64,000 bases of DNA from Tridacna crocea. Lineage: Eukaryota > Mollusca > Bivalvia > Cardiida > Cardiidae. Positions 1 through 64,000 of this stretch are shown piece by piece (the stretch's first letter is position 1; each line of letters begins with the position of its first letter). Both the position numbers and the translations under genes were made by a program. The notes under the pieces were generated by a model that did not search any database, was not told the DNA's origin, and worked only from the letters and a program-made list of their open reading frames with translations. The stretch is taken from positions 23,153,210 through 23,217,209 of the forward strand of contig OX031073.1 of the NCBI GenBank assembly GCA_943736015.1, given 5' to 3'.

Positions 1-26
1 GAGATACCATAGAAATGCCTTATGGC
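1..26 (+). mobile_element. TTAA-C MITE, right-end fragment
   Basis: The first 26 bases match the right end of the C copy at 32649-32877 (ATAGAAATGCCTTATGG). The rest of the element lies outside the window or is lost; no terminal TTAA is seen. Confidence 0.6.
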
Positions 27-56
27 CTTACAACATTATACTAATCTTTCCCAATT

Positions 57-115
57 CTGCTTCCTGGGACCTAGACCAGTACTAGAGCCAAGTGTGCAGG
101 CCAGTAAGAAATTAA
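57..115 (-). repeat. Dispersed repeat fragment (CCAGTACT type)
   Basis: Resembles 41980-42030 and the reverse complement of 47590-47650, sharing TTCCTGGG, an ACCAGTACT block and a GTGTG segment. Possibly the tail of a retroposon. Confidence 0.4.
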
Positions 116-275
116 AGTGAAGTTGACTCCTGCTCTGGAGTATAGAATTGGAGACCTTATAGTTTCGAGGCTTGCAACCTACCTCACAAACATGGACACC
201 ACTGAGAGTTTTTGATGATGTGAGATCAAAATTTTAATGTTGTTGGATCATATTTAAGTAGGTACATTGTATGAG

Positions 276-458
276 GGTCCGTATTCACCAACCATTCTTA
301 GAACATTCTTAGTCTTGTTCTTAGAATTCTGTCAATGTAAAAGTAACAGAACCAATCTGATTGGATAAACCATTTGGTTTGGCCAATTAGAAGTTCTGTT
401 ACTTTCACAGTTAGGAATTCTTTATGAATAAGACCGAGGACATTCTCAAAAAGTGGTC
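276..458. mobile_element. H-family hairpin element (GTATTCACCAACC)
   Basis: Starts GTCCGTATTCACCAACCATT and folds on itself around a pair of AGTAACAGAAC / GTTCTGTTACT arms. The right end is degraded. Other copies: 14885-15086, 43916-44045, 48688-48846 and 49671-51027. Confidence 0.6.
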
Positions 459-784
459 TCATATATTTAGGCTGAGTTCCTGACTGGAAAATGTACATCC
501 AGCATCATGCAGTCTGATCTTGGTCTCCATTGCCTCAGTATTGTTGTGAGTAAACTTTTTAGTTTTATAAGCACTGATCAAGGTCTAATGTACCTTCAAA
601 AATGCCATTGTATGATTGATTCTTGATGTAAAAGTACTTTGTCAGGAATGGATCTGTGAATTCCAAGATTCTTAGATCTACATTGTGTACAGGAAACTTG
701 GTCTGATAGTATCACACTCTTCCATTTCGTTTTCTGTCCGATTCTTGTATAAACTGAGTGGTTTTGACTTTGTATGACCCATTT

Positions 785-975
785 TCAGACCTGTCCAATT
801 TGAAAGCATAATTTGCAGATGGTAAATTCAATATGCCTCAAATGATGCAAATTGTATTTTATATGTTAGAAAACATTGTGGGAAAAGGAGAAAATGCTGA
901 TTACCAGCATTTTCTCCTTTTCCCACAATGTTTTCAAAAGGATTCAGCTAAAAGTTTCCACCAAGGGTAAGAGCT
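785..975 (-). mobile_element. TTAA-A MITE, ends degraded
   Basis: Palindromic core at 869-935. The left flank keeps ACCTGTCCAATTTGAAAGC; both terminal TTAA motifs are unrecognisable. Confidence 0.65.
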
Positions 976-1338
976 TTACACATTGTAGCAGAAAAATGAC
1001 TGAGGTTGGTACACCAAGAAAAGCATGGACTACCGGTATACTGTTGTTTGCCCTTTGGCTTAGAAAGACAACCAATTTAACAATCCGATGAAGTGACATA
1101 CTTTTTCATGCAATTTCACCACTTTTTAACCTTGTGCAATTGGCACTATCTTCTAGTCTTTCAAAATTTCCATTGTTCCAAAGTTTCTGTTGTCTCAGAC
1201 CAATCATCAACAGCTTTGTCAAGTCAGCTATTTCTACCCTACTTGCCTCAACTTTGTTAACATTGGTCTGGTCTGTACTTTATTTTTTTTACTTAAAACT
1301 TTATTTAGGTTGTGCCAGTTTTCTTTTGCTCTCTATCT
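976..1338. other. No feature seen
   Basis: AT-rich stretch with overlapping short open frames in two phases and no recognisable protein or repeat. Confidence 0.4.
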
Positions 1339-1480
1339 GAGCCCTGGTAGCACAGTGCAGGACTTGAGGACAGGGAATCACTGGTTCCATCCCCACCTTG
1401 ACCAAATTTTCTTTCCTAGTAATGATGAAAGTCATTGCTACAGAAATCCAGTGGATTCAGTAACACTTGAATCTAGGACC
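1339..1480 (+). mobile_element. tRNA-type SINE, 5' part
   Basis: Begins GAGCCCTGGTAGCACAGTGC and has a B-box-like GGTTCCATCCC about 45 bp on, followed by TTGACCAAATTTTCTTTCC as in the copies at 5213 and 18402. The 3' body is truncated. Confidence 0.65.
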
Positions 1481-1580
1481 TCCATGTGACAAGTCTTACC
1501 TTTTACCAGAGCCATGCCCGACCGCTCTGATTCTTGATCTACAGTTTTCTTCCCAGGGTAGAACTATAAGTAGTGCACAG

Positions 1581-2046
1581 GCCCGTCGGAAGGAAATTTC
1601 ATTTGGTCCGGCCAGTATGGCGAGCGACGAAGTTGCGAAGCCATGCTAGGGGGGTCCAGGGGCATGCTCCCCCGGAAGAAATTTTGAATGTAAGACGCTC
1701 TGGTGCATTTTGGCGCATTTTTTTTAGGCTTATACTACGCATTTAAGCCATGCAAAGGGGGGGTGGGTTCCGGGGGCATGCCCCCCCCCTCGGAAAAATT
1801 TTGAAAAACGCTCCCTGGTGCATTCTGGCGCATTTTTTGAGGTTTATATTACGCATTTAAGCCATGCTAGTGGAGTCCATGTGCATACTCCCCCGGAAAA
1901 ATTTTGAAAATAAGACGCTCTCTGGTGCATTCTGGCGCATTTTTTGAGATTTATATTATGCATTTTTTTTTCGAAAATTGGTCTGGCCATTTTTCATTTT
2001 CGGCCGAAAATTTGGTCTGGCCATGGCCGGACCGCTTCCGACGGCC
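1581..2046. mobile_element. TIR element carrying about 110-bp tandem units
   Basis: The left end has CCGTCGGAAG then GGTCCGGCCA; the right end carries the reverse complements (TGGCCGGACCGCTTCCGACGG). Between them are three units starting GCCATGC at 1640, 1747 and 1861, each with a G-rich run, its C-rich partner and CTGGTGCATTYTGGCGCATT. Target duplication is not clear. Superfamily unknown. Confidence 0.6.
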
Positions 2047-2072
2047 TTGGTGCAGGTATCCTCCACAGGGTT

Positions 2073-2301
2073 TTAACCCTTTCCCAAACAACAAATTTTA
2101 GACTCTTCCAAACTGAAAGAGTTTGCAGACAACAATTTTACATTTGATGAAAATGGTAGAAAGTTCTCCTAAAGGATAGAAAAACACTGTGGGAAAAGGA
2201 GAAATTGCTCGTTACGAGCAATTTCTCCTTTTCCCACAGTGTTTTCGAAAGACTTGCACTGCAGACACGTAAAAACCAGGGCTTGTTTGGGAAAGGGTTA
2301 A
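2073..2301 (-). mobile_element. TTAA-B MITE, complete
   Basis: Reference B copy: TTAACCCTTTCCCAAAC at the left, GTTTGGGAAAGGGTTAA at the right, about 229 bp. The core (2180-2247) is a near-perfect palindrome with CACTGTGGG / CCCACAGTG arms and a TTGCTCG / CGAGCAA centre, unlike the type A centre. Confidence 0.9.
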
Positions 2302-2496
2302 TAAGATTACATATCTTCAAGTTTACAGCAAGTTGTACCCCAACTCCCCTGGACGGTGATTCCACTATGCTTTTAAATTGTGGTGTATGGTATGCGCAGT
2401 GTGAGTAACATAGCCGAAGTGCAGGCATCCCAACAAAAGCGATGCCCAACCCTGTCGATCATAACTGCAAGTAGGAACACATTACTGCTGTGATTA

Positions 2497-2605
2497 TACC
2501 CCTGCAAAACGAATGTCCATGTGTTCGTCTGTGTACAAAATACTGTCAAAGCACTTGCAGGAGTGTAAAGTGATATTCAGTAAGTCAGCTTGTGTTTCTT
2601 CTAGG
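2497..2605 (+). repeat. P-family repeat (ACCCCYGCAAAAC)
   Basis: ACCCCTGCAAAACGAATG followed by TGTTCGTCTGTGTACAAAAT and CAAAGCACT. The same order is found at 34370-34550 and at the right edge of the window. Confidence 0.55.
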
Positions 2606-2830
2606 GCTGATGGTCAACTGCTGCAAAGCAGTTAAATTGCTGATCCTGTCTAGAAACATTTCAAAAGCGCTACAAAATCGCAGTTCCTGCCCATAGGTTG
2701 TAGGAAGTTCACAGTTGCAAAGTGGTAAGCATAAAATCCCATGCCATAGTGGGATGCATCACGGAGAGACCTCAAGTGCCGTAGAAGCACAACAATGGAT
2801 CACAGGTTCGTGATCAGTGCAGTGAGATAG

Positions 2831-3059
2831 TTATCTCATTACCAAACGACAATATTTTAGGCTTGTCCAAATTGAAAGCATTTGCAGACGACAAAATAAT
2901 GTGAATCAAAAATTGAAAACTGATTTGGAAAGGATAGAAAGCATTGTGGGAAAAGGAGAAAATGCTGGTAACCAGCATTTTCTCCTTTTCCCACAATGTT
3001 TTCAAAAGGCTTCTTCCTCAGGGTCGTTAAAAGTCAGGATTGTGTGGTAAAGAGTTATT
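2831..3059 (-). mobile_element. TTAA-A MITE, complete
   Basis: Left end TTATCTCATTACCAAACGAC (first TTAA mutated), right end GTGTGGTAAAGAGTTA. Intact core near 2938-3005 with a GCTGGTAACCAGC centre. Confidence 0.85.
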
Positions 3060-3119
3060 GAAGTATAACATAAATTCCTAAGTCCCAGAATGTTGCACAT
3101 GTAGGTGACAGTGTTGTTG

Positions 3120-3165
3120 CAAGATCAGACTGCATGTTCTGTGCAGTCTGATCTTAATCTACACT
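3120..3165. repeat. Q-family hairpin (AGATCAGACTGCA)
   Basis: AAGATCAGACTGCA, a short loop, then TGCAGTCTGATCTT and ATCTACACTGT. About 20 copies of this stem occur in the window, often beside MITEs; the full element boundary is unclear. Confidence 0.7.
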
Positions 3166-3548
3166 GTCTGCGAAAAGTCATTAAGTTGCATATAGCTACC
3201 TAAGTATTAAATATCTCTGGTTGAATCCCATGGAAAGTGTAACATGAATCAGCAAGGATCAGTTTACCTATGGTCAGTTTTATCTTTAACAAGGGTGTGG
3301 AAATCTCTTGGGCTAGAAGGTTAGGGACGGCTCTGTGAATTTTAATGTATGATTTTATTTTGTCCAGTTTTGAATTGGGTGAAGTTTAAGTCAGGTTCTA
3401 GTGTGGATTTACAAATTGATGCGATGTTTGTTGAGTTAACAAGGTTTTAATGTTTGGATAAATGTGTGCAGGTCATCTGTTGAGATAGTTAATTAACCTT
3501 AATTATTGCACAAATTGGGTCAGTTTTACTTTTACATTTGAACAGGAC
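3166..3548. other. No feature seen
   Basis: AT-rich sequence without coding potential or a repeat shared elsewhere in the window. Confidence 0.4.
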
Positions 3549-3763
3549 TTAACTCCTTCAACCAAATGACAAAAATGTAGACTTGGCGAAATTTTAGCAG
3601 TTTCAGACAAGAATTCTAATTTGACTTAATTGATGGAATTGGTCTCTGGTAGGTTGGAGAATATTGTAAGAAAAGGAGAAAATGCTGGTTACCTGCGAAC
3701 TTTTCTTTTCCTACTGTATTTTCTAGAGTCTTCAATACTCACATTTGTGTGGTAAAGAGTTAA
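3549..3763 (-). mobile_element. TTAA-A MITE, diverged
   Basis: TTAACTCCTTCAACC to GGTAAAGAGTTAA. The core is strongly mutated in its right arm (GCGAACTTTTCTTTTCC), so it is an old copy. Confidence 0.75.
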
Positions 3764-4044
3764 AATTGACGTAGTGGGGAGGCAAAAAAGTGTGTTTAGC
3801 TTGTCATACTTGGTAAAATGCATGTTAGAAAAGCAGCCTTTATGTGCCGTCAAGATTTATTTTTACCAAAGATGATTTTGAAGCATTTAGTAGCAACTCT
3901 AGTGGACTTTTCAATTTTAATCTGTGACATATCTCATTGAGAAATTTTTGTGCTTTGTCACAAACACTGAATCTCAATTTAAGATAAATATTTATTGTAT
4001 TACAAAGGATTTTAAAGATTCAAGACATAGATTGGACTCCTAAA

Positions 4045-4191
4045 TTATTTCTCATACCCTTTGAAGGGTAGAAAACATTGTGGGAAAAGGAAAAATGCTG
4101 GTTACCAGCATTTTCTCCTTTTTCCACAATGTTTTCTAAAGGCTTCTTTCTTAGGGTTATCAAAAGTAGGGACTGTGTGGTAATGAGTTAA
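4045..4191 (-). mobile_element. TTAA-A MITE, left half missing
   Basis: Core at about 4072-4136 and a complete right end finishing GGTAATGAGTTAA. The left terminal region is replaced by unrelated AT-rich sequence. Confidence 0.75.
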
Positions 4192-4214
4192 TTTAGTTTC
4201 TAATGTGGACAGTG

Positions 4215-4262
4215 TAAATAAAGATCAGACTGCAAAGAATATGCAATCAGATCATGAATCTG
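4215..4262. repeat. Q-family hairpin
   Basis: AAAGATCAGACTGCA with the mutated partner TGCAATCAGATCAT. Confidence 0.6.
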
Positions 4263-4380
4263 CAACTGCCTTTTGTTTTTGTAGGACATTCTGATTAAAA
4301 AAAAGTTGAAAAATTGCTAAATCTGTGTTTTAAATGTACTAATAGGGACTGTCTGTGTCATCTATGTAGCACTTTGTGGA

Positions 4381-4613
4381 TTAACTTTTTATGAAACAAC
4401 AAAACTTTTGACTTTTCCAAATCAAAAGCATTTCCAGATGAAGAAATAAATGAGACTGAAAAAGTTACTTTTGATTTGTGAAGGGTAGAAAACTTTGATG
4501 AAAAAGGGGAAAATGCTGGTTACCAGCATTTTCTCCTTTTCCACAATGTTTTCCAAAGGTCTCTTCCTTATGGTCATTAAAACTAGGGATTGTGTGGTAA
4601 AGTGATAAGTTAA
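4381..4613 (-). mobile_element. TTAA-A MITE, complete
   Basis: TTAACTTTTTATG left end; the right end carries a small insertion before the final TTAA (GGTAAAGTGATAAGTTAA). The core's left arm is mutated (AACTTTGATGAAAAAGGGG). Confidence 0.75.
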
Positions 4614-4878
4614 AAATGAAGGATAGAGTGGTAATATTTATTTGTCTGACAAATTTTTTTTTTGCAGTAAAAAAAGCTTTTAAAAAATTGAAAAAAATCT
4701 TAAGTGCTAAATTGATAGATGGACGGTGTCCAATAATTATTCTGATGATGGATTATATAAAGTGTAACCCCGGATTAAGACCGTAGCAGAAAGTATGGGA
4801 AAACCTTTCTCAAAATGCATCAACACAGTAAGTCATTTTCTAATTTTCCGTATAATTATTTAGATCTATATACAAAGA

Positions 4879-5068
4879 GCTCCAGATAGAGGGAGTGAAA
4901 TTGATTTTGAAATTGAAAATATGAATTATTCTCTTCTAAACCCCATGTTATGAGTATTCATTACAAATGTCTCATCGAGACAATTCTAATGAATACTCAG
5001 AACATTGGGTCTGGAAGAGAAATAAAGGATTTAGAATACCTTTGCGCCCTCTTATCTGGAGCTCTGAT
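4879..5068. mobile_element. O-family palindromic element (GAGCTCCAGATA)
   Basis: Ends GAGCTCCAGATAGAGGGAGT and its inverted form CTTATCTGGAGCTC enclose a long imperfect palindrome centred on CTCATCGAGA. Copies: 19957-20128, 33201-33389, 48500-48687. No target duplication could be fixed. Confidence 0.75.
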
Positions 5069-5075
5069 GTTAGAT

Positions 5076-5121
5076 GAAAAACTTCTTTAGTTTGAGCCGA
5101 AAAACTTCTTTAGTTTGAGCC
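5076..5121 (+). repeat. 23-bp tandem duplication
   Basis: GAAAAACTTCTTTAGTTTG-containing unit repeated twice in direct succession with no mismatch seen. Confidence 0.85.
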
Positions 5122-5154
5122 GAATGCCATATATTTGACCCTAAAACTCCAGAT

Positions 5155-5205
5155 AGCATGCAGAGATCCATTCTGTGCAGTCTCATCTCAATCTATTCAG
5201 TTTGC
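5155..5205. repeat. Q-family remnant
   Basis: CAGAGATCCATTCTG then TGCAGTCTCATCTC and AATCTATTCAGT; the left stem is lost. A similar remnant lies at 5748-5800. Confidence 0.45.
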
Positions 5206-5212
5206 AAAATCA

Positions 5213-5458
5213 GAGCCCTGGTAGCTCAGTTAGCGTACAGGACTTGAGAACAGTAGGTAGATGGTTTGATCTCCCTTGACCAATATCTTTCCTCTCTTAC
5301 TGCTGGACCATTGTTTCGATGGTTGTTTGGGAAAGAAACCAGTGGCTTGGAAAGAATATTGTGTAGAATACTGATTTAGGAAAGCATAATACCACTGACC
5401 AACATGATATTTCTGAAATAATGTCGAAAACGCCATTGAAAGACCATACAATCAATCC
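5213..5458 (+). mobile_element. tRNA-type SINE
   Basis: GAGCCCTGGTAGCTCAGTTA head with A-box-like bases, a degraded B box (ATGGTTTGATCTCCC), the body (GACCATTGTTTC, CCAGTGGCTTGGAAAG) and a 3' tail GACCATACAATCAATCC. It preserves the uninterrupted sequence at the point where the copy at 18402 was invaded by the 18550-19322 element. Confidence 0.75.
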
Positions 5459-5514
5459 ATTAGTTTCTAAGCTGAAGCAGGGTGCCACATTTTTGACACT
5501 AGAGATCTGTATAG

Positions 5515-5739
5515 CCCATTAGCACACAATCCCTACTTTTGACGCCCCTGAGAAAGAAGCCTTTAGAAAACATTGTGGGCAAAGGAGAAAATGCTGGTAA
5601 CCATCATTTTCTCCTTTTCCCACAGTGTTTTCTACCCTTCACAAAACAAATTTCAAATTTTCAGTCACTTTTATTTTGTTGTCTGCAAATGCTTTCGATT
5701 TGGATAAGCCTAAAATGTTGTCGTTTGGTAATGAGTTAA
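5515..5739 (+). mobile_element. TTAA-A MITE, complete
   Basis: CCATTAGCACACAATCCC left end (TTAA mutated), TCGTTTGGTAATGAGTTAA right end, near-intact core. Confidence 0.85.
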
Positions 5740-5747
5740 ATAGCATG

Positions 5748-5800
5748 CAAAGATCCATTCTGCACAGCCATATCTCAATCTTTTCAGTTTGTAGATACCG
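5748..5800. repeat. Q-family remnant
   Basis: GCAAAGATCCATTCTGCACA followed by ATCTCAATCTTTTCAGTTTG, a close relative of 5155-5205. Confidence 0.4.
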
Positions 5801-5820
5801 TTTAAATTGTTACTAGGTCT

Positions 5821-5965
5821 TTAACTCTGTAGCAAACATTCATGAGATTTAAGAAAAAGCCTTCTGAAAACATGACAGGAAAGGAAAAATTCCTGGTAAC
5901 AAGCATTTTCTCCTGTTACCACATTTTTTTCTATCCTTCCCAAAATGAATTTTAATTTTCAAGGT
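5821..5965 (+). mobile_element. TTAA-A MITE, degraded and truncated
   Basis: TTAACTCTGTAGC left end and a damaged core (AAACATGACAGGAAAGG ... TGTTACCAC). The right third is missing. Confidence 0.6.
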
Positions 5966-5969
5966 AGTA

Positions 5970-6018
5970 GGTTTTGGACTAATGAAGAGCCCCAGGTTTT
6001 GGACTAATGAAGAGCCCC
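5970..6018 (+). repeat. 25-bp tandem duplication
   Basis: GGTTTTGGACTAATGAAGAG followed by CCCC is present twice, one base apart, directly beside a truncated MITE. Confidence 0.85.
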
Positions 6019-6149
6019 TAATGTTGTATGAATTACAGCTGTGGAAACAAAACAAATGTTTTACAATTGTTAACATGGATGCTGGGGTCATTTTACTGAC
6101 CCTTGCAGTCAAATACATGAACGAAAAAAATTTCACTTGTAGTTTATCC

Positions 6150-6378
6150 TTAACTCATTTCCAAATGACAATATTTTAGGTTGGTCTAAATTGAAAGCAT
6201 TTGCAGACAACAAAATAGATGTGACTGAAAAACTTAAATTTGGTTTGAGAAGAGTAGAAAACGTTGTGGGAAAAGGAGAAAATGCTGGTTACCAGCATTT
6301 TCTCCTTTTTCCACAATGTTTTCTAAAGGCTTCTTTCTCAGGGTCGTTAACAGTCGGGATTGTGTGGTAAAGAGTTAA
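6150..6378 (-). mobile_element. TTAA-A MITE, complete
   Basis: TTAACTCATTTCCAAATGAC to GTGTGGTAAAGAGTTAA; intact core around 6258-6325. Confidence 0.88.
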
Positions 6379-6439
6379 CTTATTTAAGAGGATGTCGAGG
6401 ATAGCTTATAACCCTAATGAAATGCATTTCACACCTGTA

Positions 6440-6605
6440 ATTGGCTTTGCATCCCAGTGTAGATTAAGATAAGAATGCACAAAACATGCAGTCTTATCTT
6501 TGATAGATCTACAATGTCTTCTTGATTATACACGACATACATGAGCAACCATGAAATTGCAGTTATTTTGGTCATATTTTTAGACTGCAAATGCCTCAAG
6601 GGTTC
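6440..6605. repeat. Q-family hairpin with extended flank
   Basis: Stem at about 6462-6510 (TAAGAATGCACAAA / ATGCAGTCTTATCTT), then the downstream block GCAACCATGAAATTGCAGTT ... TTTTTAGACTG, also seen after the stems at 14465 and 42493. This suggests a 150-200 bp element. Confidence 0.6.
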
Positions 6606-6769
6606 ATTTGGCAGGGTCTGAAGAATCCACTCATCCCCTCGTCCTACCAACTAAAATTTGGTGAGGGCAAGTAGATTATCCATCTTTGTCTAGCTGTAGG
6701 ACAAGTGCAAAATGGCAAGAGGACAAGTAAGAATTCTGAAATTTTTTGGACTGTGATTGGGTGATCTAG

Positions 6770-6850
6770 GGGTTAAATATTGTTGGAAATGAAAAAAATG
6801 CATGTAACCAGCATTTTCTTCATTTTCAACAATATTTTCTTGGCTTGAAA
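6770..6850. mobile_element. TTAA-family core remnant
   Basis: TATTGTTGGAAATGAAAAAA / CATTTTCAACAATATTTTC palindrome with a GTAACCAGC centre; flanks not recognisable. Both arms share the TTGG... / ...CAA change. Confidence 0.5.
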
Positions 6851-7089
6851 AGTCAAAAACTACCATTTTGAGACACATTTTATAAAAGCTGCAAAAATTT
6901 GTCTCTCAATCAATGTTGAATAAATAAGCCATCTTTGAGAAAAGGTCTCCTAATACAATTGCAAAAAGTATCAACTCAGGTCTGCCTGCACTGAAACTTT
7001 TTGCTATTGGTCAATTGTGTACAAGTCCAAGACCCAGTCTTCCTCATAATAAAGATGGTTTTTGTTGAAAAAATCAAATTAATGTCTAT

Positions 7090-7461
7090 TATGAACCCTT
7101 AAGTATTTTTAAATTCCTTGTTCGGTATCATGCATCACGCAGATGCATTCAGCATCCTTTTGCCAGGGCACAGTTCAAATGTTTAACTCATTTCAACACA
7201 ATCCATACTTTTGACGACCCTGAGAATGAAGCCTTAAGAAAACTGTGGAAAAAGGAGAAATTCCTCATAAGCAGCAATTTCTCCTTTTACCACAGTGTTT
7301 TCTGTTTTATGAACCCTTAAGTATTTTTAAATTCCTTGTTCGGTATCATGCATCACGCAGATGCATTCAGCATCCTTTTGCCAGAGCACAGTTCAAATGT
7401 TTAACTCATTTCAACACAATCCATACTTTTGACGACCCTGAGAATGAAGCCTTAAGAAAAC
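7090..7461 (+). repeat. 154-bp direct duplication around a MITE core
   Basis: Bases 7090-7243 recur at 7308-7461 with an offset of 218 bp and about one mismatch seen. The copies begin TATGAACCCTTAAG and end inside the left flank of a type A MITE. The spacer is exactly a type B core. Confidence 0.9.
7183..7303 (+). mobile_element. Chimeric MITE: A left end with B core
   Basis: The A-type flank (TTAACTCATTTCAACACAAT, ACTTTTGACGACCCTGAG) runs into a core at 7242-7303 identical over 62 bp to the B core at 7859-7920, including its private mutations. The right flank is missing. Confidence 0.85.
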
Positions 7462-7548
7462 ATTGTGGGAAAAGGAGAAAATGCTGGTAACCAGCATTTT
7501 CTCCTTTTCCCACAATGTTTTCTACCCTTCACAAAATAAAATTTCAAA
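7401..7548 (+). mobile_element. TTAA-A MITE, right end truncated
   Basis: Same left flank as 7183-7243 but with a standard A core (GCTGGTAACCAGC). Breaks off after CAAAATAAAATTTCAAATTT. Confidence 0.8.
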
Positions 7549-7564
7549 TTTTGCCAGAGTGCAA

Positions 7565-7796
7565 TTCAAATGTTCTGCACACAATCCCTCCTTTTGACGA
7601 CCCTGAGATTATGAAGCCTTAAGAAAACATCGTGGAAAAAGGAAAAATGCTGGTAACCAGCATTTTCTCCTTTTCCCACAATGTTTTCTACCCTTCACAA
7701 AACAAAATTTCAAATTTTAAGTCACTTTTATTTGGTCGTCCACAAATGCCTTTGATTTAGACAAGCCTAAAATTTTGTTGTATTGTAATGAGTTAA
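7565..7796 (+). mobile_element. TTAA-A MITE, left tip lost
   Basis: CACACAATCCCTCC through core to GTAATGAGTTAA. The junction with the previous copy repeats GCCAGAGYRCARTTCAAATG, so unequal exchange is likely. Confidence 0.8.
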
Positions 7797-7797
7797 C

Positions 7798-8025
7798 TTA
7801 ACCCTTTCCCAAACAAGCCCTGGTTTTTACGTGTCTGCCATAAAAGTCTTTTGAAAACACTGTGGAAAAAGGAGAAATTCCTCATAAGCAGCAATTTCTC
7901 CTTTTACCACAGTGTTTTCTACCCTTTTTGAGAACTTTCTGCCATTTTCTCCAAATCTAAAATTGTCGTCTGCAAACTCTTTCCGTTTGGAAGGGTCCAA
8001 ACTTCATCGTTTGGGAAAGGGTTAA
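7798..8025 (+). mobile_element. TTAA-B MITE, complete
   Basis: TTAACCCTTTCCCAAACAAG to TTTGGGAAAGGGTTAA, one base after the preceding A element. Its core (7859-7920) carries CCTCATAAGCAG at the centre, breaking the palindrome, and is the exact match of the displaced core at 7242-7303. Confidence 0.9.
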
Positions 8026-8030
8026 ATTTT

Positions 8031-8260
8031 TAATTTTTTACCTAATGATACAATTTTGGACTTTTCCAAATCTAAAGCATTTGCAGGTGAAATGCCTAAT
8101 ACTGATCAGATAGAGAGATTTGTCTCTGAAAGGGTTGAAGAACTGGTGGGAAAATGAGAAAATGCTGGTGGCCAGACTATTGTCTCCTTTTCCCACGTTG
8201 TTTTCAAAAGCCTTATTCCTCAAGGTCCTTCATACTCTAGATTGCATGGGAAAAAGTTGA
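8031..8260 (-). mobile_element. TTAA-A MITE, degraded ends
   Basis: TTTACCTAATGATACAATTT left, core near 8145-8208 with mutated right arm (GACTATTGTCTCC), right end GCATGGGAAAAAGTTGAA. Confidence 0.7.
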
Positions 8261-8714
8261 AAAAGTTATGAAAAGGTCAAATTTAACAGAACTCAAGGGC
8301 TGTAGAAGAAATTCCCCTTGATCATGCTGTTGAATGTTTTGAAATAGAATATCCAAGGTAAGTGGTCAAGGCTAGATGCATGCTGCCTGATTGGAGGTGC
8401 CAAGTCCCAGCTGGCTACAATTTGATCTGTTCTGTAATTGGTCAGTTTTTATACAGGAAGAAAGTTATTACTGGGGAGCCAATAAAACAAACATTAGATA
8501 GAAATTTGAGAAATCTGAAGATTATCAGCAAACATTATCATCTGCATGCCAAAACTAAGTGCTTCTATGCTTTCATTTCCTTTCCGAAATTCAGTTTCAT
8601 CTGCAGCAGCTTGCAGCCCAGAAAGCCCGGTTTATTCATTGTCATTTACAGTCAAGTCATGGTAAACAACTACCTGTATTTAAACATTGCCTGTTGGGAA
8701 GTGCTCAGCTGTTT
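8261..8714. other. Unassigned; 125-codon open frame
   Basis: An open frame at 8362-8739 (+) is the longest unbroken one in the first 20 kb. Its protein has no domain I recognise, no signal peptide and no flanking gene structure, and its end runs into a MITE half, so I do not call it a gene. Confidence 0.35.
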
Positions 8715-8817
8715 TGAGAAAGGTCAATTTCAATTTTAAAGTCATATTTATTTTGACTTCTGTGCTAGTGCTTCGAATTTGGACCAGTCTAAAATGTTGC
8801 TGTGTGGTAAAGAGTTG
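8715..8817 (+). mobile_element. TTAA-A MITE, right half only
   Basis: GTCAATTTCAATTTTAAAGT through TTTGGACCAGTCTAAAAT to GTGTGGTAAAGAGTTGA. The break lies at the position of the core. Confidence 0.75.
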
Positions 8818-9118
8818 ACTCTCTACCAAACGACAAAATTTGGGCCTTGTCCAAATTGAAAGGATTTGCAGACGACAAATCGATGGCTGAGTGCAACACT
8901 ATCCTAAGTGCCTATACAAAGTATAGGCACTTAGGATAGTGTTGCACTCACCCATCGAAATGTAACTGAAATAATGATTTTTGTTTTGGATGGGGGAGAA
9001 AACATTTCGGAAAAGGGAGAAAATGCTGGTTACCAGCATTATTTCCTTTTCCAACAATGTTTTCAAAAGGATTCTTATACAGGGGCATAAAAAGTCGTGA
9101 TTGAGTAGTAAAGAGTTA
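8814..9118 (-). mobile_element. TTAA-A MITE with nested hairpin
   Basis: Abuts the previous half-element at a shared TTGA. The left flank CGACAAAAT...AATGTAACTG is split by the 8881-8957 hairpin. Core near 8998-9065; right end AGTAAAGAGTTAA. Confidence 0.8.
8881..8957. mobile_element. 77-bp near-perfect hairpin inserted in a MITE
   Basis: Arms of 37 bases with one mismatch and a 3-base loop (CGATGGCTGAGTGCAACACT on the left, its complement on the right). Flanked by AAAT on both sides, a possible 4-bp target duplication. A diverged relative is at 58150-58222. Confidence 0.85.
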
Positions 9119-9238
9119 ATACTGGTTGCAGTGCTTAATGGAGGTGGCCACTGAGACAAGGTCTTTACTGTATTTTAGGTTGTGGCCAAGGCACTGTGAG
9201 GGTTGATTCCTCTGCAGACATGCACAGAAGTTAGTATC

Positions 9239-9469
9239 TTAACTTTCTACCACACTATCGCGACTTTTGATGATCCTGAAAAGGAAGCCTTCTGAAAACA
9301 CTGTGGGAAAAGGAGAACATGCTGGTAACCAGCATTTTCTCCTTTTCCAACAATGCTTTCTACCCTTTCCAGAACAATCTTCAAAATTTGAGTCACATTA
9401 CATTTTTTGTCTGCAAATACTTTCAATTTGGACTAGTCTTAAAAAATTTTGTTGTTTGGTTACAAGTTG
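9239..9469 (+). mobile_element. TTAA-A MITE, complete
   Basis: TTAACTTTCTACCACACTAT left; core with CACTGTGGG left arm but CCAACAATG right arm; right end TTGTTTGGTTACAAGTTGA. Confidence 0.8.
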
Positions 9470-9631
9470 ATGATGAGTTGCAGATGACAAAATTTGATGT
9501 GTCTCTAAAATTTTGATTTGCCTGTTGAAGGGTAGAAGACAGTATGGAAAGGAAGGGAATACCATTATATTCTGTTCTTCAAATAATTTTTTGAAGTCAT
9601 TCAAAACTTAGGATTGTTTGGTAAAGGGTTA
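9470..9631 (-). mobile_element. TTAA-A MITE, core destroyed
   Basis: Left flank GCAGATGACAAAATTTGATG and right end GGATTGTTTGGTAAAGGGTTA are recognisable; the palindrome is reduced to GACAGTATGGAAAGG with no matching arm. Confidence 0.6.
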
Positions 9632-9802
9632 CAGGTTAGTTAGTGGTTGCAAGATGATATGGCCATAGTTTAATTGTCCAGCTGCCAATATTTGTGGAGG
9701 TTTTTATGTGCCCAGGTTACAGGATTATGATATGGAGCAAAGATAGTACAGGATAAAAGTGGTGGACATCCCATCTCCGTTTGCAGAGGGATTTGGCTCT
9801 GC

Positions 9803-10031
9803 TTAACACATTACCAAACGACAAGATTCTAGAATTGTCCAAATTGAAAGCATTTGCAGATGACAAAATATAAGTGAGTGAAAATTTGAAATGTGTTTGG
9901 TGAAAGGTAGAAAACATTGTGGGAAAAGGAGAAAATGCTGGTTACCAGCATTTTCTTCTTTTCCCACAATGTTTTCTAAAGGCTTCTTTCTCAGGGTCAT
10001 TAAAAGTAGGGATTGTGTGGTAATGGGTTGA
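9803..10031 (-). mobile_element. TTAA-A MITE, complete
   Basis: TTAACACATTACCAAACGAC to GTGTGGTAATGGGTTGA; intact core at about 9910-9975. Confidence 0.87.
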
Positions 10032-10510
10032 AACCTTCATGCTTGGCTAATAGCTTCGATATAAGCCCTACTTTCCTTCCCAGGGGAGGGGGATGGGCGA
10101 TGCGTCATAGCAGACAGGTCCAATCTTTAGAGAATAATGCACAGATAATGCTTAAAAGGTAAGAAGAGAAATTAGCACCCCTAAGAATAGCTTGGTTCTG
10201 TCCCCTGTATCTGAGATACCACTGAAGAAAAAGTTAATTACATTTAGATAGTCAAGGAGGAGTTTGTGAAAAACAAAGGAGTAATAAATCACTGGCATTA
10301 ATCAGGGGGTCGTTGATGATAAGACATGCCTAGTGTCAACTGTCTATAAATTGTCAGATGACCATTATTGGACATTATTGACCCTGACGTCCCTGAAAAG
10401 TCTTTCAGACATGTTTGTTGTGGGCAGCAATTGAAAACGCAGTCCAATATGTTTTGCACATTTACCTCAATGGGCAACCAAAAATGCTAGCTTGATTCAC
10501 AAGTGCTTGC
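10032..10510. other. No feature seen
   Basis: No repeat shared elsewhere in the window and no coding signal. Confidence 0.4.
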
Positions 10511-10640
10511 TTAACCCTTATCAACATAATCCAAGGTTTGAATGGGTCTGGAGAAAAAAAGGCTTTTGAAAACATTGAGGAAAATCATTATTTACTCCTT
10601 TTCCCACAATGTTTTCTACCTTTTTCAAAGACAGTTTTTT
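10511..10640 (+). mobile_element. TTAA-A MITE, core partly deleted, right end lost
   Basis: TTAACCCTTATCAACATAAT left end. In the core, AACATTGAGGAAAATCATTA replaces the left arm while the right arm CTCCTTTTCCCACAATG is intact. Confidence 0.7.
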
Positions 10641-10688
10641 GGACAGTACAGAATATGTAACCAGGTTACATTTTAAATACACACTGAT

Positions 10689-10917
10689 TTTAACCCTTTC
10701 CCAAACAAGCCCTGGTTTTTACGTGTCTGCAGTAAAAGTCTTTTGAAAACACTGTGGGAAAAGGAGAAATTTGTTGTAACGAGCAATTTCTCCTTTTCCC
10801 ACAGTGTTTTCTACCCTTTTCGAGAACTTTCTACCATTTCCTCCAAATCTAAAATTGTTGTCTGCAAACTCTTTCGGTTTGGAAGAGTCCAAAATTTGTT
10901 GTTTGGGAAAGGGTTAA
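10689..10917 (+). mobile_element. TTAA-B MITE, complete
   Basis: TTAACCCTTTCCCAAACAAG to TTTGGGAAAGGGTTAA. Core at 10747-10812 with a TTGTTGTAACGAGCAA centre. The cleanest + strand B copy. Confidence 0.9.
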
Positions 10918-12023
10918 TCCGCACTTTTAGCAAAAGCAAGTAAGGCCAGGTCCCTGTTAATGAGTTCTTTGCTGGTTGAGGTGCCAGTATTTGGGGTCGT
11001 GAGCTTGAAGCAAGTTCCATCTGATAGTTAAGTGATGGCAAAAATACTGTCAACTATACTATGCTTGTCTAGGTACATTTTGTACCAAAATGAGATGAAA
11101 TCAAAGGGCTTGAAGTCCTGAAACACAAGTTTGTGGAATAGTATATAGGTACCATAATTAGAATTTCAGTTACATGTAATGCATTCATATGTTTATGTAA
11201 TTAGTTAATCGAGTTAGCAATGGGAAGCAAAATTTCAGTTGTTGTGCCAAATGGGATGTGCAGTAACTGTTATTTTATTATTTATTAAGGAGAAGCAAGT
11301 TGATCCATGAATTTGATGTGTTTTTTGGCTGGTATATTAAGATTTAGGGCTGTATTTACATGTGATGACTTTATAATTATATAGTAGTAGTGACAGAAAC
11401 AATGTCAGGGTATACTAGCTTAAGATCTGAAAGTAGTACCAGTTACTAAGAGCGCAAGCATGTATGACAGATTTACCATACAAATCCACTAAAAATATTG
11501 ATTGATTATTGTCATAGTTAATACTTTAAAGATCAGTGAAGTTTTGATGTTAATGCAGTAATTTAGGGTGTTGTCACCACAGATTGTGAGAACACTTCAG
11601 TCTCATTTTAACTAACCTATTGAAAGCTTTTAAGAAATTACAAGCATAGCACATGGAAAATAAGATGCTTGTTTATTCAGCTGAAACATAGCCATTTCAT
11701 TCTGTACGAGTTCCATTGATTGTGAAAAGATCTGATAATGAAAGGCCCTTATATAATGACAGGATGTTTACCTTGGATATCTATCACTGTACACATTGGC
11801 ACAGTGCAATATTATCTGATAAATTTTGTAGAATGACCACTGGTCAAAAGCTGTGACCATTTATGCTGTTTAACAAGGGTTTGGTAAATAAATAAAGGAT
11901 TTAGTGCAGTATTTAAATTAGCTTTTCATACCAGAGTTTGCTATGTAAATAGGGATAAGAGATGTAAGCTTGGTAATGTTATAATTATGGTGTCTGACCA
12001 TAAAAGGCTGTCTTTGGGTATGT
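10918..12023. other. Longest MITE-free stretch of the left half
   Basis: About 1.1 kb of AT-rich single-copy-looking sequence. No open frame above about 80 codons, no hairpin core, no tandem repeat. Confidence 0.45.
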
Positions 12024-12264
12024 TTAACTCTTTACCAAATGGCAAAACTTTCGTCTGTTCAAAATTGAAAGCATTAATTAGCAGACTACAAATCGGGTAT
12101 GGCTCAAACAGTTACTCAAAATATGGGATTTGTCTTTGAAAGGATAGAAAACATGGTGGGAAAAGGAGAAAATGCTGGTCACGAGCATTTTCTTCTTTTC
12201 TCACATTGTTTTCTAAGACCTTTCTGGGTTGTTGAAACTCAGGATTGTGTGGTAGAGGCGCTAA
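12024..12264 (-). mobile_element. TTAA-A MITE, complete
   Basis: TTAACTCTTTACCAAATGGC left; centre GCTGGTCACGAGC is a hybrid of the A and B loops; right end GTGTGGTAGAGGCGCTAA is mutated. Confidence 0.78.
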
Positions 12265-12345
12265 TGTATGTTAAGATTCTGTGTGCAAATGATCTCTAGG
12301 TCTTCTGTATAAATAAGCAAATCATTCAAAAGTGTTACTTCAGAG

Positions 12346-12576
12346 TTAACCCTCTGCTACATGACCCTGACTTTTCACATATCCCTTAGAAAAGAAGCCT
12401 TTCTAAGGCATAGTGAGAAAAGGAAAAGTGCAGGTAACTAGCCTTTTCTCCTATTCCCACAATATTTTCTATCCTTTCAAAAATGAAATGATCATTTTAG
12501 CCACATTCAAACTACCATTATCCCAATGCTTTCACTTTGGAAAGGTCTAAAATTTTGTCATTTGGTAAAGAGTTAC
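12346..12576 (+). mobile_element. TTAA-A MITE, diverged
   Basis: TTAACCCTCTGCTACATGAC left end, right end CATTTGGTAAAGAGTTA. The core has several unmatched changes. Confidence 0.7.
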
Positions 12577-12672
12577 ACTGTCTGAGGACCAAGCACATCT
12601 TGGACTTGATTTCTGTGTCCATTTCATTTATTCAATATTTGTGATAAATGTTTCACCAGTCCTTATGTTGGA

Positions 12673-13212
12673 CATCTTCGCGAGCCAAGGTTACGATCAC
12701 TACGTGGATCTTTCCTTGGGGGATCGAGGCCGATTTCGAGATTCCCGAGATACACCCCCTATTAGATGTTAGTTATTATCCCCCTTTACATCATATTTCT
12801 GATAGCTAATGAAATATCGTTTTACAAACCGCTTACGAATACAACAATTTAACAAGAAGCAGTCACAACAAACATACTTCAACATTCCATCGTCAGGTGC
12901 TGGAATATAGCCTAAAACTTCAGTAATTGATTGGTTACAGTCTGAAACTTTCTCTGAATATTGTTCGACTATGTTTTTTCGGTAATAAACCAATACAAAT
13001 CCTGCACACATCAACAGAGGTATTGTTGTTTACTTTCTATTTTTATTCGACTCTATTTTTTATCAAAGGTGAAATGCTACGAGCGATTTGATTTATGCAG
13101 TTAGAGCTAGCTGCATCCATTGAAAATGCATATCATGGGAATGTTGAAATCAAGCTCGATCTGCCAAGGGTACAGTAGCATAGTGGGTCATCACCTTTGG
13201 CTTGCGTAGATG
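12673..13212. mobile_element. Long-TIR element M, copy 1 (9-bp duplication)
   Basis: The left end CATCTTCGCGAGCCAAGG is matched, inverted, by GGCTTGCGTAGATG at the right, and TIR similarity runs inward for at least 85 bp. The flanks TATGTTGGA at 12664-12672 and 13213-13221 are identical, giving a perfect 9-bp target duplication. Length 540 bp; no transposase frame. Long TIRs with 9-bp duplications are typical of Mutator-like elements, so a non-autonomous MULE is my best guess. Confidence 0.88.
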
Positions 13213-13221
13213 TATGTTGGA

Positions 13222-13400
13222 GTGCCCTTGGGTGAGACACTTCAAGGCCCTTAAGCCTGATGCTGGTGAAAATACAGCGAATACAAGAATGTGTTGTCTC
13301 TGTCATTTGACTGGAATGATGCGGTGTGAAATACCAACCAATTAGACAACCAAACAACCAATGAACGAATCAATCAATCAATCAATCAGTCAGACAACCA
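13222..13400 (+). repeat. Repeat with (AATC)n tail
   Basis: GACTGGAATGATGCGGTGTG leads into an ATCAATCAATCAATCAGTC microsatellite at about 13368-13392, the pattern of a retroposon 3' end. Confidence 0.5.
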
Positions 13401-13537
13401 AGTCTTTTTGTGACCATTATGATTTTAAGGTTTGTGTTGTCATCCATATTTTGTAATTTAAATTAAATTCAGTAATTACCAAAATAATGTAGTCTATGAT
13501 TTTGTGGTGCATAGATGGTACAATTAGATAAAATGTT

Positions 13538-13627
13538 ACTTAGACATTTACCAAACATTCCTGAGTTTTAAGGAACCTTGCCAAGAATGCTTTTGAAAAC
13601 ACTGTTTCAATTTTGGAAAAGAGTTAA
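13538..13627 (+). mobile_element. TTAA-A MITE deletion derivative without core
   Basis: Keeps TTTACCAAACATTCCTGAGT and GCTTTTGAAAACACTGTTT, then jumps to TTTGGAAAAGAGTTAA. The palindrome and most of the right flank are gone. Confidence 0.65.
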
Positions 13628-13746
13628 CTCTGGTATGTAAATTTAAGAAGACATTCTGATAGACTGTAGGAAGGAGGAAATGTCAACAGAAATGTCATAT
13701 TTTCTGGACCATTGAGAAGTCAGCATGCATAGCCATATTGAATGGT

Positions 13747-13985
13747 CTTCAATCCTTTTCCAAAAAGTCCAGTATTCATAACCCTAGGAAGATCATTGAA
13801 TTGAAAAGTTTGTGAGATAAAAGGAGAAAATGCTGACAACTAGCTTTTTTCTTCTGTTTCCACAATATTTTTAACAGTTAAAAGGCATTAAGCCAGTCTT
13901 AAATGAGCCACATTCAAATCTTTCTGTGCAAATGCTTTCAATAGAGACCACTCTTTTCACCTTGTCTAAAATTCTATGGCCTGTT
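13747..13985 (+). mobile_element. TTAA-A MITE, very degraded
   Basis: TCCAGTATTCATAACCCTAG, a damaged core (ATAAAAGGAGAAAATGCTG) and TGCAAATGCTTTCAATAGAG are in the correct order. Confidence 0.6.
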
Positions 13986-14159
13986 AAGAAGAGTCCACAC
14001 ATCTTCCATAACGGTTCCCAAGTTTGAAATTGATTAAATTTGAGAAATAATGTAGTGCAAATAATGACAGAAATGACCCTGAATATTAAACACTGTGATC
14101 TTCACCATGTTTTCACCATAGGGCCAAAATGAAATTTATATGAGGTACGTTTGGGATTG

Positions 14160-14388
14160 TTATCCATTACCACACAATCCTGACTTTTAAACGCCCTTGT
14201 GAAAGAATCCTTTTGAAAGCATTGTGGGAAAAGGAGAAAATGCTGGTAACCAGCATTTTCTCATTTTCCCTCAATGTTTTCTTCCCTTCCTAAAACAAAT
14301 TTCATTTCTTTGATTACATACATTTTGTCATCTGCAAATGCTTTCAATTTGGACCAGTCTAAAATTTTGTTGTTTAGTAAAGATTTAA
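14160..14388 (+). mobile_element. TTAA-A MITE, complete
   Basis: TTATCCATTACCACACAATC to TTGTTTAGTAAAGATTTAA; core at about 14217-14282. Confidence 0.85.
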
Positions 14389-14439
14389 AACATGGGAATG
14401 TTTGGCAATTGGTAAACCCTCAAAGTGCCCTTCATGACT

Positions 14440-14600
14440 TATGATACTTGCCATTGTGGACAATGCAGATCAAGATCAGACTGCACAAAATTTGCAGTCT
14501 GATCCTTGATCTATAATTACTGTTTAGTTTGCTAAGTCTTTTTAGACTAAAGCACCCGTGAAGCTGCAATTATTTAGGTATTGTTTTAGACTGAAAATGT
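14440..14600. repeat. Q-family hairpin, extended
   Basis: AAGATCAGACTGCACAAA / TTTGCAGTCTGATCCTT stem at 14473-14507, followed by the shared flank AAGCTGCAATTATTTAGG. Confidence 0.7.
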
Positions 14601-14811
14601 CTGTTGAGTTTATATGGCGTTGTAAGGATTAAGAATTGGTTGTTGAGACCACTCAGTCCTCTCAGTGTCAACTTAATGATGTATGGTTATGGTCAGTTTT
14701 GTTGGACATCTTGCTGGACATCTTGTACTCCTCTGACCTTTTGTAGTCGGCTTTTGGACATCATCAATATTGCACCTTTTCTTGTTGTTGGTTTCAGGTT
14801 TTTTGCTCTAT

Positions 14812-15133
14812 ACCATACAATCCAGATATTTAATGACCCTTAGAAAATTAGCCTGTTAAAAGATATTGTGGGGAAAAGAAACCAGGGCCCATATTCACAA
14901 ACCATTCTTAAGAACGTTCTTTGTCATTTTTTTCCCCTGAATTTTCTACATTTATAAGTAACACAACTTCTGATTGGCTAAACCATTCTGTTTAGCCAAT
15001 CGGAAGTTGTGTTACTTACAAATGTAGAAAATCTTAGAGAATAAGACCAAGAATATTCTCAAGAATGGTTGGTGAATACGGACCCTGCGTTTTCTCCTTT
15101 CCCACAATGTTTTCTACCCTACCAAAGGCAATT
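14812..15133 (+). mobile_element. TTAA-A MITE split by an H element
   Basis: Left part ACCATACAATCCAGATATTT ... GTGGGGAAAAGAAACCA and right part TTTTCTCCTTTCCCACAATG flank the H element at 14885-15086. The break falls inside the palindromic core. Confidence 0.8.
14885..15086. mobile_element. H-family hairpin element, complete, nested
   Basis: Left end GGGCCCATATTCACAAACCA and right end TGGTTGGTGAATACGGACCC. A long stem is built from AAGTTGTGTTACTTACAAAT and its partner around a GTTTAGCCAAT turn. Sits in the core of a type A MITE, so it is the younger element. Confidence 0.82.
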
Positions 15134-15139
15134 TGATAG

Positions 15140-15285
15140 GGGGTTGCTGGTTTCTTTTTGAGGATTGATGATAGTCATGCAACAGGATTACTTCCTGTCT
15201 CACCTCTGACCATTGTTTCATTGGTGGTTATTTCGGAAAGCAGCCAGTGGCTTGGAAAGCATAGTGTCTGTGGGATTTAGTTTGT
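15140..15285 (+). mobile_element. tRNA-type SINE, middle part
   Basis: GATTGATGATAGTCATGCAA, CTGACCATTGTTTCATTGG and GCAGCCAGTGGCTTGGAAAG match the SINE body; head and tail are absent. Confidence 0.65.
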
Positions 15286-15344
15286 GTTAAAGATAGAGAT
15301 GGTTCAGTGTTTGGTGCCAGTGTAGATATGTACTGCTGCGAAAT

Positions 15345-15695
15345 GGCTTTATTGATTGATTGATTAATTGATTGATTGATTGATTGATTGTATGCTTTTT
15401 AACACCATTTTCAACATTATTTCAGGTGTATCGCAGCAGCCAATGCACCTAGCTATGCTTTCCTGGATTTTTTACCAGTAGATCTACACAAAAACCTCCT
15501 TCCATTGCCACTGGCTGCTTTCCAAAATAACCATGGATAAAACTGTGGTCAGGGGTGAGAGAATATTGAATCACGTTGCAATGACTATCATTAATACAGG
15601 TAAAGAAATTGGCGGAGCAAATGGGATCAAAACTGCAGCCCCAGATCTCCATTCCTGTACACTTCAAACCAAGCTACTCTGGCTCAGCAACAATT
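15345..15695 (-). mobile_element. tRNA-type SINE, near full length, reverse strand
   Basis: Read on the minus strand: a head GAGCCAGAGTAGCTTGG, body CTGACCACAGTTTTATCC and GCAGCCAGTGGCAATGG, 3' block ACCTGAAATAATGTTGAAAA and a (ATCA)n tail, here seen as TTGATTGATTGATT at 15349-15390. Its 350-bp length makes it the best internal reference for the family. Confidence 0.75.
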
Positions 15696-16077
15696 GCTTT
15701 AGTTACTGCCCAAAACTACCCTGCATAAAATCATGTAGTAACAAACAAGATTTGATTGTCATGGATAAAGATGGTGGGCTGTCTCCAAGCTCTCTTTAGA
15801 GCCATAAGGGTTTCATGCTGGTCTCATGTCATAATGCAAGGTGTCAATATTCTAAAGAGGGGTTATTGGGAGCATGGGGTGACTTTCTCCCATTAAATAG
15901 GACCCACTTCTGCATGGCCCTTGAACAAACCCCATGTTGGTTTTTCAATCTCCCTAAATCAATTTTGCTAATGGTCAAACCACATGTCCACTTTATGCTC
16001 AATATTGTTCTCTGTTTGTTCACATGGTAGTTTTGTGTGCCTTCATAAAGAACACTACTGCTATTCTTCTTGCAAGT
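15696..16077. other. No feature seen
   Basis: Two short open frames on the plus strand without recognisable products; no shared repeat. Confidence 0.35.
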
Positions 16078-16302
16078 TTAAGCCTTTACCAAACAATCTG
16101 TGCTTTTTATGACCTTGAGATAGAAACTATTTAAAAACATTTTGGGAAAAGAAGAAGATGCTGTTAACCAGCATTTTCTCCTTTTTCCACAATGTTTTCT
16201 ACCCTGCCAGGAACAAATTTCGAATTTCATTGTTTAATTTATTGCCTGCAAGGGCTTTCAATTTGGACCAGTCTAGAATTTTTTCGTATGGGAAAGGGTT
16301 AA
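16078..16302 (+). mobile_element. TTAA-A MITE, complete
   Basis: TTAAGCCTTTACCAAACAAT to CGTATGGGAAAGGGTTAA; the left arm has AACATTTTGGGAAAAGAAG against an intact right arm. Confidence 0.82.
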
Positions 16303-16471
16303 ATTAAGAAACTATGGCTGTTGGTTGTATTTCAAGAATGGAAAGCAGTATTGCATTGAAACTTAGACTTCCTCTTTTGGAACATTTTGACATTATTGTA
16401 TTGATAATGAAATTGAAATTCTAAATGTGTCTTCTAATGTTAAAGTCCCAGTCAGCTTACTCTAGAGAATG

Positions 16472-16702
16472 CTTACTCTTTACCCAACGAAAAAAGTCCC
16501 TAAGCATTGTCCAACTGAAAGCATATGCAGATAACAGATCAAAAGTTGTTCCAACATTGGATTCTTCTTTGATAGGGTAAAAAAGAAAATTATGGGAAAA
16601 AACTGATTACCAGCATTTTTCTTTTCATTTTTATCCCCACAATGTTTTCAAAAACCTTCTTTGTTATGGTCTTTAGAAGTTGAGATTGTGTGATAAAGGG
16701 TT
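16472..16702 (-). mobile_element. TTAA-A MITE, core damaged
   Basis: CTTACTCTTTACCCAACG to GTGTGATAAAGGGTTT. The left arm is shortened to TTATGGGAAAAAACTGATTA. Confidence 0.7.
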
Positions 16703-16784
16703 TTATAAATAAATTGGACAGAATATGCTGTTTTTTTGGTCCATCTTTGGAGGATTTACTATGCCAAGAGGTATTGGAAAGTTT

Positions 16785-16825
16785 TGATTCAAGATCAGAT
16801 TGCGCATTTCATGCAGTCTGATGAC
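16785..16825. repeat. Q-family hairpin
   Basis: CAAGATCAGATTGCGCATTT / CATGCAGTCTGATG. Confidence 0.6.
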
Positions 16826-16955
16826 ATCTACTCTGGCTACAACTTCACTGTTCAGTCATGCTCACAATTACTTTATTAAGGCTTATCATATTCAAGTTTA
16901 CAGTGTAAAGTCTTTACTAGGTAACAAAACCTAAGAAACATTGATTTTGAAAGCA

Positions 16956-17187
16956 TTAACCCATTACCACACAAACCCTACTTTTGACGCCCGTGAGAAA
17001 GAAGCCTTTAGAAAACATTGTGGGAAAAGGAGAAAATGCTGGTAACCAGCATTTTCTCCTTTTCCCACAATGTTTTCTACCCTTCACAAAACAAATTTCA
17101 AATTTTCAGTCACTTTTATTTTGTCGTCTGCAAATGCTTTCAATTTGGACTAGTCTAAAATATTGTTGTTTGGTAGTGGGGAGAAGA
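16956..17187 (+). mobile_element. TTAA-A MITE, complete except right tip
   Basis: TTAACCCATTACCACACAAA left; perfect-looking core at about 17015-17080; right end TTGTTTGGTAGTGGGGAGA lost its TTAA. Confidence 0.87.
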
Positions 17188-17350
17188 CTTAAATTGTTAC
17201 AATGATGTGATTTGTTTTTTGACAGAAAAAAACCATTGTGTAAAATGGAGAAAATGCTGGTTACCTGTATTTTCTCTTTTTCTCAAAAGTTTTTCAAAAG
17301 CTTTTTTCCTCAGGATGGTATAAAAGTAATGGAATGTGGTTAAGGGATAA
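17188..17350 (-). mobile_element. TTAA-A MITE, left flank missing
   Basis: Core AACCATTGTGTAAAATGGAG ... CTTTTTCTCAAAAG and right end GGAATGTGGTTAAGGGATAA. Confidence 0.6.
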
Positions 17351-17663
17351 GTGTCTGACAGGTCTGTAATTTCATCCTTGAGCAAAAAATATCAAAGAAA
17401 TTGCAGTCCTTGACTGCAGCAGGGGTCATGTGACCAGAAATTCCAGTCACATTTGATGATTTCTTTTTTCTAAATGGTGAGAAAAAAATTCAAGCTTACT
17501 TTTTCATGTTTTTATGTCTAAGCCAATTTAGTAACATGCCTTTGAAGTGTAATTTACTTCTAGCATTTTAAGTTACAAACATTTTTTCCCCCAAATGCTC
17601 CTTGCTTTACAAATATAACAGTATATATTTTGAGTCATCAGTTATGAAGAATTAAATTAACAT
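17351..17663. other. No feature seen
   Basis: AT-rich; nothing recognised. Confidence 0.35.
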
Positions 17664-17846
17664 GTTAAAACTTTAAAACACATTCCCAAGTTTTCATGAC
17701 CCTGAGAGAGAAGGCTCTTGAAAACATTGTTGAAAAAGGAGAAAATGCTGGTAACGAGCATTTTCTCCTTTTCCCATTCATTTTGTCAACAGCAAGTGCT
17801 TTGAATTTAGACTGGTCTAAATATTTGTCATTTGGTAAAGGGTTAA
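17664..17846 (+). mobile_element. TTAA-A MITE with deletion in right arm
   Basis: TTAAAACTTTAAAACACATT left; the right arm stops at TTCTCCTTTTCCCATT and jumps to TTTGTCAACAGCAAGTGC; right end GGTAAAGGGTTAA, whose TTAA is also the left end of the next element. Confidence 0.8.
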
Positions 17847-18069
17847 TCCTGTAACAGTCCCAAGTTTTCATGACTCTGAAAGAAAGGTTTTTGAAAACAT
17901 TGTTGTGAAAGGACAAAATGCTGGTAACCAGCAATTTCTCTAGACTTGCAAGGACTACTTTTTTCATTTGAACCACCTTTGATTTGTCGTCTGCATATGG
18001 TTTCAATTTGGACTTCAACAAATTTTTTCAAAGACTGGTCCAATTTGAAAGCATTTGTAAACAATTTAA
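17843..18069 (+). mobile_element. Chimeric TTAA-A MITE
   Basis: Starts at the shared TTAA. The left two thirds read in + orientation, but the last 35 bases (CTGGTCCAATTTGAAAGC) are the tip of a reversed copy, ending at a TTAA shared with the next element. The same chimera recurs at 18796-18917. Confidence 0.75.
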
Positions 18070-18295
18070 CCTTTTACAACACCATCCCGACTTTTAACGA
18101 CCCTGAGAGAGAAGCCTTCTGAAAACATTGTGGAAAAAGGAGAAAATGCTGGTAACCAGCATTTTCTCCTTTTCCCACAATGTTTTCTACGCTTACCAAA
18201 CAAAATTTCCATTTTTCAGTCACATTTATTTTGTCTTCTGCAAATGCTTTCCTTTTTGTCTGGCCCAAAATTTTGTAGTTTGGTAAAGAGTTTAA
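18066..18295 (+). mobile_element. TTAA-A MITE, complete
   Basis: TTAACCTTTTACAACACC to AGTTTGGTAAAGAGTTTAA; intact core. Third member of a head-to-tail run. Confidence 0.87.
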
Positions 18296-18704
18296 AAATC
18301 ATGGCTTTGCTGGTGAGATTGTCTGTATGTTTAGAAAACTACTCCTACAAATTTTTTTAAAAAGCTTTTTCTGCAGTGTTTTTAAGACTCGGGATTGGGT
18401 CGAGCCCTGGTAGCTCAGTCATTAGCGTACATGACTTGAGAAGATGGGGTCGTGGGTTCCATCCCTGGCTCGGCCAATTTCTTTCCAAGGATTGATGATA
18501 GTCAGTGCAATAGGATTCATACCTCTTCCACCACTGACCATTGTCTTTGCATCTTTGAGAGCCAAGTTTATGATCTCTACGTGGATCTTACCTTGGCGGA
18601 TCAAGCTTGATTTTTATGTTCACCCGATACGCTTTTTCATTGGATGCAGCCAGCTCTAGCTGCAAGGAATGAAATCGCTCATAGCATTTCATCTTTGATA
18701 AAAA

Positions 18705-18917
18705 TAGAACAAGGTCTTTTGAAAGCATTGTTAAAAAAGGAGAAAATGCTGGTAACTAGTATTTTCTTCTTTTTTCCACAATGTTTTTCTACCCTTGCCA
18801 GAACTACTTTTTTCATTTGAGCAACCTTTGATTTGTCGTCTGCCTATGGTTTCAATTTGGACTTGTACAAATTTATCAAAGACTGGTCCAATTTAAAAGC
18901 ATTTGCAAACAATTTAA
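18705..18917 (+). mobile_element. TTAA-A MITE, chimeric right end, inside M copy 2
   Basis: Core AAAGCATTGTTAAAAAAGG ... TTTCCACAATG; the right flank duplicates 17940-18069, including the reversed tip CTGGTCCAATTTAAAAGC. Confidence 0.75.
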
Positions 18918-19062
18918 CCTTTTACCACATAATCCCGACTTTTAATGACTCTGAGAGAGAAGCCTTCTAAAAATATTGTGGGAAAAGGAGAAAATGCTGG
19001 TAACCAGAATTTTCTCCTTTTCCCCACAATGTTTTCTACCCTTACCAAACAAAATTTCCTAT
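18913..19062 (+). mobile_element. TTAA-A MITE, right end lost, inside M copy 2
   Basis: TTAACCTTTTACCACATAAT left end sharing TTAA with the previous element; ends at AAACAAAATTTCC where similarity to 18066-18211 stops. Confidence 0.77.
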
Positions 19063-19379
19063 AAGCCATAGTCTTTCTGATCTTGATTGACCTGTCGAAT
19101 AGAAAGTAAAACATGGAAACCCACATGGATGTCTGCTTATGGCTTCATGTGTATTTGTAAGCGGCTTGTAAAACGATATTTCGTTTGCTTTTAGAAATAT
19201 GATGTAAAGGGGGATAATAACCAGCATCCAAAAGAGGGCGCATCGCAGGAATCTTGAAATTGGGCTCAATCAGCCAAGGGTAGAGTAACGTAGTGAATCG
19301 TCAGCCTTGGCTTGCAAAGATGTTGTCTTTGATGGTTATATATCCAGTGGCTTGGGAAGAAAATTGTGCAGAGTACTGG

Positions 19380-19814
19380 TTAACTCTTTACCAAACGACA
19401 AATTTTAGACTGGTCTAAATTGAAAGTATTTGCAGACGATAAAATAAATGTGACTGAAAATTGGGAATTCCTTTCGGGAAGGGAAGAAAACATTGTGAGA
19501 AAAGGAGAAAATGCTGGTTACCAGCATTTTCTCCTTTTTCAACCATGTTTTCAAAGGCTTCTTACTAAGAGTCGTTAATACCTCCTTTACAACTGGTGGT
19601 TGGATTGCATATCTTGCGACAATTTGCCGCTCTTGTTTCATCATCATTAGCCCTTGTACCTCGATATTTGGTAATTATAATCTTTGTTGTAACCTTTGCT
19701 GCTTAGTACTCAGATGAGCGATATAGGACCATCATGGTCCTCTTGTTCAACAATGTTTTCAAAGGCTTCTTACTAAAGGTCGTTAAAAGTAGGGATTGTA
19801 TGGTAAAGAGTTAA
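19380..19814 (-). mobile_element. TTAA-A MITE with internal insertion, inside SINE
   Basis: TTAACTCTTTACCAAACGAC to TGGTAAAGAGTTAA. After the core, the block TGTTTTCAAAGGCTTCTTAC occurs twice (near 19545 and 19755), bracketing about 170 bp of foreign sequence. The outer TTAA copies flank the interrupted SINE cleanly. Confidence 0.8.
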
Positions 19815-19956
19815 AAAAACTCAAGGAAAGCATGGATTGGTGCACTGGCCACCGTGATATAATTAAAATGATGTTGTAAATGGCATTAGACACCATACTA
19901 TCAATCAGTCTACAAAGGCTTGGGATTGAGAGGAAAAGGGTGATTGTTCCAGTCAG

Positions 19957-20128
19957 CTCCAGATAAGGAGGGATGGTATTCTAAATCTATTATTTTTCTT
20001 TCAAACCCTATGTTGTGGGTACTCATTAGAATCGTCTCAATGAGATGATTTCTATGAATACCCATAAATAGGGTTTAGTCGAGAATGATAAATATTTACA
20101 AAATTGAAATCAAAATCACTCCCTCTGT
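19957..20128. mobile_element. O-family palindromic element
   Basis: CAGCTCCAGATAAGGAGGGA start; AAACCCTATGTTGTGGGTAC / GAATACCCATAAATAGGGTTT arms; ends TCACTCCCTCTGTCTGGA. Confidence 0.75.
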
Positions 20129-20404
20129 CTGGAACTTGGTTGTTCCTTTTACTACAGTGGCTTTTGAGAACTATCTGATAGGTGTTAACACCATTCATAA
20201 TTACTTGAGTGTTACTTTGGATAAGGAAATTAGCCAGGAATTTGTAGAAGGTTACAGTAATATATCTACAGTTTGTACCTTGGTTGGGGTCTCATTGACC
20301 AGACTGTGTTGGATGTTAAATCAGAGAGTGAAACTTTGGATTTAAAGATATAAACTGATTGGTCGTGATTGTGTGTTTAGGAGAGCAAAGTAATGTTGGA
20401 ATCC

Positions 20405-20617
20405 TTAAATCTTTCCCAAGCAACAAATTTTAGTCTCATCTGCAGATGACCAATTAGAAAGTGGTATAAATTTACCCAGATATTTTGGCAAGGTGGAAAA
20501 TATTGTGGGAAATAGAGAAAATGCTGATTGCCAGCATTTTCTCCTTTTCCCACGATGTCCTTCGAATTAGGCCTCTTTCTCAGGGTCTTGAAAACGTGAT
20601 TGTTTGACACAGGGTTA
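20405..20617 (-). mobile_element. TTAA MITE, A/B intermediate
   Basis: TTAAATCTTTCCCAAGCAAC resembles B while the core has the A-type GCTGATTGCCAGC centre; right end TTGACACAGGGTTAA. Confidence 0.72.
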
Positions 20618-21281
20618 ATATTGTATCGAGTGATCCCATGCTTTTTATCCCCCGCCGAAAAGGCGGTGGGGGATATGGTAATAGTCTCCGTCTGTCCTTC
20701 CGTCCTTCCTTCATTCTGTCATTCCGTCCTTCCACGACACATTTTTGTCCGGAGCATATCTCCAAAAGTATTTGAGATATCATCTTCAAACTTCACAAAT
20801 AGATAGATCTCATTAAGGAGGCATGCAGTGTACAAGAACCATTACTCTGTCTTCAGTATTTTTGGAGTTATTGCCCTTTGTAATTTTTTTTTCTGGAATT
20901 TTTGTCCGGAACATATCTCCATAAGTATGAAAGCTAGGAACTTGAAACTTCACACACATATAGAACTCATTGAGGAGAAGTGCAGTGCACAAGAACCATA
21001 ACTCTATCTTCAGTATTTTTGGAGTTAGTGCCCTTTGCACATTTTTACTTTGAATTTTTGTCCGGAGCATATCTCCAAAAGTATAAAAGCTAGGAACTTG
21101 AAACTTCACACATATATAGAAGTCATTGAGGAGAAGTGCAGTGCACAACAACCATAACTCTGTCTTCAGTATTTTTGGAGTTATTGCCCTTTGTAAATTT
21201 TAACTTTGGATTTTTGTCCGGAGCATATCTCCAAAAGTATAAAAGCTAGGAACTTGAAACATCACACGCATATAGAACTAA

Positions 21282-21510
21282 TTAACCCTTTACTCCATAG
21301 ATACTCATTCTGATGTATCAACAACAGACAGCTTTTGAAAACATTGTGGGAAAGGAGAAATTGCTCGTAAAGAGGAATTTCTCCTTTTCCCACAATGTTT
21401 TCCACTCAATCAGATAGTTGTATCCTCATTTGTCCATATTTTTGACATCATAACTTAATTTGCTGCTGAAATGGAAGAGCCTCAAATTGGCATATCAGGT
21501 AAAGGGTTAA
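21282..21510 (+). mobile_element. TTAA-D MITE, complete, with readable empty site
   Basis: TTAACCCTTTACTCCATAG to GCATATCAGGTAAAGGGTTAA. Core around 21337-21402. It splits an array unit: joining the flanks gives GAACTAATTAAGGACAAGTG, against GAACTAATTGAGGAGAAGTG in a neighbouring unit (near 23475). This supports duplication of TTAA only. Confidence 0.92.
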
Positions 21511-21747
21511 GGACAAGTGCAGTGCTAAAGAATCATAACTCTATTCTTATTAATTGTTGAGTTATTGCTCTTTGTAAATTTTCACTTTGGAATTTTGTCC
21601 AGAGCATATCTCCACAAGTACAAAGGCTAGGAACTTCAAACTATATACATTAAATTTTATAGAATTCATTAAGGAGAAGTGCAGTTCACAAAAACCAAAA
21701 CTCCGTCTTTAGAAATTTTTGAGTTATTGCCCTTTGTTAATTTTTAC

Positions 21748-23386
21748 TAGAGCTGGGTATCGCCAAGAAAAATGTATTGCGATTCTATCACGATATCAGG
21801 CAGGCGATACGATACGATATCACGATACTTAATTGATCCAGATATACTTAATGACAGCCTATTAAAAGAGAGACTGTTTTCATGCCATATGCACAAACAA
21901 GATTTTATAGATAGATCTACATGTTCACACTTACATGTATATTAAGCTCTTCAAAAACTTTAGGAACCTTTCCTTAAACTGTGCAAACATTTTTGGCAAA
22001 ATCAATCCAAATGTTTGCTAAAACAAGCAGGTAAGACAATTTGTCTACATGATATTAAGTTTATGAGGATGTTGTGGTGTTTTGTACTTCAAAAATCAAC
22101 GGCAATGCAATACCATTTAAAGTTTTTGTTTTATTTAATATCATTCATTTTGGTCCTCTAATTTTAATTTCCAAGCCAGTTTTAAAAAAAAATAGACCTA
22201 TTTCAAGCATTCGCCGACCATTCCCGCCCCCCCGTAGATTTATATTTTCATTTCCTAAAACAACAATTTTTTTCACTCATGAACAGAATTTTAGCCCCCA
22301 GCTTATTGTTTTATTCATAGTTTTTTGTAAATTCACAGTTTAACTTCATTATTAAAAATGTGAAGATAGTTTGAAGTCCCTCAGATCGGCCGATGCCACG
22401 CTGATCATTGTAGTGTCATGGGTTTTCACGGCTTTTTGGCGATCTATTTTTTCGTGACAATTAATTTTTGGAGAAGTATTACTACATTATTTAACATCAG
22501 TTTGCCATTTTGAATAGCAGGTAACTTTAAAATCTGTCACTTTACACTAGATAAGAGTATTAACACTTATATTACGTTGTCATAAATGACTCGCCAGCTT
22601 CCTGATCATGAGCGTGCCCTTTGCATTTTATACTGATCGTGTTTAGCTCATATTTCTGCTGGATGCATGAAAACTAGGTTATATGAAGCTTTAGATCATA
22701 ACTTAATGCTTCAGATTGACAATTAGGCAGATACTTTCAGCGTCAAAGACGTCATTTCAAATTTCTCAGCGTCAGAACTCGCACTATTGTCAACTTCGGA
22801 AGACGGTTGCCGATCCGCAGCTCATTCATTTCTTACTTAGAAAGAACAAAGACATTTCAAACTGAGCTATCTTTCGCTAGCAAATAATCAAATTGCAGCT
22901 TATTTTCGTCCGGTAAATCAAATGACCTTGTCAATGAATGCGTTATTTTATCTTACAGTCCTTGTGACAAAAATGTTAAGGAGGCAAACCGATCAAAACA
23001 GCCGCAACTTTTTGGGCACGAACAAAATATGATAACATTAAAGTGTTCCGAATTAGCATCTATATTTAAAACCGGGAAAACCCTAGGCAAGAGCGAGTAA
23101 CTAAACATTTCGCTGCAAATTATTCCCCGAATTGCGAAGTTTTATGAATTTCATTGTTTCTAGGGCGAGTTGTTTGTATGTTCTTGTATGTATAGCAGAG
23201 ACAAATTGTGCGTATTTTTTTCTATTTCATACACGAATCATGTACACTTAAACATGATCACACACACTGTGCACACGACGTAAATGTATCGCCAAGTATC
23301 GATACAATGAGTAAGTATCGCGATATGCTATCGCTAGCAAAAATATCACGATGCACCGATGCATCGATGATATCGCCCCAGCTCTA
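21748..23386. mobile_element. hAT-like non-autonomous element (8-bp duplication)
   Basis: Left end TAGAGCTGGGTATCGCC, right end GCGATATC...CCCCAGCTCTA; inner TIR similarity includes CGATATCACGATA-type sequence rich in CGATA. Identical 8-mers ATTTTTAC at 21740-21747 and 23387-23394 restore the array unit. 8-bp duplications and TAGAGCTGGG-like ends fit hAT. 1,639 bp, no transposase frame; the interior is unrelated AT-rich sequence. Confidence 0.9.
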
Positions 23387-23662
23387 ATTTTTACTTTGGA
23401 TTTTTGTCTGGCGTATATCTCCAAAAGTATAAAAGCTAGGAACTTGAAACTTCACACACATATAGAACTAATTGAGGAGAAGTGCAGTGCACAAGAACCA
23501 TAACTCTATCTTCAGTATTTTTGGAGTTAATGCCCTTTGTAAATTTTTACTTTGGATTTTTGTTCGCACATTTCCATTTAGATTCACAGGCTTTTTTTGA
23601 CTGATTACCCTTTGATGAATTTATCCTGTTCTGGGACAAGTGCTAGTTTATTTTTCATACTT

Positions 23663-24472
23663 ATTATCCCCCTGGTGGAGGGGGGGGATATGGTAATAGT
23701 CTCTGTCAGTCCCTCCTTCCGTCCCCCGTTTTTATCCGGAAGATAACTTAAACAGTATTTCAGATACCAACTTCAAACTTTGTAAGTGGATAGATCTCAT
23801 TAAGGAGGAGTGCAGTGTACATGAATGACAACTCTGTCCTTCAAATTTTTGGAGTTATTGCCCTTTGTTATTTTTCAGGCTTAATTTTTTTGTCCAGCAC
23901 ATAACTTGAAAAGTGTTTCACATATCAACTTGAAAATTTGTATGTGTCTAGATTTCAATAAGGAGAAATGCAGTGCAGAAGAATAATAACTCTATCTTTC
24001 ATAATTTTTGAGTTATTACCCCTTCTTATTTTTCAGGCTTAACTTTTGTCCAGAACATAATTGAAAAACTAAATCAGATATGAACATGTAACTTAATCGG
24101 TGGATGGATCTTAATGTGAGGAGTGCAGTGTACAAGAACTATAACTCTGGCAATATGGTTTTTGAATTATTGTCCTTCGTTAATTTTCAGGCTCAATTTT
24201 TGTCCAGGACATAACTCAAAAATTATTTCAGTTAATGACATGTTTCTTCATAAGTGGATAGATTTTATTGTGGAGGACTGCAGTGTACAAGAATGATAAC
24301 TCTGCTTTTTATGATTTTTGAGTTATTATGTAATGAAATCCTGTGCCATGGAACAAGGGAGCTTAATGTATAATTTCATCATGGACCAATAACAAAAAGG
24401 CCACATGTACATGCAAAACACAATACCTCTTATATGTTTGTATCAAAAAAGTCTTTTTCGGCGGGAGATATC
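23663..24472 (+). repeat. Tandem array 2, CCCC head and inverted tail
   Basis: A new head TTATTATCCCCCTGGTGGAG starts a second, more diverged series (TTTTGTCCAGSACATAAC). The far end TCTTTTTCGGCGGGAGATA is the reverse complement of the array 1 head, so heads and tails form short TIRs. Confidence 0.72.
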
Positions 24473-24610
24473 ATTTCAACGAAATTGCTTGTACATATAA
24501 TGCTGAAGAAGTAGCTTTCTGAACTTGATGGATGGATTTTATTGTGTTTAGAGCCCGGTTAAACCTGTCAATAGCATACGATGATAGTAATTGCGACCTG
24601 ATTCATTTTT

Positions 24611-25331
24611 GTGGTATTTGTCGAAGACAATACCACTATGAGTTCAAGATTGAATTTTGATAACCATGTATCTTATTTTGTGCAAAGCCGAAGGAAATAA
24701 ACACAGTTAACCTCATTTTTTCTCAGGCAAATGAATTTTACGGTGGCACTCAGATATGTAATTTGAAATGGCATATTAAAATATATTGGGCGAGGCCATC
24801 GATCATTGAGATACTTATTTTTTATTGAAAATAGCTTCTCTCGGTCATAGCCTTTTATTGGGGCAATGATACAAATTTGCCAACTGACCCTGGGCTTTTT
24901 TGTTCCAAAACCAATTCGTTAAATGGCTTGTTCGTCCTATGAATGCGTGCTACTCCATTTGATTCTTCATGAATATTTATAGATCGAGGTAATTGATTGA
25001 AATGTTAGAAATTAAATGTAAAAGGCCAGAGATATTTCAAAATTATAGTTTTCAGGAACAAACTTAAATTTGTTCGATATATCAATGGGATTTTTCTCTC
25101 TGTTCGTCATGCATCCTACTGTCAAGGGGTGTTACTCCTGCTTCCTCCTAATGATCAAAGGGAGACCACTTATACTAAAATAAACCAAACTTTGTCATGA
25201 GTTGTCTCCCTTCAACCGAAAAGGTATTCATTTGCTTAATGGGTTGACTTTTAAGCCAATATCTGAACAATATGTCTCTGTTTCTTTTAAACTATTAATT
25301 CCACACAACGGGTTTCCTTGACAAATACCAC
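24611..25331. mobile_element. Possible TIR element (GTGGTATTTGTC)
   Basis: GTGGTATTTGTCGAAGAC at the left, itself forming a small hairpin with AATACCAC, is inverted at the right as TTGACAAATACCAC. Interior has no similarity elsewhere in the window. No target duplication is clear. Confidence 0.45.
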
Positions 25332-25344
25332 TTCAGCATTCTCA

Positions 25345-25514
25345 ACGCTTTGATTCTCTCTCCTTATTGTGATGGTGGTAATGTGGGGAAAGCAACCAGT
25401 GGCATTGAGAGAATATTGTATGGGGTACTGGTAAAGGGAACTCCAGTAAAGCATGGATAGGTGCACTTGCCATTGCAGTATACCTGAAATAAGTTTTTAA
25501 AAGGCATAAAACAT
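25345..25514 (+). mobile_element. tRNA-type SINE, 3' half
   Basis: AAGCAACCAGTGGCATTGAG, GTACTGGTAAAGGGAACTCC, ACCTGAAATAAGTTTTTAAA and the start of the tail block. Truncated where the next element begins. Confidence 0.7.
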
Positions 25515-25690
25515 CAGGGGCGGATCCAGGATTTCTTCAGGGGGGGTTCAACTCGGTCAATCTCAGATATGCAGACACGGACCCAAAGCACAAATCAGTC
25601 ACCAATGAGTTGGAAGTCTGTTAAAAAAAAATCTGGAAATTTAAGGGGGGTTCGTCCGAACCCCTCGAACCCCCCCTGGATCCGCCAGTG
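25515..25690. mobile_element. GGATCC-TIR element, 176 bp
   Basis: CAGGGGCGGATCCAGG at the left, CCTGGATCCGCCAGTG at the right. AAACAT flanks both sides but the left flank is SINE and the right flank is MITE, so this may be coincidence rather than a target duplication. Confidence 0.7.
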
Positions 25691-25760
25691 AAACATTGTG
25701 GAAAAACGGTAAAATGCTGGAATACAGCTTTCTTTTTCCCCACAAGATTTCCTGTCTTTG
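25691..25760 (+). mobile_element. TTAA-A MITE, core fragment
   Basis: AAACATTGTGGAAAAACGGT and CTTTTTCCCCACAAGATTT; both flanks missing. Confidence 0.5.
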
Positions 25761-26076
25761 ATATAAGAAAATCACATGTTTTTAAGGGTGAAGACAGGTT
25801 AGCCAAAGATTGACAAATGTGATCTGTACATAAATGCCCTGTTAATATGTCATCATGAAAGATAACAAAAATATGAGGAAGATGTGACTGCTATCATAGG
25901 ATTATCTCCCCTATATTTACATTAGATAAGATAGTAGACTTTGTAAAATGATGAAGTGTAGATATGCCAACACCTGTAGAGGACTTTTGTCATGCTGGTT
26001 TGAAAACCTTTGTGGCCAAAGGAGAAGTAGCTGTTTTACCGTTTTTCCATATGTCCTAATTTTAGACCTGTTCAGT

Positions 26077-26175
26077 TTAACCCATTACCACTCAATCCCT
26101 ACTTTTGACGACCCTGAGAAAGAAGCCTTTTAGAAAACATTGTGGTAAAAGGAGAAAATGCTGGTAACCATGCTG
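26077..26175 (+). mobile_element. TTAA-A MITE, left half, broken in the core
   Basis: TTAACCCATTACCACTCAAT to GCTGGTAACCATGCTGCGG; similarity stops just past the centre of the palindrome. Confidence 0.8.
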
Positions 26176-26218
26176 CGGTTACAGAGAGTTTAACACTTTA
26201 CCGCGCAAGAGAACTGCC

Positions 26219-26447
26219 TTAACCCTTTATCCCATAAGGCATTTCTATGGTATCTCTGATTGACCCTAAATAACAGCAAGGATGAAGCCATTTTTTATGG
26301 GTATTTGACACCTTTTGATAGCATAGAAAACATTGTGACAAAAGGTGGAATTGCTCGTCACGAGCAATTTCACCTTTTGCCACAATGTTTTCCAAAGGCT
26401 CCTACAAGCAATGCGTGGAAATGACTATCTATGGAGTAAAGGGTTAA
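26219..26447 (-). mobile_element. TTAA-C MITE, complete
   Basis: TTAACCCTTTATCCCATAAG to ATCTATGGAGTAAAGGGTTAA. Core 26328-26392 with GTGACAAAAGGTGGAATTGC on the left and GCAATTTCACCTTTTGCCAC on the right, so two mismatches. Confidence 0.9.
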
Positions 26448-26633
26448 TTGAAAGCATTTGCAGATGCCAGTTTCATTGTGGCTGACATAATGAAATTATT
26501 TTTCCTTGATAAGGTGGAAAAACTGTGGGAAAAGGAGAAAATGCTGGCAACCAGCATTTTCTCCTTTTCCCACACTGTTTTCAAAAGCCTTCTCTTTCAG
26601 GGGTGTTAAAAGTCATCAATGTGTGGTAAAGGG

Positions 26634-26863
26634 TTAACCCATTACCACACAATCCCTACTTTTGACGACCCTAAAAGAAGAAGCCTTTGGAAAACATTGT
26701 TGGAAATGAAGAAAATGCTGGTAACCAGCATTTTCTTCTTTTCCCACAATGTTTTCTACCCTTATCAAAACAAATTTCAAATTTTCAGTCACTTTTACTT
26801 TGTCGTCTGCAAATGCTTTCGATTTGGACAAACCTAACATTTTGCCTTTTGGTAATGAGTTAA
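26634..26863 (+). mobile_element. TTAA-A MITE, complete, chained
   Basis: Shares TTAA with its neighbours on both sides. Both core arms carry GAAGAAAA / TTTTCTTC in place of GGAGAAAA / TTTTCTCC. Confidence 0.9.
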
Positions 26864-27100
26864 CTCTTTACCACATAATCCCGACTTTTAACGACCTTCA
26901 GAAAGTAGCCTATAGAAAAAATTGTAGAAAAAGGAGAAAATGCTGGTAACCAGCATTTTAACCAGCATTTTCTCCTTTTCCCACAATGTTTTCTACCCAT
27001 ATCAAAACAAATTTCTAATTTTCAGTCACTTTTACTTTGTCGTCTGCAAATGCTTTCGATTTGGACAAACCTAAAATTTTGCCGTTTGGTAAAGAGTTAA
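26860..27100 (+). mobile_element. TTAA-A MITE, complete, loop duplicated
   Basis: TTAACTCTTTACCACATAAT to CCGTTTGGTAAAGAGTTAA. The core has AACCAGCATTTT repeated in its right arm, a slippage product at the hairpin tip. Confidence 0.88.
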
Positions 27101-27356
27101 TGCATGGCTGTGATGCATTATACTAAGCCACTCCTCAAATTCACATGGATTCATAGAACTGGTTTTGTCTTATACTGTACCAACTGGATCATGAGGTAGA
27201 ATGTCCTTTGACATGAAGAAAATTCACAATTAGCCAAAAGTATCAACTAACATTATCTCTAGAGCTCTGAATGATCCTGAGGGACAGTGTCAGTCAAGAA
27301 TATGACCCAGATGGTTATTGCAATTTTTAAGGTTCCTTTTTGTCAGTTATGTTTCT

Positions 27357-27586
27357 TTAACTCTTTACCACTCAATCACACAATTTAACGACCCTGAGAA
27401 AGAAGCCTTTTGAAAACATAGTGGGAAAAGAAGAAAATGCTGGTAACCAGCACTTTCTCCTTTTCCCACAATGTTTTCTACCCTCTCAAACTAAAAATTC
27501 AATTTTTGATTTAAGTTTTATTTTGTCATCTGCAAATCCTTTCAATTTGGTCTGGTTCAAAATTTTGTTGTTAGGTAAAGAATTAA
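27357..27586 (+). mobile_element. TTAA-A MITE, complete
   Basis: TTAACTCTTTACCACTCAAT to TTGTTAGGTAAAGAATTAA; core with unmatched changes ATAGTGGG and CACTTTCTCC. Confidence 0.86.
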
Positions 27587-27798
27587 CACTTTACCATATT
27601 AGGCATTTCTATGGTTTCTGTAATTGACCCTAAGGATAAAGCTGTTTCTGTGTATATTACACCTTTTGATAGCATAGAAAACATTGTGGCAAAAGGTGAA
27701 ATTGCTCGTCTAGAGCAATTTCACCTTTTGCCACAATGTTTTCCAAAGACTCGTACAAGCAATGCGTAGAAATGAGTATCTATGGAGTAAAAGGTTAA
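27583..27798 (-). mobile_element. TTAA-C MITE, complete, chained
   Basis: Shares its left TTAA with the preceding A. TTAACACTTTACCATATTAG to GAGTAAAAGGTTAA. Core arms GTGGCAAAAGGTGAAATTGC / GCAATTTCACCTTTTGCCAC are perfect. Confidence 0.9.
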
Positions 27799-27812
27799 AG
27801 GGGACACTGAAG

Positions 27813-27862
27813 ATCATAGATCAGACTTCATGTTTTGTGCAGTCTGATCTTTGATCTGCACA
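27813..27862. repeat. Q-family hairpin
   Basis: ATAGATCAGACTTCATG / GTGCAGTCTGATCTTTGAT. Confidence 0.65.
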
Positions 27863-27971
27863 AACGATCATGGATCAAGAGTTAAGAGAGAAGGATTTTA
27901 GATAGCAGGTGCTTGGTTACATCTCTAACCATCCATGTTTGACATGGCAGTCAAACAACTAACAATATGGA

Positions 27972-28200
27972 TTAACTCTTTACTAAATGACAAAATTTTA
28001 GAGAAATCCGAAATGAAAGCCTGTGCAGAAGACAAAATAAATGTGACTAAAGAATTGGAATTTGTTTTAGGAAGGGAAGAAAACATTGTGGGAAAAGGAG
28101 AAAATGCTGGTAACCAGCATTTTCTCCTTTTCCAACAATGTTTTCTAAAGGTTTCTTCCTCAGGGTTGTTAAAAGTGGTCTTTGTGTGGTTAAATGTTAA
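27972..28200 (-). mobile_element. TTAA-A MITE, complete
   Basis: TTAACTCTTTACTAAATGAC to GTGTGGTTAAATGTTAA; core at about 28079-28146. Confidence 0.86.
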
Positions 28201-28243
28201 AGAGATTGTCGCATGTTGATCTGAGAGTTGACAGCAGCTGTCT

Positions 28244-28370
28244 CTAACCCTTTACCATACAATCCTGAGTTCAAATGATCCTGGGGAAAGAAGCCTTTTG
28301 AAAACATTGTGGGAAAAGGAGAAAATGCCGGTAACGAGCATTTTCTCCTTTTTCCACAATGTTTTCTGCA
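28244..28370 (+). mobile_element. TTAA-A MITE, left half plus core
   Basis: CTAACCCTTTACCATACAAT and a core with GCCGGTAACGAGC centre; stops just after GTTTTCTGCATA. Confidence 0.78.
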
Positions 28371-28683
28371 TACAGCCTGAATTAGTATCATTCTCTGCTT
28401 CTATGTCTGGCCATCAGAAAGCTTTTGAATGCTGTAATCCAGTCTTTTTCCCTGAACCCGAAATGTCTGTTTTTGTTGAATTTGTTCTGAAAGGGTTTTG
28501 TTATTCAATATCATTGACCAATTCAATATCCTTGACTAATTTTTATGCACCATTAATGGCTGAATATTCGTTTGTAATTACTGTCTCTGCATCTAGAACT
28601 AATGTATTAAGCTTTTCAAGTATCTTATTAGCCGTGGTTTTTAAAGGCCCAGGAACGTACAATAAAATAGGTATTTTTCACTG
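28371..28683. other. Unassigned; part of a 129-codon open frame
   Basis: An open frame (28298-28687, +) starts inside a MITE core and has no recognisable domain. I see no gene here. Confidence 0.35.
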
Positions 28684-29228
28684 TTAAAGGTGGGTATTTA
28701 GAATTTTCACATCACACCAAATCAAAAAATACATATATCACTGAAATTTATAGGAAAAATCAATACAAATCATCAATAATTAAGAATCATATAATTACAG
28801 AAAAAAAAAAATTGATGGTATTCCCTTAAAAGGCTACGTAGCCTCTTAAGCTATTTTAGATTTTGCGTCAAAAATAAAAAGAAGCATTGTGGGAATGTTA
28901 AGTGACCGGCACGTGACTAATGACGCTTAAATTCCATAACATAACAACCATGTAAATATTTTTCATAATATCTTCTTCGGACGCTATATTTTAAGCTTCG
29001 CATGTGTATTTCCAGTATGTAAATGAGCGAGTTGCTCATGTAAAAATAGAACATGTTTCCCGTCTGTTTCGACCTGGGCCGTAGTAAATCTCTAGTTTCT
29101 CTTGTTGTCGGATGGGTTTTGACTACTGGGGCTTTATGAATGAAAATAGTAAGACTTTGGGAGTATAAGGATGTTTTTTTTTAACTTTTGTAAAATTTTA
29201 GTCTCAAAATCTGAAGGGCCACCTTTAA
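28684..29228. mobile_element. TTAA-E element, copy 1
   Basis: TTAAAGGTGGGTATTTAG to GGGCCACCTTTAA. The ends AGGTGG / CCACCT are inverted and lie directly inside TTAA. Colinear with 46304-46847 over the full length, including AAAAGGCTACGTAGCCTCTT near the left third and GACCTGGGCCGTAGTAAATC near the right. No coding frame. Confidence 0.88.
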
Positions 29229-29962
29229 TAACTCAAAAATATGACGGATAAACCATCACAACACTCACATATGAGATCAGAGAAAACCTGAATGTGTCAG
29301 TTACTGCATTGGTTGCCATAATAAACTTGTCCCAAAATGCATGCAGATGACCGTCATTTTCAGGGGCGTCATTGTTCAAGGTAACCTTCGTTCTTGTTCA
29401 TGTATATTCAAACTAGGTGTTCAACAATGTAACATGATAAGATTGCATCTCATGAGTGCTATGACGTTTTAAACATGACTATTGTTTGCTGTTCCAACAT
29501 GTCATGTCATCGGAGAGTAAGATTGCTCATTCTGAACATGTTGTCTTATTTCGATGCAGTAAAATCTTCCTGTATTGTTGATAAACGAATAAGCAACAAT
29601 CAGCCTGTGTTGTTGTTTCTATTTACAATGGCGATAAACTTGTTTTTCAAGAGTAGAATGGGGGCAAAAGGATCGAGTGAATGAACGTTTTGTTTCGACG
29701 CATTCAATTATGTAAACATCACTATTGCGTCACTGCGGATATTTACGGCAAAAAGTCGGCTAATCGATGTAAACAAACAGATAATGTCACATGGTAGGAG
29801 TTGTTCTAGTTTTAAAATTCTTTTTTTTTTACCAATAACTGGAACTTTTACTAACTGAACCTTTACATATCCTAAAAGTCATAATAATTGCCATATTTTT
29901 TCCTTTTTTCTTTGTATTGAGTCACCAACAAAAATGTTTAAACTTTCATTTTCCAGTTTCTC
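29229..29962. other. No feature seen
   Basis: About 730 bp without shared repeats; a 69-codon frame at 29475-29684 is unremarkable. Confidence 0.4.
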
Positions 29963-30191
29963 TTAACCCATTACCACACAATCCCTACTTTTGACGCCCC
30001 TGAGAAAGAAGCCTTTTGAAAACACTGTGGGAAAAGGAGAAAATGCTGGTAACCAGCATTTTCTCCTTTTCCCACAGTGTTTTCTACCCTTCCCAGAACA
30101 AATTTCAATTTTTCAGTCACCTTTATTTTGTCGTCTGCAAATGCTTTCAATTTGGACCAGTCTGAAATTTTCTTGTGTGGTAAAGAGTTAA
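29963..30191 (+). mobile_element. TTAA-A MITE, complete
   Basis: TTAACCCATTACCACACAAT to TTGTGTGGTAAAGAGTTAA. Core arms carry CACTGTGGG / CCCACAGTG, the B-like version on both sides. Confidence 0.92.
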
Positions 30192-30420
30192 ACCTTTCCC
30201 AAACAACAAGACTTTGGACTAAACCAAATTGAGAAGGTCAGCAGAACAGATAATTATCAAATGTACCACTCATGATGATTTCTGTTTTTGATAGGGTAGA
30301 AAACATATTGGGAAAAGGAGAAAATGCTGGTTAACCAGCATTTTCTCCTTTTCCCAATATGTTTTCAAAAGGACTTTTCTTCTGGGTCGTAAAAACCAGG
30401 GATTGATTTTGAAAGGGTTT
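30188..30420 (-). mobile_element. TTAA MITE, A/B intermediate, chained
   Basis: Shares TTAA with the previous copy. Core near 30299-30368 has CATATTGGG / CCCAATATG, a matched pair of changes, and a two-base longer centre GCTGGTTAACCAGC. Right end TTGAAAGGGTTT. Confidence 0.85.
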
Positions 30421-30796
30421 CTATGCAGTCTATTCAAAAAAAGGAATTTCTAATGCTTGCAGGGTGATCCTGATCTACACTGTTCACTAAAGTAGTTGAC
30501 CATGCTATGTTTAGGGTTAAAAAACTCAGGTAACAAGAGGTCAGTGGTTACTTCCATGGGGAGGAAGTGGGGCCAATACCATGACTTTGAGAAAGGGGTG
30601 CTGAACAATCCAAAGGGGCCAATAGAGCAGTCTGACCCAAAAAGTTCATCTCACACATTAAGCCATTTAATCCTTACCATACCGCAATTAAACTGTTGAT
30701 GATCCCACAAATATATTTTAGCTGAATTGTTGGGCATTGAATTGGGCATATAATTATTACAGAGACTAGTGATGAAGTAGCAGAGGGTATGGACCA

Positions 30797-30842
30797 AGAT
30801 CAGACTGCATGTATGTGCAGACTGATCTTGCTTCACAGTCTC
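30797..30842. repeat. Q-family hairpin
   Basis: CAAGATCAGACTGCATG / ATGTGCAGACTGATCTTG. Confidence 0.7.
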
Positions 30843-30976
30843 TACAAGCCCATCCATGGACACAAACAGCAGTATAAGAGTTAAGTGCCAACCTCTGCAC
30901 AGATTGACACTCAAGATATGTCAGTACAGTCAGAAGTCAATTGTTAGCTGTTTGAGATGTCCATCCATTTTAAGGC

Positions 30977-31201
30977 TTAACCCTTTACCAAACACTTTTG
31001 ACGGCCCTGGGAGAAAAGCCTTTTGAAAACATTGTGGGAAAAGGAGAAAATGCTGGTAACCAGCATTTTCTCCTTTTCCCACAATGTTTTCTATAATCCT
31101 TCACAAAACAAATTTCAAATTTTCAGTCACTTTTATTTTGTCGTCTACACATGCTTTCAATTTGTACCAGTCTAAAATATTGTCGTTTGGTAATGAGTTA
31201 A
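30977..31201 (+). mobile_element. TTAA-A MITE, complete
   Basis: TTAACCCTTTACCAAACACT (short left flank) to TCGTTTGGTAATGAGTTAA; perfect-looking core. Confidence 0.9.
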
Positions 31202-31248
31202 GGACCTAGTTAAAACCCTTTAATTAATGATTCTGTATTTGTACCATT

Positions 31249-31352
31249 TTAACCCTTTACCACATAATTCTGTGTTAGACTGGCTGCCTCGATATAATTG
31301 AAATGATGTTGAAAACTGTGTTAAACACCATACAACTTAATCAATCAATCAT
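31249..31352 (+). repeat. MITE tip fused to SINE tail
   Basis: TTAACCCTTTACCACATAAT (27 bp of a type A end) runs into GATATAATTGAAATGATGTT, GTTAAACACCATAC and an (AATC)n tail. Either a truncated MITE inside a SINE or a recombination joint. Confidence 0.65.
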
Positions 31353-31404
31353 TCAATGTGACCATTCTAGAATTTTGTTTTGTAAAACAGTATTAAACCT
31401 GAAA

Positions 31405-31460
31405 TTTTGAAAAAGGGGAAAATGCTAGGAATCATTATTTTCTCCCTTTTTGACTCTCTG
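31405..31460. mobile_element. TTAA-family core remnant
   Basis: TTTTGAAAAAGGGGAAAATG / TTATTTTCTCCCTTTTTGAC; the outer positions have changed together. Confidence 0.5.
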
Positions 31461-31461
31461 T

Positions 31462-31685
31462 AACCACACAACCCCAAGTTTAAACAATCTTTTGGAAGAA
31501 ACGTTGAAAACATTGGGGGTAAAGGAGAAAAGGATGGTAACCAGCATTTTTTCCCGATTCCCAATATGTTTCTAGCCTATCAATGACAAATTTCACTGTT
31601 TGAGACATCTTTCATATTTTGTCTGCAAGTGCTTTCAATTTCAATTTCGTGGAGTTTAAAATATTTTCATACGGTAAAGAAGTAA
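31462..31685 (+). mobile_element. TTAA-A MITE, degraded
   Basis: ACCACACAACCCCAAGTTTA, a core with AACATTGGGGGTAAAGGAG, and right end CATACGGTAAAGAAGTAA. A TTTCAA duplication occurs in the right flank. Confidence 0.7.
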
Positions 31686-31703
31686 AATTTTGTCTTCTGG
31701 TTG

Positions 31704-31933
31704 TTAACCCATTACCAAACAATCCCGGGTTTTCACGACCCTGAGGAAGAAGTCCTATAAAAACATTGTTGGAAAAGGAGAAAATGCTGGGGTACCAGCA
31801 TTTTGTCCTTTTTCCACAGTGTTTTCTACTCTTCCCAACCCAAACTTCAACATTTTAGTCACATTGATTTTGTTGTGTGCAAATGCTTCCAATTTGAACT
31901 AGTCCAGAATTATGTCATTTGGTATAGAGTTAA
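31704..31933 (+). mobile_element. TTAA-A MITE, complete
   Basis: TTAACCCATTACCAAACAAT to ATTTGGTATAGAGTTAA; core centre GCTGGGGTACCAGC. Confidence 0.86.
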
Positions 31934-32102
31934 CAGTTGTTGCCTATGAAATGAAGAGCTTGAGTTGTCAATGAGAAGGGTAGAAAACATTGTGGGAAAA
32001 GGAGAAAATGCTGGTTTCCAGCATTTTCTCCTTTTCCCACAATGTTTTCTACAGGCTTCTTTCTCAGGGTCGTCAAAGTAGGGATTATGTGGTAATGGGT
32101 TA
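31930..32102 (-). mobile_element. Half MITE between direct repeats
   Basis: A good core (31985-32052) and right end GTGGTAATGGGTTAA, but the left flank is AATGAAGAGCTTGAGTTGTC, which recurs right after the element at 32120-32148. Shares its left TTAA with the previous copy. Confidence 0.78.
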
Positions 32103-32237
32103 ACAGTTGTAATGTCCATGAAATGAAGAGCTTGAGTTGTCAATGAGATAAAAGGTGCTTTTTCAACTTTGACAGACAAATGGTTTAGATGAAGGTACTT
32201 TCTTTTCACTAAGGTATTCCAGCACATTCCTCTATAC

Positions 32238-32473
32238 TTAACTCTTTACCAAATGACAAAATTTTGGACTAGTCCAAATTGAAAGCATTTGCAGAAAACA
32301 AAAAAAAATTGAATATTGAATCAAAAATTGAAATTTAATTTGGAAAGGGTAAAAAAACATTGCGGGAAAAGGAGAAAATGCTGGTTACCAGCATTTTCTC
32401 CTTTTCCCACAATGTTTTCAAATGACCTTCGTATCTTGGTTGTCAAAAGTCGGAATTGTGTGGTAAAGAGTTA
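32238..32473 (-). mobile_element. TTAA-A MITE, complete
   Basis: TTAACTCTTTACCAAATGAC to GTGTGGTAAAGAGTTA; left flank lengthened by an A-run; core near 32355-32420. Confidence 0.87.
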
Positions 32474-32648
32474 CAGTGTCTACTTGACTCCAATAACACT
32501 TTAAAATAATGACAGGACTTTGGGATTTTTTGGTGATTTTGGGCTTTGACCCAGAAATGATTAAATGACACAGAGGTCAAAATAGTTGATGACATTCGAT
32601 AAAAGAGACAAATCTTACTTGTTAAAGGTGCATCTAACCTGATTTTGT

Positions 32649-32877
32649 TTAACCCATTACTCCATAGATACTCATTTCTACGCATTGCTTGTAGGAGCCT
32701 TTGGAAAACATTGTGGCAAAAGGTGAAATTGCTCGTGACGAGCAATTTCACCTTTTGCCACAATGTTTTCTATGCTATCAAAAGGTGTCATATACACATA
32801 AGAAATGGCTTTATCCTTGCTGTTATTTAGGGTCAATTAGAGATACAATAGAAATGCCTTATGGGGTAAAGGGTTAA
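32649..32877 (+). mobile_element. TTAA-C MITE, complete, reference copy
   Basis: TTAACCCATTACTCCATAG to TTATGGGGTAAAGGGTTAA. Core 32703-32770 is perfect: GTGGCAAAAGGTGAAATTGC, centre CTCGTGACGAG, exact complement. The left end is shared with type D, the right end is not. Confidence 0.93.
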
Positions 32878-32908
32878 CAATGTTTTTGAGAAAATCTTAA
32901 AGATTGCT

Positions 32909-33099
32909 TTAAATCATTTCCAAATGACAAAATTATAGACCTGTCCAAATTGAAAGCATTTGCAGACGACAAGGGTAGAAAACATTGTGGGAAAAGGAGA
33001 AAATGCTGGTTACCAGCATTTTCTCCTTTTCCCACAATGTTTTCTAAAGGCTTCTTTCTCAGGGGCGTCAAAAGTAGGGATTGTGTAGTAATGGGTTAA
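32909..33099 (-). mobile_element. TTAA-A MITE, internal deletion in left flank
   Basis: AAATCATTTCCAAATGACAA ... GCAGACGACAAGGGTAGAAA: about 35 bp between GACGACA and the core are missing. Right end GTGTAGTAATGGGTTAA. Confidence 0.85.
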
Positions 33100-33200
33100 A
33101 GACAAAACTTGAAGGCAAGTAATCAGTTTTTGGTGTTTTTTCTCTGAAATGTCCTTTCTGTTTTATACAGGATAGATGTTACTGGGTAGCACGGGGCGAA

Positions 33201-33389
33201 CAGAGCTCCAGATAAGAGGGAGTGATAGTATTCTAAATCCGTTATTTCTCTTCCAAACTCTATGTTGCGGGTACTCATTAAAATCATCTCGATGAGACAT
33301 TTCTAATGAGTGACCATAACATAGAGTTTAGTGGAGAATAACTGATATTTTCAATTATCATGAATCACACCCTCTATCTGGAGTTCTTA
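33201..33389. mobile_element. O-family palindromic element
   Basis: GAGCTCCAGATAAGAGGGAG start, ACTCCCTCTATCTGGAG-like end, AAACTCTATGTTGCGGGTAC / GTGACCATAACATAGAGTTT arms. Confidence 0.78.
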
Positions 33390-33402
33390 AAAACAAATGC
33401 AT

Positions 33403-33425
33403 TTTAACCCTTTACTACACAATCC
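33403..33425 (+). mobile_element. TTAA-A MITE tip
   Basis: TTAACCCTTTACTACACAAT then CCC, after which similarity stops. Confidence 0.6.
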
Positions 33426-33661
33426 CAGAGATGGGATGAAACACAATGGGAGACCTGTGAAGCAATAAAGCCATATGTTACACCATTCAGAATGTCAGCA
33501 CTAAACTCACATAATCTATTGTACAACAGATATGTCAGAAAAAAATCACAACAATCATAAGTATGCTGCTAACAATTGTCCCACAGAAAAAGACATTACT
33601 CCCAACTTCCATTGAATGCGCTTGGCTGAATTACTTCCCTTGAAAAGTTCTTCATTTAAGG

Positions 33662-33800
33662 AGATTGATTGATTGATTGGTTGGTTGGTTGATTTATTGA
33701 TTTTATGGCTTTCAACATTATGTCAGTCGTGTCCTGGCAACAGCCCATATGTTCATGCATTTCCTTGGTCATATAAGGAGAACCCAATGTGAAGGAAAAG
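33662..33800 (-). mobile_element. SINE 3' end, reverse strand
   Basis: A GATTGATTGATTGATTGGTT microsatellite followed by TTTCAACATTATGTCAGTCG and CATGCATTTCCTTGGT; minus-strand 3' tail of a retroposon related to 15345-15695. Confidence 0.6.
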
Positions 33801-33841
33801 TGTCAATTGTGCAGGAGCCCCACCTCTTACAGTTTTTCCAT

Positions 33842-34060
33842 GTTAAAATTTTGCTAAAAAACAAAAATTTAGACTTGTACAAGTTGAAAGTATTTTACAG
33901 ATGGCAAATTTTTAGGTTGCTCAAAAGATGATTTTTTACTAAAGTAGATTGAATAATTATATTTGGGAAGGGGAAAAATGGTTTTCCTACCCCCAGAATG
34001 TTTTCAATGTTCTCTCCATTAGGATTGTTATAACACAGGATTATTTGATAAATGGTTAAT
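33842..34060 (-). mobile_element. TTAA-A MITE, very degraded
   Basis: TTAAAATTTTGCTAAAAAAC, ACTTGTACAAGTTGAAAG, a shrunken core (TTGGGAAGGGGAAAAATGG) and TTTGATAAATGGTTAA in the correct order. Confidence 0.58.
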
Positions 34061-34369
34061 GAAATGAATGGTCATGAATCCCAATATTCTCTCACAAATA
34101 GACAAAATTTCCCTCGGCAATAGATATTCTGCCTAGCTATTCTCTGAATTGAAAATTAAACACATTTTGTCTGCCACATTTTTCACTTGGATGTTTTTAA
34201 AGAAAAATGTTCAGGTATTGTCATAGCCCTATCCTGGTCCAAGTTGTCATGGTTATGCAAAAACTTTGATGTTTTATGTCTCTGTTATTACTGAAAATGT
34301 TTACTTAAACTTTGACAGATTGTTAACTATCAAAAGGGGAACACATACAACAAGGGCAGGTAAGCATTA

Positions 34370-34550
34370 TAACACCCCCTAAAACAAATGTTTTCTGGGG
34401 TATACTGGAATCAGCCCATCTGTCCGTGTGTCCGTCTGTGTACAAAATACTAGTTATCATGTAATTGCCTGTTTCTGTCAAAGCACTGGCGGGGATATTA
34501 AGTAACATTCAGTGACAGCTCTGGTTGACACAGTTAAGCCCCTTTTTGGG
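34370..34550 (+). repeat. P-family repeat
   Basis: AACACCCCCTAAAACAAATG, GGTATACTGGAATCAGCC, TGTCCGTCTGTGTACAAAAT, then CAAAGCACTGGCGGGGATAT. The longest of three copies. Confidence 0.6.
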
Positions 34551-34683
34551 CGTATCATTTCACTGCAAATCAAGCAACTACAGACAAGCACTGTCACCTG
34601 CCTGTGATGCTCCCAGTTAGCGTTTCTAATTTGTATTTTTGTTACATTTCATCTTGTAAATTTTAAAAAAGCACCAAACATTC

Positions 34684-34893
34684 TTAACTCTTTACCATGA
34701 CAAGATAATTTGTTTTTGGAAGAAGAGAAAGCATTGTTGGAAAAGAGAAAATACTTATAAGCGGCATTTACTCCTTTTCCCACAATGATTTCTACCCTCT
34801 CAAGAATATATATCCAACATTAATGCCACGCTTCATTTGTCATCTGCAAATGCTTCCTATTTAGACTGGTGTTAAATTTTCTTGTTTGGTAAG
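34684..34893 (+). mobile_element. TTAA-A MITE, deletion in left flank
   Basis: TTAACTCTTTACCATGACAA then directly the core (GCATTGTTGGAAAAGAG ... TCCCACAATG); right end TTGTTTGGTAAGACC. Confidence 0.72.
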
Positions 34894-36179
34894 ACCAGGG
34901 GTCCTCAGGTGCCAGGACAATATGCGGATAGCATGCCGATAACAAATTTAATATTCGGCAAAGCTTCTTCATGTTCCTGATGGCTTCTTATTGTTGTCCT
35001 GGATGCTTCCTCCTGAATCAGAGCCTTCCGCATTGGCAATTTTGTCCTCGTCAAAATTTTGATCAAGAGAAATAAATTTCCTTACACCTTCAGCATCTTG
35101 TCCGCATTGTCGTCAGGACATTGTCAGGACACAGTCAGGACATCCTGAGTCTTCTTTTTATTTTCCCAAAAGCTTCAGCGACACAGACAGCTTGCAGACA
35201 CTTGGGAAAACGTATGGAAGCTAAGAGAATTTGATACAGAAGGTTCGCAGAATCTTTCCTGAATGTTCAGAGCGGTCGTGGTATGCTCCTAGAACATGGG
35301 TAAAATGTTACATAACCTACTCCCTTCACATATCAAAATCAGTGTTCTGTCACTTGCAGTTGACCTTAAACAGGGCGGACATGTTTTTAATCTCTCCTGC
35401 ACAACAATATGCCGGGACAAAAGTGAAAAACAAAAGTTGACTTGGCAAAAAACAGGCGACTGGAGTTTGTGATAATTTTAATTTTGCTTGTCTAGGGCAA
35501 CGTTATTTCCTCTGATAAACTGCAAATTTGACGTAAGTCTACAGAACGAGAGAACCAAGTGCTTTAATATAAACTATAACTTGCCTGCTAGGGTTTTGTG
35601 CTTCATATATGACTCTTATATCATGACTGGAAAGTTGTTATCATATTGTTCATAAGCACTTTGTGGACAATCTATTTATGCCTTATTCGATGTCTCTGTT
35701 GAATTGCAAGCATGACTCGTACATCGTAGCAAAAATACCACCAAGTATTGGAAGTAGGCTTCATTGTATGATTTGAATATGCCTTTCAGATTCTGTTTGC
35801 AGCAATATAGCTACCTGTATTCGTCTGACCTCCATGATGGAAATCTCTTGAATGAAAATAAATTCGGTACATGCAACCTCTGCACCGCACGGTCTAAGTG
35901 TCATGCATTGAAACTGGTTGTCCCAAATGTTTCCTAAATGTGTCTGTGTTGTCCTGAAACGATCCGGTCTCACGCCTGAACATTCGTTAACGTTCAGGAT
36001 TCTTTACACGGACAATCCTAAGTATGCTAGCAAGAAGTCCACAGACAGTCTGGGGATGAATACATTTCTGTACTGAATCAGTATTTTCCCACCCGACAGT
36101 ATGCCAAAATCAATTTATTTTTACCGCAAGGCTTCCTTGTCCCCTCCGTGTCCTAGTGGATGCCAGGCTTAAAGAGATA
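34894..36179. other. Unassigned 1.3 kb; short GTCAGGACA repeats
   Basis: No MITE. At 35106-35150 GTCAGGACA-type motifs are repeated three times, and CTGAACATTC near 35976 resembles the inverse of GAATGTTCAG near 35263, so a large diverged inverted repeat is possible. No coding signal. Confidence 0.35.
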
Positions 36180-36290
36180 AAACCAATGTTGTTGGTGCTT
36201 ATTCAAATTGTCTCATTTAGATGATTCTAATGAGGACCAACAGCATAGGATGTCTTGAAAAAATCATGATTTTTTTAAGATTCAATTTCC
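36180..36290. repeat. O-like palindrome
   Basis: CCAATGTTGTTGGTGCTTAT / GAGGACCAACAGCATAGG arms around CTCATTTAGATGATTCTAAT, related in layout to the O family centre. Confidence 0.55.
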
Positions 36291-36332
36291 AGTATGCCTT
36301 CAGTATTACAAACTAATATTTAATGTCAGATG

Positions 36333-36403
36333 ACATTATCTCCTGCTAGATGGCATTCTCTAAATACTCATCTATCTATTATGGGCATCCTGGGTACAGA
36401 ACT
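36333..36403 (-). repeat. Long-range inverted repeat, left arm
   Basis: About 70 bp whose reverse complement occurs at 40925-40996 with few mismatches (shared GATAGATGAGTATTT, GAATGCCATCTAGC, GGAGATAATG). Confidence 0.75.
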
Positions 36404-36917
36404 GAACTACTTTGAATTTAAAACAAAGAAAAAGGTTTACTCAATAAAATGCTACCTCGTGCAATTCACTCAACTATGATCACCAGTTTAGAGAAATCTG
36501 TTGCTAAAGCAGATCTCATTTCTCCTCAAACGTATTGATACGTAAAAGCTATTTTCAACATTGCTACTTTGTAGAGCGTAATATTACAGTCAGCCCGCTT
36601 TCGGGGCTAGTAGTGATGTGTCATATATAACACAGTCGAATCTTCGAAGAATATGACATGCGCAGGCGTGTCAGATGATACCAATCTCTTCACCAAAATT
36701 ATAATAAACCATCTGTAGTAACCCATAAGACCTGTTATTCCAAGTCCATGAAATTTCAGTTCTGTTGAACTGGCCATCGTTGTATACCGTGTATTACAAC
36801 AGGCACAAGCTAAACGTACCGTGCCCTGTGATTGGATTATTGATACGGCCAATGAAACGGCTCGATACATATATCTAGTAACCTGACAATGTTATATTAT
36901 AAACATAATATAGGGTT
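36404..36917. other. No feature seen
   Basis: About 500 bp with no shared repeat; an 87-codon minus-strand frame (36607-36870) is not recognisable. Confidence 0.35.
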
Positions 36918-37050
36918 AATTCACGTTTTTGAGGTCGTTAACATTCGCAGAGGCCCGAAAAATGCTTTAACGCCCGAGTGCGAAGCACGAGGGTGTTTAA
37001 GTATTTTGAGGGCCTCTGCGAATGTTAACGACCGAAAAAAACGTGAAATA
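36918..37050. repeat. 133-bp palindrome
   Basis: Arms of about 60 bp (TTCACGTTTTTGAGGTCGTT and AACGACCGAAAAAAACGTGAA) meet at CCCGAGTGCGAAGCACGAGGG. Mismatches are few, mostly near the centre. Confidence 0.85.
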
Positions 37051-37056
37051 GCGCTA

Positions 37057-37788
37057 TTATTGCATAAAGTAAAGGTATTCTAACAATAACTTGCACAGAT
37101 AGCAAAAATATTTCCATAGAAATGCGAATAAGCGAATTTCAAATGTACTGTACGCAAATGGGTCAAAACCGGAAGTCGGCGAAGAAGTTTTTGTTACGAT
37201 TAGGAAAGGGCCGTTAGTCCTGTATGCCAGTTTTGATTCTCTCGCTGTAAATACACTTTTATTGATTTTTAATACACACTGGACTTATGTGGAATAAACT
37301 TGCACACATTTGGACGATTAAAACTAGGATAAATGCGTGGATTATATAGATTTCTGTAACTGAAGGCGACAGAGGGTTCGATATACATCAAGCGAGCCGG
37401 ACCGATCACGTTAAAAAGTGGGTGGGATGTAGCTGGTTTAGAGTACATTTCACGGGTGAATTTTTGTTCAGATCTCGATTACACTGAGATTCTGTGCAAA
37501 GGTTTGTTTGTGGTGTACTAATATCATCAAAGTCATGCCATGGAAAGGATCGAATATGGTACGAATTCCTACAGTTTGATGGTCGGAGTCTAGGGAAAAT
37601 CTGACAAGGACAAACGTTGTTTACAAGGTAGGCCCGAATCGAGGATATTGATAGTACAAACCCGGGCGTTAACGGCGCGTGAATTTACTGATTAATACAC
37701 GTTTTCTCCCGTTAACCGCCAGATTTTTACCCGTTAATACATGCTTATAACGGCCCGAAAAGGCATGTTTTATGCAATAATAATCAAA
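37057..37788. mobile_element. Possible TIR element (TATTATTGCATAAA)
   Basis: TATTATTGCATAAA at the left and TTTATGCAATAATA at the right. Near the right end GTTAATACATGC, GTTAATACACGTTTT and CGTTAACGGC motifs recur and echo the ACGTG arms of the adjacent palindrome, so both may be one element. Confidence 0.5.
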
Positions 37789-38098
37789 TAATACTCTTAT
37801 AATCATAACATTTTTTCTATTAAATTTTAGACATTCAGCTGTTGTTTGTTGAAATGATTTCTTGCATTTATAGCAAATCCGCTAAAAATGTCGAATCAAG
37901 AGACCCTACTCAAGTTACTTCTTGCACAGTTACCTCGCCTAATATGGGCAGAATTTGAACCGTATCGATTAGCCTGTACCAGTCCCTATACACGTAGTAG
38001 CATCAGGGGCGGTAACCAGTTTACAATTCTGTATGCCTTTTACATGGTTTGACTACTAAATCACAGCACGTTTTACAACTTAACTGTCTTGGGACCCA

Positions 38099-38150
38099 TG
38101 TAGATGATCAGACTGTATAATAACAAATGTAGTTTTATCTTTGACACAGG
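38099..38150. repeat. Q-family remnant
   Basis: ATGATCAGACTGTATAATAA followed by GTTTTATCTTTGACACAGG. Confidence 0.4.
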
Positions 38151-38544
38151 CTGTCTGTCTTTTACAGAGAAATTCTGATTGACAAAGAACCTTGATATTG
38201 CATTCAGTCGCATCTTATTTCTGCACCAAAAATAGGTTTGTTTGCAGTGGTTAAATCTGGAAAAAGCACACATGGTTGGCTTTTATTGCAAAAGTAATTT
38301 TGGACGCATGATGTCCGAAGTTTCATGCTGTCAAATTAATTCAATGATTTCTCAGGTTATACTACTGCTGGTTGCTGGTCACTTGCCTGCCCATTGTTTT
38401 CTGGACAAATTGGTCAATTGACCAGTGGAGTGGACATTGGAAAGGGCAGTTATAGGAAATTAATATTCGGATGAAAGAACTGGGAGTGTCACCTGCGGTG
38501 TAATTACATTGTCGGAAATTAAAATGGAGTGTTGGACCTGTTGA
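38151..38544. other. No feature seen
   Basis: No recognisable repeat or coding sequence. Confidence 0.35.
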
Positions 38545-38759
38545 GTTATCCCTGTACCAAACAAGCTATATTTGATGTATCCTGTAGAAAACATTGTTGG
38601 AAAAGGAGAAAATGCTGGTTTCCAGCATTTTCTCCTTTTCCATCAAAATTTTCTGTCAGCAAACAACAGAAATAACATTTTCAGCTGTAACGAATTTGTC
38701 CTTTGATAATGCATTGAATTTGGTCAAGTCTAAAATTTTGTCATCTGGTAAAGGGTTAA
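38545..38759 (+). mobile_element. TTAA-A MITE, diverged
   Basis: GTTATCCCTGTACCAAACAA; core arms CATTGTTGG / CCATCAAAATTTTC; right end ATCTGGTAAAGGGTTAA. Confidence 0.75.
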
Positions 38760-39299
38760 AGCCAAGTTTTATGTGAAATTAATGGACTTCTAAAATTGAT
38801 TTCACAGTGCTGGTAAAAAGGGATCAAATAGTTCATGTTTTATTCAGGCGATAATTGTGTTGACAAAAATCTTAGCATTAAAAACACCCAAATTTATTTT
38901 CTGGTATTGAACTTTAATGGTTCTATGTGAATGGTCAGTTGCTCATGTTTCAGTTCATATATTATTTTTTCTGCTTTTATGCTGGACCAGTTTTTTTTTT
39001 TGTCATATTTGTTTTAAAATGCTCTTTTGTTCTTAGAATGAAAGCAAGGTATGAGTTCGTAAATCTTAGTTACTCAGTAGCTTCATGAAAAGGACCACAA
39101 ACATATATTTGCCCATGATACAACTCATTATGCCAGATTTTGTATTTTCAGATTACAAATAGCTTTTGTTCTTTTTTGGAAACACTGCTATTTGCTAGTA
39201 GGCCCGGGAGCCAAGAGTTCTATTAAAGACAAATACAATAAAAATGGCGTTCAAAAAAGAGGTGTCTGAAATAAGAAATCTCTTGTTTGAAACTAGCAA
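38760..39299. other. No feature seen
   Basis: AT-rich 540 bp with several T-runs. Confidence 0.35.
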
Positions 39300-39484
39300 A
39301 GAAGATTTTGAAGACATTGTTGGAAAAGGAGAAAATGCTGGTAACCATCATTTTCTTCTTTTCCAACAATGTTTTCTACCCTCTAAAAGGCATATTTCAT
39401 ATTTTTAGAAGCATTTAATTTGTTGTCTGCAAATACTTTCAAGTTGGGAACAGTCTAAAATTTTGTTGTTTCGTAAAGGGTTGA
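39300..39484 (+). mobile_element. TTAA-A MITE, left tip lost
   Basis: GACATTGTTGG / CCAACAATG core arms match each other although both differ from the usual TGTGGG / CCCACA. Right end TTTCGTAAAGGGTTGA. Confidence 0.8.
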
Positions 39485-39510
39485 GTATCAAATGTTTTTC
39501 TCATGGCCTT

Positions 39511-40580
39511 TTTAGCTCACCTGAGCACAACATGCTCAAGGGGAGCTTTTAGGATCACCCAGTGTCTGTCGTGCGTCGTCAACAATTCTTTAAACATCAA
39601 CTCTTCCTAAACCGGGGCCAATTTGGACCAAACTTGGCTGGAATGTTCCTTGGAAGGTCCTCTTTAAAACTTGTTCACAGAATTTGATTCCATCAAAAAC
39701 TCTGGTTGCCATGGCAACCAAATGGAATTTTCTAGGAAATTCTTTTAAAATCTTCTCCTCTGAAACAGCTGGTCAAATTTTAAAATAATTCCACACAGAT
39801 GTTCCTTGAGTCACCCATTTCAAAAATGGTTCGTGAAATTTTGATCCGTCAAGATATGTGGCTCTGGTGAATGGGGGCTACTTGCACTATACAGAAATGA
39901 AGGAATTCTTAAAAATTCTTCTTCTCTAAAACCACTGGTCAGATTTTGAAATAGTTTCACACAGATGTTCCTTGGATGACCCTTTTCAAAACTTGTCCAC
40001 AAAATTTTGATCCGTCAAGACACATGGCTCTGGTGAATGGGGGCTACTTGCACTATAGGGAAATGAAGGAATTCTCAAAAATTCTTCTCTGATCTCTGGT
40101 CAGACATTGAAATAATTTCACAGAGATGTTCCTTGGATGCCCCTTTTCAAAATTTGTTCGTGAAATTTTGATGCGTCAAGAACTATGGCTCTGATGAATG
40201 GGGGCTACTTGCACTATATGATGAAATTCTTAATAACTCTTTTTCTCTGAAACCGCAGCTCAGATTTTGAAATAATTTTACAGAAATGTTCCTTAGATGA
40301 CCCTCTTCAAAAATTGTTCGCGAAAATTTGATAGGTCAAGAAACATGGCTCTGGTGAATGGGGTTACTTGCACTGTACGGAAATTAAGAAACTCATAAAA
40401 ATTCTTCTTTTCTGAAACTGCTGGTCAGATTTTGAAATGACTTTTACAGGTGACCTTTTGAAAATTGCTTAGCAAAATACTAGTAATGATTTTGTTTCCA
40501 GTGTTTCAATACCTCAAAAAAAATGGCTATGGTCCTCTCAAAAATTCAGGTGAGCGATCCAGAGCCATCTTAACCCTCTT
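39511..40580 (+). repeat. Tandem array, about 160-166-bp units (TTAGCTCACCTGAG)
   Basis: Head TTTAGCTCACCTGAGCACAA, then units marked by GATGTTCCTTG at about 39799, 39964, 40125 and 40285 and by ATGGCTCTGGTGAATGGGGG. Tail TTCAGGTGAGCGATCC, the inverse of the head, then AGAGCCATCTTAACCCTCTT. Same plan (inverted ends plus internal units) as 20646-24472 with unrelated sequence. Confidence 0.82.
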
Positions 40581-40924
40581 GTTTCACATCATATTGGACA
40601 TGATGCCACTTTAAAAATCTTGTTTGATTTATTGATTTTTCATTTATTTATCATTGCGGCTGGTTGCCCATGAGCAACAGTGATTCCCTGAGGTACTAGG
40701 CTGTTTAACTTCCGTTGTGTCACTCTCAGGGAGACTGTAGTAATACGGGCTATAAGTAGGAATGGAGAAAATGGTTTTTATCAATATGTTTGAGAAAAAA
40801 TCAGGCCTGTTTTAGCTCCAGATTTCTCTAGACTGCTGATCATAGCTGAATGAATCACATCAGGTAGTGTTTTATTGATTGAACATTTATTTTAGTTTGA
40901 CATTAAAAGTAATAGTTGTTGCAG
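40581..40924. other. No feature seen
   Basis: Contains a short TCCCTGAGG / CTCAGGGA pair but no wider structure. Confidence 0.35.
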
Positions 40925-40996
40925 GTTCTGTATCCAGGATGCCCAAATTAGATAGATGAGTATTTCTAGAATGCCATCTAGCGGGAGATAATGGTT
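40925..40996 (+). repeat. Long-range inverted repeat, right arm
   Basis: GTTCTGTATCCAGGATGCCC ... GCGGGAGATAATG; partner at 36333-36403. Confidence 0.75.
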
Positions 40997-41009
40997 TAAC
41001 TTATGTTAT

Positions 41010-41170
41010 GGGGGATAGTGCAAGACACATATTCATGTATTTCCTTGGTTTTACCAGTACTAGGCTAGGGACTTGCCCAAGTAAACTCCTACAAGAACCC
41101 TTGTGGATACAATGAGTCTGAACCTGGGGCCTCCAGGTCACGAGTCCTGAGCCACACAGGACCCTTATAA
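41010..41170 (-). mobile_element. Retroposon fragment, reverse strand
   Basis: TCATGTATTTCCTTGGTTTT and CCTGGGGCCTCCAGGTCACG; the first block matches the minus-strand SINE at 33662, the second resembles 1478-1500. Confidence 0.45.
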
Positions 41171-41268
41171 AGAGTTAAAATATTTTGAATAATTATTTAA
41201 AAAGTCAGTGAATAACTAATAAAGTAGATGTTATGGGACAGGACAATGGGCTAAGTGATCAGAGATAA

Positions 41269-41495
41269 TTAACCCTTTACCAAACGACAAAATTTTAGAC
41301 TGGTCCAAATTGAAGGCACTTGCAGAAGACAAAATAAACGTAACTCAAAAATTGAAATTTGTTTCCAGCAGGGTAGAAAACATTGTGGGAAAAGGAGGAA
41401 ATGCTGGTTACCAGCATTTTTCCTTTTCCCACAATGTTTTCAAAAGGCTTCTGTCACAGGGACGTAAAAACCAGGGATTGTTTGGTAAAGGGTTA
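41269..41495 (-). mobile_element. TTAA-A MITE, complete
   Basis: TTAACCCTTTACCAAACGAC to GTTTGGTAAAGGGTTA; core has one base lost in the right arm. Confidence 0.88.
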
Positions 41496-41642
41496 TGCTG
41501 GGCATCATGGGGGAAAAAAGGGGCTAATAAAACGCTTAGATTTATGAGCTGGTTTTAATTAAATGATAGGGCTAGATGGAACTTTGGAGGGTAAATGGAA
41601 ATTGGCTTATGATGGAATGATAAAATAACCCTCCAATGGTAT

Positions 41643-41690
41643 TTAACCCTTTACTAAAATATAACAAAATGTCGACTTGTCAGTTTTAAA
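41643..41690 (-). mobile_element. TTAA-A MITE, left tip
   Basis: TTAACCCTTTACTAAAATAT and GTCGACTTGTCAGTTTTAAA only. Confidence 0.5.
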
Positions 41691-41733
41691 TATTATTTTT
41701 TTTTACATCCATTTAGAAACAAGGTCTTACAAC

Positions 41734-41962
41734 TTAACTCTTTACCAAACAACAAAATTTTAGACTGGTCCAAATTGAAAGCACTTGCAGACCACAGAAT
41801 AAAGGTAACTCAAAAATTGAAATTTGTTTCCAGCAGGGTAGAAAACATTGTGGAAAAGGGAGAAAATGCTGGTTCCCAGCATTTTCTCCTTTTTCCACAA
41901 TGTTTTCAAAGGGCTTTTCTTTAGGGGTCGTCAAAAGTCGGGATTGTGTGGTAAAGAGTTAA
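41734..41962 (-). mobile_element. TTAA-A MITE, complete
   Basis: TTAACTCTTTACCAAACAAC to GTGTGGTAAAGAGTTAA; core at about 41841-41909 with TTCCCAGC centre. Confidence 0.9.
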
Positions 41963-41979
41963 GCTAAATTATCTCTTGA

Positions 41980-42030
41980 TTCTGATTCCTGGGTCCAACT
42001 ACACCAGTACTCACACCAAATGTGTGGGCA
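41980..42030 (-). repeat. Dispersed repeat fragment (CCAGTACT type)
   Basis: ATTCCTGGGTCCAACTACAC, CAGTACTCACACCAAATGTG; see 57-115 and 47525-47665. Confidence 0.45.
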
Positions 42031-42094
42031 AGTGAAAAACCGGAAAGTCGACACTTTGTCCTGGGTATGGAACGCAGCACCCAATGGTTACATG

Positions 42095-42280
42095 TCAAAA
42101 AAGTACAAAGCATTTTGCAGACAGCCAATTAATATTGAGCGCCGTATGATAAACAGTGTGTCTGAAAAAGTAGCTAGTAAACATTGTGTGAAAAGGAGAA
42201 AATTCTAATTGCAATCTTTTTCTGCTTTCATGTCCACATTATTTTCTGAAGTTGTCTATCACAGGATCATCACAACACTG
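42095..42280 (-). mobile_element. TTAA-A MITE, degraded
   Basis: CAAAGCATTTTGCAGACAGC flank, core CATTGTGTGAAAAGGAGAAA with an eroded right arm, and TCTATCACAGGATCATCACA. Confidence 0.55.
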
Positions 42281-42492
42281 GCAAGATAGACAACATTTGT
42301 GGGAAAAAGAGATTTTCTCATTGGAAGCATTTCAATTATTTATTGTGTGTTTTCTTACAGCACTTTGAAAACAGCAACATGAAAAATTCATAAAGATTTT
42401 AAGAGGCTATTGATATCCTTTTGACTCTTTACCAGTCAACCAAGTCTTAAAAACCGGATGGGTGAAAACTTATGTTGGCTTTGTGGCCAGTA

Positions 42493-42640
42493 TAGACAAA
42501 GATCAGGCTGCACAGAATTTGCGGCCTGATCTTTGAACTACTCTAGACAAAAGCAACCATGCAATTGCAATAATTTGGGTCTAATTTCTATACTAATTAC
42601 CAATGTTGGGTTAGCTTGGTACGCTAAGGGTTAAGTTTGT
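42493..42640. repeat. Q-family hairpin, extended
   Basis: CAAAGATCAGGCTGCACAGA / TTTGCGGCCTGATCTTTG: both arms carry the A-to-G / T-to-C pair GGC...GCC. Shared flank GCAACCATGCAATTGCAATA and an end GGTACGCTAAGGGTTAA. Confidence 0.7.
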
Positions 42641-42724
42641 GTTGCCTTTATAGAGATAAGGGAATGAAGATTGATCTGATAATTTCTGTTCAATCTGATT
42701 GAAACTGGGATCAGAAAATTCCAT

Positions 42725-42954
42725 ATAACCCTTTACCAAACAACCAGATGTTTTAAGTACTCTGAAGATTCAAGCTTTAAAAAACATTGTGGAAAAAGTA
42801 AAAATACTGGTAGCCAGCATCTTCGTCTTTTCCCACAATGTTTTCTAGTTTTCTACCTGTCACATGCCATCCTTCAAGCCACATTCACAGTGTTGTCTGC
42901 AAATGCTTTCAATTTACACCAGTCTTAACATTTTGATATTTGGTAAAGAGTTGA
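42725..42954 (+). mobile_element. TTAA-A MITE, diverged
   Basis: TATAACCCTTTACCAAACAA to TATTTGGTAAAGAGTTGA; GTTTTCTA is duplicated after the core. Confidence 0.78.
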
Positions 42955-43006
42955 ATTTCCAGACATCCAAATGACAATAGAAGAATTTGTAGGTGACAAA
43001 TGTGTC

Positions 43007-43229
43007 TTAACCCATTACCACACAATCCCGACTTTTAACGAAAGAAAGCTTTTGAAAACATTGTAGGAAAAGGAGAAAATGCTGGTATAACCAGCATTTT
43101 CTCCTTTTCCAGCAATGTTTTCTACCCTTCCAAAATCAAATTTCGATTTTTGAGTCACATTTGTTTTGTCGTCTGCAAATGCTTTCAATTTGGACCAGTC
43201 CGAAATTTTGTCGTTTGGTGAAGAGTTAA
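43007..43229 (+). mobile_element. TTAA-A MITE, complete
   Basis: TTAACCCATTACCACACAAT to CGTTTGGTGAAGAGTTAA; small deletion of the GACCCTGAG block. Confidence 0.88.
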
Positions 43230-43239
43230 GATTATGGGG

Positions 43240-43370
43240 TTAGTGCTTTGTATGACAATAAACATTGTGGAAAAAGGAGAAAATGCTGTCAACCTGAATT
43301 TTATCCTTTTTCCAGTGTTTTCAAAGCTCCCATCTCTTAGGGTTGTAGAAATAGTTGGCAATAAAAGTTT
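43240..43370 (-). mobile_element. TTAA-A MITE, core and part of right flank
   Basis: AACATTGTGGAAAAAGGAGA ... TTTATCCTTTTTCCAGTG, then CATCTCTTAGGGTTGTAG. Confidence 0.6.
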
Positions 43371-43650
43371 GGGTCAAAGGTCAAGGGAGGGGTAAAAAAC
43401 AATTTATATTCAAGGCCATGTAGTGAACTCATGTTAGCATTACTGAAATTACATTTTCAAATTCCCCAGCGATGATGCCATGCATCACAATGAGGTTTAG
43501 TGAGATCCCTTTTAGCATTAATTAATAATTTAGGGTCCTTTTTTTTATCCCTGGTTTGGATAGGGGCTTTTGGATTATTTTTTCCTCAGAGCCCTTAGAC
43601 ACTGTATCAGCTTAATAAACCCTTATCCTGCAAAATAAGTGAAATAATAT

Positions 43651-43839
43651 TTAAACCCTTTACCAGTTGGTTGTAGCAGATTGAAAGCATGCGCAAATGA
43701 CAAAATAAATAAAACATGCCTTGAGAAGGGTAGAAAACATTGTGGGAAAAGGAGAAAATGCTGGTTACTTTTTCCTACAATGTTTTCAGAAGGCTTCTTC
43801 CTCAGGGTCATTGAAAGTCAGGATTGTGGTAAAGATTAA
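43651..43839 (-). mobile_element. TTAA-A MITE, deletion from hairpin tip
   Basis: TTAAACCCTTTACCAGTTGG to TTGTGGTAAAGATTAA. In the core, GCTGGTTAC joins straight to TTTTTCCTACAATG, so the inner right arm is gone. Confidence 0.82.
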
Positions 43840-43915
43840 ACTGATAGCAAAAGCCAGAATACTGTTATTTCAAATTTATTTCATGGAGTAGAATGTCTCC
43901 AACATCAGCACACGC

Positions 43916-44045
43916 CGTATTCACCAACCATTCTTAAGAACATTCTTTGTCTTATTCTCCGCAATTTTCTACATCTGTAAGTAAAACAATTTCTGATCGG
44001 TTAAACCATTCGGTTTAGCGCAATGCAAAACCATGATTCTTTATT
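43916..44045. mobile_element. H-family element, left half
   Basis: CGTATTCACCAACCATTCTT, GTTTAGCGCAATGCAAAACC; the right arm is absent. A small GTTCACCGAACAGTATAG pair follows. Confidence 0.65.
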
Positions 44046-44171
44046 AATACTGTTCACCGAACAGTATAGTTTAATAGACTTGTTTAAATGCATTGAAAGC
44101 ATGCCTAGCAAACTTACGTCTTCTTGAATCATACTTTCCTAGGACAGCAACATTTTAGTAACTGTATAGCC

Positions 44172-44675
44172 CTGTTTTCAACACTTTCCCAAAGAAACAC
44201 AGGTTATCACATGCATGCTGTCAAATTCTTTTGGAAAAACATATTGCATAAGGAGAAATTGCTCATTATATGCCATTTCTCCTTTATCAAATACTTTTTC
44301 CCCACATCCTCGGATACCCCTGGGTCTCCCTATTTGCTACGCTACATCGACCACTGGGACAATTAATTGAATTTCCCTCACTTTACCGCTGGCCGAATGC
44401 TGGCTTTTCATTGGTTCCATCATCATTTTGTGATGGGCGAGTGGACTGTACGCTATGACGTTTCGTATCGATTTTTGGCGGCTGATTCAAAGTTTTATTA
44501 GTCAATTGTCCCAGGGGTCGATGTAGCGTAGCAAATAGGGAGACCCCGGGGTATCCGAGGATGTTTTCCCCACTACTAGCGAATTTTCCACCATTTTTGC
44601 AGCTTTTTAAATTTTCGTCTGCCAACTCTATGAATTTGGAAGAGTCTGATATTTGTCATTTGGAAAAGACCTAAG
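44172..44675 (+). mobile_element. TTAA-B MITE split by a TIR element
   Basis: Left: CAACACTTTCCCAAAGAAAC and a core with TTGCTCATTATATGCCATTT. Right: TTTCGTCTGCCAACTCTATG and TTGGAAGAGTCTGATATTTG. Interrupted by 44305-44563. Confidence 0.78.
44305..44563. mobile_element. 259-bp TIR element with 9-bp duplication
   Basis: CATCCTCGGATACCCCTGGG at the left is inverted at the right as CCGGGGTATCCGAGGATG; TIRs extend about 61 bp with few mismatches. TTTTCCCCA flanks both sides (44296-44304, 44564-44572). A 9-bp duplication with long TIRs suggests a Mutator-like MITE. Ends begin CATC like the M family, but the rest differs. Confidence 0.9.
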
Positions 44676-44679
44676 AGAG

Positions 44680-45125
44680 CGCTGTGCGAGGGTATTAGAT
44701 ACTGTAACAGAAGACAAGTTTTGATATAGCTTCAGTCATATCAATTTCATAACGTGTTAAAAAATCTGCTGATGAAAACTGATATTTACTTAGTTGCCCT
44801 GGCTTTCTTGAAGCATTAAACAATTTTTTTGCGATGACTGATGCTTTGCATCAACTTTTTCATGTAAATTATTATGTACATGTATTTCAAATGAAGGGCA
44901 AATAACAACATCTATTTCTGTGAGTTTACTATAGTTGTGTACCTTGTTTTAATACATAAATGTAGAGCTTGAGTGCCAGGCTAAATAAGAGTACTGATTT
45001 AGACCTCATTGAAACAAACTGGACTCCATTTAGTTAGGATCTTTTTGTACAACAAAATTGTCAGTTAAATATTTGATGGATTGCTCTTTTTCTATTTCCT
45101 GTCGAGAGAATTGATTTTTGTTCTT
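44680..45125. other. No feature seen
   Basis: About 445 bp, AT-rich, unremarkable. Confidence 0.35.
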
Positions 45126-45325
45126 CTAACCCTTTACCAAACAGCATCCTGAGGGAAAGTGCTTTTGAAACGATTGGTATCCAGCATTTTTCTCCTTTTT
45201 CCACAATGGTTTCTACCTTTTCTAGGACAAATTCAGTCATTTCACACAGGTTTCATAATTATGTTGTCTACGAAATGCTTTTGATATAGAGAATTAAAAA
45301 AATTTGGTGTTTCATAAAGCATGAG
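45126..45325 (+). mobile_element. TTAA-A MITE, left core arm deleted
   Basis: CTAACCCTTTACCAAACAGC; CTTTTGAAACGATTGGTATC skips the left arm, the right arm TTCTCCTTTTTCCACAATG is present; right end degraded. Confidence 0.65.
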
Positions 45326-45344
45326 CAATTTGGTTCATACATAA

Positions 45345-45490
45345 TGTTGTGCAGAGGAATGACCCGGGTCATTTTTCTACATAGAGAAATGACCCCAGGG
45401 GGTTTTTACTCTGGCCGGTCATTTCTCTACGTAGAATAATGACCGGGGTTATTTTGTACGGGAGGGTCATTTCTCTGTGTTACACAAGTC
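45345..45490. repeat. Palindromic ATGACC satellite, block 1
   Basis: GAGGAATGACCCGGGTCATT and CTACGTAGAATAATGACCGG modules alternate at about 35-40 bp: each module is a GGTCATT / AATGACC palindrome joined through a CTACRTAG palindrome. Ends GGGAGGGTCATTTCTCTGTG. Confidence 0.8.
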
Positions 45491-45710
45491 CCTAACAGTG
45501 CTGAGTAAAGCTTTTGAGCAGAAACCTGGATCAAGGGATCACACTAGATAGATCTTGAGACATTATCAAGGATCTTCATTATCCAATTCAAATAATTCTA
45601 ACAATGTTGGGCTTGATACAACATCAAGATTCGTTTGTCTTGCCTGATTAATGATGTTCGCTTCCTTTTTGCGATTCCAAGCTGAGTTTGTCTCTAAGGA
45701 AAGAACACGG

Positions 45711-45770
45711 CTTAACTCTACCAAATGACAAAATTTTTGCCCTGTCTAAATTGAAAGCAACGTGACAAAA
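45711..45770 (-). mobile_element. TTAA-A MITE, left tip
   Basis: GCTTAACTCTACCAAATGAC and CTGTCTAAATTGAAAGCAAC, cut off where satellite block 2 begins. Confidence 0.6.
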
Positions 45771-45774
45771 ATTG

Positions 45775-46000
45775 TGACACTACGCAGAGGAATGACCGGG
45801 GTCAGTATTCTATGTAGAGTAAAAACCCCTTGGGGTCATTTCTCTATGTAGAAAAATGAACCGGGTCATTCCTCTGCGTAGAGAAATGACCCATGGGTCA
45901 TTCCTCTACATAGTAAAATGACTTCTGGGGTCATTTCTTTACATAGAATATTATGACCCAGGTTTTTTTTTTATGTGGGAGGGTCATTTCTCTGCATTAC
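45775..46000. repeat. Palindromic ATGACC satellite, block 2
   Basis: Starts CTACGCAGAGGAATGACCGG, at least five modules, ends GTGGGAGGGTCATTTCTCTG as in block 1. The shared terminal context indicates a bounded element rather than a free satellite. Confidence 0.8.
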
Positions 46001-46078
46001 ACTTGCAAACTAGAGTGTGGAAAAATGCTGTTAGGGTTTACCCTTGAAGCCAACAGTAGATCCACATGGAATAAACCT

Positions 46079-46307
46079 TTAACCCATTACCACACAATCC
46101 CGACTTTTGACGCCCCTGAGAAAGAAGCCTGTTGAAAACACTGTGGGAAAAGGAGAAAATGCTGGTTACCAGCATTTTCTCCTTTTCCCACAGTGTTTTC
46201 TACCCTTCCCAGAACAAATTTCAATATTTCAGTCACCTTTCTTTTGTCGTCTGCAAATGCTTTCAATTTGGACCAGTCTAAAATTTTCTCATGTGGTAAA
46301 GAGTTAA
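46079..46307 (+). mobile_element. TTAA-A MITE, complete
   Basis: TTAACCCATTACCACACAAT to CATGTGGTAAAGAGTTAA; core arms CACTGTGGG / CCCACAGTG match. Shares its last TTAA with the E element. Confidence 0.92.
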
Positions 46308-46847
46308 AGGTGGGTATTTAGAATTTTTACATCTCACCAAATTCAAAAATATATATATCACTGAAATTGATATGAAAAAATAATACAAATCATCAATAAT
46401 TAAGATTCATAAAATTACAAAAAAAATTTTTTTTGAGGGTATTCCCTTAAAAGGCTACGTAGCCTCTTAAGCTATTTTTAGATTTCGTGCCAAAAATCAA
46501 TAAAGCATTGTGGGAATGTCAAGTGGCACGTGACTCATAACGCTTAAATTCCCTATCATAACAAACATGTAATAATTATTTTCCATAAGTCTTCTTCGGA
46601 CGCTATGTTTGAAGCTTCCTCTGTGTATTCCTGTATGTAAATGGGAGAATTTAATTATCTAAAAATAGAATGTGTCTCCCATTGGTGTCAACCTGGGCCG
46701 TAGTAAATCTCTAATTTCTCGTGTTGTCCGACGGTTTTCGACTACTGGGGTTTTATGAATGAAAATTAAAAGGCTTTGTAAGTATAAGGATGATTTTTTT
46801 GCACTTTTGTAAAATTTACGTCCCAAAATCTGAAGGGCCACCTTTAA
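46304..46847. mobile_element. TTAA-E element, copy 2
   Basis: TTAAAGGTGGGTATTTAG to GGGCCACCTTTAA, 544 bp against 545 bp in copy 1, with scattered substitutions. Includes the perfect palindrome AGGCTACGTAGCCT. Confidence 0.88.
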
Positions 46848-46897
46848 GACATATTGGACACGCAAGTATGACCCATTTCTGTAATTGTTACAAATTT

Positions 46898-47124
46898 CAT
46901 AAATTTACCAAACGACAAAAATTTAGACTGGTCCAAATAGAAAGCTCTTGCAGACGACATATTAAACATAACTCAAAAGGTGAAATTCATTTCCAGTAGG
47001 GTAGAAAACATTGCGGGAAACGGAGAAATGCTGGTTACCAGCATTTTCTCCTTTTCCCACAATATTTTTAAAAGGCTTCTATCTCAGGGTCGTAAAAACC
47101 AGGGATTGTGTGGGAAAGGGTTAA
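46898..47124 (-). mobile_element. TTAA-A MITE, near complete
   Basis: AATTTACCAAACGACAAAAA left; core with one-base loss; right end TGTGTGGGAAAGGGTTAA. Confidence 0.82.
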
Positions 47125-47183
47125 AATTGTCTACAGTCTGGTAGCAGTTTGAAGCAGACAGTCACATACACAGTAAATCAAAA

Positions 47184-47280
47184 TCAGGCTGCATGTTTTG
47201 TGCATCATGGTCTTAATCTACATTACCCACAAAGTCAATTTATGGATGTGACAGGCCCTTAAAGGGTTAAATTTCCTAGT
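47184..47280. repeat. Q-family hairpin
   Basis: AAAATCAGGCTGCATGTTTT / TGCATCATGGTCTTAATC with an AAAGGGTTAA end. Confidence 0.55.
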
Positions 47281-47437
47281 CTCAGAATAAGGTGAGGATT
47301 CAGGGTAACTGAATGAAGGTAATTATTTTGCCCCTGCTGTTTACGGAAAGCAGCTTTATGGCTGATCAATTTCTGAACAGCTATTCCGTAATTATCACAG
47401 TCACAGGACATCCTGATTTATCATCTCATTTTATTTT

Positions 47438-47510
47438 TTAACCCATTTACCATGTAATCCGGAGTTTTAAGAAACCTGAAAAAAGAATCCTTTTTGAAAA
47501 CATTCTGGGA
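47438..47510 (+). mobile_element. TTAA-A MITE, cut inside the left core arm
   Basis: TTAACCCATTTACCATGTAA to GAAAACATTCTGGGAAACC; nothing of the right half. Confidence 0.7.
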
Positions 47511-47524
47511 AACCAGTCTGTGGT

Positions 47525-47665
47525 GTCCGTCATTGTGAGATAGAGTGATAAGGCCTCGTAACTATAAGGTCCTGTGTGTGATGCCCGAAAGTTGGCATCA
47601 ACTTATGGGATTTGATCATGGGCCCACACATTCAGCTCGAGTACTGGTGTAGTTCCCAGAAGCAG
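47525..47665 (+). mobile_element. Possible tRNA-derived SINE, second family
   Basis: GTGAGATAGAGTGATAAGGC and GGTCCTGTGTGTGATGCCC sit at A-box/B-box-like spacing but match the boxes poorly. The 3' part GCCCACACATTCAGC...CAGTACTGG-like recurs, inverted, at 57-115 and 41980-42030. Confidence 0.45.
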
Positions 47666-47755
47666 AATGGAGAGATATTTGCATAGGTTTAAAGAACTTC
47701 TTTCTCAAATGAACATAAAATGAATATGTATAAACTAACACTCTGGATTGTTTGA

Positions 47756-47984
47756 TTAACCCTTTACGCCATGAGGCATTTCTATGGCATCTCTAATTGA
47801 CCCTAAATAACAGTAAGGATGAAGCCGTTTCTCATGTGTAAACGACACCTTTTTATAGCATAGAAAACATTGTGACAAAAGGTGAAATTGCTCGTCACGA
47901 GCAATTTCACCTTTTGTCACAATGTTTTCCAAAGGCTCCTACAAGCAATGTGTAGAAATGAGTATCTATGGAGTTAAGGTTTAA
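47756..47984 (-). mobile_element. TTAA-C MITE, complete
   Basis: TTAACCCTTTACGCCATGAG to GGAGTTAAGGTTTAA. Core arms GTGACAAAAGGTGAAATTGC / GCAATTTCACCTTTTGTCAC are fully matched, including the changed GAC / GTC. Confidence 0.92.
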
Positions 47985-48198
47985 GGGTTCTGTCAACTGT
48001 TTCCTTTGTATTGGCGCACCATGATGTTGATAATGGGGAATCTCCAGGTGAAAACCCATTCATCTTGTATAAGGTATGAGTAATCAATACTGATGTCGAA
48101 TAAAACAGATGAAAATGTGTCAGCACAAAACAGTTTTCCGAATTAGAAATCTTTTCTATTAACTCTTTTCATGTTTAATAGACAACACCAGAAGCTTT

Positions 48199-48270
48199 TT
48201 TAAGGTCATCGTCTGCAAATACTTTCAATTTGGACTGGTCTACAATTTTGTCGTTTGGTAAAGAGATAAA
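48199..48270 (+). mobile_element. TTAA-A MITE, right third
   Basis: AAGGTCATCGTCTGCAAATA to TTTGGTAAAGAGATAA. Confidence 0.7.
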
Positions 48271-48375
48271 CTTTTCTCAAACAAGAATTTTTAGACTTCT
48301 CTAAACTAAGAGTTTCTGCAGGCTGTTAATTTGAAAGTGGTACAAATGAGCTGTAGATCTCTTATAAGGTAGAAG
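48271..48375 (-). mobile_element. TTAA-B-like MITE, left part
   Basis: ACTTTTCTCAAACAAGAATT, AGACTTCTCTAAACTAAGAG, ending at TATAAGGTAGAAG, the position where a core should begin. Confidence 0.6.
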
Positions 48376-48499
48376 AAACAGCAAACAGCATACAAATCAA
48401 AATTCAAAAAAAGAGCTGAATTACACTTTCAACTAAAGAGTATATCATGAACCAGAAGACATTGTTGATTCCAGATCAGGGCCCGTACACGTAACCAGA

Positions 48500-48687
48500 G
48501 CTTTAAATAGAGGGAGTGATTTTGATTTCAAACTCGGAAATATTAATCATTCTCCACTAAACCCTATGTTATGGGTACTCATTAGAATCGTCTCAATGAG
48601 ACGATTCTAATGAGTACCCACAACATAGGGTTTGGAAGATAATAACGGATTTAGAACACCATCACTCCGTCTTATCTTGAACTCCGG
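48500..48687. mobile_element. O-family palindromic element, best copy
   Basis: GAGCTTTAAATAGAGGGAGT start. Central palindrome of about 75 bp: AAACCCTATGTTATGGGTAC ... ATCGTCTCAATGAGACGAT ... GTACCCACAACATAGGGTTT with one or two mismatches. Confidence 0.85.
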
Positions 48688-48846
48688 GCCTAACCATTCT
48701 TGAGAATAGTCTTAATCTTATTCCCCAATCTTATTAACTAACCAAATGGTTTAGCCAATAAGAAGTTGTGTTACTTACAAATGTAGAAAATTCTGGAGAA
48801 TAAGACAAAGAACATTCTTAAGACTGGTTGGTGAATAATTGGGCCC
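48688..48846. mobile_element. H-family hairpin element
   Basis: GGCCTAACCATTCTTGAGAA, GTTTAGCCAATAAGAAGTTG, ends TGGTTGGTGAATAATTGGGC. Follows the O element directly. Confidence 0.75.
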
Positions 48847-48851
48847 AGGTC

Positions 48852-48905
48852 TCAGTGCCCACGACAGGTTAAGTCTGATCTCAATCTACATTATTTACAA
48901 AAACC
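48852..48905. repeat. Q-family remnant
   Basis: TCTCAGTGCCCACGACAGG then AAGTCTGATCTCAATCTACA. Confidence 0.45.
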
Positions 48906-49237
48906 TCTTTACATGTGCTAAGCTTAAGTCTTTAGCTAAAAATAAGCCTGTTTGAAGATGGACTACACATGAGCAGCCAATAGTTTATGTACATGTAATG
49001 ATGTACATGTAAGTGTATACATGCAGTATGCATATTCTACTGTAAAGATAAATTACAGCTGTGGAAACTCGAATTTTCAAATATAAATTACAGCTGGGCT
49101 TATTTAAATAGATGAGCAACAAAGATACATGATGTTATTGAATAATGGTAATACCTTTTTTGATTCGACGTTTGTGTAGACATTATCTTAACATTTGCGA
49201 CCCATCAAGCAAAAAGGCACCATCTGGAAACTCTGAA

Positions 49238-49300
49238 AAGTGTTGACCCTGGTCTGAGCAGGCTATGTGGACTGTGCAGGCTGACCAGGGTCGACACTGT
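49238..49300. repeat. 63-bp hairpin (GTGTTGACCCTGGTC)
   Basis: AGTGTTGACCCTGGTC and GACCAGGGTCGACACT form a 16-bp stem, with GAGCAGGC / GCAGGCT bases in the loop. A single copy in this window; the surrounding 48906-49379 shows nothing else. Confidence 0.7.
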
Positions 49301-49379
49301 TTGCTTTTATGGTATTTTCTGTGTGAAAATTGGTCATTTTACCGCATGATATACTGGTGATCATTTTTGAACTATCAAC

Positions 49380-49608
49380 TTAACCCATTACCACACAATC
49401 CCTACTTTTGACGCCAATGAGAAAGAAGCCTTTTGAAAACACTGTAGGAAAAGGAGAAAATGCTGGTAACCAGCATTTTCTCCTTTTCCAACAGTGTTTT
49501 CTACCCTTCCCAGAACAAATTTCAATTTGTCAGTCGCCTTTATTTTGTCGTCTGCAAATGCTTTCAATTTGAACCAGTCTAAAATTTTGTCATGTGGTAA
49601 TGGGTTAA
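49380..49608 (+). mobile_element. TTAA-A MITE, complete
   Basis: TTAACCCATTACCACACAAT to CATGTGGTAATGGGTTAA. Core CACTGTAGG / CCAACAGTG. Confidence 0.92.
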
Positions 49609-49793
49609 ATTGACCTGCACTGTCTTTGATCTCTTTTTATCTACATGTAATTGATATATGGAATCTCCAGGGCCCGTATTCACCAATCATTCTTAAGAAC
49701 ATTCTCTGTCTTATTCTCCAAGTTTTTCCAGACTTGATAATAACACAACTTCTGATTGGCAAAACCATTCAGTTTAACCAATCAGATGTGTTA

Positions 49794-50951
49794 TACCCCC
49801 ATTCCACTAGGGCGCAATCCACGGTGCGCTCATGGAGCGCTGTAGATCACCATGCAGAACGCCAAGAATGCCAAGAATGCTAACAGATCTTTAACAGACC
49901 ACCAAGATCACCATCAGTCTACTCCCTTGCACAAAGATCCATGGCGATCTGTACAGGACGCCGTCACATCGCTACTTAATTGCTTAAATCGCTATTGAAA
50001 CGCAACTTGAACATAAACAGCATAAATGGAGCGCTGTCGGATCGCTCAAGAGTGCAAATGTTCCCCAAGTATGCCGGTCGTTGCGCTCCTTATAATGTGA
50101 TCTGATAGTGACCAAAAGAGATGCAGTAGTGCTCTGTTGCGATTAAGTGGTGATTTGATCGGGCTCCCATACAACCAAGTGGTGATATGATTGCGCTTTG
50201 TTACAATCAAGTGGGGATAGGATAGCGCTGCGTTACAATCAAGTGGCAATATGATGGCGCTTTTGGAGGACTATATAAAAGAGCTATCATCATTTCAGGA
50301 TGGACGGTAAAATGCCGGACTTTCAATTCTGAGGCTCGAGGTTTGATACCCGGCCCAACCAGGACCTTTCTGAGACACTTTGTGTTTCCCATCCAACTAG
50401 AGGTGAACTGGTTTGGAACACAGAAGTAGCCTCGTGTGTGTTGGTGCTTTACACCTGGCACATTAAGGAACCAAGAAAATCTATTTGAAGAAGAGTTCGG
50501 GGCTTGTATGCAGATTTCCTTGTATCCAATTCTTTTTCTCTAATGGTCCATACCATATATCCCTCGAGCACAAAGGGACCTTAATCCTACACAGTCATCA
50601 TATCATCATTTCGCATTTGAAGACCTCCTGATGTAGGTACAATAAATACTTTAGTCAACTACAGGAAGGAGTGAAAGGGGAGTCAAAGCCTCAGGTTGCT
50701 AACAGAGCCACAACAGGTCGTATAAGGTCGCAACTCCCAGCGAGGCTATGGTAGTAACTAACTAACTATGTACAATTAAATCGCTATCGGATCTCAATGG
50801 TCATTACTTGATCGCCAGCGGAGTGTCATCTGGTTGTTACCTGAGCGGGAGTGTCCTCATAATCACCAAACCGGCAGCGATCTGAGACGATCTACGGCAC
50901 TCTGAATGAGCGCACAGAGTGCCGTAGATCGCGGCCTACTGGAATGGGGTA
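49794..50951. mobile_element. PIF/Harbinger-like non-autonomous element (TTA duplication)
   Basis: TACCCCCATTCCACTAGG at the left, CCTACTGGAATGGGGTA at the right, with weaker TIR similarity for about 55 bp. TTA at 49791-49793 and 50952-50954. Short TIRs with a TTA duplication fit PIF/Harbinger. Inside: degenerate units with AAGTGGTGATATGAT, a tRNA-like SINE (50300-50768), and a 16-bp-stem hairpin GATCTACGGCACTCT at about 50889-50932. Confidence 0.82.
50300..50768 (+). mobile_element. tRNA-derived SINE, apparently full length
   Basis: GGATGGACGGTAAAATGCCG resembles a tRNA 5' half with A-box bases, and CGAGGTTTGATACCCGGCC contains a B-box-like GGTTTGATACC about 35 bp later. The 3' end is a GTAACTAACTAACTATG simple tail at about 50753-50768. 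A different family from the GAGCCCTGG SINE. Confidence 0.72.
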
Positions 50952-51027
50952 TTACTTTAAAAGTTAAGAAAATATGACGAGTATGTCAAAGAATGTTCTT
51001 AAGAATGGTTTGTGAATATGGTGGACC

Positions 51028-51379
51028 CAGCAGATTGCCCCTTTTTATGTGATGGGTGATATTTAAAGGCTTAATCTGTCACACACCAACAAACTAATAA
51101 CTGAATAAGAGTGCTTTTCACTACTATGGTCACATTAGTCATCATATCAGATTAGTGCTTTCCATGATACTCTGTCATTATATTTTTTGTGTTCAAGATA
51201 TTAACTTCAAAGTTGGGCTTGTAACTGTTGTAAACTGTCTAAATGGGAAACCGAAACAACATAGGGTAACTCACAACATAGAGGTCCTTAGTGTGATTCC
51301 TTGCACCCATAAACTATATTTCATAAACAGGGGATTTAACTAATGCAGCCCGTAACTCACTGCTGGTTACAAAACAATA
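51028..51379. other. No feature seen
   Basis: 350 bp without shared repeats. Confidence 0.35.
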
Positions 51380-51983
51380 TATCTTTTCTACCCTATCAGT
51401 TAGTCTCCTATTTTTTTCGACAACTGAAGAGCTAAATTATTTTTCTACCATAAAAACACAACTGTTTGTCAGGGGCTAATGCAGTCTGGCTGCTACATTT
51501 TCCTGAACTTGTAAATGCGCTAAAAAATCTACACTATTGACAAGGGTTCTTACATACGTTTTCAAGATGTAACATGCACTTTAGATCCAATGAAACACAG
51601 CATTGGTGGCACACACCCTTTAAAAATGTTTCAAAATACTACTGACCAATAGTGTTTGTCTTTAATAATGAGGAAGCACCTCAGAATTTGTTGAATTTGT
51701 GGTCCAGGAGCTTATTTCGAACAGCTGCAGCCATCTTCTGTCATGTAACACTGTTTGGAACAGAAATTTCATAGGTTGATACGTCCGATTGTCAGTATCG
51801 AATGTACGAACCCTTGTCAATGGCGAAGATTTTTGAGTGAGTTTACAAGTTTGAAGGACTGTAGCAGCCAGACGGCATCTGCCACTGACAAATAGTTGTG
51901 TGTCTCTGGTAGCCAAATGATTTAGCTTCCAATTGTCCAAAGAATAAGGAGAATACCTGTTAGCGTAGTTTAGATACATTCTT
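51380..51983. mobile_element. Long inverted-repeat element, about 600 bp
   Basis: The left arm (51380-51560) and right arm (51800-51983) match inverted at roughly 75%: ACAACTGTTTGTCAGGGGC / CACTGACAAATAGTTGTG, GTCTGGCTGCTACA / TGTAGCAGCCAGAC, TTGACAAGGGTTCTTACAT / ATGTACGAACCCTTGTCAA. A 105-codon minus-strand frame lies in the right arm; it has no recognisable domain. Confidence 0.72.
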
Positions 51984-51988
51984 CTTGT

Positions 51989-52020
51989 AGGGGTGGGGGT
52001 GGGGGGGGGGCGGCTTGGGG
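51989..52020 (+). repeat. G-rich tract, quadruplex-capable
   Basis: At least four runs of four or more G (GGGGTGGGGGTGGGG then further G runs and TTGGGG). Confidence 0.75.
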
Positions 52021-52139
52021 CAAGTAACTGGTTGCATACAGTTAAATCCCATGTTTATGATATATAGTCTATGGGTGACAGGAGTCAAACTACAGACCCC
52101 TATGACTCTCAAAATATTTTTGACATGGTTTTGCACCTT

Positions 52140-52190
52140 TTTAGCTCACCTGAGTACAAAGTGCTGGATGTGAGCTGTGTGATTGTGATG
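52140..52190 (+). repeat. Head fragment of TTAGCTCACC array element
   Basis: TTTAGCTCACCTGAGTACAA matches the head at 39511; no units follow. Confidence 0.6.
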
Positions 52191-52277
52191 CACTGACAAA
52201 CCTCAGTATTTCTGCCACATTTATTTTGTTGTCTGCAACTGGTTTTAAAACTTCTAAAACTTTGTTGTTTGGTTAAT
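52191..52277 (+). mobile_element. TTAA-A MITE, right third, target of the 5.7-kb element
   Basis: CCACATTTATTTTGTTGTCT to TTTGTTGTTTGGTTAAT. Its terminal TTAA is part of the TTAAT target of the next element. Confidence 0.75.
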
Positions 52278-53062
52278 CACGGGGGTAATACCAAAATCGC
52301 TATTTCTGCTGTCGACCGAGCTGGTACTGCGTAAAGCTGCTGTCGACCGAGGAATACGGTTTTCGACCGAGCGGTACGGCTGTCGATAGGGGGACAAGGT
52401 GACTTTGATGCCCTTGGAGAAGCAAAAACGTAAGTATTAACATTTACAAACGCTATCAATCTTTTAAACAGACAAGGTGTTATTTGTCTGTTCACTTATA
52501 GAGAGTTGTGACGCTGAAAAACACTATAAAATACCCATTCTTTCGAAAAAAATCAATTTACATAGAATATCATTAATCTAATGCATTATTAAAGGTACGA
52601 AAGCAACAAAACGCCTTATATATTTCGTGTATCATTTACGCTTCTACAACGAAGTGTGTTTGGCATAATTCATGCACTCTGGAAGATTTTATGGACCTTT
52701 GAAAAATATCAGGATACGGATGTCGATTACCAGTGATACGGCTGTCGATGGTTTCGTAGTCTGAATGATACGGCTGTCGACAAAATATGAAAACTACATT
52801 TCATGTATCTGTGTTAAAATACATGATTTATTCTATGACTATTACTGAAATCTCCACTATAAGGCAGATTTCACTGGGAGCCATGAAGAAAATTGTATGT
52901 TTGTGCGGACTGGTGTCTTAAAAGTCGCAACAGTCGCCAAGAATGACTCCACCCTTAACTCGCCCGTATATAGTTCACACAACAGACTACAAGGCTGGTC
53001 ACAGATGTAAATACTAAAACATGTAAAGGTCAAATCAGATTAAGAATAAAACTGCAAAATAT

Positions 53063-53120
53063 GATTTTAGACTAGCAAAGCTAGTCTATAGGCATCCAGA
53101 TTGAGTCAGACTCAATGTAA
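53063..53120. repeat. Paired small palindromes
   Basis: TTAGACTAGCAAAGCTAGTC followed by GATTGAGTCAGACTCAATG. Possibly the tip of an unlisted repeat; 53121-53542 shows nothing more. Confidence 0.5.
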
Positions 53121-53542
53121 ACAAAAAACCCACAGTTTCAAAATACTGCCTCACAAAAAATACTCCTTACTGCTAAGAATCTTAATTCAGTCATTACGAC
53201 AACTTTGACTTCAAGCGCAGAGTCTCTACCATTCCAATTTGAACTTGCCCACTTTCAAAGCAGTAGATTGTACAAGATGTCATTGATAAGGTACATGATG
53301 CTTGCTTATAGGTAAAGTAAGTGACCTATATGCAAATCAGGCTCATATCACTGATTCCTACCCCAGAGTACATAAAAGTATGAATGGATCTAAAAGTAAT
53401 ACCTCCAGGTGACTTGTAGCAAATCCCAGCTACACAAACCCTAACTGGCCAGGGAACCTTTCTCATTCCTCCAGTCATTCCTTATTTAGATCATTTTGAA
53501 TGCGAAAGTGATATGTTAAACTGTTGTTTAACGTCTTGTATA

Positions 53543-53771
53543 TTAACCTTTTACCACACAATCCCAAGTTTTCACATTAGTGGGGAAGAAGCCCTTTGAA
53601 AACATTGCGGGAAAAGAAATAGGAAATACTAGATACAAGCATTTTCCCCTTTTCTCGTGTTTTTTCAACCTTTTTAGAATGTCTTCATCAATTTAATCAC
53701 ATTTAACTTTATTGTCTGGAACAGCTTTTAATGTGGAGGGCCGTAAAATGTTTGGTTTTGTAAAGAGTTAA
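53543..53771 (+). mobile_element. TTAA-A MITE, core degraded
   Basis: TTAACCTTTTACCACACAAT to GGTTTTGTAAAGAGTTAA; right arm reduced to TTTCCCCTTTTCTCGTG. Passenger of the 5.7-kb element. Confidence 0.8.
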
Positions 53772-53797
53772 ATAGTTGACTATTGCATCCGTTGCTG

Positions 53798-54019
53798 TTA
53801 ACCCTTTACCACACAACAACAACTTTTAACGCCCGTGAGGAAGAAGCCTTTTGAAATCATTGTTGGAAAAGGAGAAAATGCTGGTAACCAGCATTTTCTC
53901 CTTTTCCCAGGTTTATTTTCCTATCAAAGCAAAATTGCACCATTTGAGCCACTTTGAAATTGTCATCTCCAAATGCTTTCAATTTGGATAGATCTAAAAT
54001 TTTTGTGGTAATGGGTTAA
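53798..54019 (+). mobile_element. TTAA-A MITE, outer right arm lost
   Basis: TTAACCCTTTACCACACAAC to TTGTGGTAATGGGTTAA; the right arm ends TTTTCTCCTTTTCCCAGG. Confidence 0.83.
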
Positions 54020-54214
54020 TTAACTGTATAATCCAAGTTATTCCTCAACCTGCTTAAAAAAAGGATAAATAAAACATTCTGGCGGATGTGTATATTTTTG
54101 TAAAAGAAAAATATCCCATTATCGGTTATTATTAATTAACTATTGGATATATAGAAGTTATACATGGAAACCGGTCCACGAGATACCAGTCACATTTCTG
54201 ACTTCGTATAGTAC

Positions 54215-54375
54215 ACATGTCGTGACCCAGGCTTAATACGACTTGGCCTCCGATCAATACAGTTGACCTCGTATCAATATTGATGACCCGCGACCAATAC
54301 AGAAATCCTTGAATGTGATTGGCCAAAAGTTCACTTGCGTGAGCGTCTGCGCTTACTTTTAGCCAATCACGTTCA
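54215..54375. repeat. CAATACRG short repeats and a 65-bp hairpin
   Basis: CTCCGATCAATACAGTTGAC, CTCGTATCAATATTGATGAC and CCGCGACCAATACAG are about 25 bp apart. Next, GTGATTGGCCAAAAGT and ACTTTTAGCCAATCAC form a stem at 54314-54371. Confidence 0.7.
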
Positions 54376-54385
54376 AAGAGGCGGC

Positions 54386-54534
54386 AAAGTAAACGTAACC
54401 CAAAAATTGGTATTTGTTTCCAGCAGGGTAGAAAACATTGTGGGAAAAAGGAGAAAATACTGGTTTCCAGCATTTTCTCCTTTTCTCACAATCTTTTCAG
54501 AAGGCTTCTTTTTCAGGGTCGTAAAAGGGTTAAT
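54386..54534 (-). mobile_element. TTAA-A MITE, left part replaced
   Basis: GTAAACGTAACCCAAAAATT, core near 54429-54497, end GTCGTAAAAGGGTTAA. The left 75 bp are displaced by the repeat at 54215-54375. Confidence 0.75.
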
Positions 54535-54548
54535 TAATAAAATTGTCA

Positions 54549-54672
54549 TTAATCAAGTGATTTCGTATTGCCCAGTTACAGGTCCTCGGTCAGCCGTATT
54601 GATCCTCGGCCTCGGGCCAATACGGCTGACCTCGGACCTGTAACTGGGCCAATACGAAATCACTTGATTAAT
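54549..54672. repeat. 124-bp near-perfect palindrome
   Basis: Arms of about 57 bp (ATTAATCAAGTGATTTCGTA ... GGTCAGCCGTATTG and complement) with one indel and one mismatch, around ATCCTCGGCCTCGG. Contains the CAATACGG motif of 54215-54375. Confidence 0.9.
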
Positions 54673-54686
54673 AACATTATAGTTTA

Positions 54687-54740
54687 GATCCAAGATCAGA
54701 TTGCACAGACTGTGTAGCCTGATCTTGTTCCACACTGTCT
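54687..54740. repeat. Q-family hairpin
   Basis: CAAGATCAGATTGCACAGA / TGTGTAGCCTGATCTTG. Confidence 0.65.
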
Positions 54741-54944
54741 GTCTGCTCCTCTGTCCAGACAGACATCTTTTAAAATCCTTGATGAAAATTGGTGAAACAT
54801 CCGTAATGTATTCCTTACGATAGTCCACCGATAAAGATTCCTTCTTCATTTTTTCATTTGATGCCGTGGCATCAGAAAAGGGGGGGGGGGGCTTGATGTA
54901 TGTTTCCATTACGGACTGATATCTTTTTAACTATTGGACAAAAT

Positions 54945-55125
54945 TTCATGAAACTTCGTATTAATTTTGTTTATAGGCCGCATCATATTTGTCTTATCTT
55001 TTCAAATGCTATGCTATGGAAATAACTAAAAGGCAAGGTGTACATGCAAAACACAATTTACCTGTTATTTCTTTCTATCTGAAGATGTCTTTTTAGGCAG
55101 GAGATTTCATCTCAACAAAAAAACC
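54945..55125 (+). repeat. Tail fragment of CCCCGCCG array element
   Basis: ACATGCAAAACACAATTTAC and GTCTTTTTAGGCAGGAGATT match the end of array 2 (24411-24480). Confidence 0.65.
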
Positions 55126-55934
55126 TGTTTTAAATTGAAAGTTAACAAACCGAAGTTTATCGTAATATTTCCTAGAGAAGAAAATAGTCAAGAGCGTCGG
55201 GTAAAGTCAATGGATTGAACTGCATTTGAATTGAACCAACTTGGATTAATAACCAGATTGAACCGATGGACCTGGAACGGACCCAGATACCAGATATGAC
55301 AATATTTCTTCAATCAGGTATAAATCAACAAAGATTTACATTTAGCATAACCACACACTAGTTCCAGATTCGCTAGTCTGTCAGTATTTTCAGTACTTTG
55401 ATAAAGGAATAGGGCTGCAAACATGTGCAAATACTCTTGAAGAATGATGTCGGAAAGAGCACATGCGCTTGACGTATAAATGCAAAAACAGGTCAAAAAT
55501 TCTAAATATTTTTGCTACATGAGCCATTACGAAACTGCATATAGATTGCGTCAATATTAACCTTGATATTTAGCATTTTGAGGGGGTTTTCAGAGCGAAG
55601 AACTTCAAGCGCCTATGGAGAGAGGAACATTTCGCAACAAATGTCATGGTAATCGGTAGGGTTGCTCAGCAGATATGGCTCTTGAGTAATTTGCAATGGC
55701 TATCTCTAGAGAGCGGCTGCATGCTTTGAAATATTTTGACCTGGTCAAAGAAAACTTTCCATATTTTCAGCAAACGGTTAGGAGTTTCTAATCAATAAGA
55801 AAAAAATTCAATTGCACTGAATGCAAAGATTGCATTTTGTCCATTATCTGGGAATTTTTCTATATGCCGTCAACTTTGAGCGTATTTGCTTCAAAGTGAC
55901 TATTCATTACGTTAACAATCCCGTGCAGTTCAAA
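55126..55934. other. No feature seen
   Basis: About 800 bp of the 5.7-kb element's interior without coding signal or shared repeats. Confidence 0.4.
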
Positions 55935-56130
55935 CCCCTGTGAACCCCACTTTATAAAGTGAAAAGTGGGGTTTGCAGGGGTATGGGCTATTTTTCTTAT
56001 TTTTGTTTAAAACATAGGTTTTGGTTGATCATTAGAACCGCCTCACCGAGGCGGTATCAAAGAAACCTTAAAATCTATGTTTGGATCAGAAATAAGAATA
56101 GATACAAAGGTTTATATTCCGAATAAATGC
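55935..56130. repeat. Two consecutive hairpins
   Basis: AACCCCACTTTATAAAGTGA / AAGTGGGGTT, then AACATAGGTTTTGGTTGATC with CCGCCTCACCGAGGCGG at its centre and AAATCTATGTTTGGATC. The second resembles the O-family centre in layout. Confidence 0.65.
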
Positions 56131-56370
56131 ATCTTCTGACACCATGTCACACGGCATTAAATTGCATAGGTATGTTAATTAAGATAATGATTTCATATGT
56201 GATGATCAGCTTACAGTCCCATTTTGGACTCACACAACAGAATTTTAGACCTCTATAATTTCCTTATAAATTTGGACGGATTACATGGAATTTACGTCAA
56301 AATGTTTCTCTTTCCAAGACCATTCTTCATGTTCCAAGATCATTCTAAGTTCAAATTTTTTACTGATTTG

Positions 56371-56714
56371 ACACATATAACACCGATTTGAGAAAAATTA
56401 TTTGTTTGAGAAAATGCAAGTGTTTGCCTTTTACAAAATCATAGCGGTATGCAGGATTTTAGTATCAGAAGCATGGTATACGATGGATACCATTGCAAAT
56501 ATTCTCTTTGAAAGTTTTAAGTGAACAGAAAACAGCATTTTGGTTGCTATGGTAACAGAACCATGGCATAATATCCTACTTGCAAGGATATCCATCGTAT
56601 ATCATGCTTCTGACATCTGACTTCTGCATACTGCTATGATTTGTGAAAGGCAAACACTTGCATTTTCTCAACAAATAATTTTTCTCAAATCCTTTAATTT
56701 TGTGTTATATGTGT
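56371..56714. mobile_element. 344-bp inverted-repeat element
   Basis: ACACATATAACACCGATTTG at the left and AATTTTGTGTTATATGTGT at the right; arms of about 120 bp share AAATGCAAGTGTTTGCCTTT and GCAGGAT/GCATAC segments. The loop includes GGTTGCTATGGTAACAGAAC. Confidence 0.78.
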
Positions 56715-57475
56715 ATATGTGTATTTTCAGGTTAATGTATACTAGTTGGGCCAATTCCTGGACTTACAGTGACGCATTTTGGTGTAACGTCGAAATGCTT
56801 GAATACATATGCTGCTACTATTCGTATAAGTGCACTGCCCATCACGAAGTCATTGAACATGCGTGCTCAAGGCATCCGTCACAGGCCCTATAATTTCGTA
56901 AAAAACTCTAAATCCAGAAAATGGAAAGTTTGGCTACTTCCGTATGTTGTATGATGATCTGATTCCATTAGAGAAAGAGACTCTGGGGGTGCGCAGGATC
57001 GCCTAAACCTTTGCTGTACGCATATGCAATAACTGCTATTTTCCTGCGTCACAGCTCACATGTAAACCTGATTTCGCAGTGCAGAGTTAATAATTCCATA
57101 CAAGCTATTGGTCCAAATTGTCGAACTAAAACGGTCCGCACCAAACACTAAACATTGCTATCTGCTTAACTGCATGTTCTTGAAGAGTGCACAAACCACA
57201 GGACTTGCTTTTTACCCATGAGTAAATGCTTGTGCCAAAAAGTACGGATACACAACGGTGTTTTGCATTTATCAGGACGTACAAACTGCATGTATACATC
57301 CATTTAATTTGTTAAAATGAATGAATCATAGCACTAGTAGCGACACAATCGTCTAGACTGACATCTGAATCAACAAACTGTAACCCTTTCGAAGGACACA
57401 ATGACTGACGAAGAATGTAACAGAAATTTTATTGTTTAACTGGTTATTTCCCAGAAAAATCTGTCGGTTGCACTC
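56715..57475. other. No feature seen
   Basis: Interior of the 5.7-kb element; the open frames here (56636-56893, 56769-56954) have no recognisable domains. Confidence 0.4.
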
Positions 57476-58067
57476 TCGATCAATCATCGACAGCCGTATC
57501 CAGTAACGTCGACAACCGTACCCGGTAAACTTTCAGATCATCGACAGCAGTATCAGCGAAAACATAAAAGGTGCCATAGACGCATATAAGCGCATGCACA
57601 CACACAAATAAAAGGTAATCATGTATTCTTATGATATATCTGAATTGTACCGCCCTCCATTTGCCATGACACTGAATAAGAATCACGCATTTCCCCGAAA
57701 ATACTTATTTTACATATTTTCACGATTAACTGCGCTCAGTGTTAAAACATGATATTAGCCAAACTTCCAAAACACTTAAAACAATAGCAAAATATTTCAG
57801 AAACTGTTTAAACCCAAAAATATAGAAACATATAGTAAAATTACACACTTATAGCGTATTTAAATCACCTTGTCCCCCTGTCGACAGCCGTACTGCTCGG
57901 TCGAAAACCGTATTCCTCGGTCGACAGCAGCTTTACGCAGTACCAGCTCGGTCGACAGCAGAAATAGCGATTTTGGTATTACCCCCGTGTTAATACTTAA
58001 CTTCCAAATACATGCATCAGATAATTTCACTCAGAGAATAGGTTGATTATCTCAAAAAGTAGCAGAG

Positions 58068-58118
58068 TGTAGATCTAAGATCAGATGTTACACTCTGTAC
58101 AGTCAGATCTTAATTTAG
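58068..58118. repeat. Q-family hairpin
   Basis: CTAAGATCAGATGTTACACT / TACAGTCAGATCTTAAT. Confidence 0.6.
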
Positions 58119-58149
58119 CATGTATGTATAAAGCAGTAAATATTCAAGG

Positions 58150-58222
58150 GGTTTAGTGCAATACTATTGTAAGTGCATATACACTGTATATGCACTTAAA
58201 ATAGTCTTGAACTTACCTTTCG
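58150..58222. repeat. Hairpin related to 8881-8957
   Basis: TAGTGCAATACTATTGTAAG, TGCATATAC / GTATATGCA and AAATAGTCTTGAACTTA: same layout, about 70% similar, stem now imperfect. Confidence 0.6.
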
Positions 58223-58412
58223 AATTGTCTTTGTCACTTGAGAATGCAGGCTCATTGGGGGAGAGAGTACATTTAGCAGGCACAAGTAATTTGACTCTTT
58301 GTGAGAAGACATGTCTGCCAAAAAACATGTTCAACATGTGTTTGGTATTAAAAAAATGTCAATTTAGAGCAAATGTTTTGCCCCTAAAGACTTTCAACTT
58401 TCTCTTTTATCA

Positions 58413-58860
58413 AATCAACTCTTTACCAAACGAAAAATATCAAGACTTGTCTGAATTGAGAGTATGTGCAGGCAACCAATCCAAATGTGACTTAATCCAT
58501 TAAACCAACAATCCTTACTTTTGACAACCCTATGAAAAAAGCCTTTAGAAAACATTGTGGGAAAAGGAGGAAATGCTGGTAACCAGCATTTTCTCCTTTT
58601 CCCACAATGCTTTCTACCCTTCACAAAACAAATTTCAAACTTTCAGTCACTTTTATTTTGTCATCTGCAGACGCTTTTGATTTGGACTAGCCTAAAATGT
58701 CATTTTGGTAATGATTTAAATGATGGAACTTGTCATTGATAGGATAGAAAACATTGTGGAAAAATGACAAAATGCTGGTTACCAGCATTTTCTCATAATC
58801 TTTTCAAAAGGTGTCTTGCAGAAGATTGTTAAAACTCAAGATTGTGTGGTAAAGACTTAA
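58413..58860 (-). mobile_element. TTAA-A host copy with a second A inserted
   Basis: TCAACTCTTTACCAAACGAA to CCAAATGTGACTTAA, then from 58716 TTAAATGATGGAACTTGTC, a core (AACATTGTGGAAAAATGAC, right arm shortened) and GTGTGGTAAAGACTTAA. Confidence 0.82.
58492..58719 (+). mobile_element. TTAA-A MITE inserted in another A
   Basis: TTAATCCATTAAACCAACAA to CATTTTGGTAATGATTTAA. Opposite orientation to its host; flanked by TTAA from an internal GACTTAA of the host. Confidence 0.87.
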
Positions 58861-58883
58861 TCCTTAGGCCCTAGAGTGCCAAG

Positions 58884-59109
58884 TTAACCCTTTACTCCAT
58901 AGATACTCATTTCTATGCATTGCATGTAGGAGCCTTTGGAAAACATTGTGGCAAAAGGTGAAATTGCTCATGACGAGCAATTTCACCTTTTGCCACAAAG
59001 CTTTCTATGCTATCAAAAGGTCTCATGTACACATAGGAAACAGCTTCATCCTTGCTATTATTTAGGGTCAGTTAGATATATCATAGAAATGCCTGGGTTA
59101 AAAGGTTAA
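58884..59109 (+). mobile_element. TTAA-C MITE, complete
   Basis: TTAACCCTTTACTCCATAG to CTGGGTTAAAAGGTTAA; core with TTGCTCATGACGAGCAA centre and mutated outer right arm (CCACAAAGCTTTC). Confidence 0.88.
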
Positions 59110-59944
59110 GCCAGCAGAATTTTCTATAGTCAAATAAAACAAAAGGGTTGGTCAGACTGGCTGATGGATAATTATGTAAGGAGGGAAAACAGACAAAATA
59201 TGCAGAATTTGGTAATCCGGTGACAAAATTCATCTTCTCTGCCAGTTAAGGCTTATGCCATTGGCATGGAGTGAAGATACCACACAACGACTGCTCAAGT
59301 GCAGGTCATGAAAAAATGCACATGTACCAGATATGTACCGGATTATGAACAGTCTATCAATGGATATCAACCTACAAGTATCAGAGTGACAGCATGCGTG
59401 TCGTAAAAGGCGACAAAAGGGGCATCATTTTGTGTTTCATCCATTCCTCATTTATCATGTTTGTCTTACGTTGTTGCACATGTATGTTATTTTCACCTCG
59501 CATTATTGTTTACTAAGTAAGTTTGTGGACGGGCCTTAATATGCTATTCATTCAAAACGCTATTCATTCCAACATACAATGAACGGAAAATATAAACGAC
59601 ATATGAGGAACATGCTGGTCTCCTGACATGCGGTGGGTATAGATAGTCAGATGCGTCCAAAGTCTGCCATTGGCATGTCTGTGTATGTTTTGTCCAGTGG
59701 AAATCTTTAAACACGCTCAAAACATCTCACCTGACGGAACAGATATCACCGGATGTTGCAAGACAAGTAGTGGATTCACCGGATAAGAAACATAAATAAT
59801 AATATTACATAAAACGGTTACGAAGAGACACAAAGGTATAAAATGATTTTTTATCCGTTACTTGTCTGTTAACTCGGTGTGACCAAACCTTGAAGTTTAA
59901 AGTTTGCCTTTGTCCTGAATGTCTCTGCAGAGTGGATGGTGTAG
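59110..59944. other. No feature seen
   Basis: 835 bp without MITEs or shared repeats. Confidence 0.4.
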
Positions 59945-60000
59945 ATGATAGAACAGACTGTTTCTTTTATGCAGTTTGATCTTTATCTATGCTGGCCGCA
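59945..60000. repeat. Q-family remnant
   Basis: GATAGAACAGACTGTTTC / ATGCAGTTTGATCTTTATCT. Confidence 0.5.
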
Positions 60001-60018
60001 AGACAACTGGTACTATGA

Positions 60019-60147
60019 TTAACCCTTTCCCAAATGACAAATTTTGGACTCTTCCAAACCAAAACAGTTTGCAGACGGCAATTTTGGCAATTTTAAGACT
60101 TTTACTGTAGACACGTAAAAACCAGGGCTTGTTTGGGAAAAGGTTAA
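60019..60147 (-). mobile_element. TTAA-B MITE lacking its core
   Basis: TTAACCCTTTCCCAAATGAC and GCAGACGGCAATTTTGGCAA join to AAGACTTTTACTGTAGACAC and end GGGAAAAGGTTAA. All of the palindrome is missing; both terminal flanks are preserved. Confidence 0.87.
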
Positions 60148-60308
60148 GGTCTAAAGTGTTCAATACTGTGAATCATGATTCATTCAATATCAGTGAAAAT
60201 TGGACCACAAGAAAAAGTTTGAAATGGTGATGATGGACAAAATACTGATGATGAAATTCTTCCACCTCTAAAACAAGCATAATAGACTTATCAGTTTCTT
60301 GCAGTGTT

Positions 60309-60531
60309 TTACAATCCATAGATACTTATTTTGAGGTATCAACAACAGACAGCTATTGAAAATATTGTGAGAAAAGGAGAAATTGCTCCTAACAAGCAAT
60401 TTCTCCTTTTCCCACAATGTTTTCCACTCAGTCAGATCTTTGTATCTTTATTTGTCCATATTTTTGACATCATATCTTTATTTGCTGCTGAAACGGAAGG
60501 GTTCAAATTGGCATATCAGGTAAAGGGTTAA
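60309..60531 (+). mobile_element. TTAA-D MITE
   Basis: TTACAATCCATAGATACTTA to GCATATCAGGTAAAGGGTTAA; core with TTGCTCCTAACAAGCAA centre. Left TTAA mutated. Confidence 0.86.
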
Positions 60532-60617
60532 ATGAAACTTTCAAGCAGGTAGTAAAACATGCTATTTCAAATTTACATTTTGGAGAAAAATACCTCTTTA
60601 TTGGGACAGTATAGATC

Positions 60618-60668
60618 GATCCAAGATCAGACTGCATATTCTGTGCAGTCTGATCTTGAAATCTACAC
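60618..60668. repeat. Q-family hairpin
   Basis: CCAAGATCAGACTGCATATT / GTGCAGTCTGATCTTG. Confidence 0.75.
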
Positions 60669-60711
60669 TGTTTGCAAGAGGTCAGTGAGTCATGCTTCAC
60701 AACCTAAGGGG

Positions 60712-60940
60712 TTAACTCATTACCACACAACAATATTTTAGGCTTGTCCTAATCGAAAGCATTTGCAGACGACAAAATAAAAGTGACTGAAAATTTAAAA
60801 TTTGTTTTGTGAAGGTTAGAAAACATTGTGGGAAAAGGAGAAAATGCTGGTTACCAGCATTTTCTCCTTTTCCCACAGTGTTTTCAAAAGGCTTCTTTCT
60901 CAGGGGCGTCAAAAGTAGGGATTGTGTGGTAAAGGGTTAA
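60712..60940 (-). mobile_element. TTAA-A MITE, complete
   Basis: TTAACTCATTACCACACAAC to GTGTGGTAAAGGGTTAA; core near 60818-60886. Confidence 0.9.
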
Positions 60941-61240
60941 GCGTCAAAACATAAAGGGAAAGGATCAGGCCCCAAATGTCCTCTTTATATTGGAGATTTT
61001 GTCTTGTGCCGCATGCATTCACATGATTTACGGATAAATGGATGGAGGTACTCGATGTGGTAATTGGATCTTAGTAACTGTTGCTGTTTTTTTTTGTTGA
61101 AGAAAAAAAATGAGTGCTTTGTGATAGAGTTAAAAGTGATAGATTGAAACACTTTATTTTTCTTCATGAGGAAGTAACACTGTTACTAATACTTATATGT
61201 GAACAAAAAAATGTGAAGATAGTTGGTAAATTTTGTTTGA

Positions 61241-61468
61241 TTCAACTCATTACCAAATGGCAATAATTTAGATTTGTCCAAATCCAAAGCATTTGCAGCC
61301 GACAAAAATGACTGAAAATTTGAAATTTGGTTTGTGAACAGTTAAGAAAACATTGTGGGAAAAGGAGAAAATGCTGGTTACCAGCATTTTCTCCTTTTCC
61401 CACAATGTTTTCTAAAGGTTTCTTTCTCAGTGTCATCAAAAGTTACGGGATTGTGTGGTAATGGGTTA
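61241..61468 (-). mobile_element. TTAA-A MITE, complete
   Basis: TCAACTCATTACCAAATGGC to GTGTGGTAATGGGTTAA; core near 61345-61413. Confidence 0.88.
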
Positions 61469-61482
61469 AATTTTGAATAACC

Positions 61483-61655
61483 TTAACTCTTTACCATACA
61501 GTCCTAACTTTTAATGTTCCTGAGGAAGAAGCCTTTTGAAAACACTGTTGAGAAAAGGAGAAAATGGTGGTACCCAAAATGTTTTCTAACTATTCAGAAA
61601 AAAAAACCTTTCATCATTTTAGATATTGTTAATTTGCTGTCTGTAAATAATAACT
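61483..61655 (+). mobile_element. TTAA-A MITE, right core arm deleted
   Basis: TTAACTCTTTACCATACAGT; left arm to GAGAAAATGGTGGTACCC, then directly AAAATGTTTTCTAAC. Confidence 0.75.
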
Positions 61656-61657
61656 CA

Positions 61658-61890
61658 ACTTACCCTATTACCACACAATCCCTACTTTTCATGACCTTGA
61701 GAAAGAAGCCTTTTAGAAAACATTGTGGATAAAAGGAGAAAATGCTGGTAACCAGCATTTTCTCCTTTTCCCACAATGTTTTCTACCCATTTCAAATCAA
61801 ATTTCAGATTTTCAGTCACTTTTATTTTGTTGTCTGCAAATGCTTTCAGTTTGGATATATGTAAAATTTTGTCTTTTGGTAAAGAGTTAA
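61658..61890 (+). mobile_element. TTAA-A MITE, complete
   Basis: CTTACCCTATTACCACACAA to CTTTTGGTAAAGAGTTAA; core left arm has an extra TA (GTGGATAAAAGG). Confidence 0.87.
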
Positions 61891-61909
61891 AAAGCTCGAA
61901 GAGTCAAAA

Positions 61910-62190
61910 TTTGTATTGTGCGTTTTTTTCTACCTTTCCCAAAACAAATTTCAATTTTTCAGTCACATTTATTTTGTAATCTACAGTCCATCTTCTAGTG
62001 GGCAGCATTCTAAAACTTTCTTTGCAAGAGACAAAATACTGCAGGAAAAGGAGAAAATGCTTGTTACAGAAAAGAAGAAAATGCTGGTTACCAGCATTTA
62101 ATCCTTTTCTAACAATGTTTTTGCGAAGCTTCTTCCTTGGGGTAGTGAAATCTTCGGGTTGTGTGGAAAATGTTATTTTTTTTGTGAGAT
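61910..62190. mobile_element. Rearranged TTAA-A MITE, core arm duplicated
   Basis: A + oriented right flank (TTCAGTCACATTTATTTTGT) precedes a - oriented core in which GGAGAAAATGCTTGTTACAG and AAGAAGAAAATGCTGGTTAC are tandem left arms; end GTGTGGAAAATGTTA. Confidence 0.65.
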
Positions 62191-62339
62191 CTTTTGTATG
62201 GATTAGCTTACTCTTTCATGTTTACATCATCTCTGTTTATTTCCTAGAACTGTTTATAGAGGGTTACAGGTGAAAAATAGTACAAACAATACCTTTTAGG
62301 AAATAAATCATCTTGTAATTCAATTTGCATGTACCTTTC

Positions 62340-62440
62340 TGTCTTTGAGTTGGTGTAAAGTATTGTTGGAATAGAACTTTATTCTGGTAACCATCATTTT
62401 CTTCTATTGGAACAATTTTTTCAAACCCCTCTCTGAAAGG
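62340..62440. mobile_element. TTAA-family core remnant
   Basis: TATTGTTGGAATAGAACTTT / CATTTTCTTCTATTGGAACA with GGTAACCA at the centre. Confidence 0.5.
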
Positions 62441-62462
62441 ATTCATCTAACTCTAAATGCTC

Positions 62463-62688
62463 AGGTTACCAAATGACAAAATTTTGGACTGGTCCAAAAT
62501 GAAAGCCTTTGCAGAGGACAAAAATGAATGTGAGTAAAAAAATTGGAATTTGTCTTTGGAAGGGATGAAAACATTGTGGGAAAAGGAGAAAATGCTGGTT
62601 ACCAGCATTTTCTCCTTTTCCCGCAATGTTTTCAAGAGACTTCCTTCACAGGGGGTGTTAAAAGCCGGGATTGAAAGGTAATGGGTTA
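62463..62688 (-). mobile_element. TTAA-A MITE, near complete
   Basis: AGGTTACCAAATGACAAAAT to TGAAAGGTAATGGGTTAA; core near 62567-62634. Confidence 0.85.
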
Positions 62689-62829
62689 AACTCTGTTACG
62701 CAAAGAGTTAACTGTTTCATCACTGAATTATAAATAAACTGCATTTTCTCAAGGACTACAAAAACAGTTCCAATACAATATATACAGACAGTTCGATCAT
62801 AATCTGGAATAAAGCTGGGAACAGCTTAG

Positions 62830-62882
62830 ATCAGAGATCAGATTGCATGTTCTGTGCAGTCTGATCATAATCTACACTGTCC
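62830..62882. repeat. Q-family hairpin
   Basis: CAGAGATCAGATTGCATGTT / GTGCAGTCTGATCATAATC. Confidence 0.7.
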
Positions 62883-62984
62883 ACTAAAGCTTCTGGTGTC
62901 ATCTTTGATATGGAAAAAGTTAATGGGATAAATTAACTGTTGCTGCAAATCTTGCTTTGGATAGCTTTTGCCAGTGGAGTAGAG

Positions 62985-63030
62985 CAAGATCAGAGTGCAA
63001 TGTACAGTCTGATCTTAGATCCAAACTGTT
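62985..63030. repeat. Q-family hairpin, short loop
   Basis: GCAAGATCAGAGTGCAATG / TACAGTCTGATCTTAG. Confidence 0.65.
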
Positions 63031-63121
63031 AGGTACCAGATGCTAATATATATACTACTCAAACTTAGATAGGGATCACTTACATATTTCTGTATGGGTT
63101 TATAAGTTACAACAGTTTTGC

Positions 63122-63354
63122 ATAAACTCTTTATCATACTATAAAACTCTAGATTTGTCCAAGTTGAAAGCATTTGCTGACCAAAAACTATATGCAACGT
63201 GCACTATGCTGTCTGCATGTAACATGGTAGAAAACATTGTTGAAAAAGGAGAAAATGCTGGTATCTAGCATTTTCTCCTTTTCCAACAGTGTTTTCCAAA
63301 GGCTTAATTCTTTCTCAGTGTCTTTAACAGTCGGCATTGTGAGGTAAACGCTTA
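63122..63354 (-). mobile_element. TTAA-A MITE, diverged
   Basis: ATAAACTCTTTATCATACTA to GTGAGGTAAACGCTTAA; core arms CATTGTTG / CAACAGTG. Confidence 0.78.
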
Positions 63355-63715
63355 AAGATCCATTTCCACTGGTCATTTTATTGCTCAGTGTGGCAAAAAA
63401 CCATACATGATACATGCCACATATATATATTTAGAGTGAATCTTTTAGGCTGATCCCTAGCAAATTTTGAGTAGTATATATTTGACCAAAATCAGCTTCA
63501 GTTACAAATAAAACATTATACTTTCCGACTCTGACTAGGAGAAAAATGGAATCTACTCAGGTGGCAGCGAAAATGGTTAATGGACATCAAATTATCATGC
63601 ATACTTATGTATTATCTTTATTGTTCTTTATGGTTCATTTTGACCATTAAATCAACTGTCAATCAAAAATAGTATTATCAGCCCATGTATGCAGTAGATC
63701 AACCTTTACCTTAAT
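63355..63715. other. No feature seen
   Basis: 360 bp, AT-rich, with a short (TA)n run near 63421. Confidence 0.35.
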
Positions 63716-63890
63716 CTTATGCCAAACAATCCGAGTTATAACAACCCTGAAAAAGATGCCTTTTGAAAACATGGTGGGAAAAGTAGAAAATGCTGGTAAC
63801 CAGCATTTTCTACTTTTCCCACAATGTTTTTGGCACTGTCAAAGACACTGGAATCATTGTGTGAGCTACATTCAATGTGTCACTGTAAAT
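63716..63890 (+). mobile_element. TTAA-A MITE, right end lost
   Basis: TCTTATGCCAAACAATCC left; core with GTAGAAAA / TTTTCTAC on both arms instead of GGAGAAAA / TTTTCTCC; right flank fades after TTGAGCYAC-like sequence. Confidence 0.78.
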
Positions 63891-63900
63891 GCATTTAATT

Positions 63901-64000
63901 ATACCCCCGCCAAACAAATATTAATTAGGGCTATACTGGAATCAGCCTGTCTGTCTATGTGTCCATCCTAGTGTCTGTGAACAAAATCAAAGCACTGGCA
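63901..64000 (+). repeat. P-family repeat, cut by the window edge
   Basis: TACCCCCGCCAAACAAATAT, CTATACTGGAATCAGCCTGT, TGTGAACAAAATCAAAGCAC; colinear with 34370. Confidence 0.6.

Follow-up and report, generated by a model that had tools for sequence, protein, structure and literature searches.

The mirror-image core of a piggyBac-type miniature transposon appears to be renewed in multiplying lineages, not maintained in place

The closest known system to the elements described here is the CMITEs of corals. In the accessible part of their description, the Acropora CMITE families are about 100 bp long with a 75-base internal region (PMC2872659), and our elements have in common with them a TTAA target duplication, CC[C/T]T ends and a piggyBac partner, as well as a division into several families with different ends and stronger conservation of the internal region than of the terminal repeats. 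For hairpins and quasi-palindromes, the signatures of template switching given in the available sections of three reports (PMC8794818, PMC8604942, PMC3820800) are mirrored multi-base changes, homogenization of the arms, and inversion of the spacer.

During our analysis of the window (the whole 64,000-nucleotide stretch of Tridacna crocea DNA) we saw that its hairpin cores are the central 67-nt palindromes of ~230-bp, TTAA-flanked, piggyBac-type MITEs with a 55|67|107 layout; that is, the element is a non-autonomous, TTAA-targeting, piggyBac-type miniature transposon, and the hairpin is its central palindrome. With several bases of play tolerated in the search, TTAA was found near both ends of 27 of the 45 near-full window copies (left 34, right 35) and of 48 of 92 copies outside the window (left 62, right 69); copies without TTAA at both ends were taken as decayed. 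The eight commonest left-end motifs following TTAA (90 copies) comprised CCCT (41), CCCA (23), CTCT (12), CCTT (5) and others (9), so that CC[C/T]T was matched exactly in 46 of 90, with CCCA and CTCT one base off. The piggyBac transposase domain PF13843 had 118 matches in the genome (best E-value 2.3e-94), the best 22 of which were without an internal stop, and a partner of the element may lie among them. The exact inner palindrome of the core occurs 173,858 times genome-wide, and by extrapolation element copies number in the hundreds of thousands. Pattern scans of the viral_contigs and genome_contigs collections gave no match. When an ORF that overlaps two of the copies was used as a protein query, five nameless proteins in ENA records were found; they appear to be translations of this element.

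The copies and cores referred to below are as follows (coordinates, strand, description).

29963..30192, + strand: reference full-length B element, from TTAA-CCCATTACC... to ...GGTAAAGAGTTAA
30018-30084, + strand: core of the reference B element, pair 8 changed on both arms (T-A to C-G)
2073..2299, - strand: A-family element; core 2181-2245, arms exactly complementary
7798..8025, + strand: A-family element whose core matches the patch 7242-7303
7089..7303, + strand: rearranged copy; 7089-7243 directly duplicates 7307-7461 (1 mismatch in 155), and a 62-nt patch of core (7242-7303) comes after it
32649..32878, + strand: C-family element; core 32704-32770, arms exactly complementary
47756..47984, - strand: C-family element; core 47863-47929, with an extra paired change at pair 13
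26219..26447, - strand: C-family element; pair-13 change in the right arm only, a one-arm (G.T) state
26446..27100, strands -, +, +: three B elements head to tail, with common TTAA at junctions near 26636 and 26862; the preceding C element abuts this array
21282..21510, + strand: E-family element, both arms of its core changed at pairs 26 and 31; 28 nt of its left end are common to C and its right flank differs
60358..60424, + strand: core from another E-like copy; the change at pair 26 is paired, that at pair 31 unpaired
30299..30366, - strand: perfect palindrome of 68 nt that lacks a loop; the neighbouring pairs 9 and 10 are changed on both arms
26690..26756, + strand: core, pair 20 paired, pairs 12 and 18 unpaired
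39310..39376, + strand: core, pair 12 paired, pairs 4, 20 and 29 unpaired
63766..63830, + strand: core, pair 20 paired, pairs 9 and 1 unpaired

An initial annotation of this DNA had claimed that the two arms of the core change together, and the paired changes that it named are present. GTGAC/GTCAC reflects G>A at pair 13 on both arms (47863-47929), GAAG/CTTC and GTAG/CTAC are G>A and G>T at pair 20 (26690-26756 and 63766-63830, respectively), TTGG/CCAA is G>T at pair 12 (39310-39376), the change given at 30303-30362 alters pairs 9 and 10 together, and the C core at 32704-32770 differs from B at pairs 14, 21, 26 and 31, every one on both arms. The A core at 2181-2245 is indeed altered on both arms at pairs 8, 26 and 31, but the TGTGGG/CCCACA cited for it is unchanged and stands in the B consensus too. 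What the claim left out were the unpaired changes, which three of the five single cores also carry (those starting at 26690, 39310 and 63766).

Each of four families has an exact palindrome as its consensus core (A from 11 cores, B from 175, C from 13 and E from 3); these consensus cores are alike at 58-65 of 67 positions, and with the exception of the centre base they differ by paired changes only. Right flanks of different families score at shuffle level, A/B excepted. Between A and B, 3 of 33 core pairs have changed versus 45 of 134 flank positions (p = 0.005), and between B and C the figures are 4 of 33 versus 23 of 51 in the left flank (p = 0.002); within B, core changes run at 0.062 versus 0.127-0.167 at the ends. 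A core closer than its flanks is also what would be seen if gene conversion between copies, or template switching, carried cores from element to element as cassettes, homogenizing the core and transferring paired differences in blocks. The rearranged copy at 7089..7303 fits such movement, since there an A-family core adjoins a B left flank and matches without a difference, over 62 nt, the A core that lies 617 nt downstream (7859-7920; duplication and patch coordinates near 7089-7461 were taken from alignment match lines). Core exchange of this kind could also contribute to core sharing between families; as the explanation of the paired changes, however, we consider it unlikely, because exchange alone does not make paired changes and there is one clear case, two of the seven window copies flagged with mixed flank and core labels being family E.

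Counts over individual cores gave an excess of paired changes. Among 83 window copies with at least 45 nt of core we counted the 73 with at most two core gaps and dropped 10; insertions relative to the consensus were left out of the projection, and 17 of the 73 cores were not recoverable letter for letter. These 73 cores had 59 cells changed on both arms and complementary, 19 changed on both arms and non-complementary, and 234 changed on one arm (132 left only, 102 right only; seven cores carried G>T at pair 12 in the left arm without its right-arm counterpart). A null keeping totals per copy and per position gave 20.7±3.6 complementary cells, with 0 of 300 draws reaching 59, and for the B family alone the count was 20 versus 11.8±2.9 (1 of 300 draws). 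Outside the window, 24 stretches of 10 kb (240 kb) yielded 129 clean cores of 159, with 89 paired cells, 36 changed on both arms but incompatible, 313 left only and 262 right only; the same five diagnostic changes made up 56 of the 89. Together, 202 of 242 cores gave 148 paired and 811 one-arm cells (null 51±6). Terminal repeats, taken as a control, had no excess of both-arm changes (20 versus 24.0). Another palindromic family in the window, P1, was too small to serve as a second test, with five copies (4 both-same, 3 both-different, 28 single).

Much of this excess is inherited. In a second count of 56 of the 73 cores, both-changed cells numbered 44 versus 11.5±2.8 when shuffled and 8-18 when slid, but these represent only 10 distinct changed pairs (6.9±1.5 shuffled, 5-10 slid), so the excess of cells stems from few inherited changes. 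Shared ancestry and chance, i.e., a few random double changes with no process behind them, would account for the distinct-pair count lying within the slid range, for the 41 near-full B copies, where 13 both-changed cells versus 7.3 expected (1.78x) fall within the slid range of 0.23-2.06, and for the pair-24 doubles, which belong mostly to one subfamily. We nevertheless regard that account as highly improbable, given that the arm differences among family consensus cores are all paired, that B cores without the pair-26 change (174 cores) still have 60 paired cells versus 32.9±4.7, and that the pair-19 doubles described below exceed their off-register control.

In trees built from the flanks, paired changes lay mainly on deep branches and one-arm changes at the tips. 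With 49 copies, internal branches carried 8 paired and 3 one-arm changes, and tips carried 5 paired, 125 one-arm, 7 incompatible on both arms and 1 other (paired to one-arm, 8:3 versus 5:125; Fisher p = 3.9e-8). With 153 copies the contrast was weaker (7:14 internal versus 22:468 at tips, p = 6e-5): clades of three or more had 7 paired and 5 one-arm changes, two of the five being a single pair-26 change split over two nodes; clades of two had 0 paired, 9 one-arm and 1 incompatible; and tips had 22, 468 and 14, respectively. One-arm states do propagate, as these 5 and 9 cases attest, and this counts against the explanation favoured below, although the doubled pair-26 change pulls the other way. 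The deep paired changes sit on few stems and thus represent few independent founder events. One-arm core changes were depleted on internal branches relative to 50 mirrored flank column pairs (14 internal to 468 tip versus 301 to 1374; odds ratio 0.14), and with held-out flank columns (12 splits) the core/flank ratio was 0.15 on internal branches and 0.49 at tips. The frequency of unpaired changes expected from the flanks, which the initial annotation had offered as grounds for rejecting its claim, is therefore approached only in part, and more nearly at the tips. Rates of private (singleton) changes were dropped from consideration because the ratio of core to flank reversed with sample size (0.0145 versus 0.017-0.020 with 41 copies, 0.0069 versus 0.0028-0.0034 with 128).

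The tip counts rule out in-place maintenance as the main process, since one-arm changes outnumber paired ones there 125 to 5 and 468 to 22. The shortage of one-arm changes on internal branches, and the slowness with which the core diverges between families, are consistent with selection acting on the lineages that amplify. Subfamilies differ by both-arm changes, whereas in single inserted copies decay mostly strikes one arm at a time, so the mirror image appears to be renewed in multiplying lineages.

A small part of the paired changes recurs in single copies. At pair 19, one-arm changes number 6,386 and 6,250 genome-wide and both arms are changed in 1,150, 5.0x independence, versus 2.1x in the off-register control (94 and 78), which is one position pair only; complementary doubles at pair 19 are ~2.8-fold above that one control. 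At pair 24 the counts are 1,229 and 997 on one arm and 281 on both (39.9x). Letters were tallied by eye among the matches listed (100 for one-arm pair 19, 50 each for both-arm pairs 19 and 24), these places being the first along the contigs and thus a non-random draw. Among the matches listed, 13 of 50 pair-19 doubles were incompatible, which scales to about 299 versus 87 under independence (ratio 3.5, CI about 1.9-5.4). The truly paired share of changed pairs at pair 19 is roughly 3-4%, falling from 4.0% to 2.6% with incompatible doubles as the baseline. Copies with G>T on both arms at pair 19 had 10 origins for 10 usable copies of 11, with scattered flanks; random sets gave 9.8, and as our sample covers only a minute fraction of the copies in the genome, this would be expected of any scattered set. 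Unlike these, copies with C at pair 24 have common flanks (19 of 20 usable, identity 0.782 versus 0.716) and 11 origins versus 18.3±0.8 in random sets. The centre base changed A>T in 20 of 128 copies versus 34 of 2,537 arm A sites, 12 times more often, and these flips were scattered over the tree (17 steps versus 18.8±1.1 shuffled). Of 40 cores selected for one pair, L042 had four paired changes and L048 three, two of them adjacent. Low-rate arm-to-arm copying thus seems to occur.

Ongoing conversion between the arms of inserted copies, keeping them alike by concerted evolution in place, would predict such both-arm counts at pairs 19 and 24 above the off-register control, the scattered centre flips, and the adjacent paired changes in 30299-30366 and L048. 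As the main process it is largely refuted, and we think it quite unlikely: the share at pair 19 is small, one-arm changes prevail at tips, and neutral copying would give paired differences at flank level, yet A or C differs from B at 3-4 of 33 pairs.

An alternative, selection on an RNA hairpin (a small-RNA precursor or structured transcript) with compensatory changes via G-U intermediates, draws on the stability of four cores folded as RNA (-51 to -56 kcal/mol, z -13 to -16) and on the MITE-derived miRNAs known from the available text of PMC1784062. There was no sign of RNA selection in the tests made, however. One-arm changes had no G.U preference (element strand 210 versus opposite strand 226 in 202 cores), 11 of 19 paired change types in the window are transversions, which are unable to pass through G.U, and no Rfam match reached gathering score; we judge this reading very unlikely. 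Arm-to-arm conversion and selection for the fold, the two causes originally suggested, each find partial support, and neither fits alone.

Our best explanation, held with moderate confidence and built from sequence comparison, is that the palindromes which amplify are near-perfect, that template switching between the arms, though rare, provides mirrored changes, and that inserted copies otherwise decay one arm at a time. Paired changes would then have two sources. Founder changes would arise when a lineage with both arms changed was amplified and its copies inherited the pair, as presumably in families A, C and E and in those subfamilies of B that carry a changed pair 8 or 24; lineages with mismatched arms would found few further copies, and the palindrome and much of its sequence would consequently be kept in the lineages that multiply. 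The second source would be the copying, at a low rate, of one arm onto the other within individual copies, through template switching or the resolution of a cruciform at the hairpin; this process may also flip the centre base. The data themselves show the pattern among families, the contrast between internal branches and tips, the difference in rate between core and flanks, the surplus of doubles at pairs 19 and 24, and the scattering of centre flips; we infer that template switching is the copying step and that amplification requires the palindrome in cis. A broader and more tentative proposal, to which we give somewhat less than even chances, is that the palindrome is a functional cis unit of amplification across families whose right flanks are now scarcely recognizable as related, spreading well only with matching arms and changed by template switching. 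If so, several hundred thousand natural replicates of one hairpin exist, from which germ-line rates of arm copying and centre inversion could be read directly. It has long been asked how stems stay paired while mutations strike at random, and compensatory changes tend to be read as proof of RNA selection. Here, in a DNA element, there are two components to the pattern, founder pairs passed on by inheritance and a minor process that recurs, and with so many copies the rate of each can be measured. As the part that persists while the ends and flanks drift, the core is a candidate for a sequence that MITEs require in cis to amplify.

Set against the known systems, as far as their available descriptions go, these elements also form head-to-tail arrays as CMITEs do (here 26446-27100, with TTAA shared at two junctions), but unlike CMITEs (PMC2872659) they are 230 bp long, their copies run to hundreds of thousands (extrapolated), and what is conserved in them is a 67-nt palindromic core whose differences are mirrored, the likeness being one of description. 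Made1 / hsa-mir-548 (PMC1784062) is likewise a short MITE able to fold as a hairpin, whereas the palindrome here is internal, the ends are TTAA, and the hairpin is known from sequence alone. In a rice element, too, internal sequence affects mobility in cis, though a palindromic module is absent from the available part of its description. Doubles at pair 19, double changes in neighbouring pairs and flips of the centre base all look similar to the signatures of template switching: both-arm changes exceed the off-register control at pair 19 (5.0 versus 2.1, one control pair), and spacer inversion is seen at the centre base (20/128 versus 34/2,537). Unlike the template switches described in the accessible sections, the signal here comes from many copies of one palindrome and from a minority of its changes.

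The cores described in the initial annotation form the central palindrome of an element of ~230 bp, which reads TTAA, CCC[T/A]..., a left flank of 55 nt, the 67-nt core (33-nt arms around a 1-nt centre), a right flank of 107 nt and TTAA. Counting those that retain 45 nt or more of core, the 64-kb window holds 83 copies, and 159 more were found in 24 stretches of 10 kb outside it (0.66 per kb), a density that by extrapolation would put the whole genome at roughly 0.7 million copies. In the genome searched (1.05 Gb, 31 contigs; the window is C18:23153210-23217209) exact palindromic occurrences of the inner 35 nt number 173,858, and the piggyBac transposase domain has 118 matches, with no internal stop in the 22 best.

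The arms of the core had been proposed to change together, through arm-to-arm conversion or selection for the fold. Every paired change listed for this proposal (both arms changed, complementary) was found in the window cores, including those in five single cores, three of which also carry unpaired changes absent from the list. Among 73 window cores (10 of 83 were left out for gaps), 59 cells were paired, 19 were changed on both arms non-complementarily and 234 on one arm, against 20.7±3.6 paired cells expected under a margin-keeping null. Paired cells also exceeded this null in family B alone in the window (20 vs 11.8±2.9), in the 202 clean cores of 242 from the window and elsewhere (148 vs 51.0±6.0), and in B cores unchanged at pair 26, pairs being matching positions on the two arms (60 vs 32.9±4.7, n=174; outside the window only, 39 vs 24.1±4.6, n=113). 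A separate automated count of 56 cores agreed on the cell excess (44 vs 11.5±2.8), but its distinct changed pairs numbered 10, no higher than the 5-10 in slid controls, where the arms are compared at shifted offsets. There is thus a genuine excess, most of which derives from a small number of inherited changes.

In each of the element families A (11 clean cores), B (175), C (13) and E (3) the consensus core is an exact palindrome, and 58-65 of 67 positions are identical among families. Relative to B, A differs at pairs 8, 26 and 31 and C at pairs 14, 21, 26 and 31, always on both arms, with the centre base also changed in C; E differs on both arms at pairs 26 and 31, its right-arm pair 31 being a three-way tie. 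Right flanks (ends excluded) score at shuffle level in all family pairings except A/B, and left flanks match over 10-12 nt, 28 nt in C/E and nearly the whole length in A/B. Because flanks in register are 28-36/51 identical on the left and 0.34-0.64 identical on the right (0.28 in shuffles), and layout lengths agree, we take the families to be related by descent. Neutral copying between arms would by itself allow paired family differences to rise to flank level, and those in the core stay below it (A-B, 3/33 core pairs vs 45/134 flank sites, p 0.005; B-C, 4/33 vs 23/51 left-flank sites, p 0.002), which speaks against this process acting alone.

When changes were placed by joint parsimony on a tree built from the flanks of 49 near-full copies, internal branches carried 8 paired and 3 one-arm changes and tips 5 paired, 125 one-arm, 7 incompatible (both arms changed, not complementary) and 1 other (internal vs tips, p 3.9e-8). 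On a tree of 153 copies, 101 of them from outside the window, clades of at least three carried 7 paired and 5 one-arm changes (a single pair-26 change, placed at two nodes, accounts for two of the five). Clades of two had no paired change, 9 one-arm changes and 1 incompatible, and tips had 22 paired, 468 one-arm and 14 incompatible. Slid controls gave no internal double changes at 10 of 12 offsets and 3 each at +5 and -5. In fifty mirrored flank column pairs, one-arm changes numbered 301 on internal branches and 1,374 at tips, and double changes 13 (2 matching, 11 not) and 87 (21 matching, 66 not), respectively. When 65% of flank columns were used for tree building and the others for evaluation (12 splits), the core changed below the flank rate, at 0.15 of it on internal branches and 0.49 at tips. 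These ratios, and the internal-to-tip split of one-arm changes (14:468 in the core vs 301:1374 in flank pairs, OR 0.14), indicate that one-arm changes are strongly under-represented among those passed on, though some are present.

Genome-wide, we counted changes of a target pair in 35-nt palindromes that were exact at all other positions. For pair 19, one-arm changes were found in 6,386+6,250 places and both-arm changes in 1,150, vs 230 under independence (ratio 5.0); the sole off-register control, double changes at non-partner positions 19/24, gave 94+78 places vs 81 expected (2.1). Over that single baseline the complementary excess is about 547 places, or 4.0% of changed pairs, and with incompatible doubles (ratio 3.5) as baseline 358 places, or 2.6%. 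Among 50 matches listed, 37 pair-19 doubles were complementary (26 A/T, 11 T/A) and 13 not. Genome-wide, G>T doubles exceeded expectation by a far larger factor (about 253 vs 10) than G>A doubles (598 vs 133). Pair 24 had 1,229+997 one-arm changes and 281 on both arms, 39.9 times independence; 44 of 50 doubles listed were complementary, 41 of them A>C. Its one-arm changes were uneven by assembly strand (1,229 forward, 997 reverse), a difference not expected if insertions are randomly oriented. Of 20 pair-24 A>C copies fetched, the 19 usable shared flank identity of 0.782 (0.716 to random B) and required 11 parsimony origins vs 18.3±0.8 for random sets, and are largely one subfamily. In a second sample of 20, the usable pair-19 copies were scattered, both G>T (10 of 11 usable; flank identity 0.653 vs 0.688; 10 origins, random 9.8±0.5) and G>A (7 of 9; 7 origins, random 6.9). 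Founder inheritance therefore explains most pair-24 doubles, whereas those at pair 19 look recurrent.

Among 128 near-full B copies, 99 had A at the centre, 20 T, 7 G and 2 C. A>T was commoner at the centre than at arm A sites (15.6% vs 1.3%, p 8e-14), as was, less clearly, A>G (5.5% vs 2.6%, p 0.08). Centre A/T took 17 steps on the flank tree vs 18.8±1.1 shuffled, a ratio of 0.91 (34 comparable flank sites: mean 0.55, range 0.18-1.06). These flips resemble spacer inversion, a described outcome of arm-to-arm template switching (PMC8604942). Homogeneity was no higher in T-centre copies: the 20 of them had 37 left-only and 35 right-only changes, and the 99 A-centre copies 175 and 139. Two cores from elsewhere in the genome, L042 (C1:45288465-45288939) with four paired changes and L048 (C2:18477905-18478379) with three, two adjacent, are candidates for single switch events. 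Within the window, 7089-7243 is a duplicate, but for one mismatch, of 7307-7461, and the core patch at 7242-7303, which matches the A core at 7859-7920 without a difference, appears to have moved between copies. A 12-nt tandem duplication adjoins the centre in the core at 26913-26995 and the right arm is repeated at 62033-62169, possibly through slippage at the hairpin. Other palindromes in the window are:

4938-5010, 20003-20076, 33255-33329, 36179-36249 and 48559-48633: five copies of a second, unrelated 75-nt palindromic family
60622-60658 and 10 other places (11 in the window): a 37-nt palindrome (AAGATCAGACTGCA...TGCAGTCTGATCTT)
8880-8958, 58155-58213, 14941-15032, 36926-37040, 45780-45963 and 54570-54649: long palindromes of other families

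The five 75-nt copies have some mirrored differences (4 paired, 3 both-arm different, 28 one-arm).

Our main reading, held with moderate confidence, is that near-perfect palindromes amplify, which would be one source of paired changes, with rare copying from arm to arm as an additional one. Two results speak against a route through RNA, in which G.U wobble would bridge paired changes: the share of transversions is similar for the window's paired change types (11/19) and for one-arm changes (118/234), and one-arm changes show no G.U strand bias (210 vs 226). Template switching has been published as a maker and keeper of stems (PMC8794818), and in mPing internal MITE sequence is reported to raise or lower mobility (PMC9921582). 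In a limited search, we did not meet in the literature the combination of three features: an interior that is a palindrome, mirrored differences between families that are concentrated in the lineages that amplify, and a minority of mirrored changes measured in single copies. The nearest likeness is to the CMITE families of Acropora coral, which share with the present element TTAA, CC[C/T]T, piggyBac, arrays and a conserved interior, for which their authors guess a role in mobility (PMC2872659).
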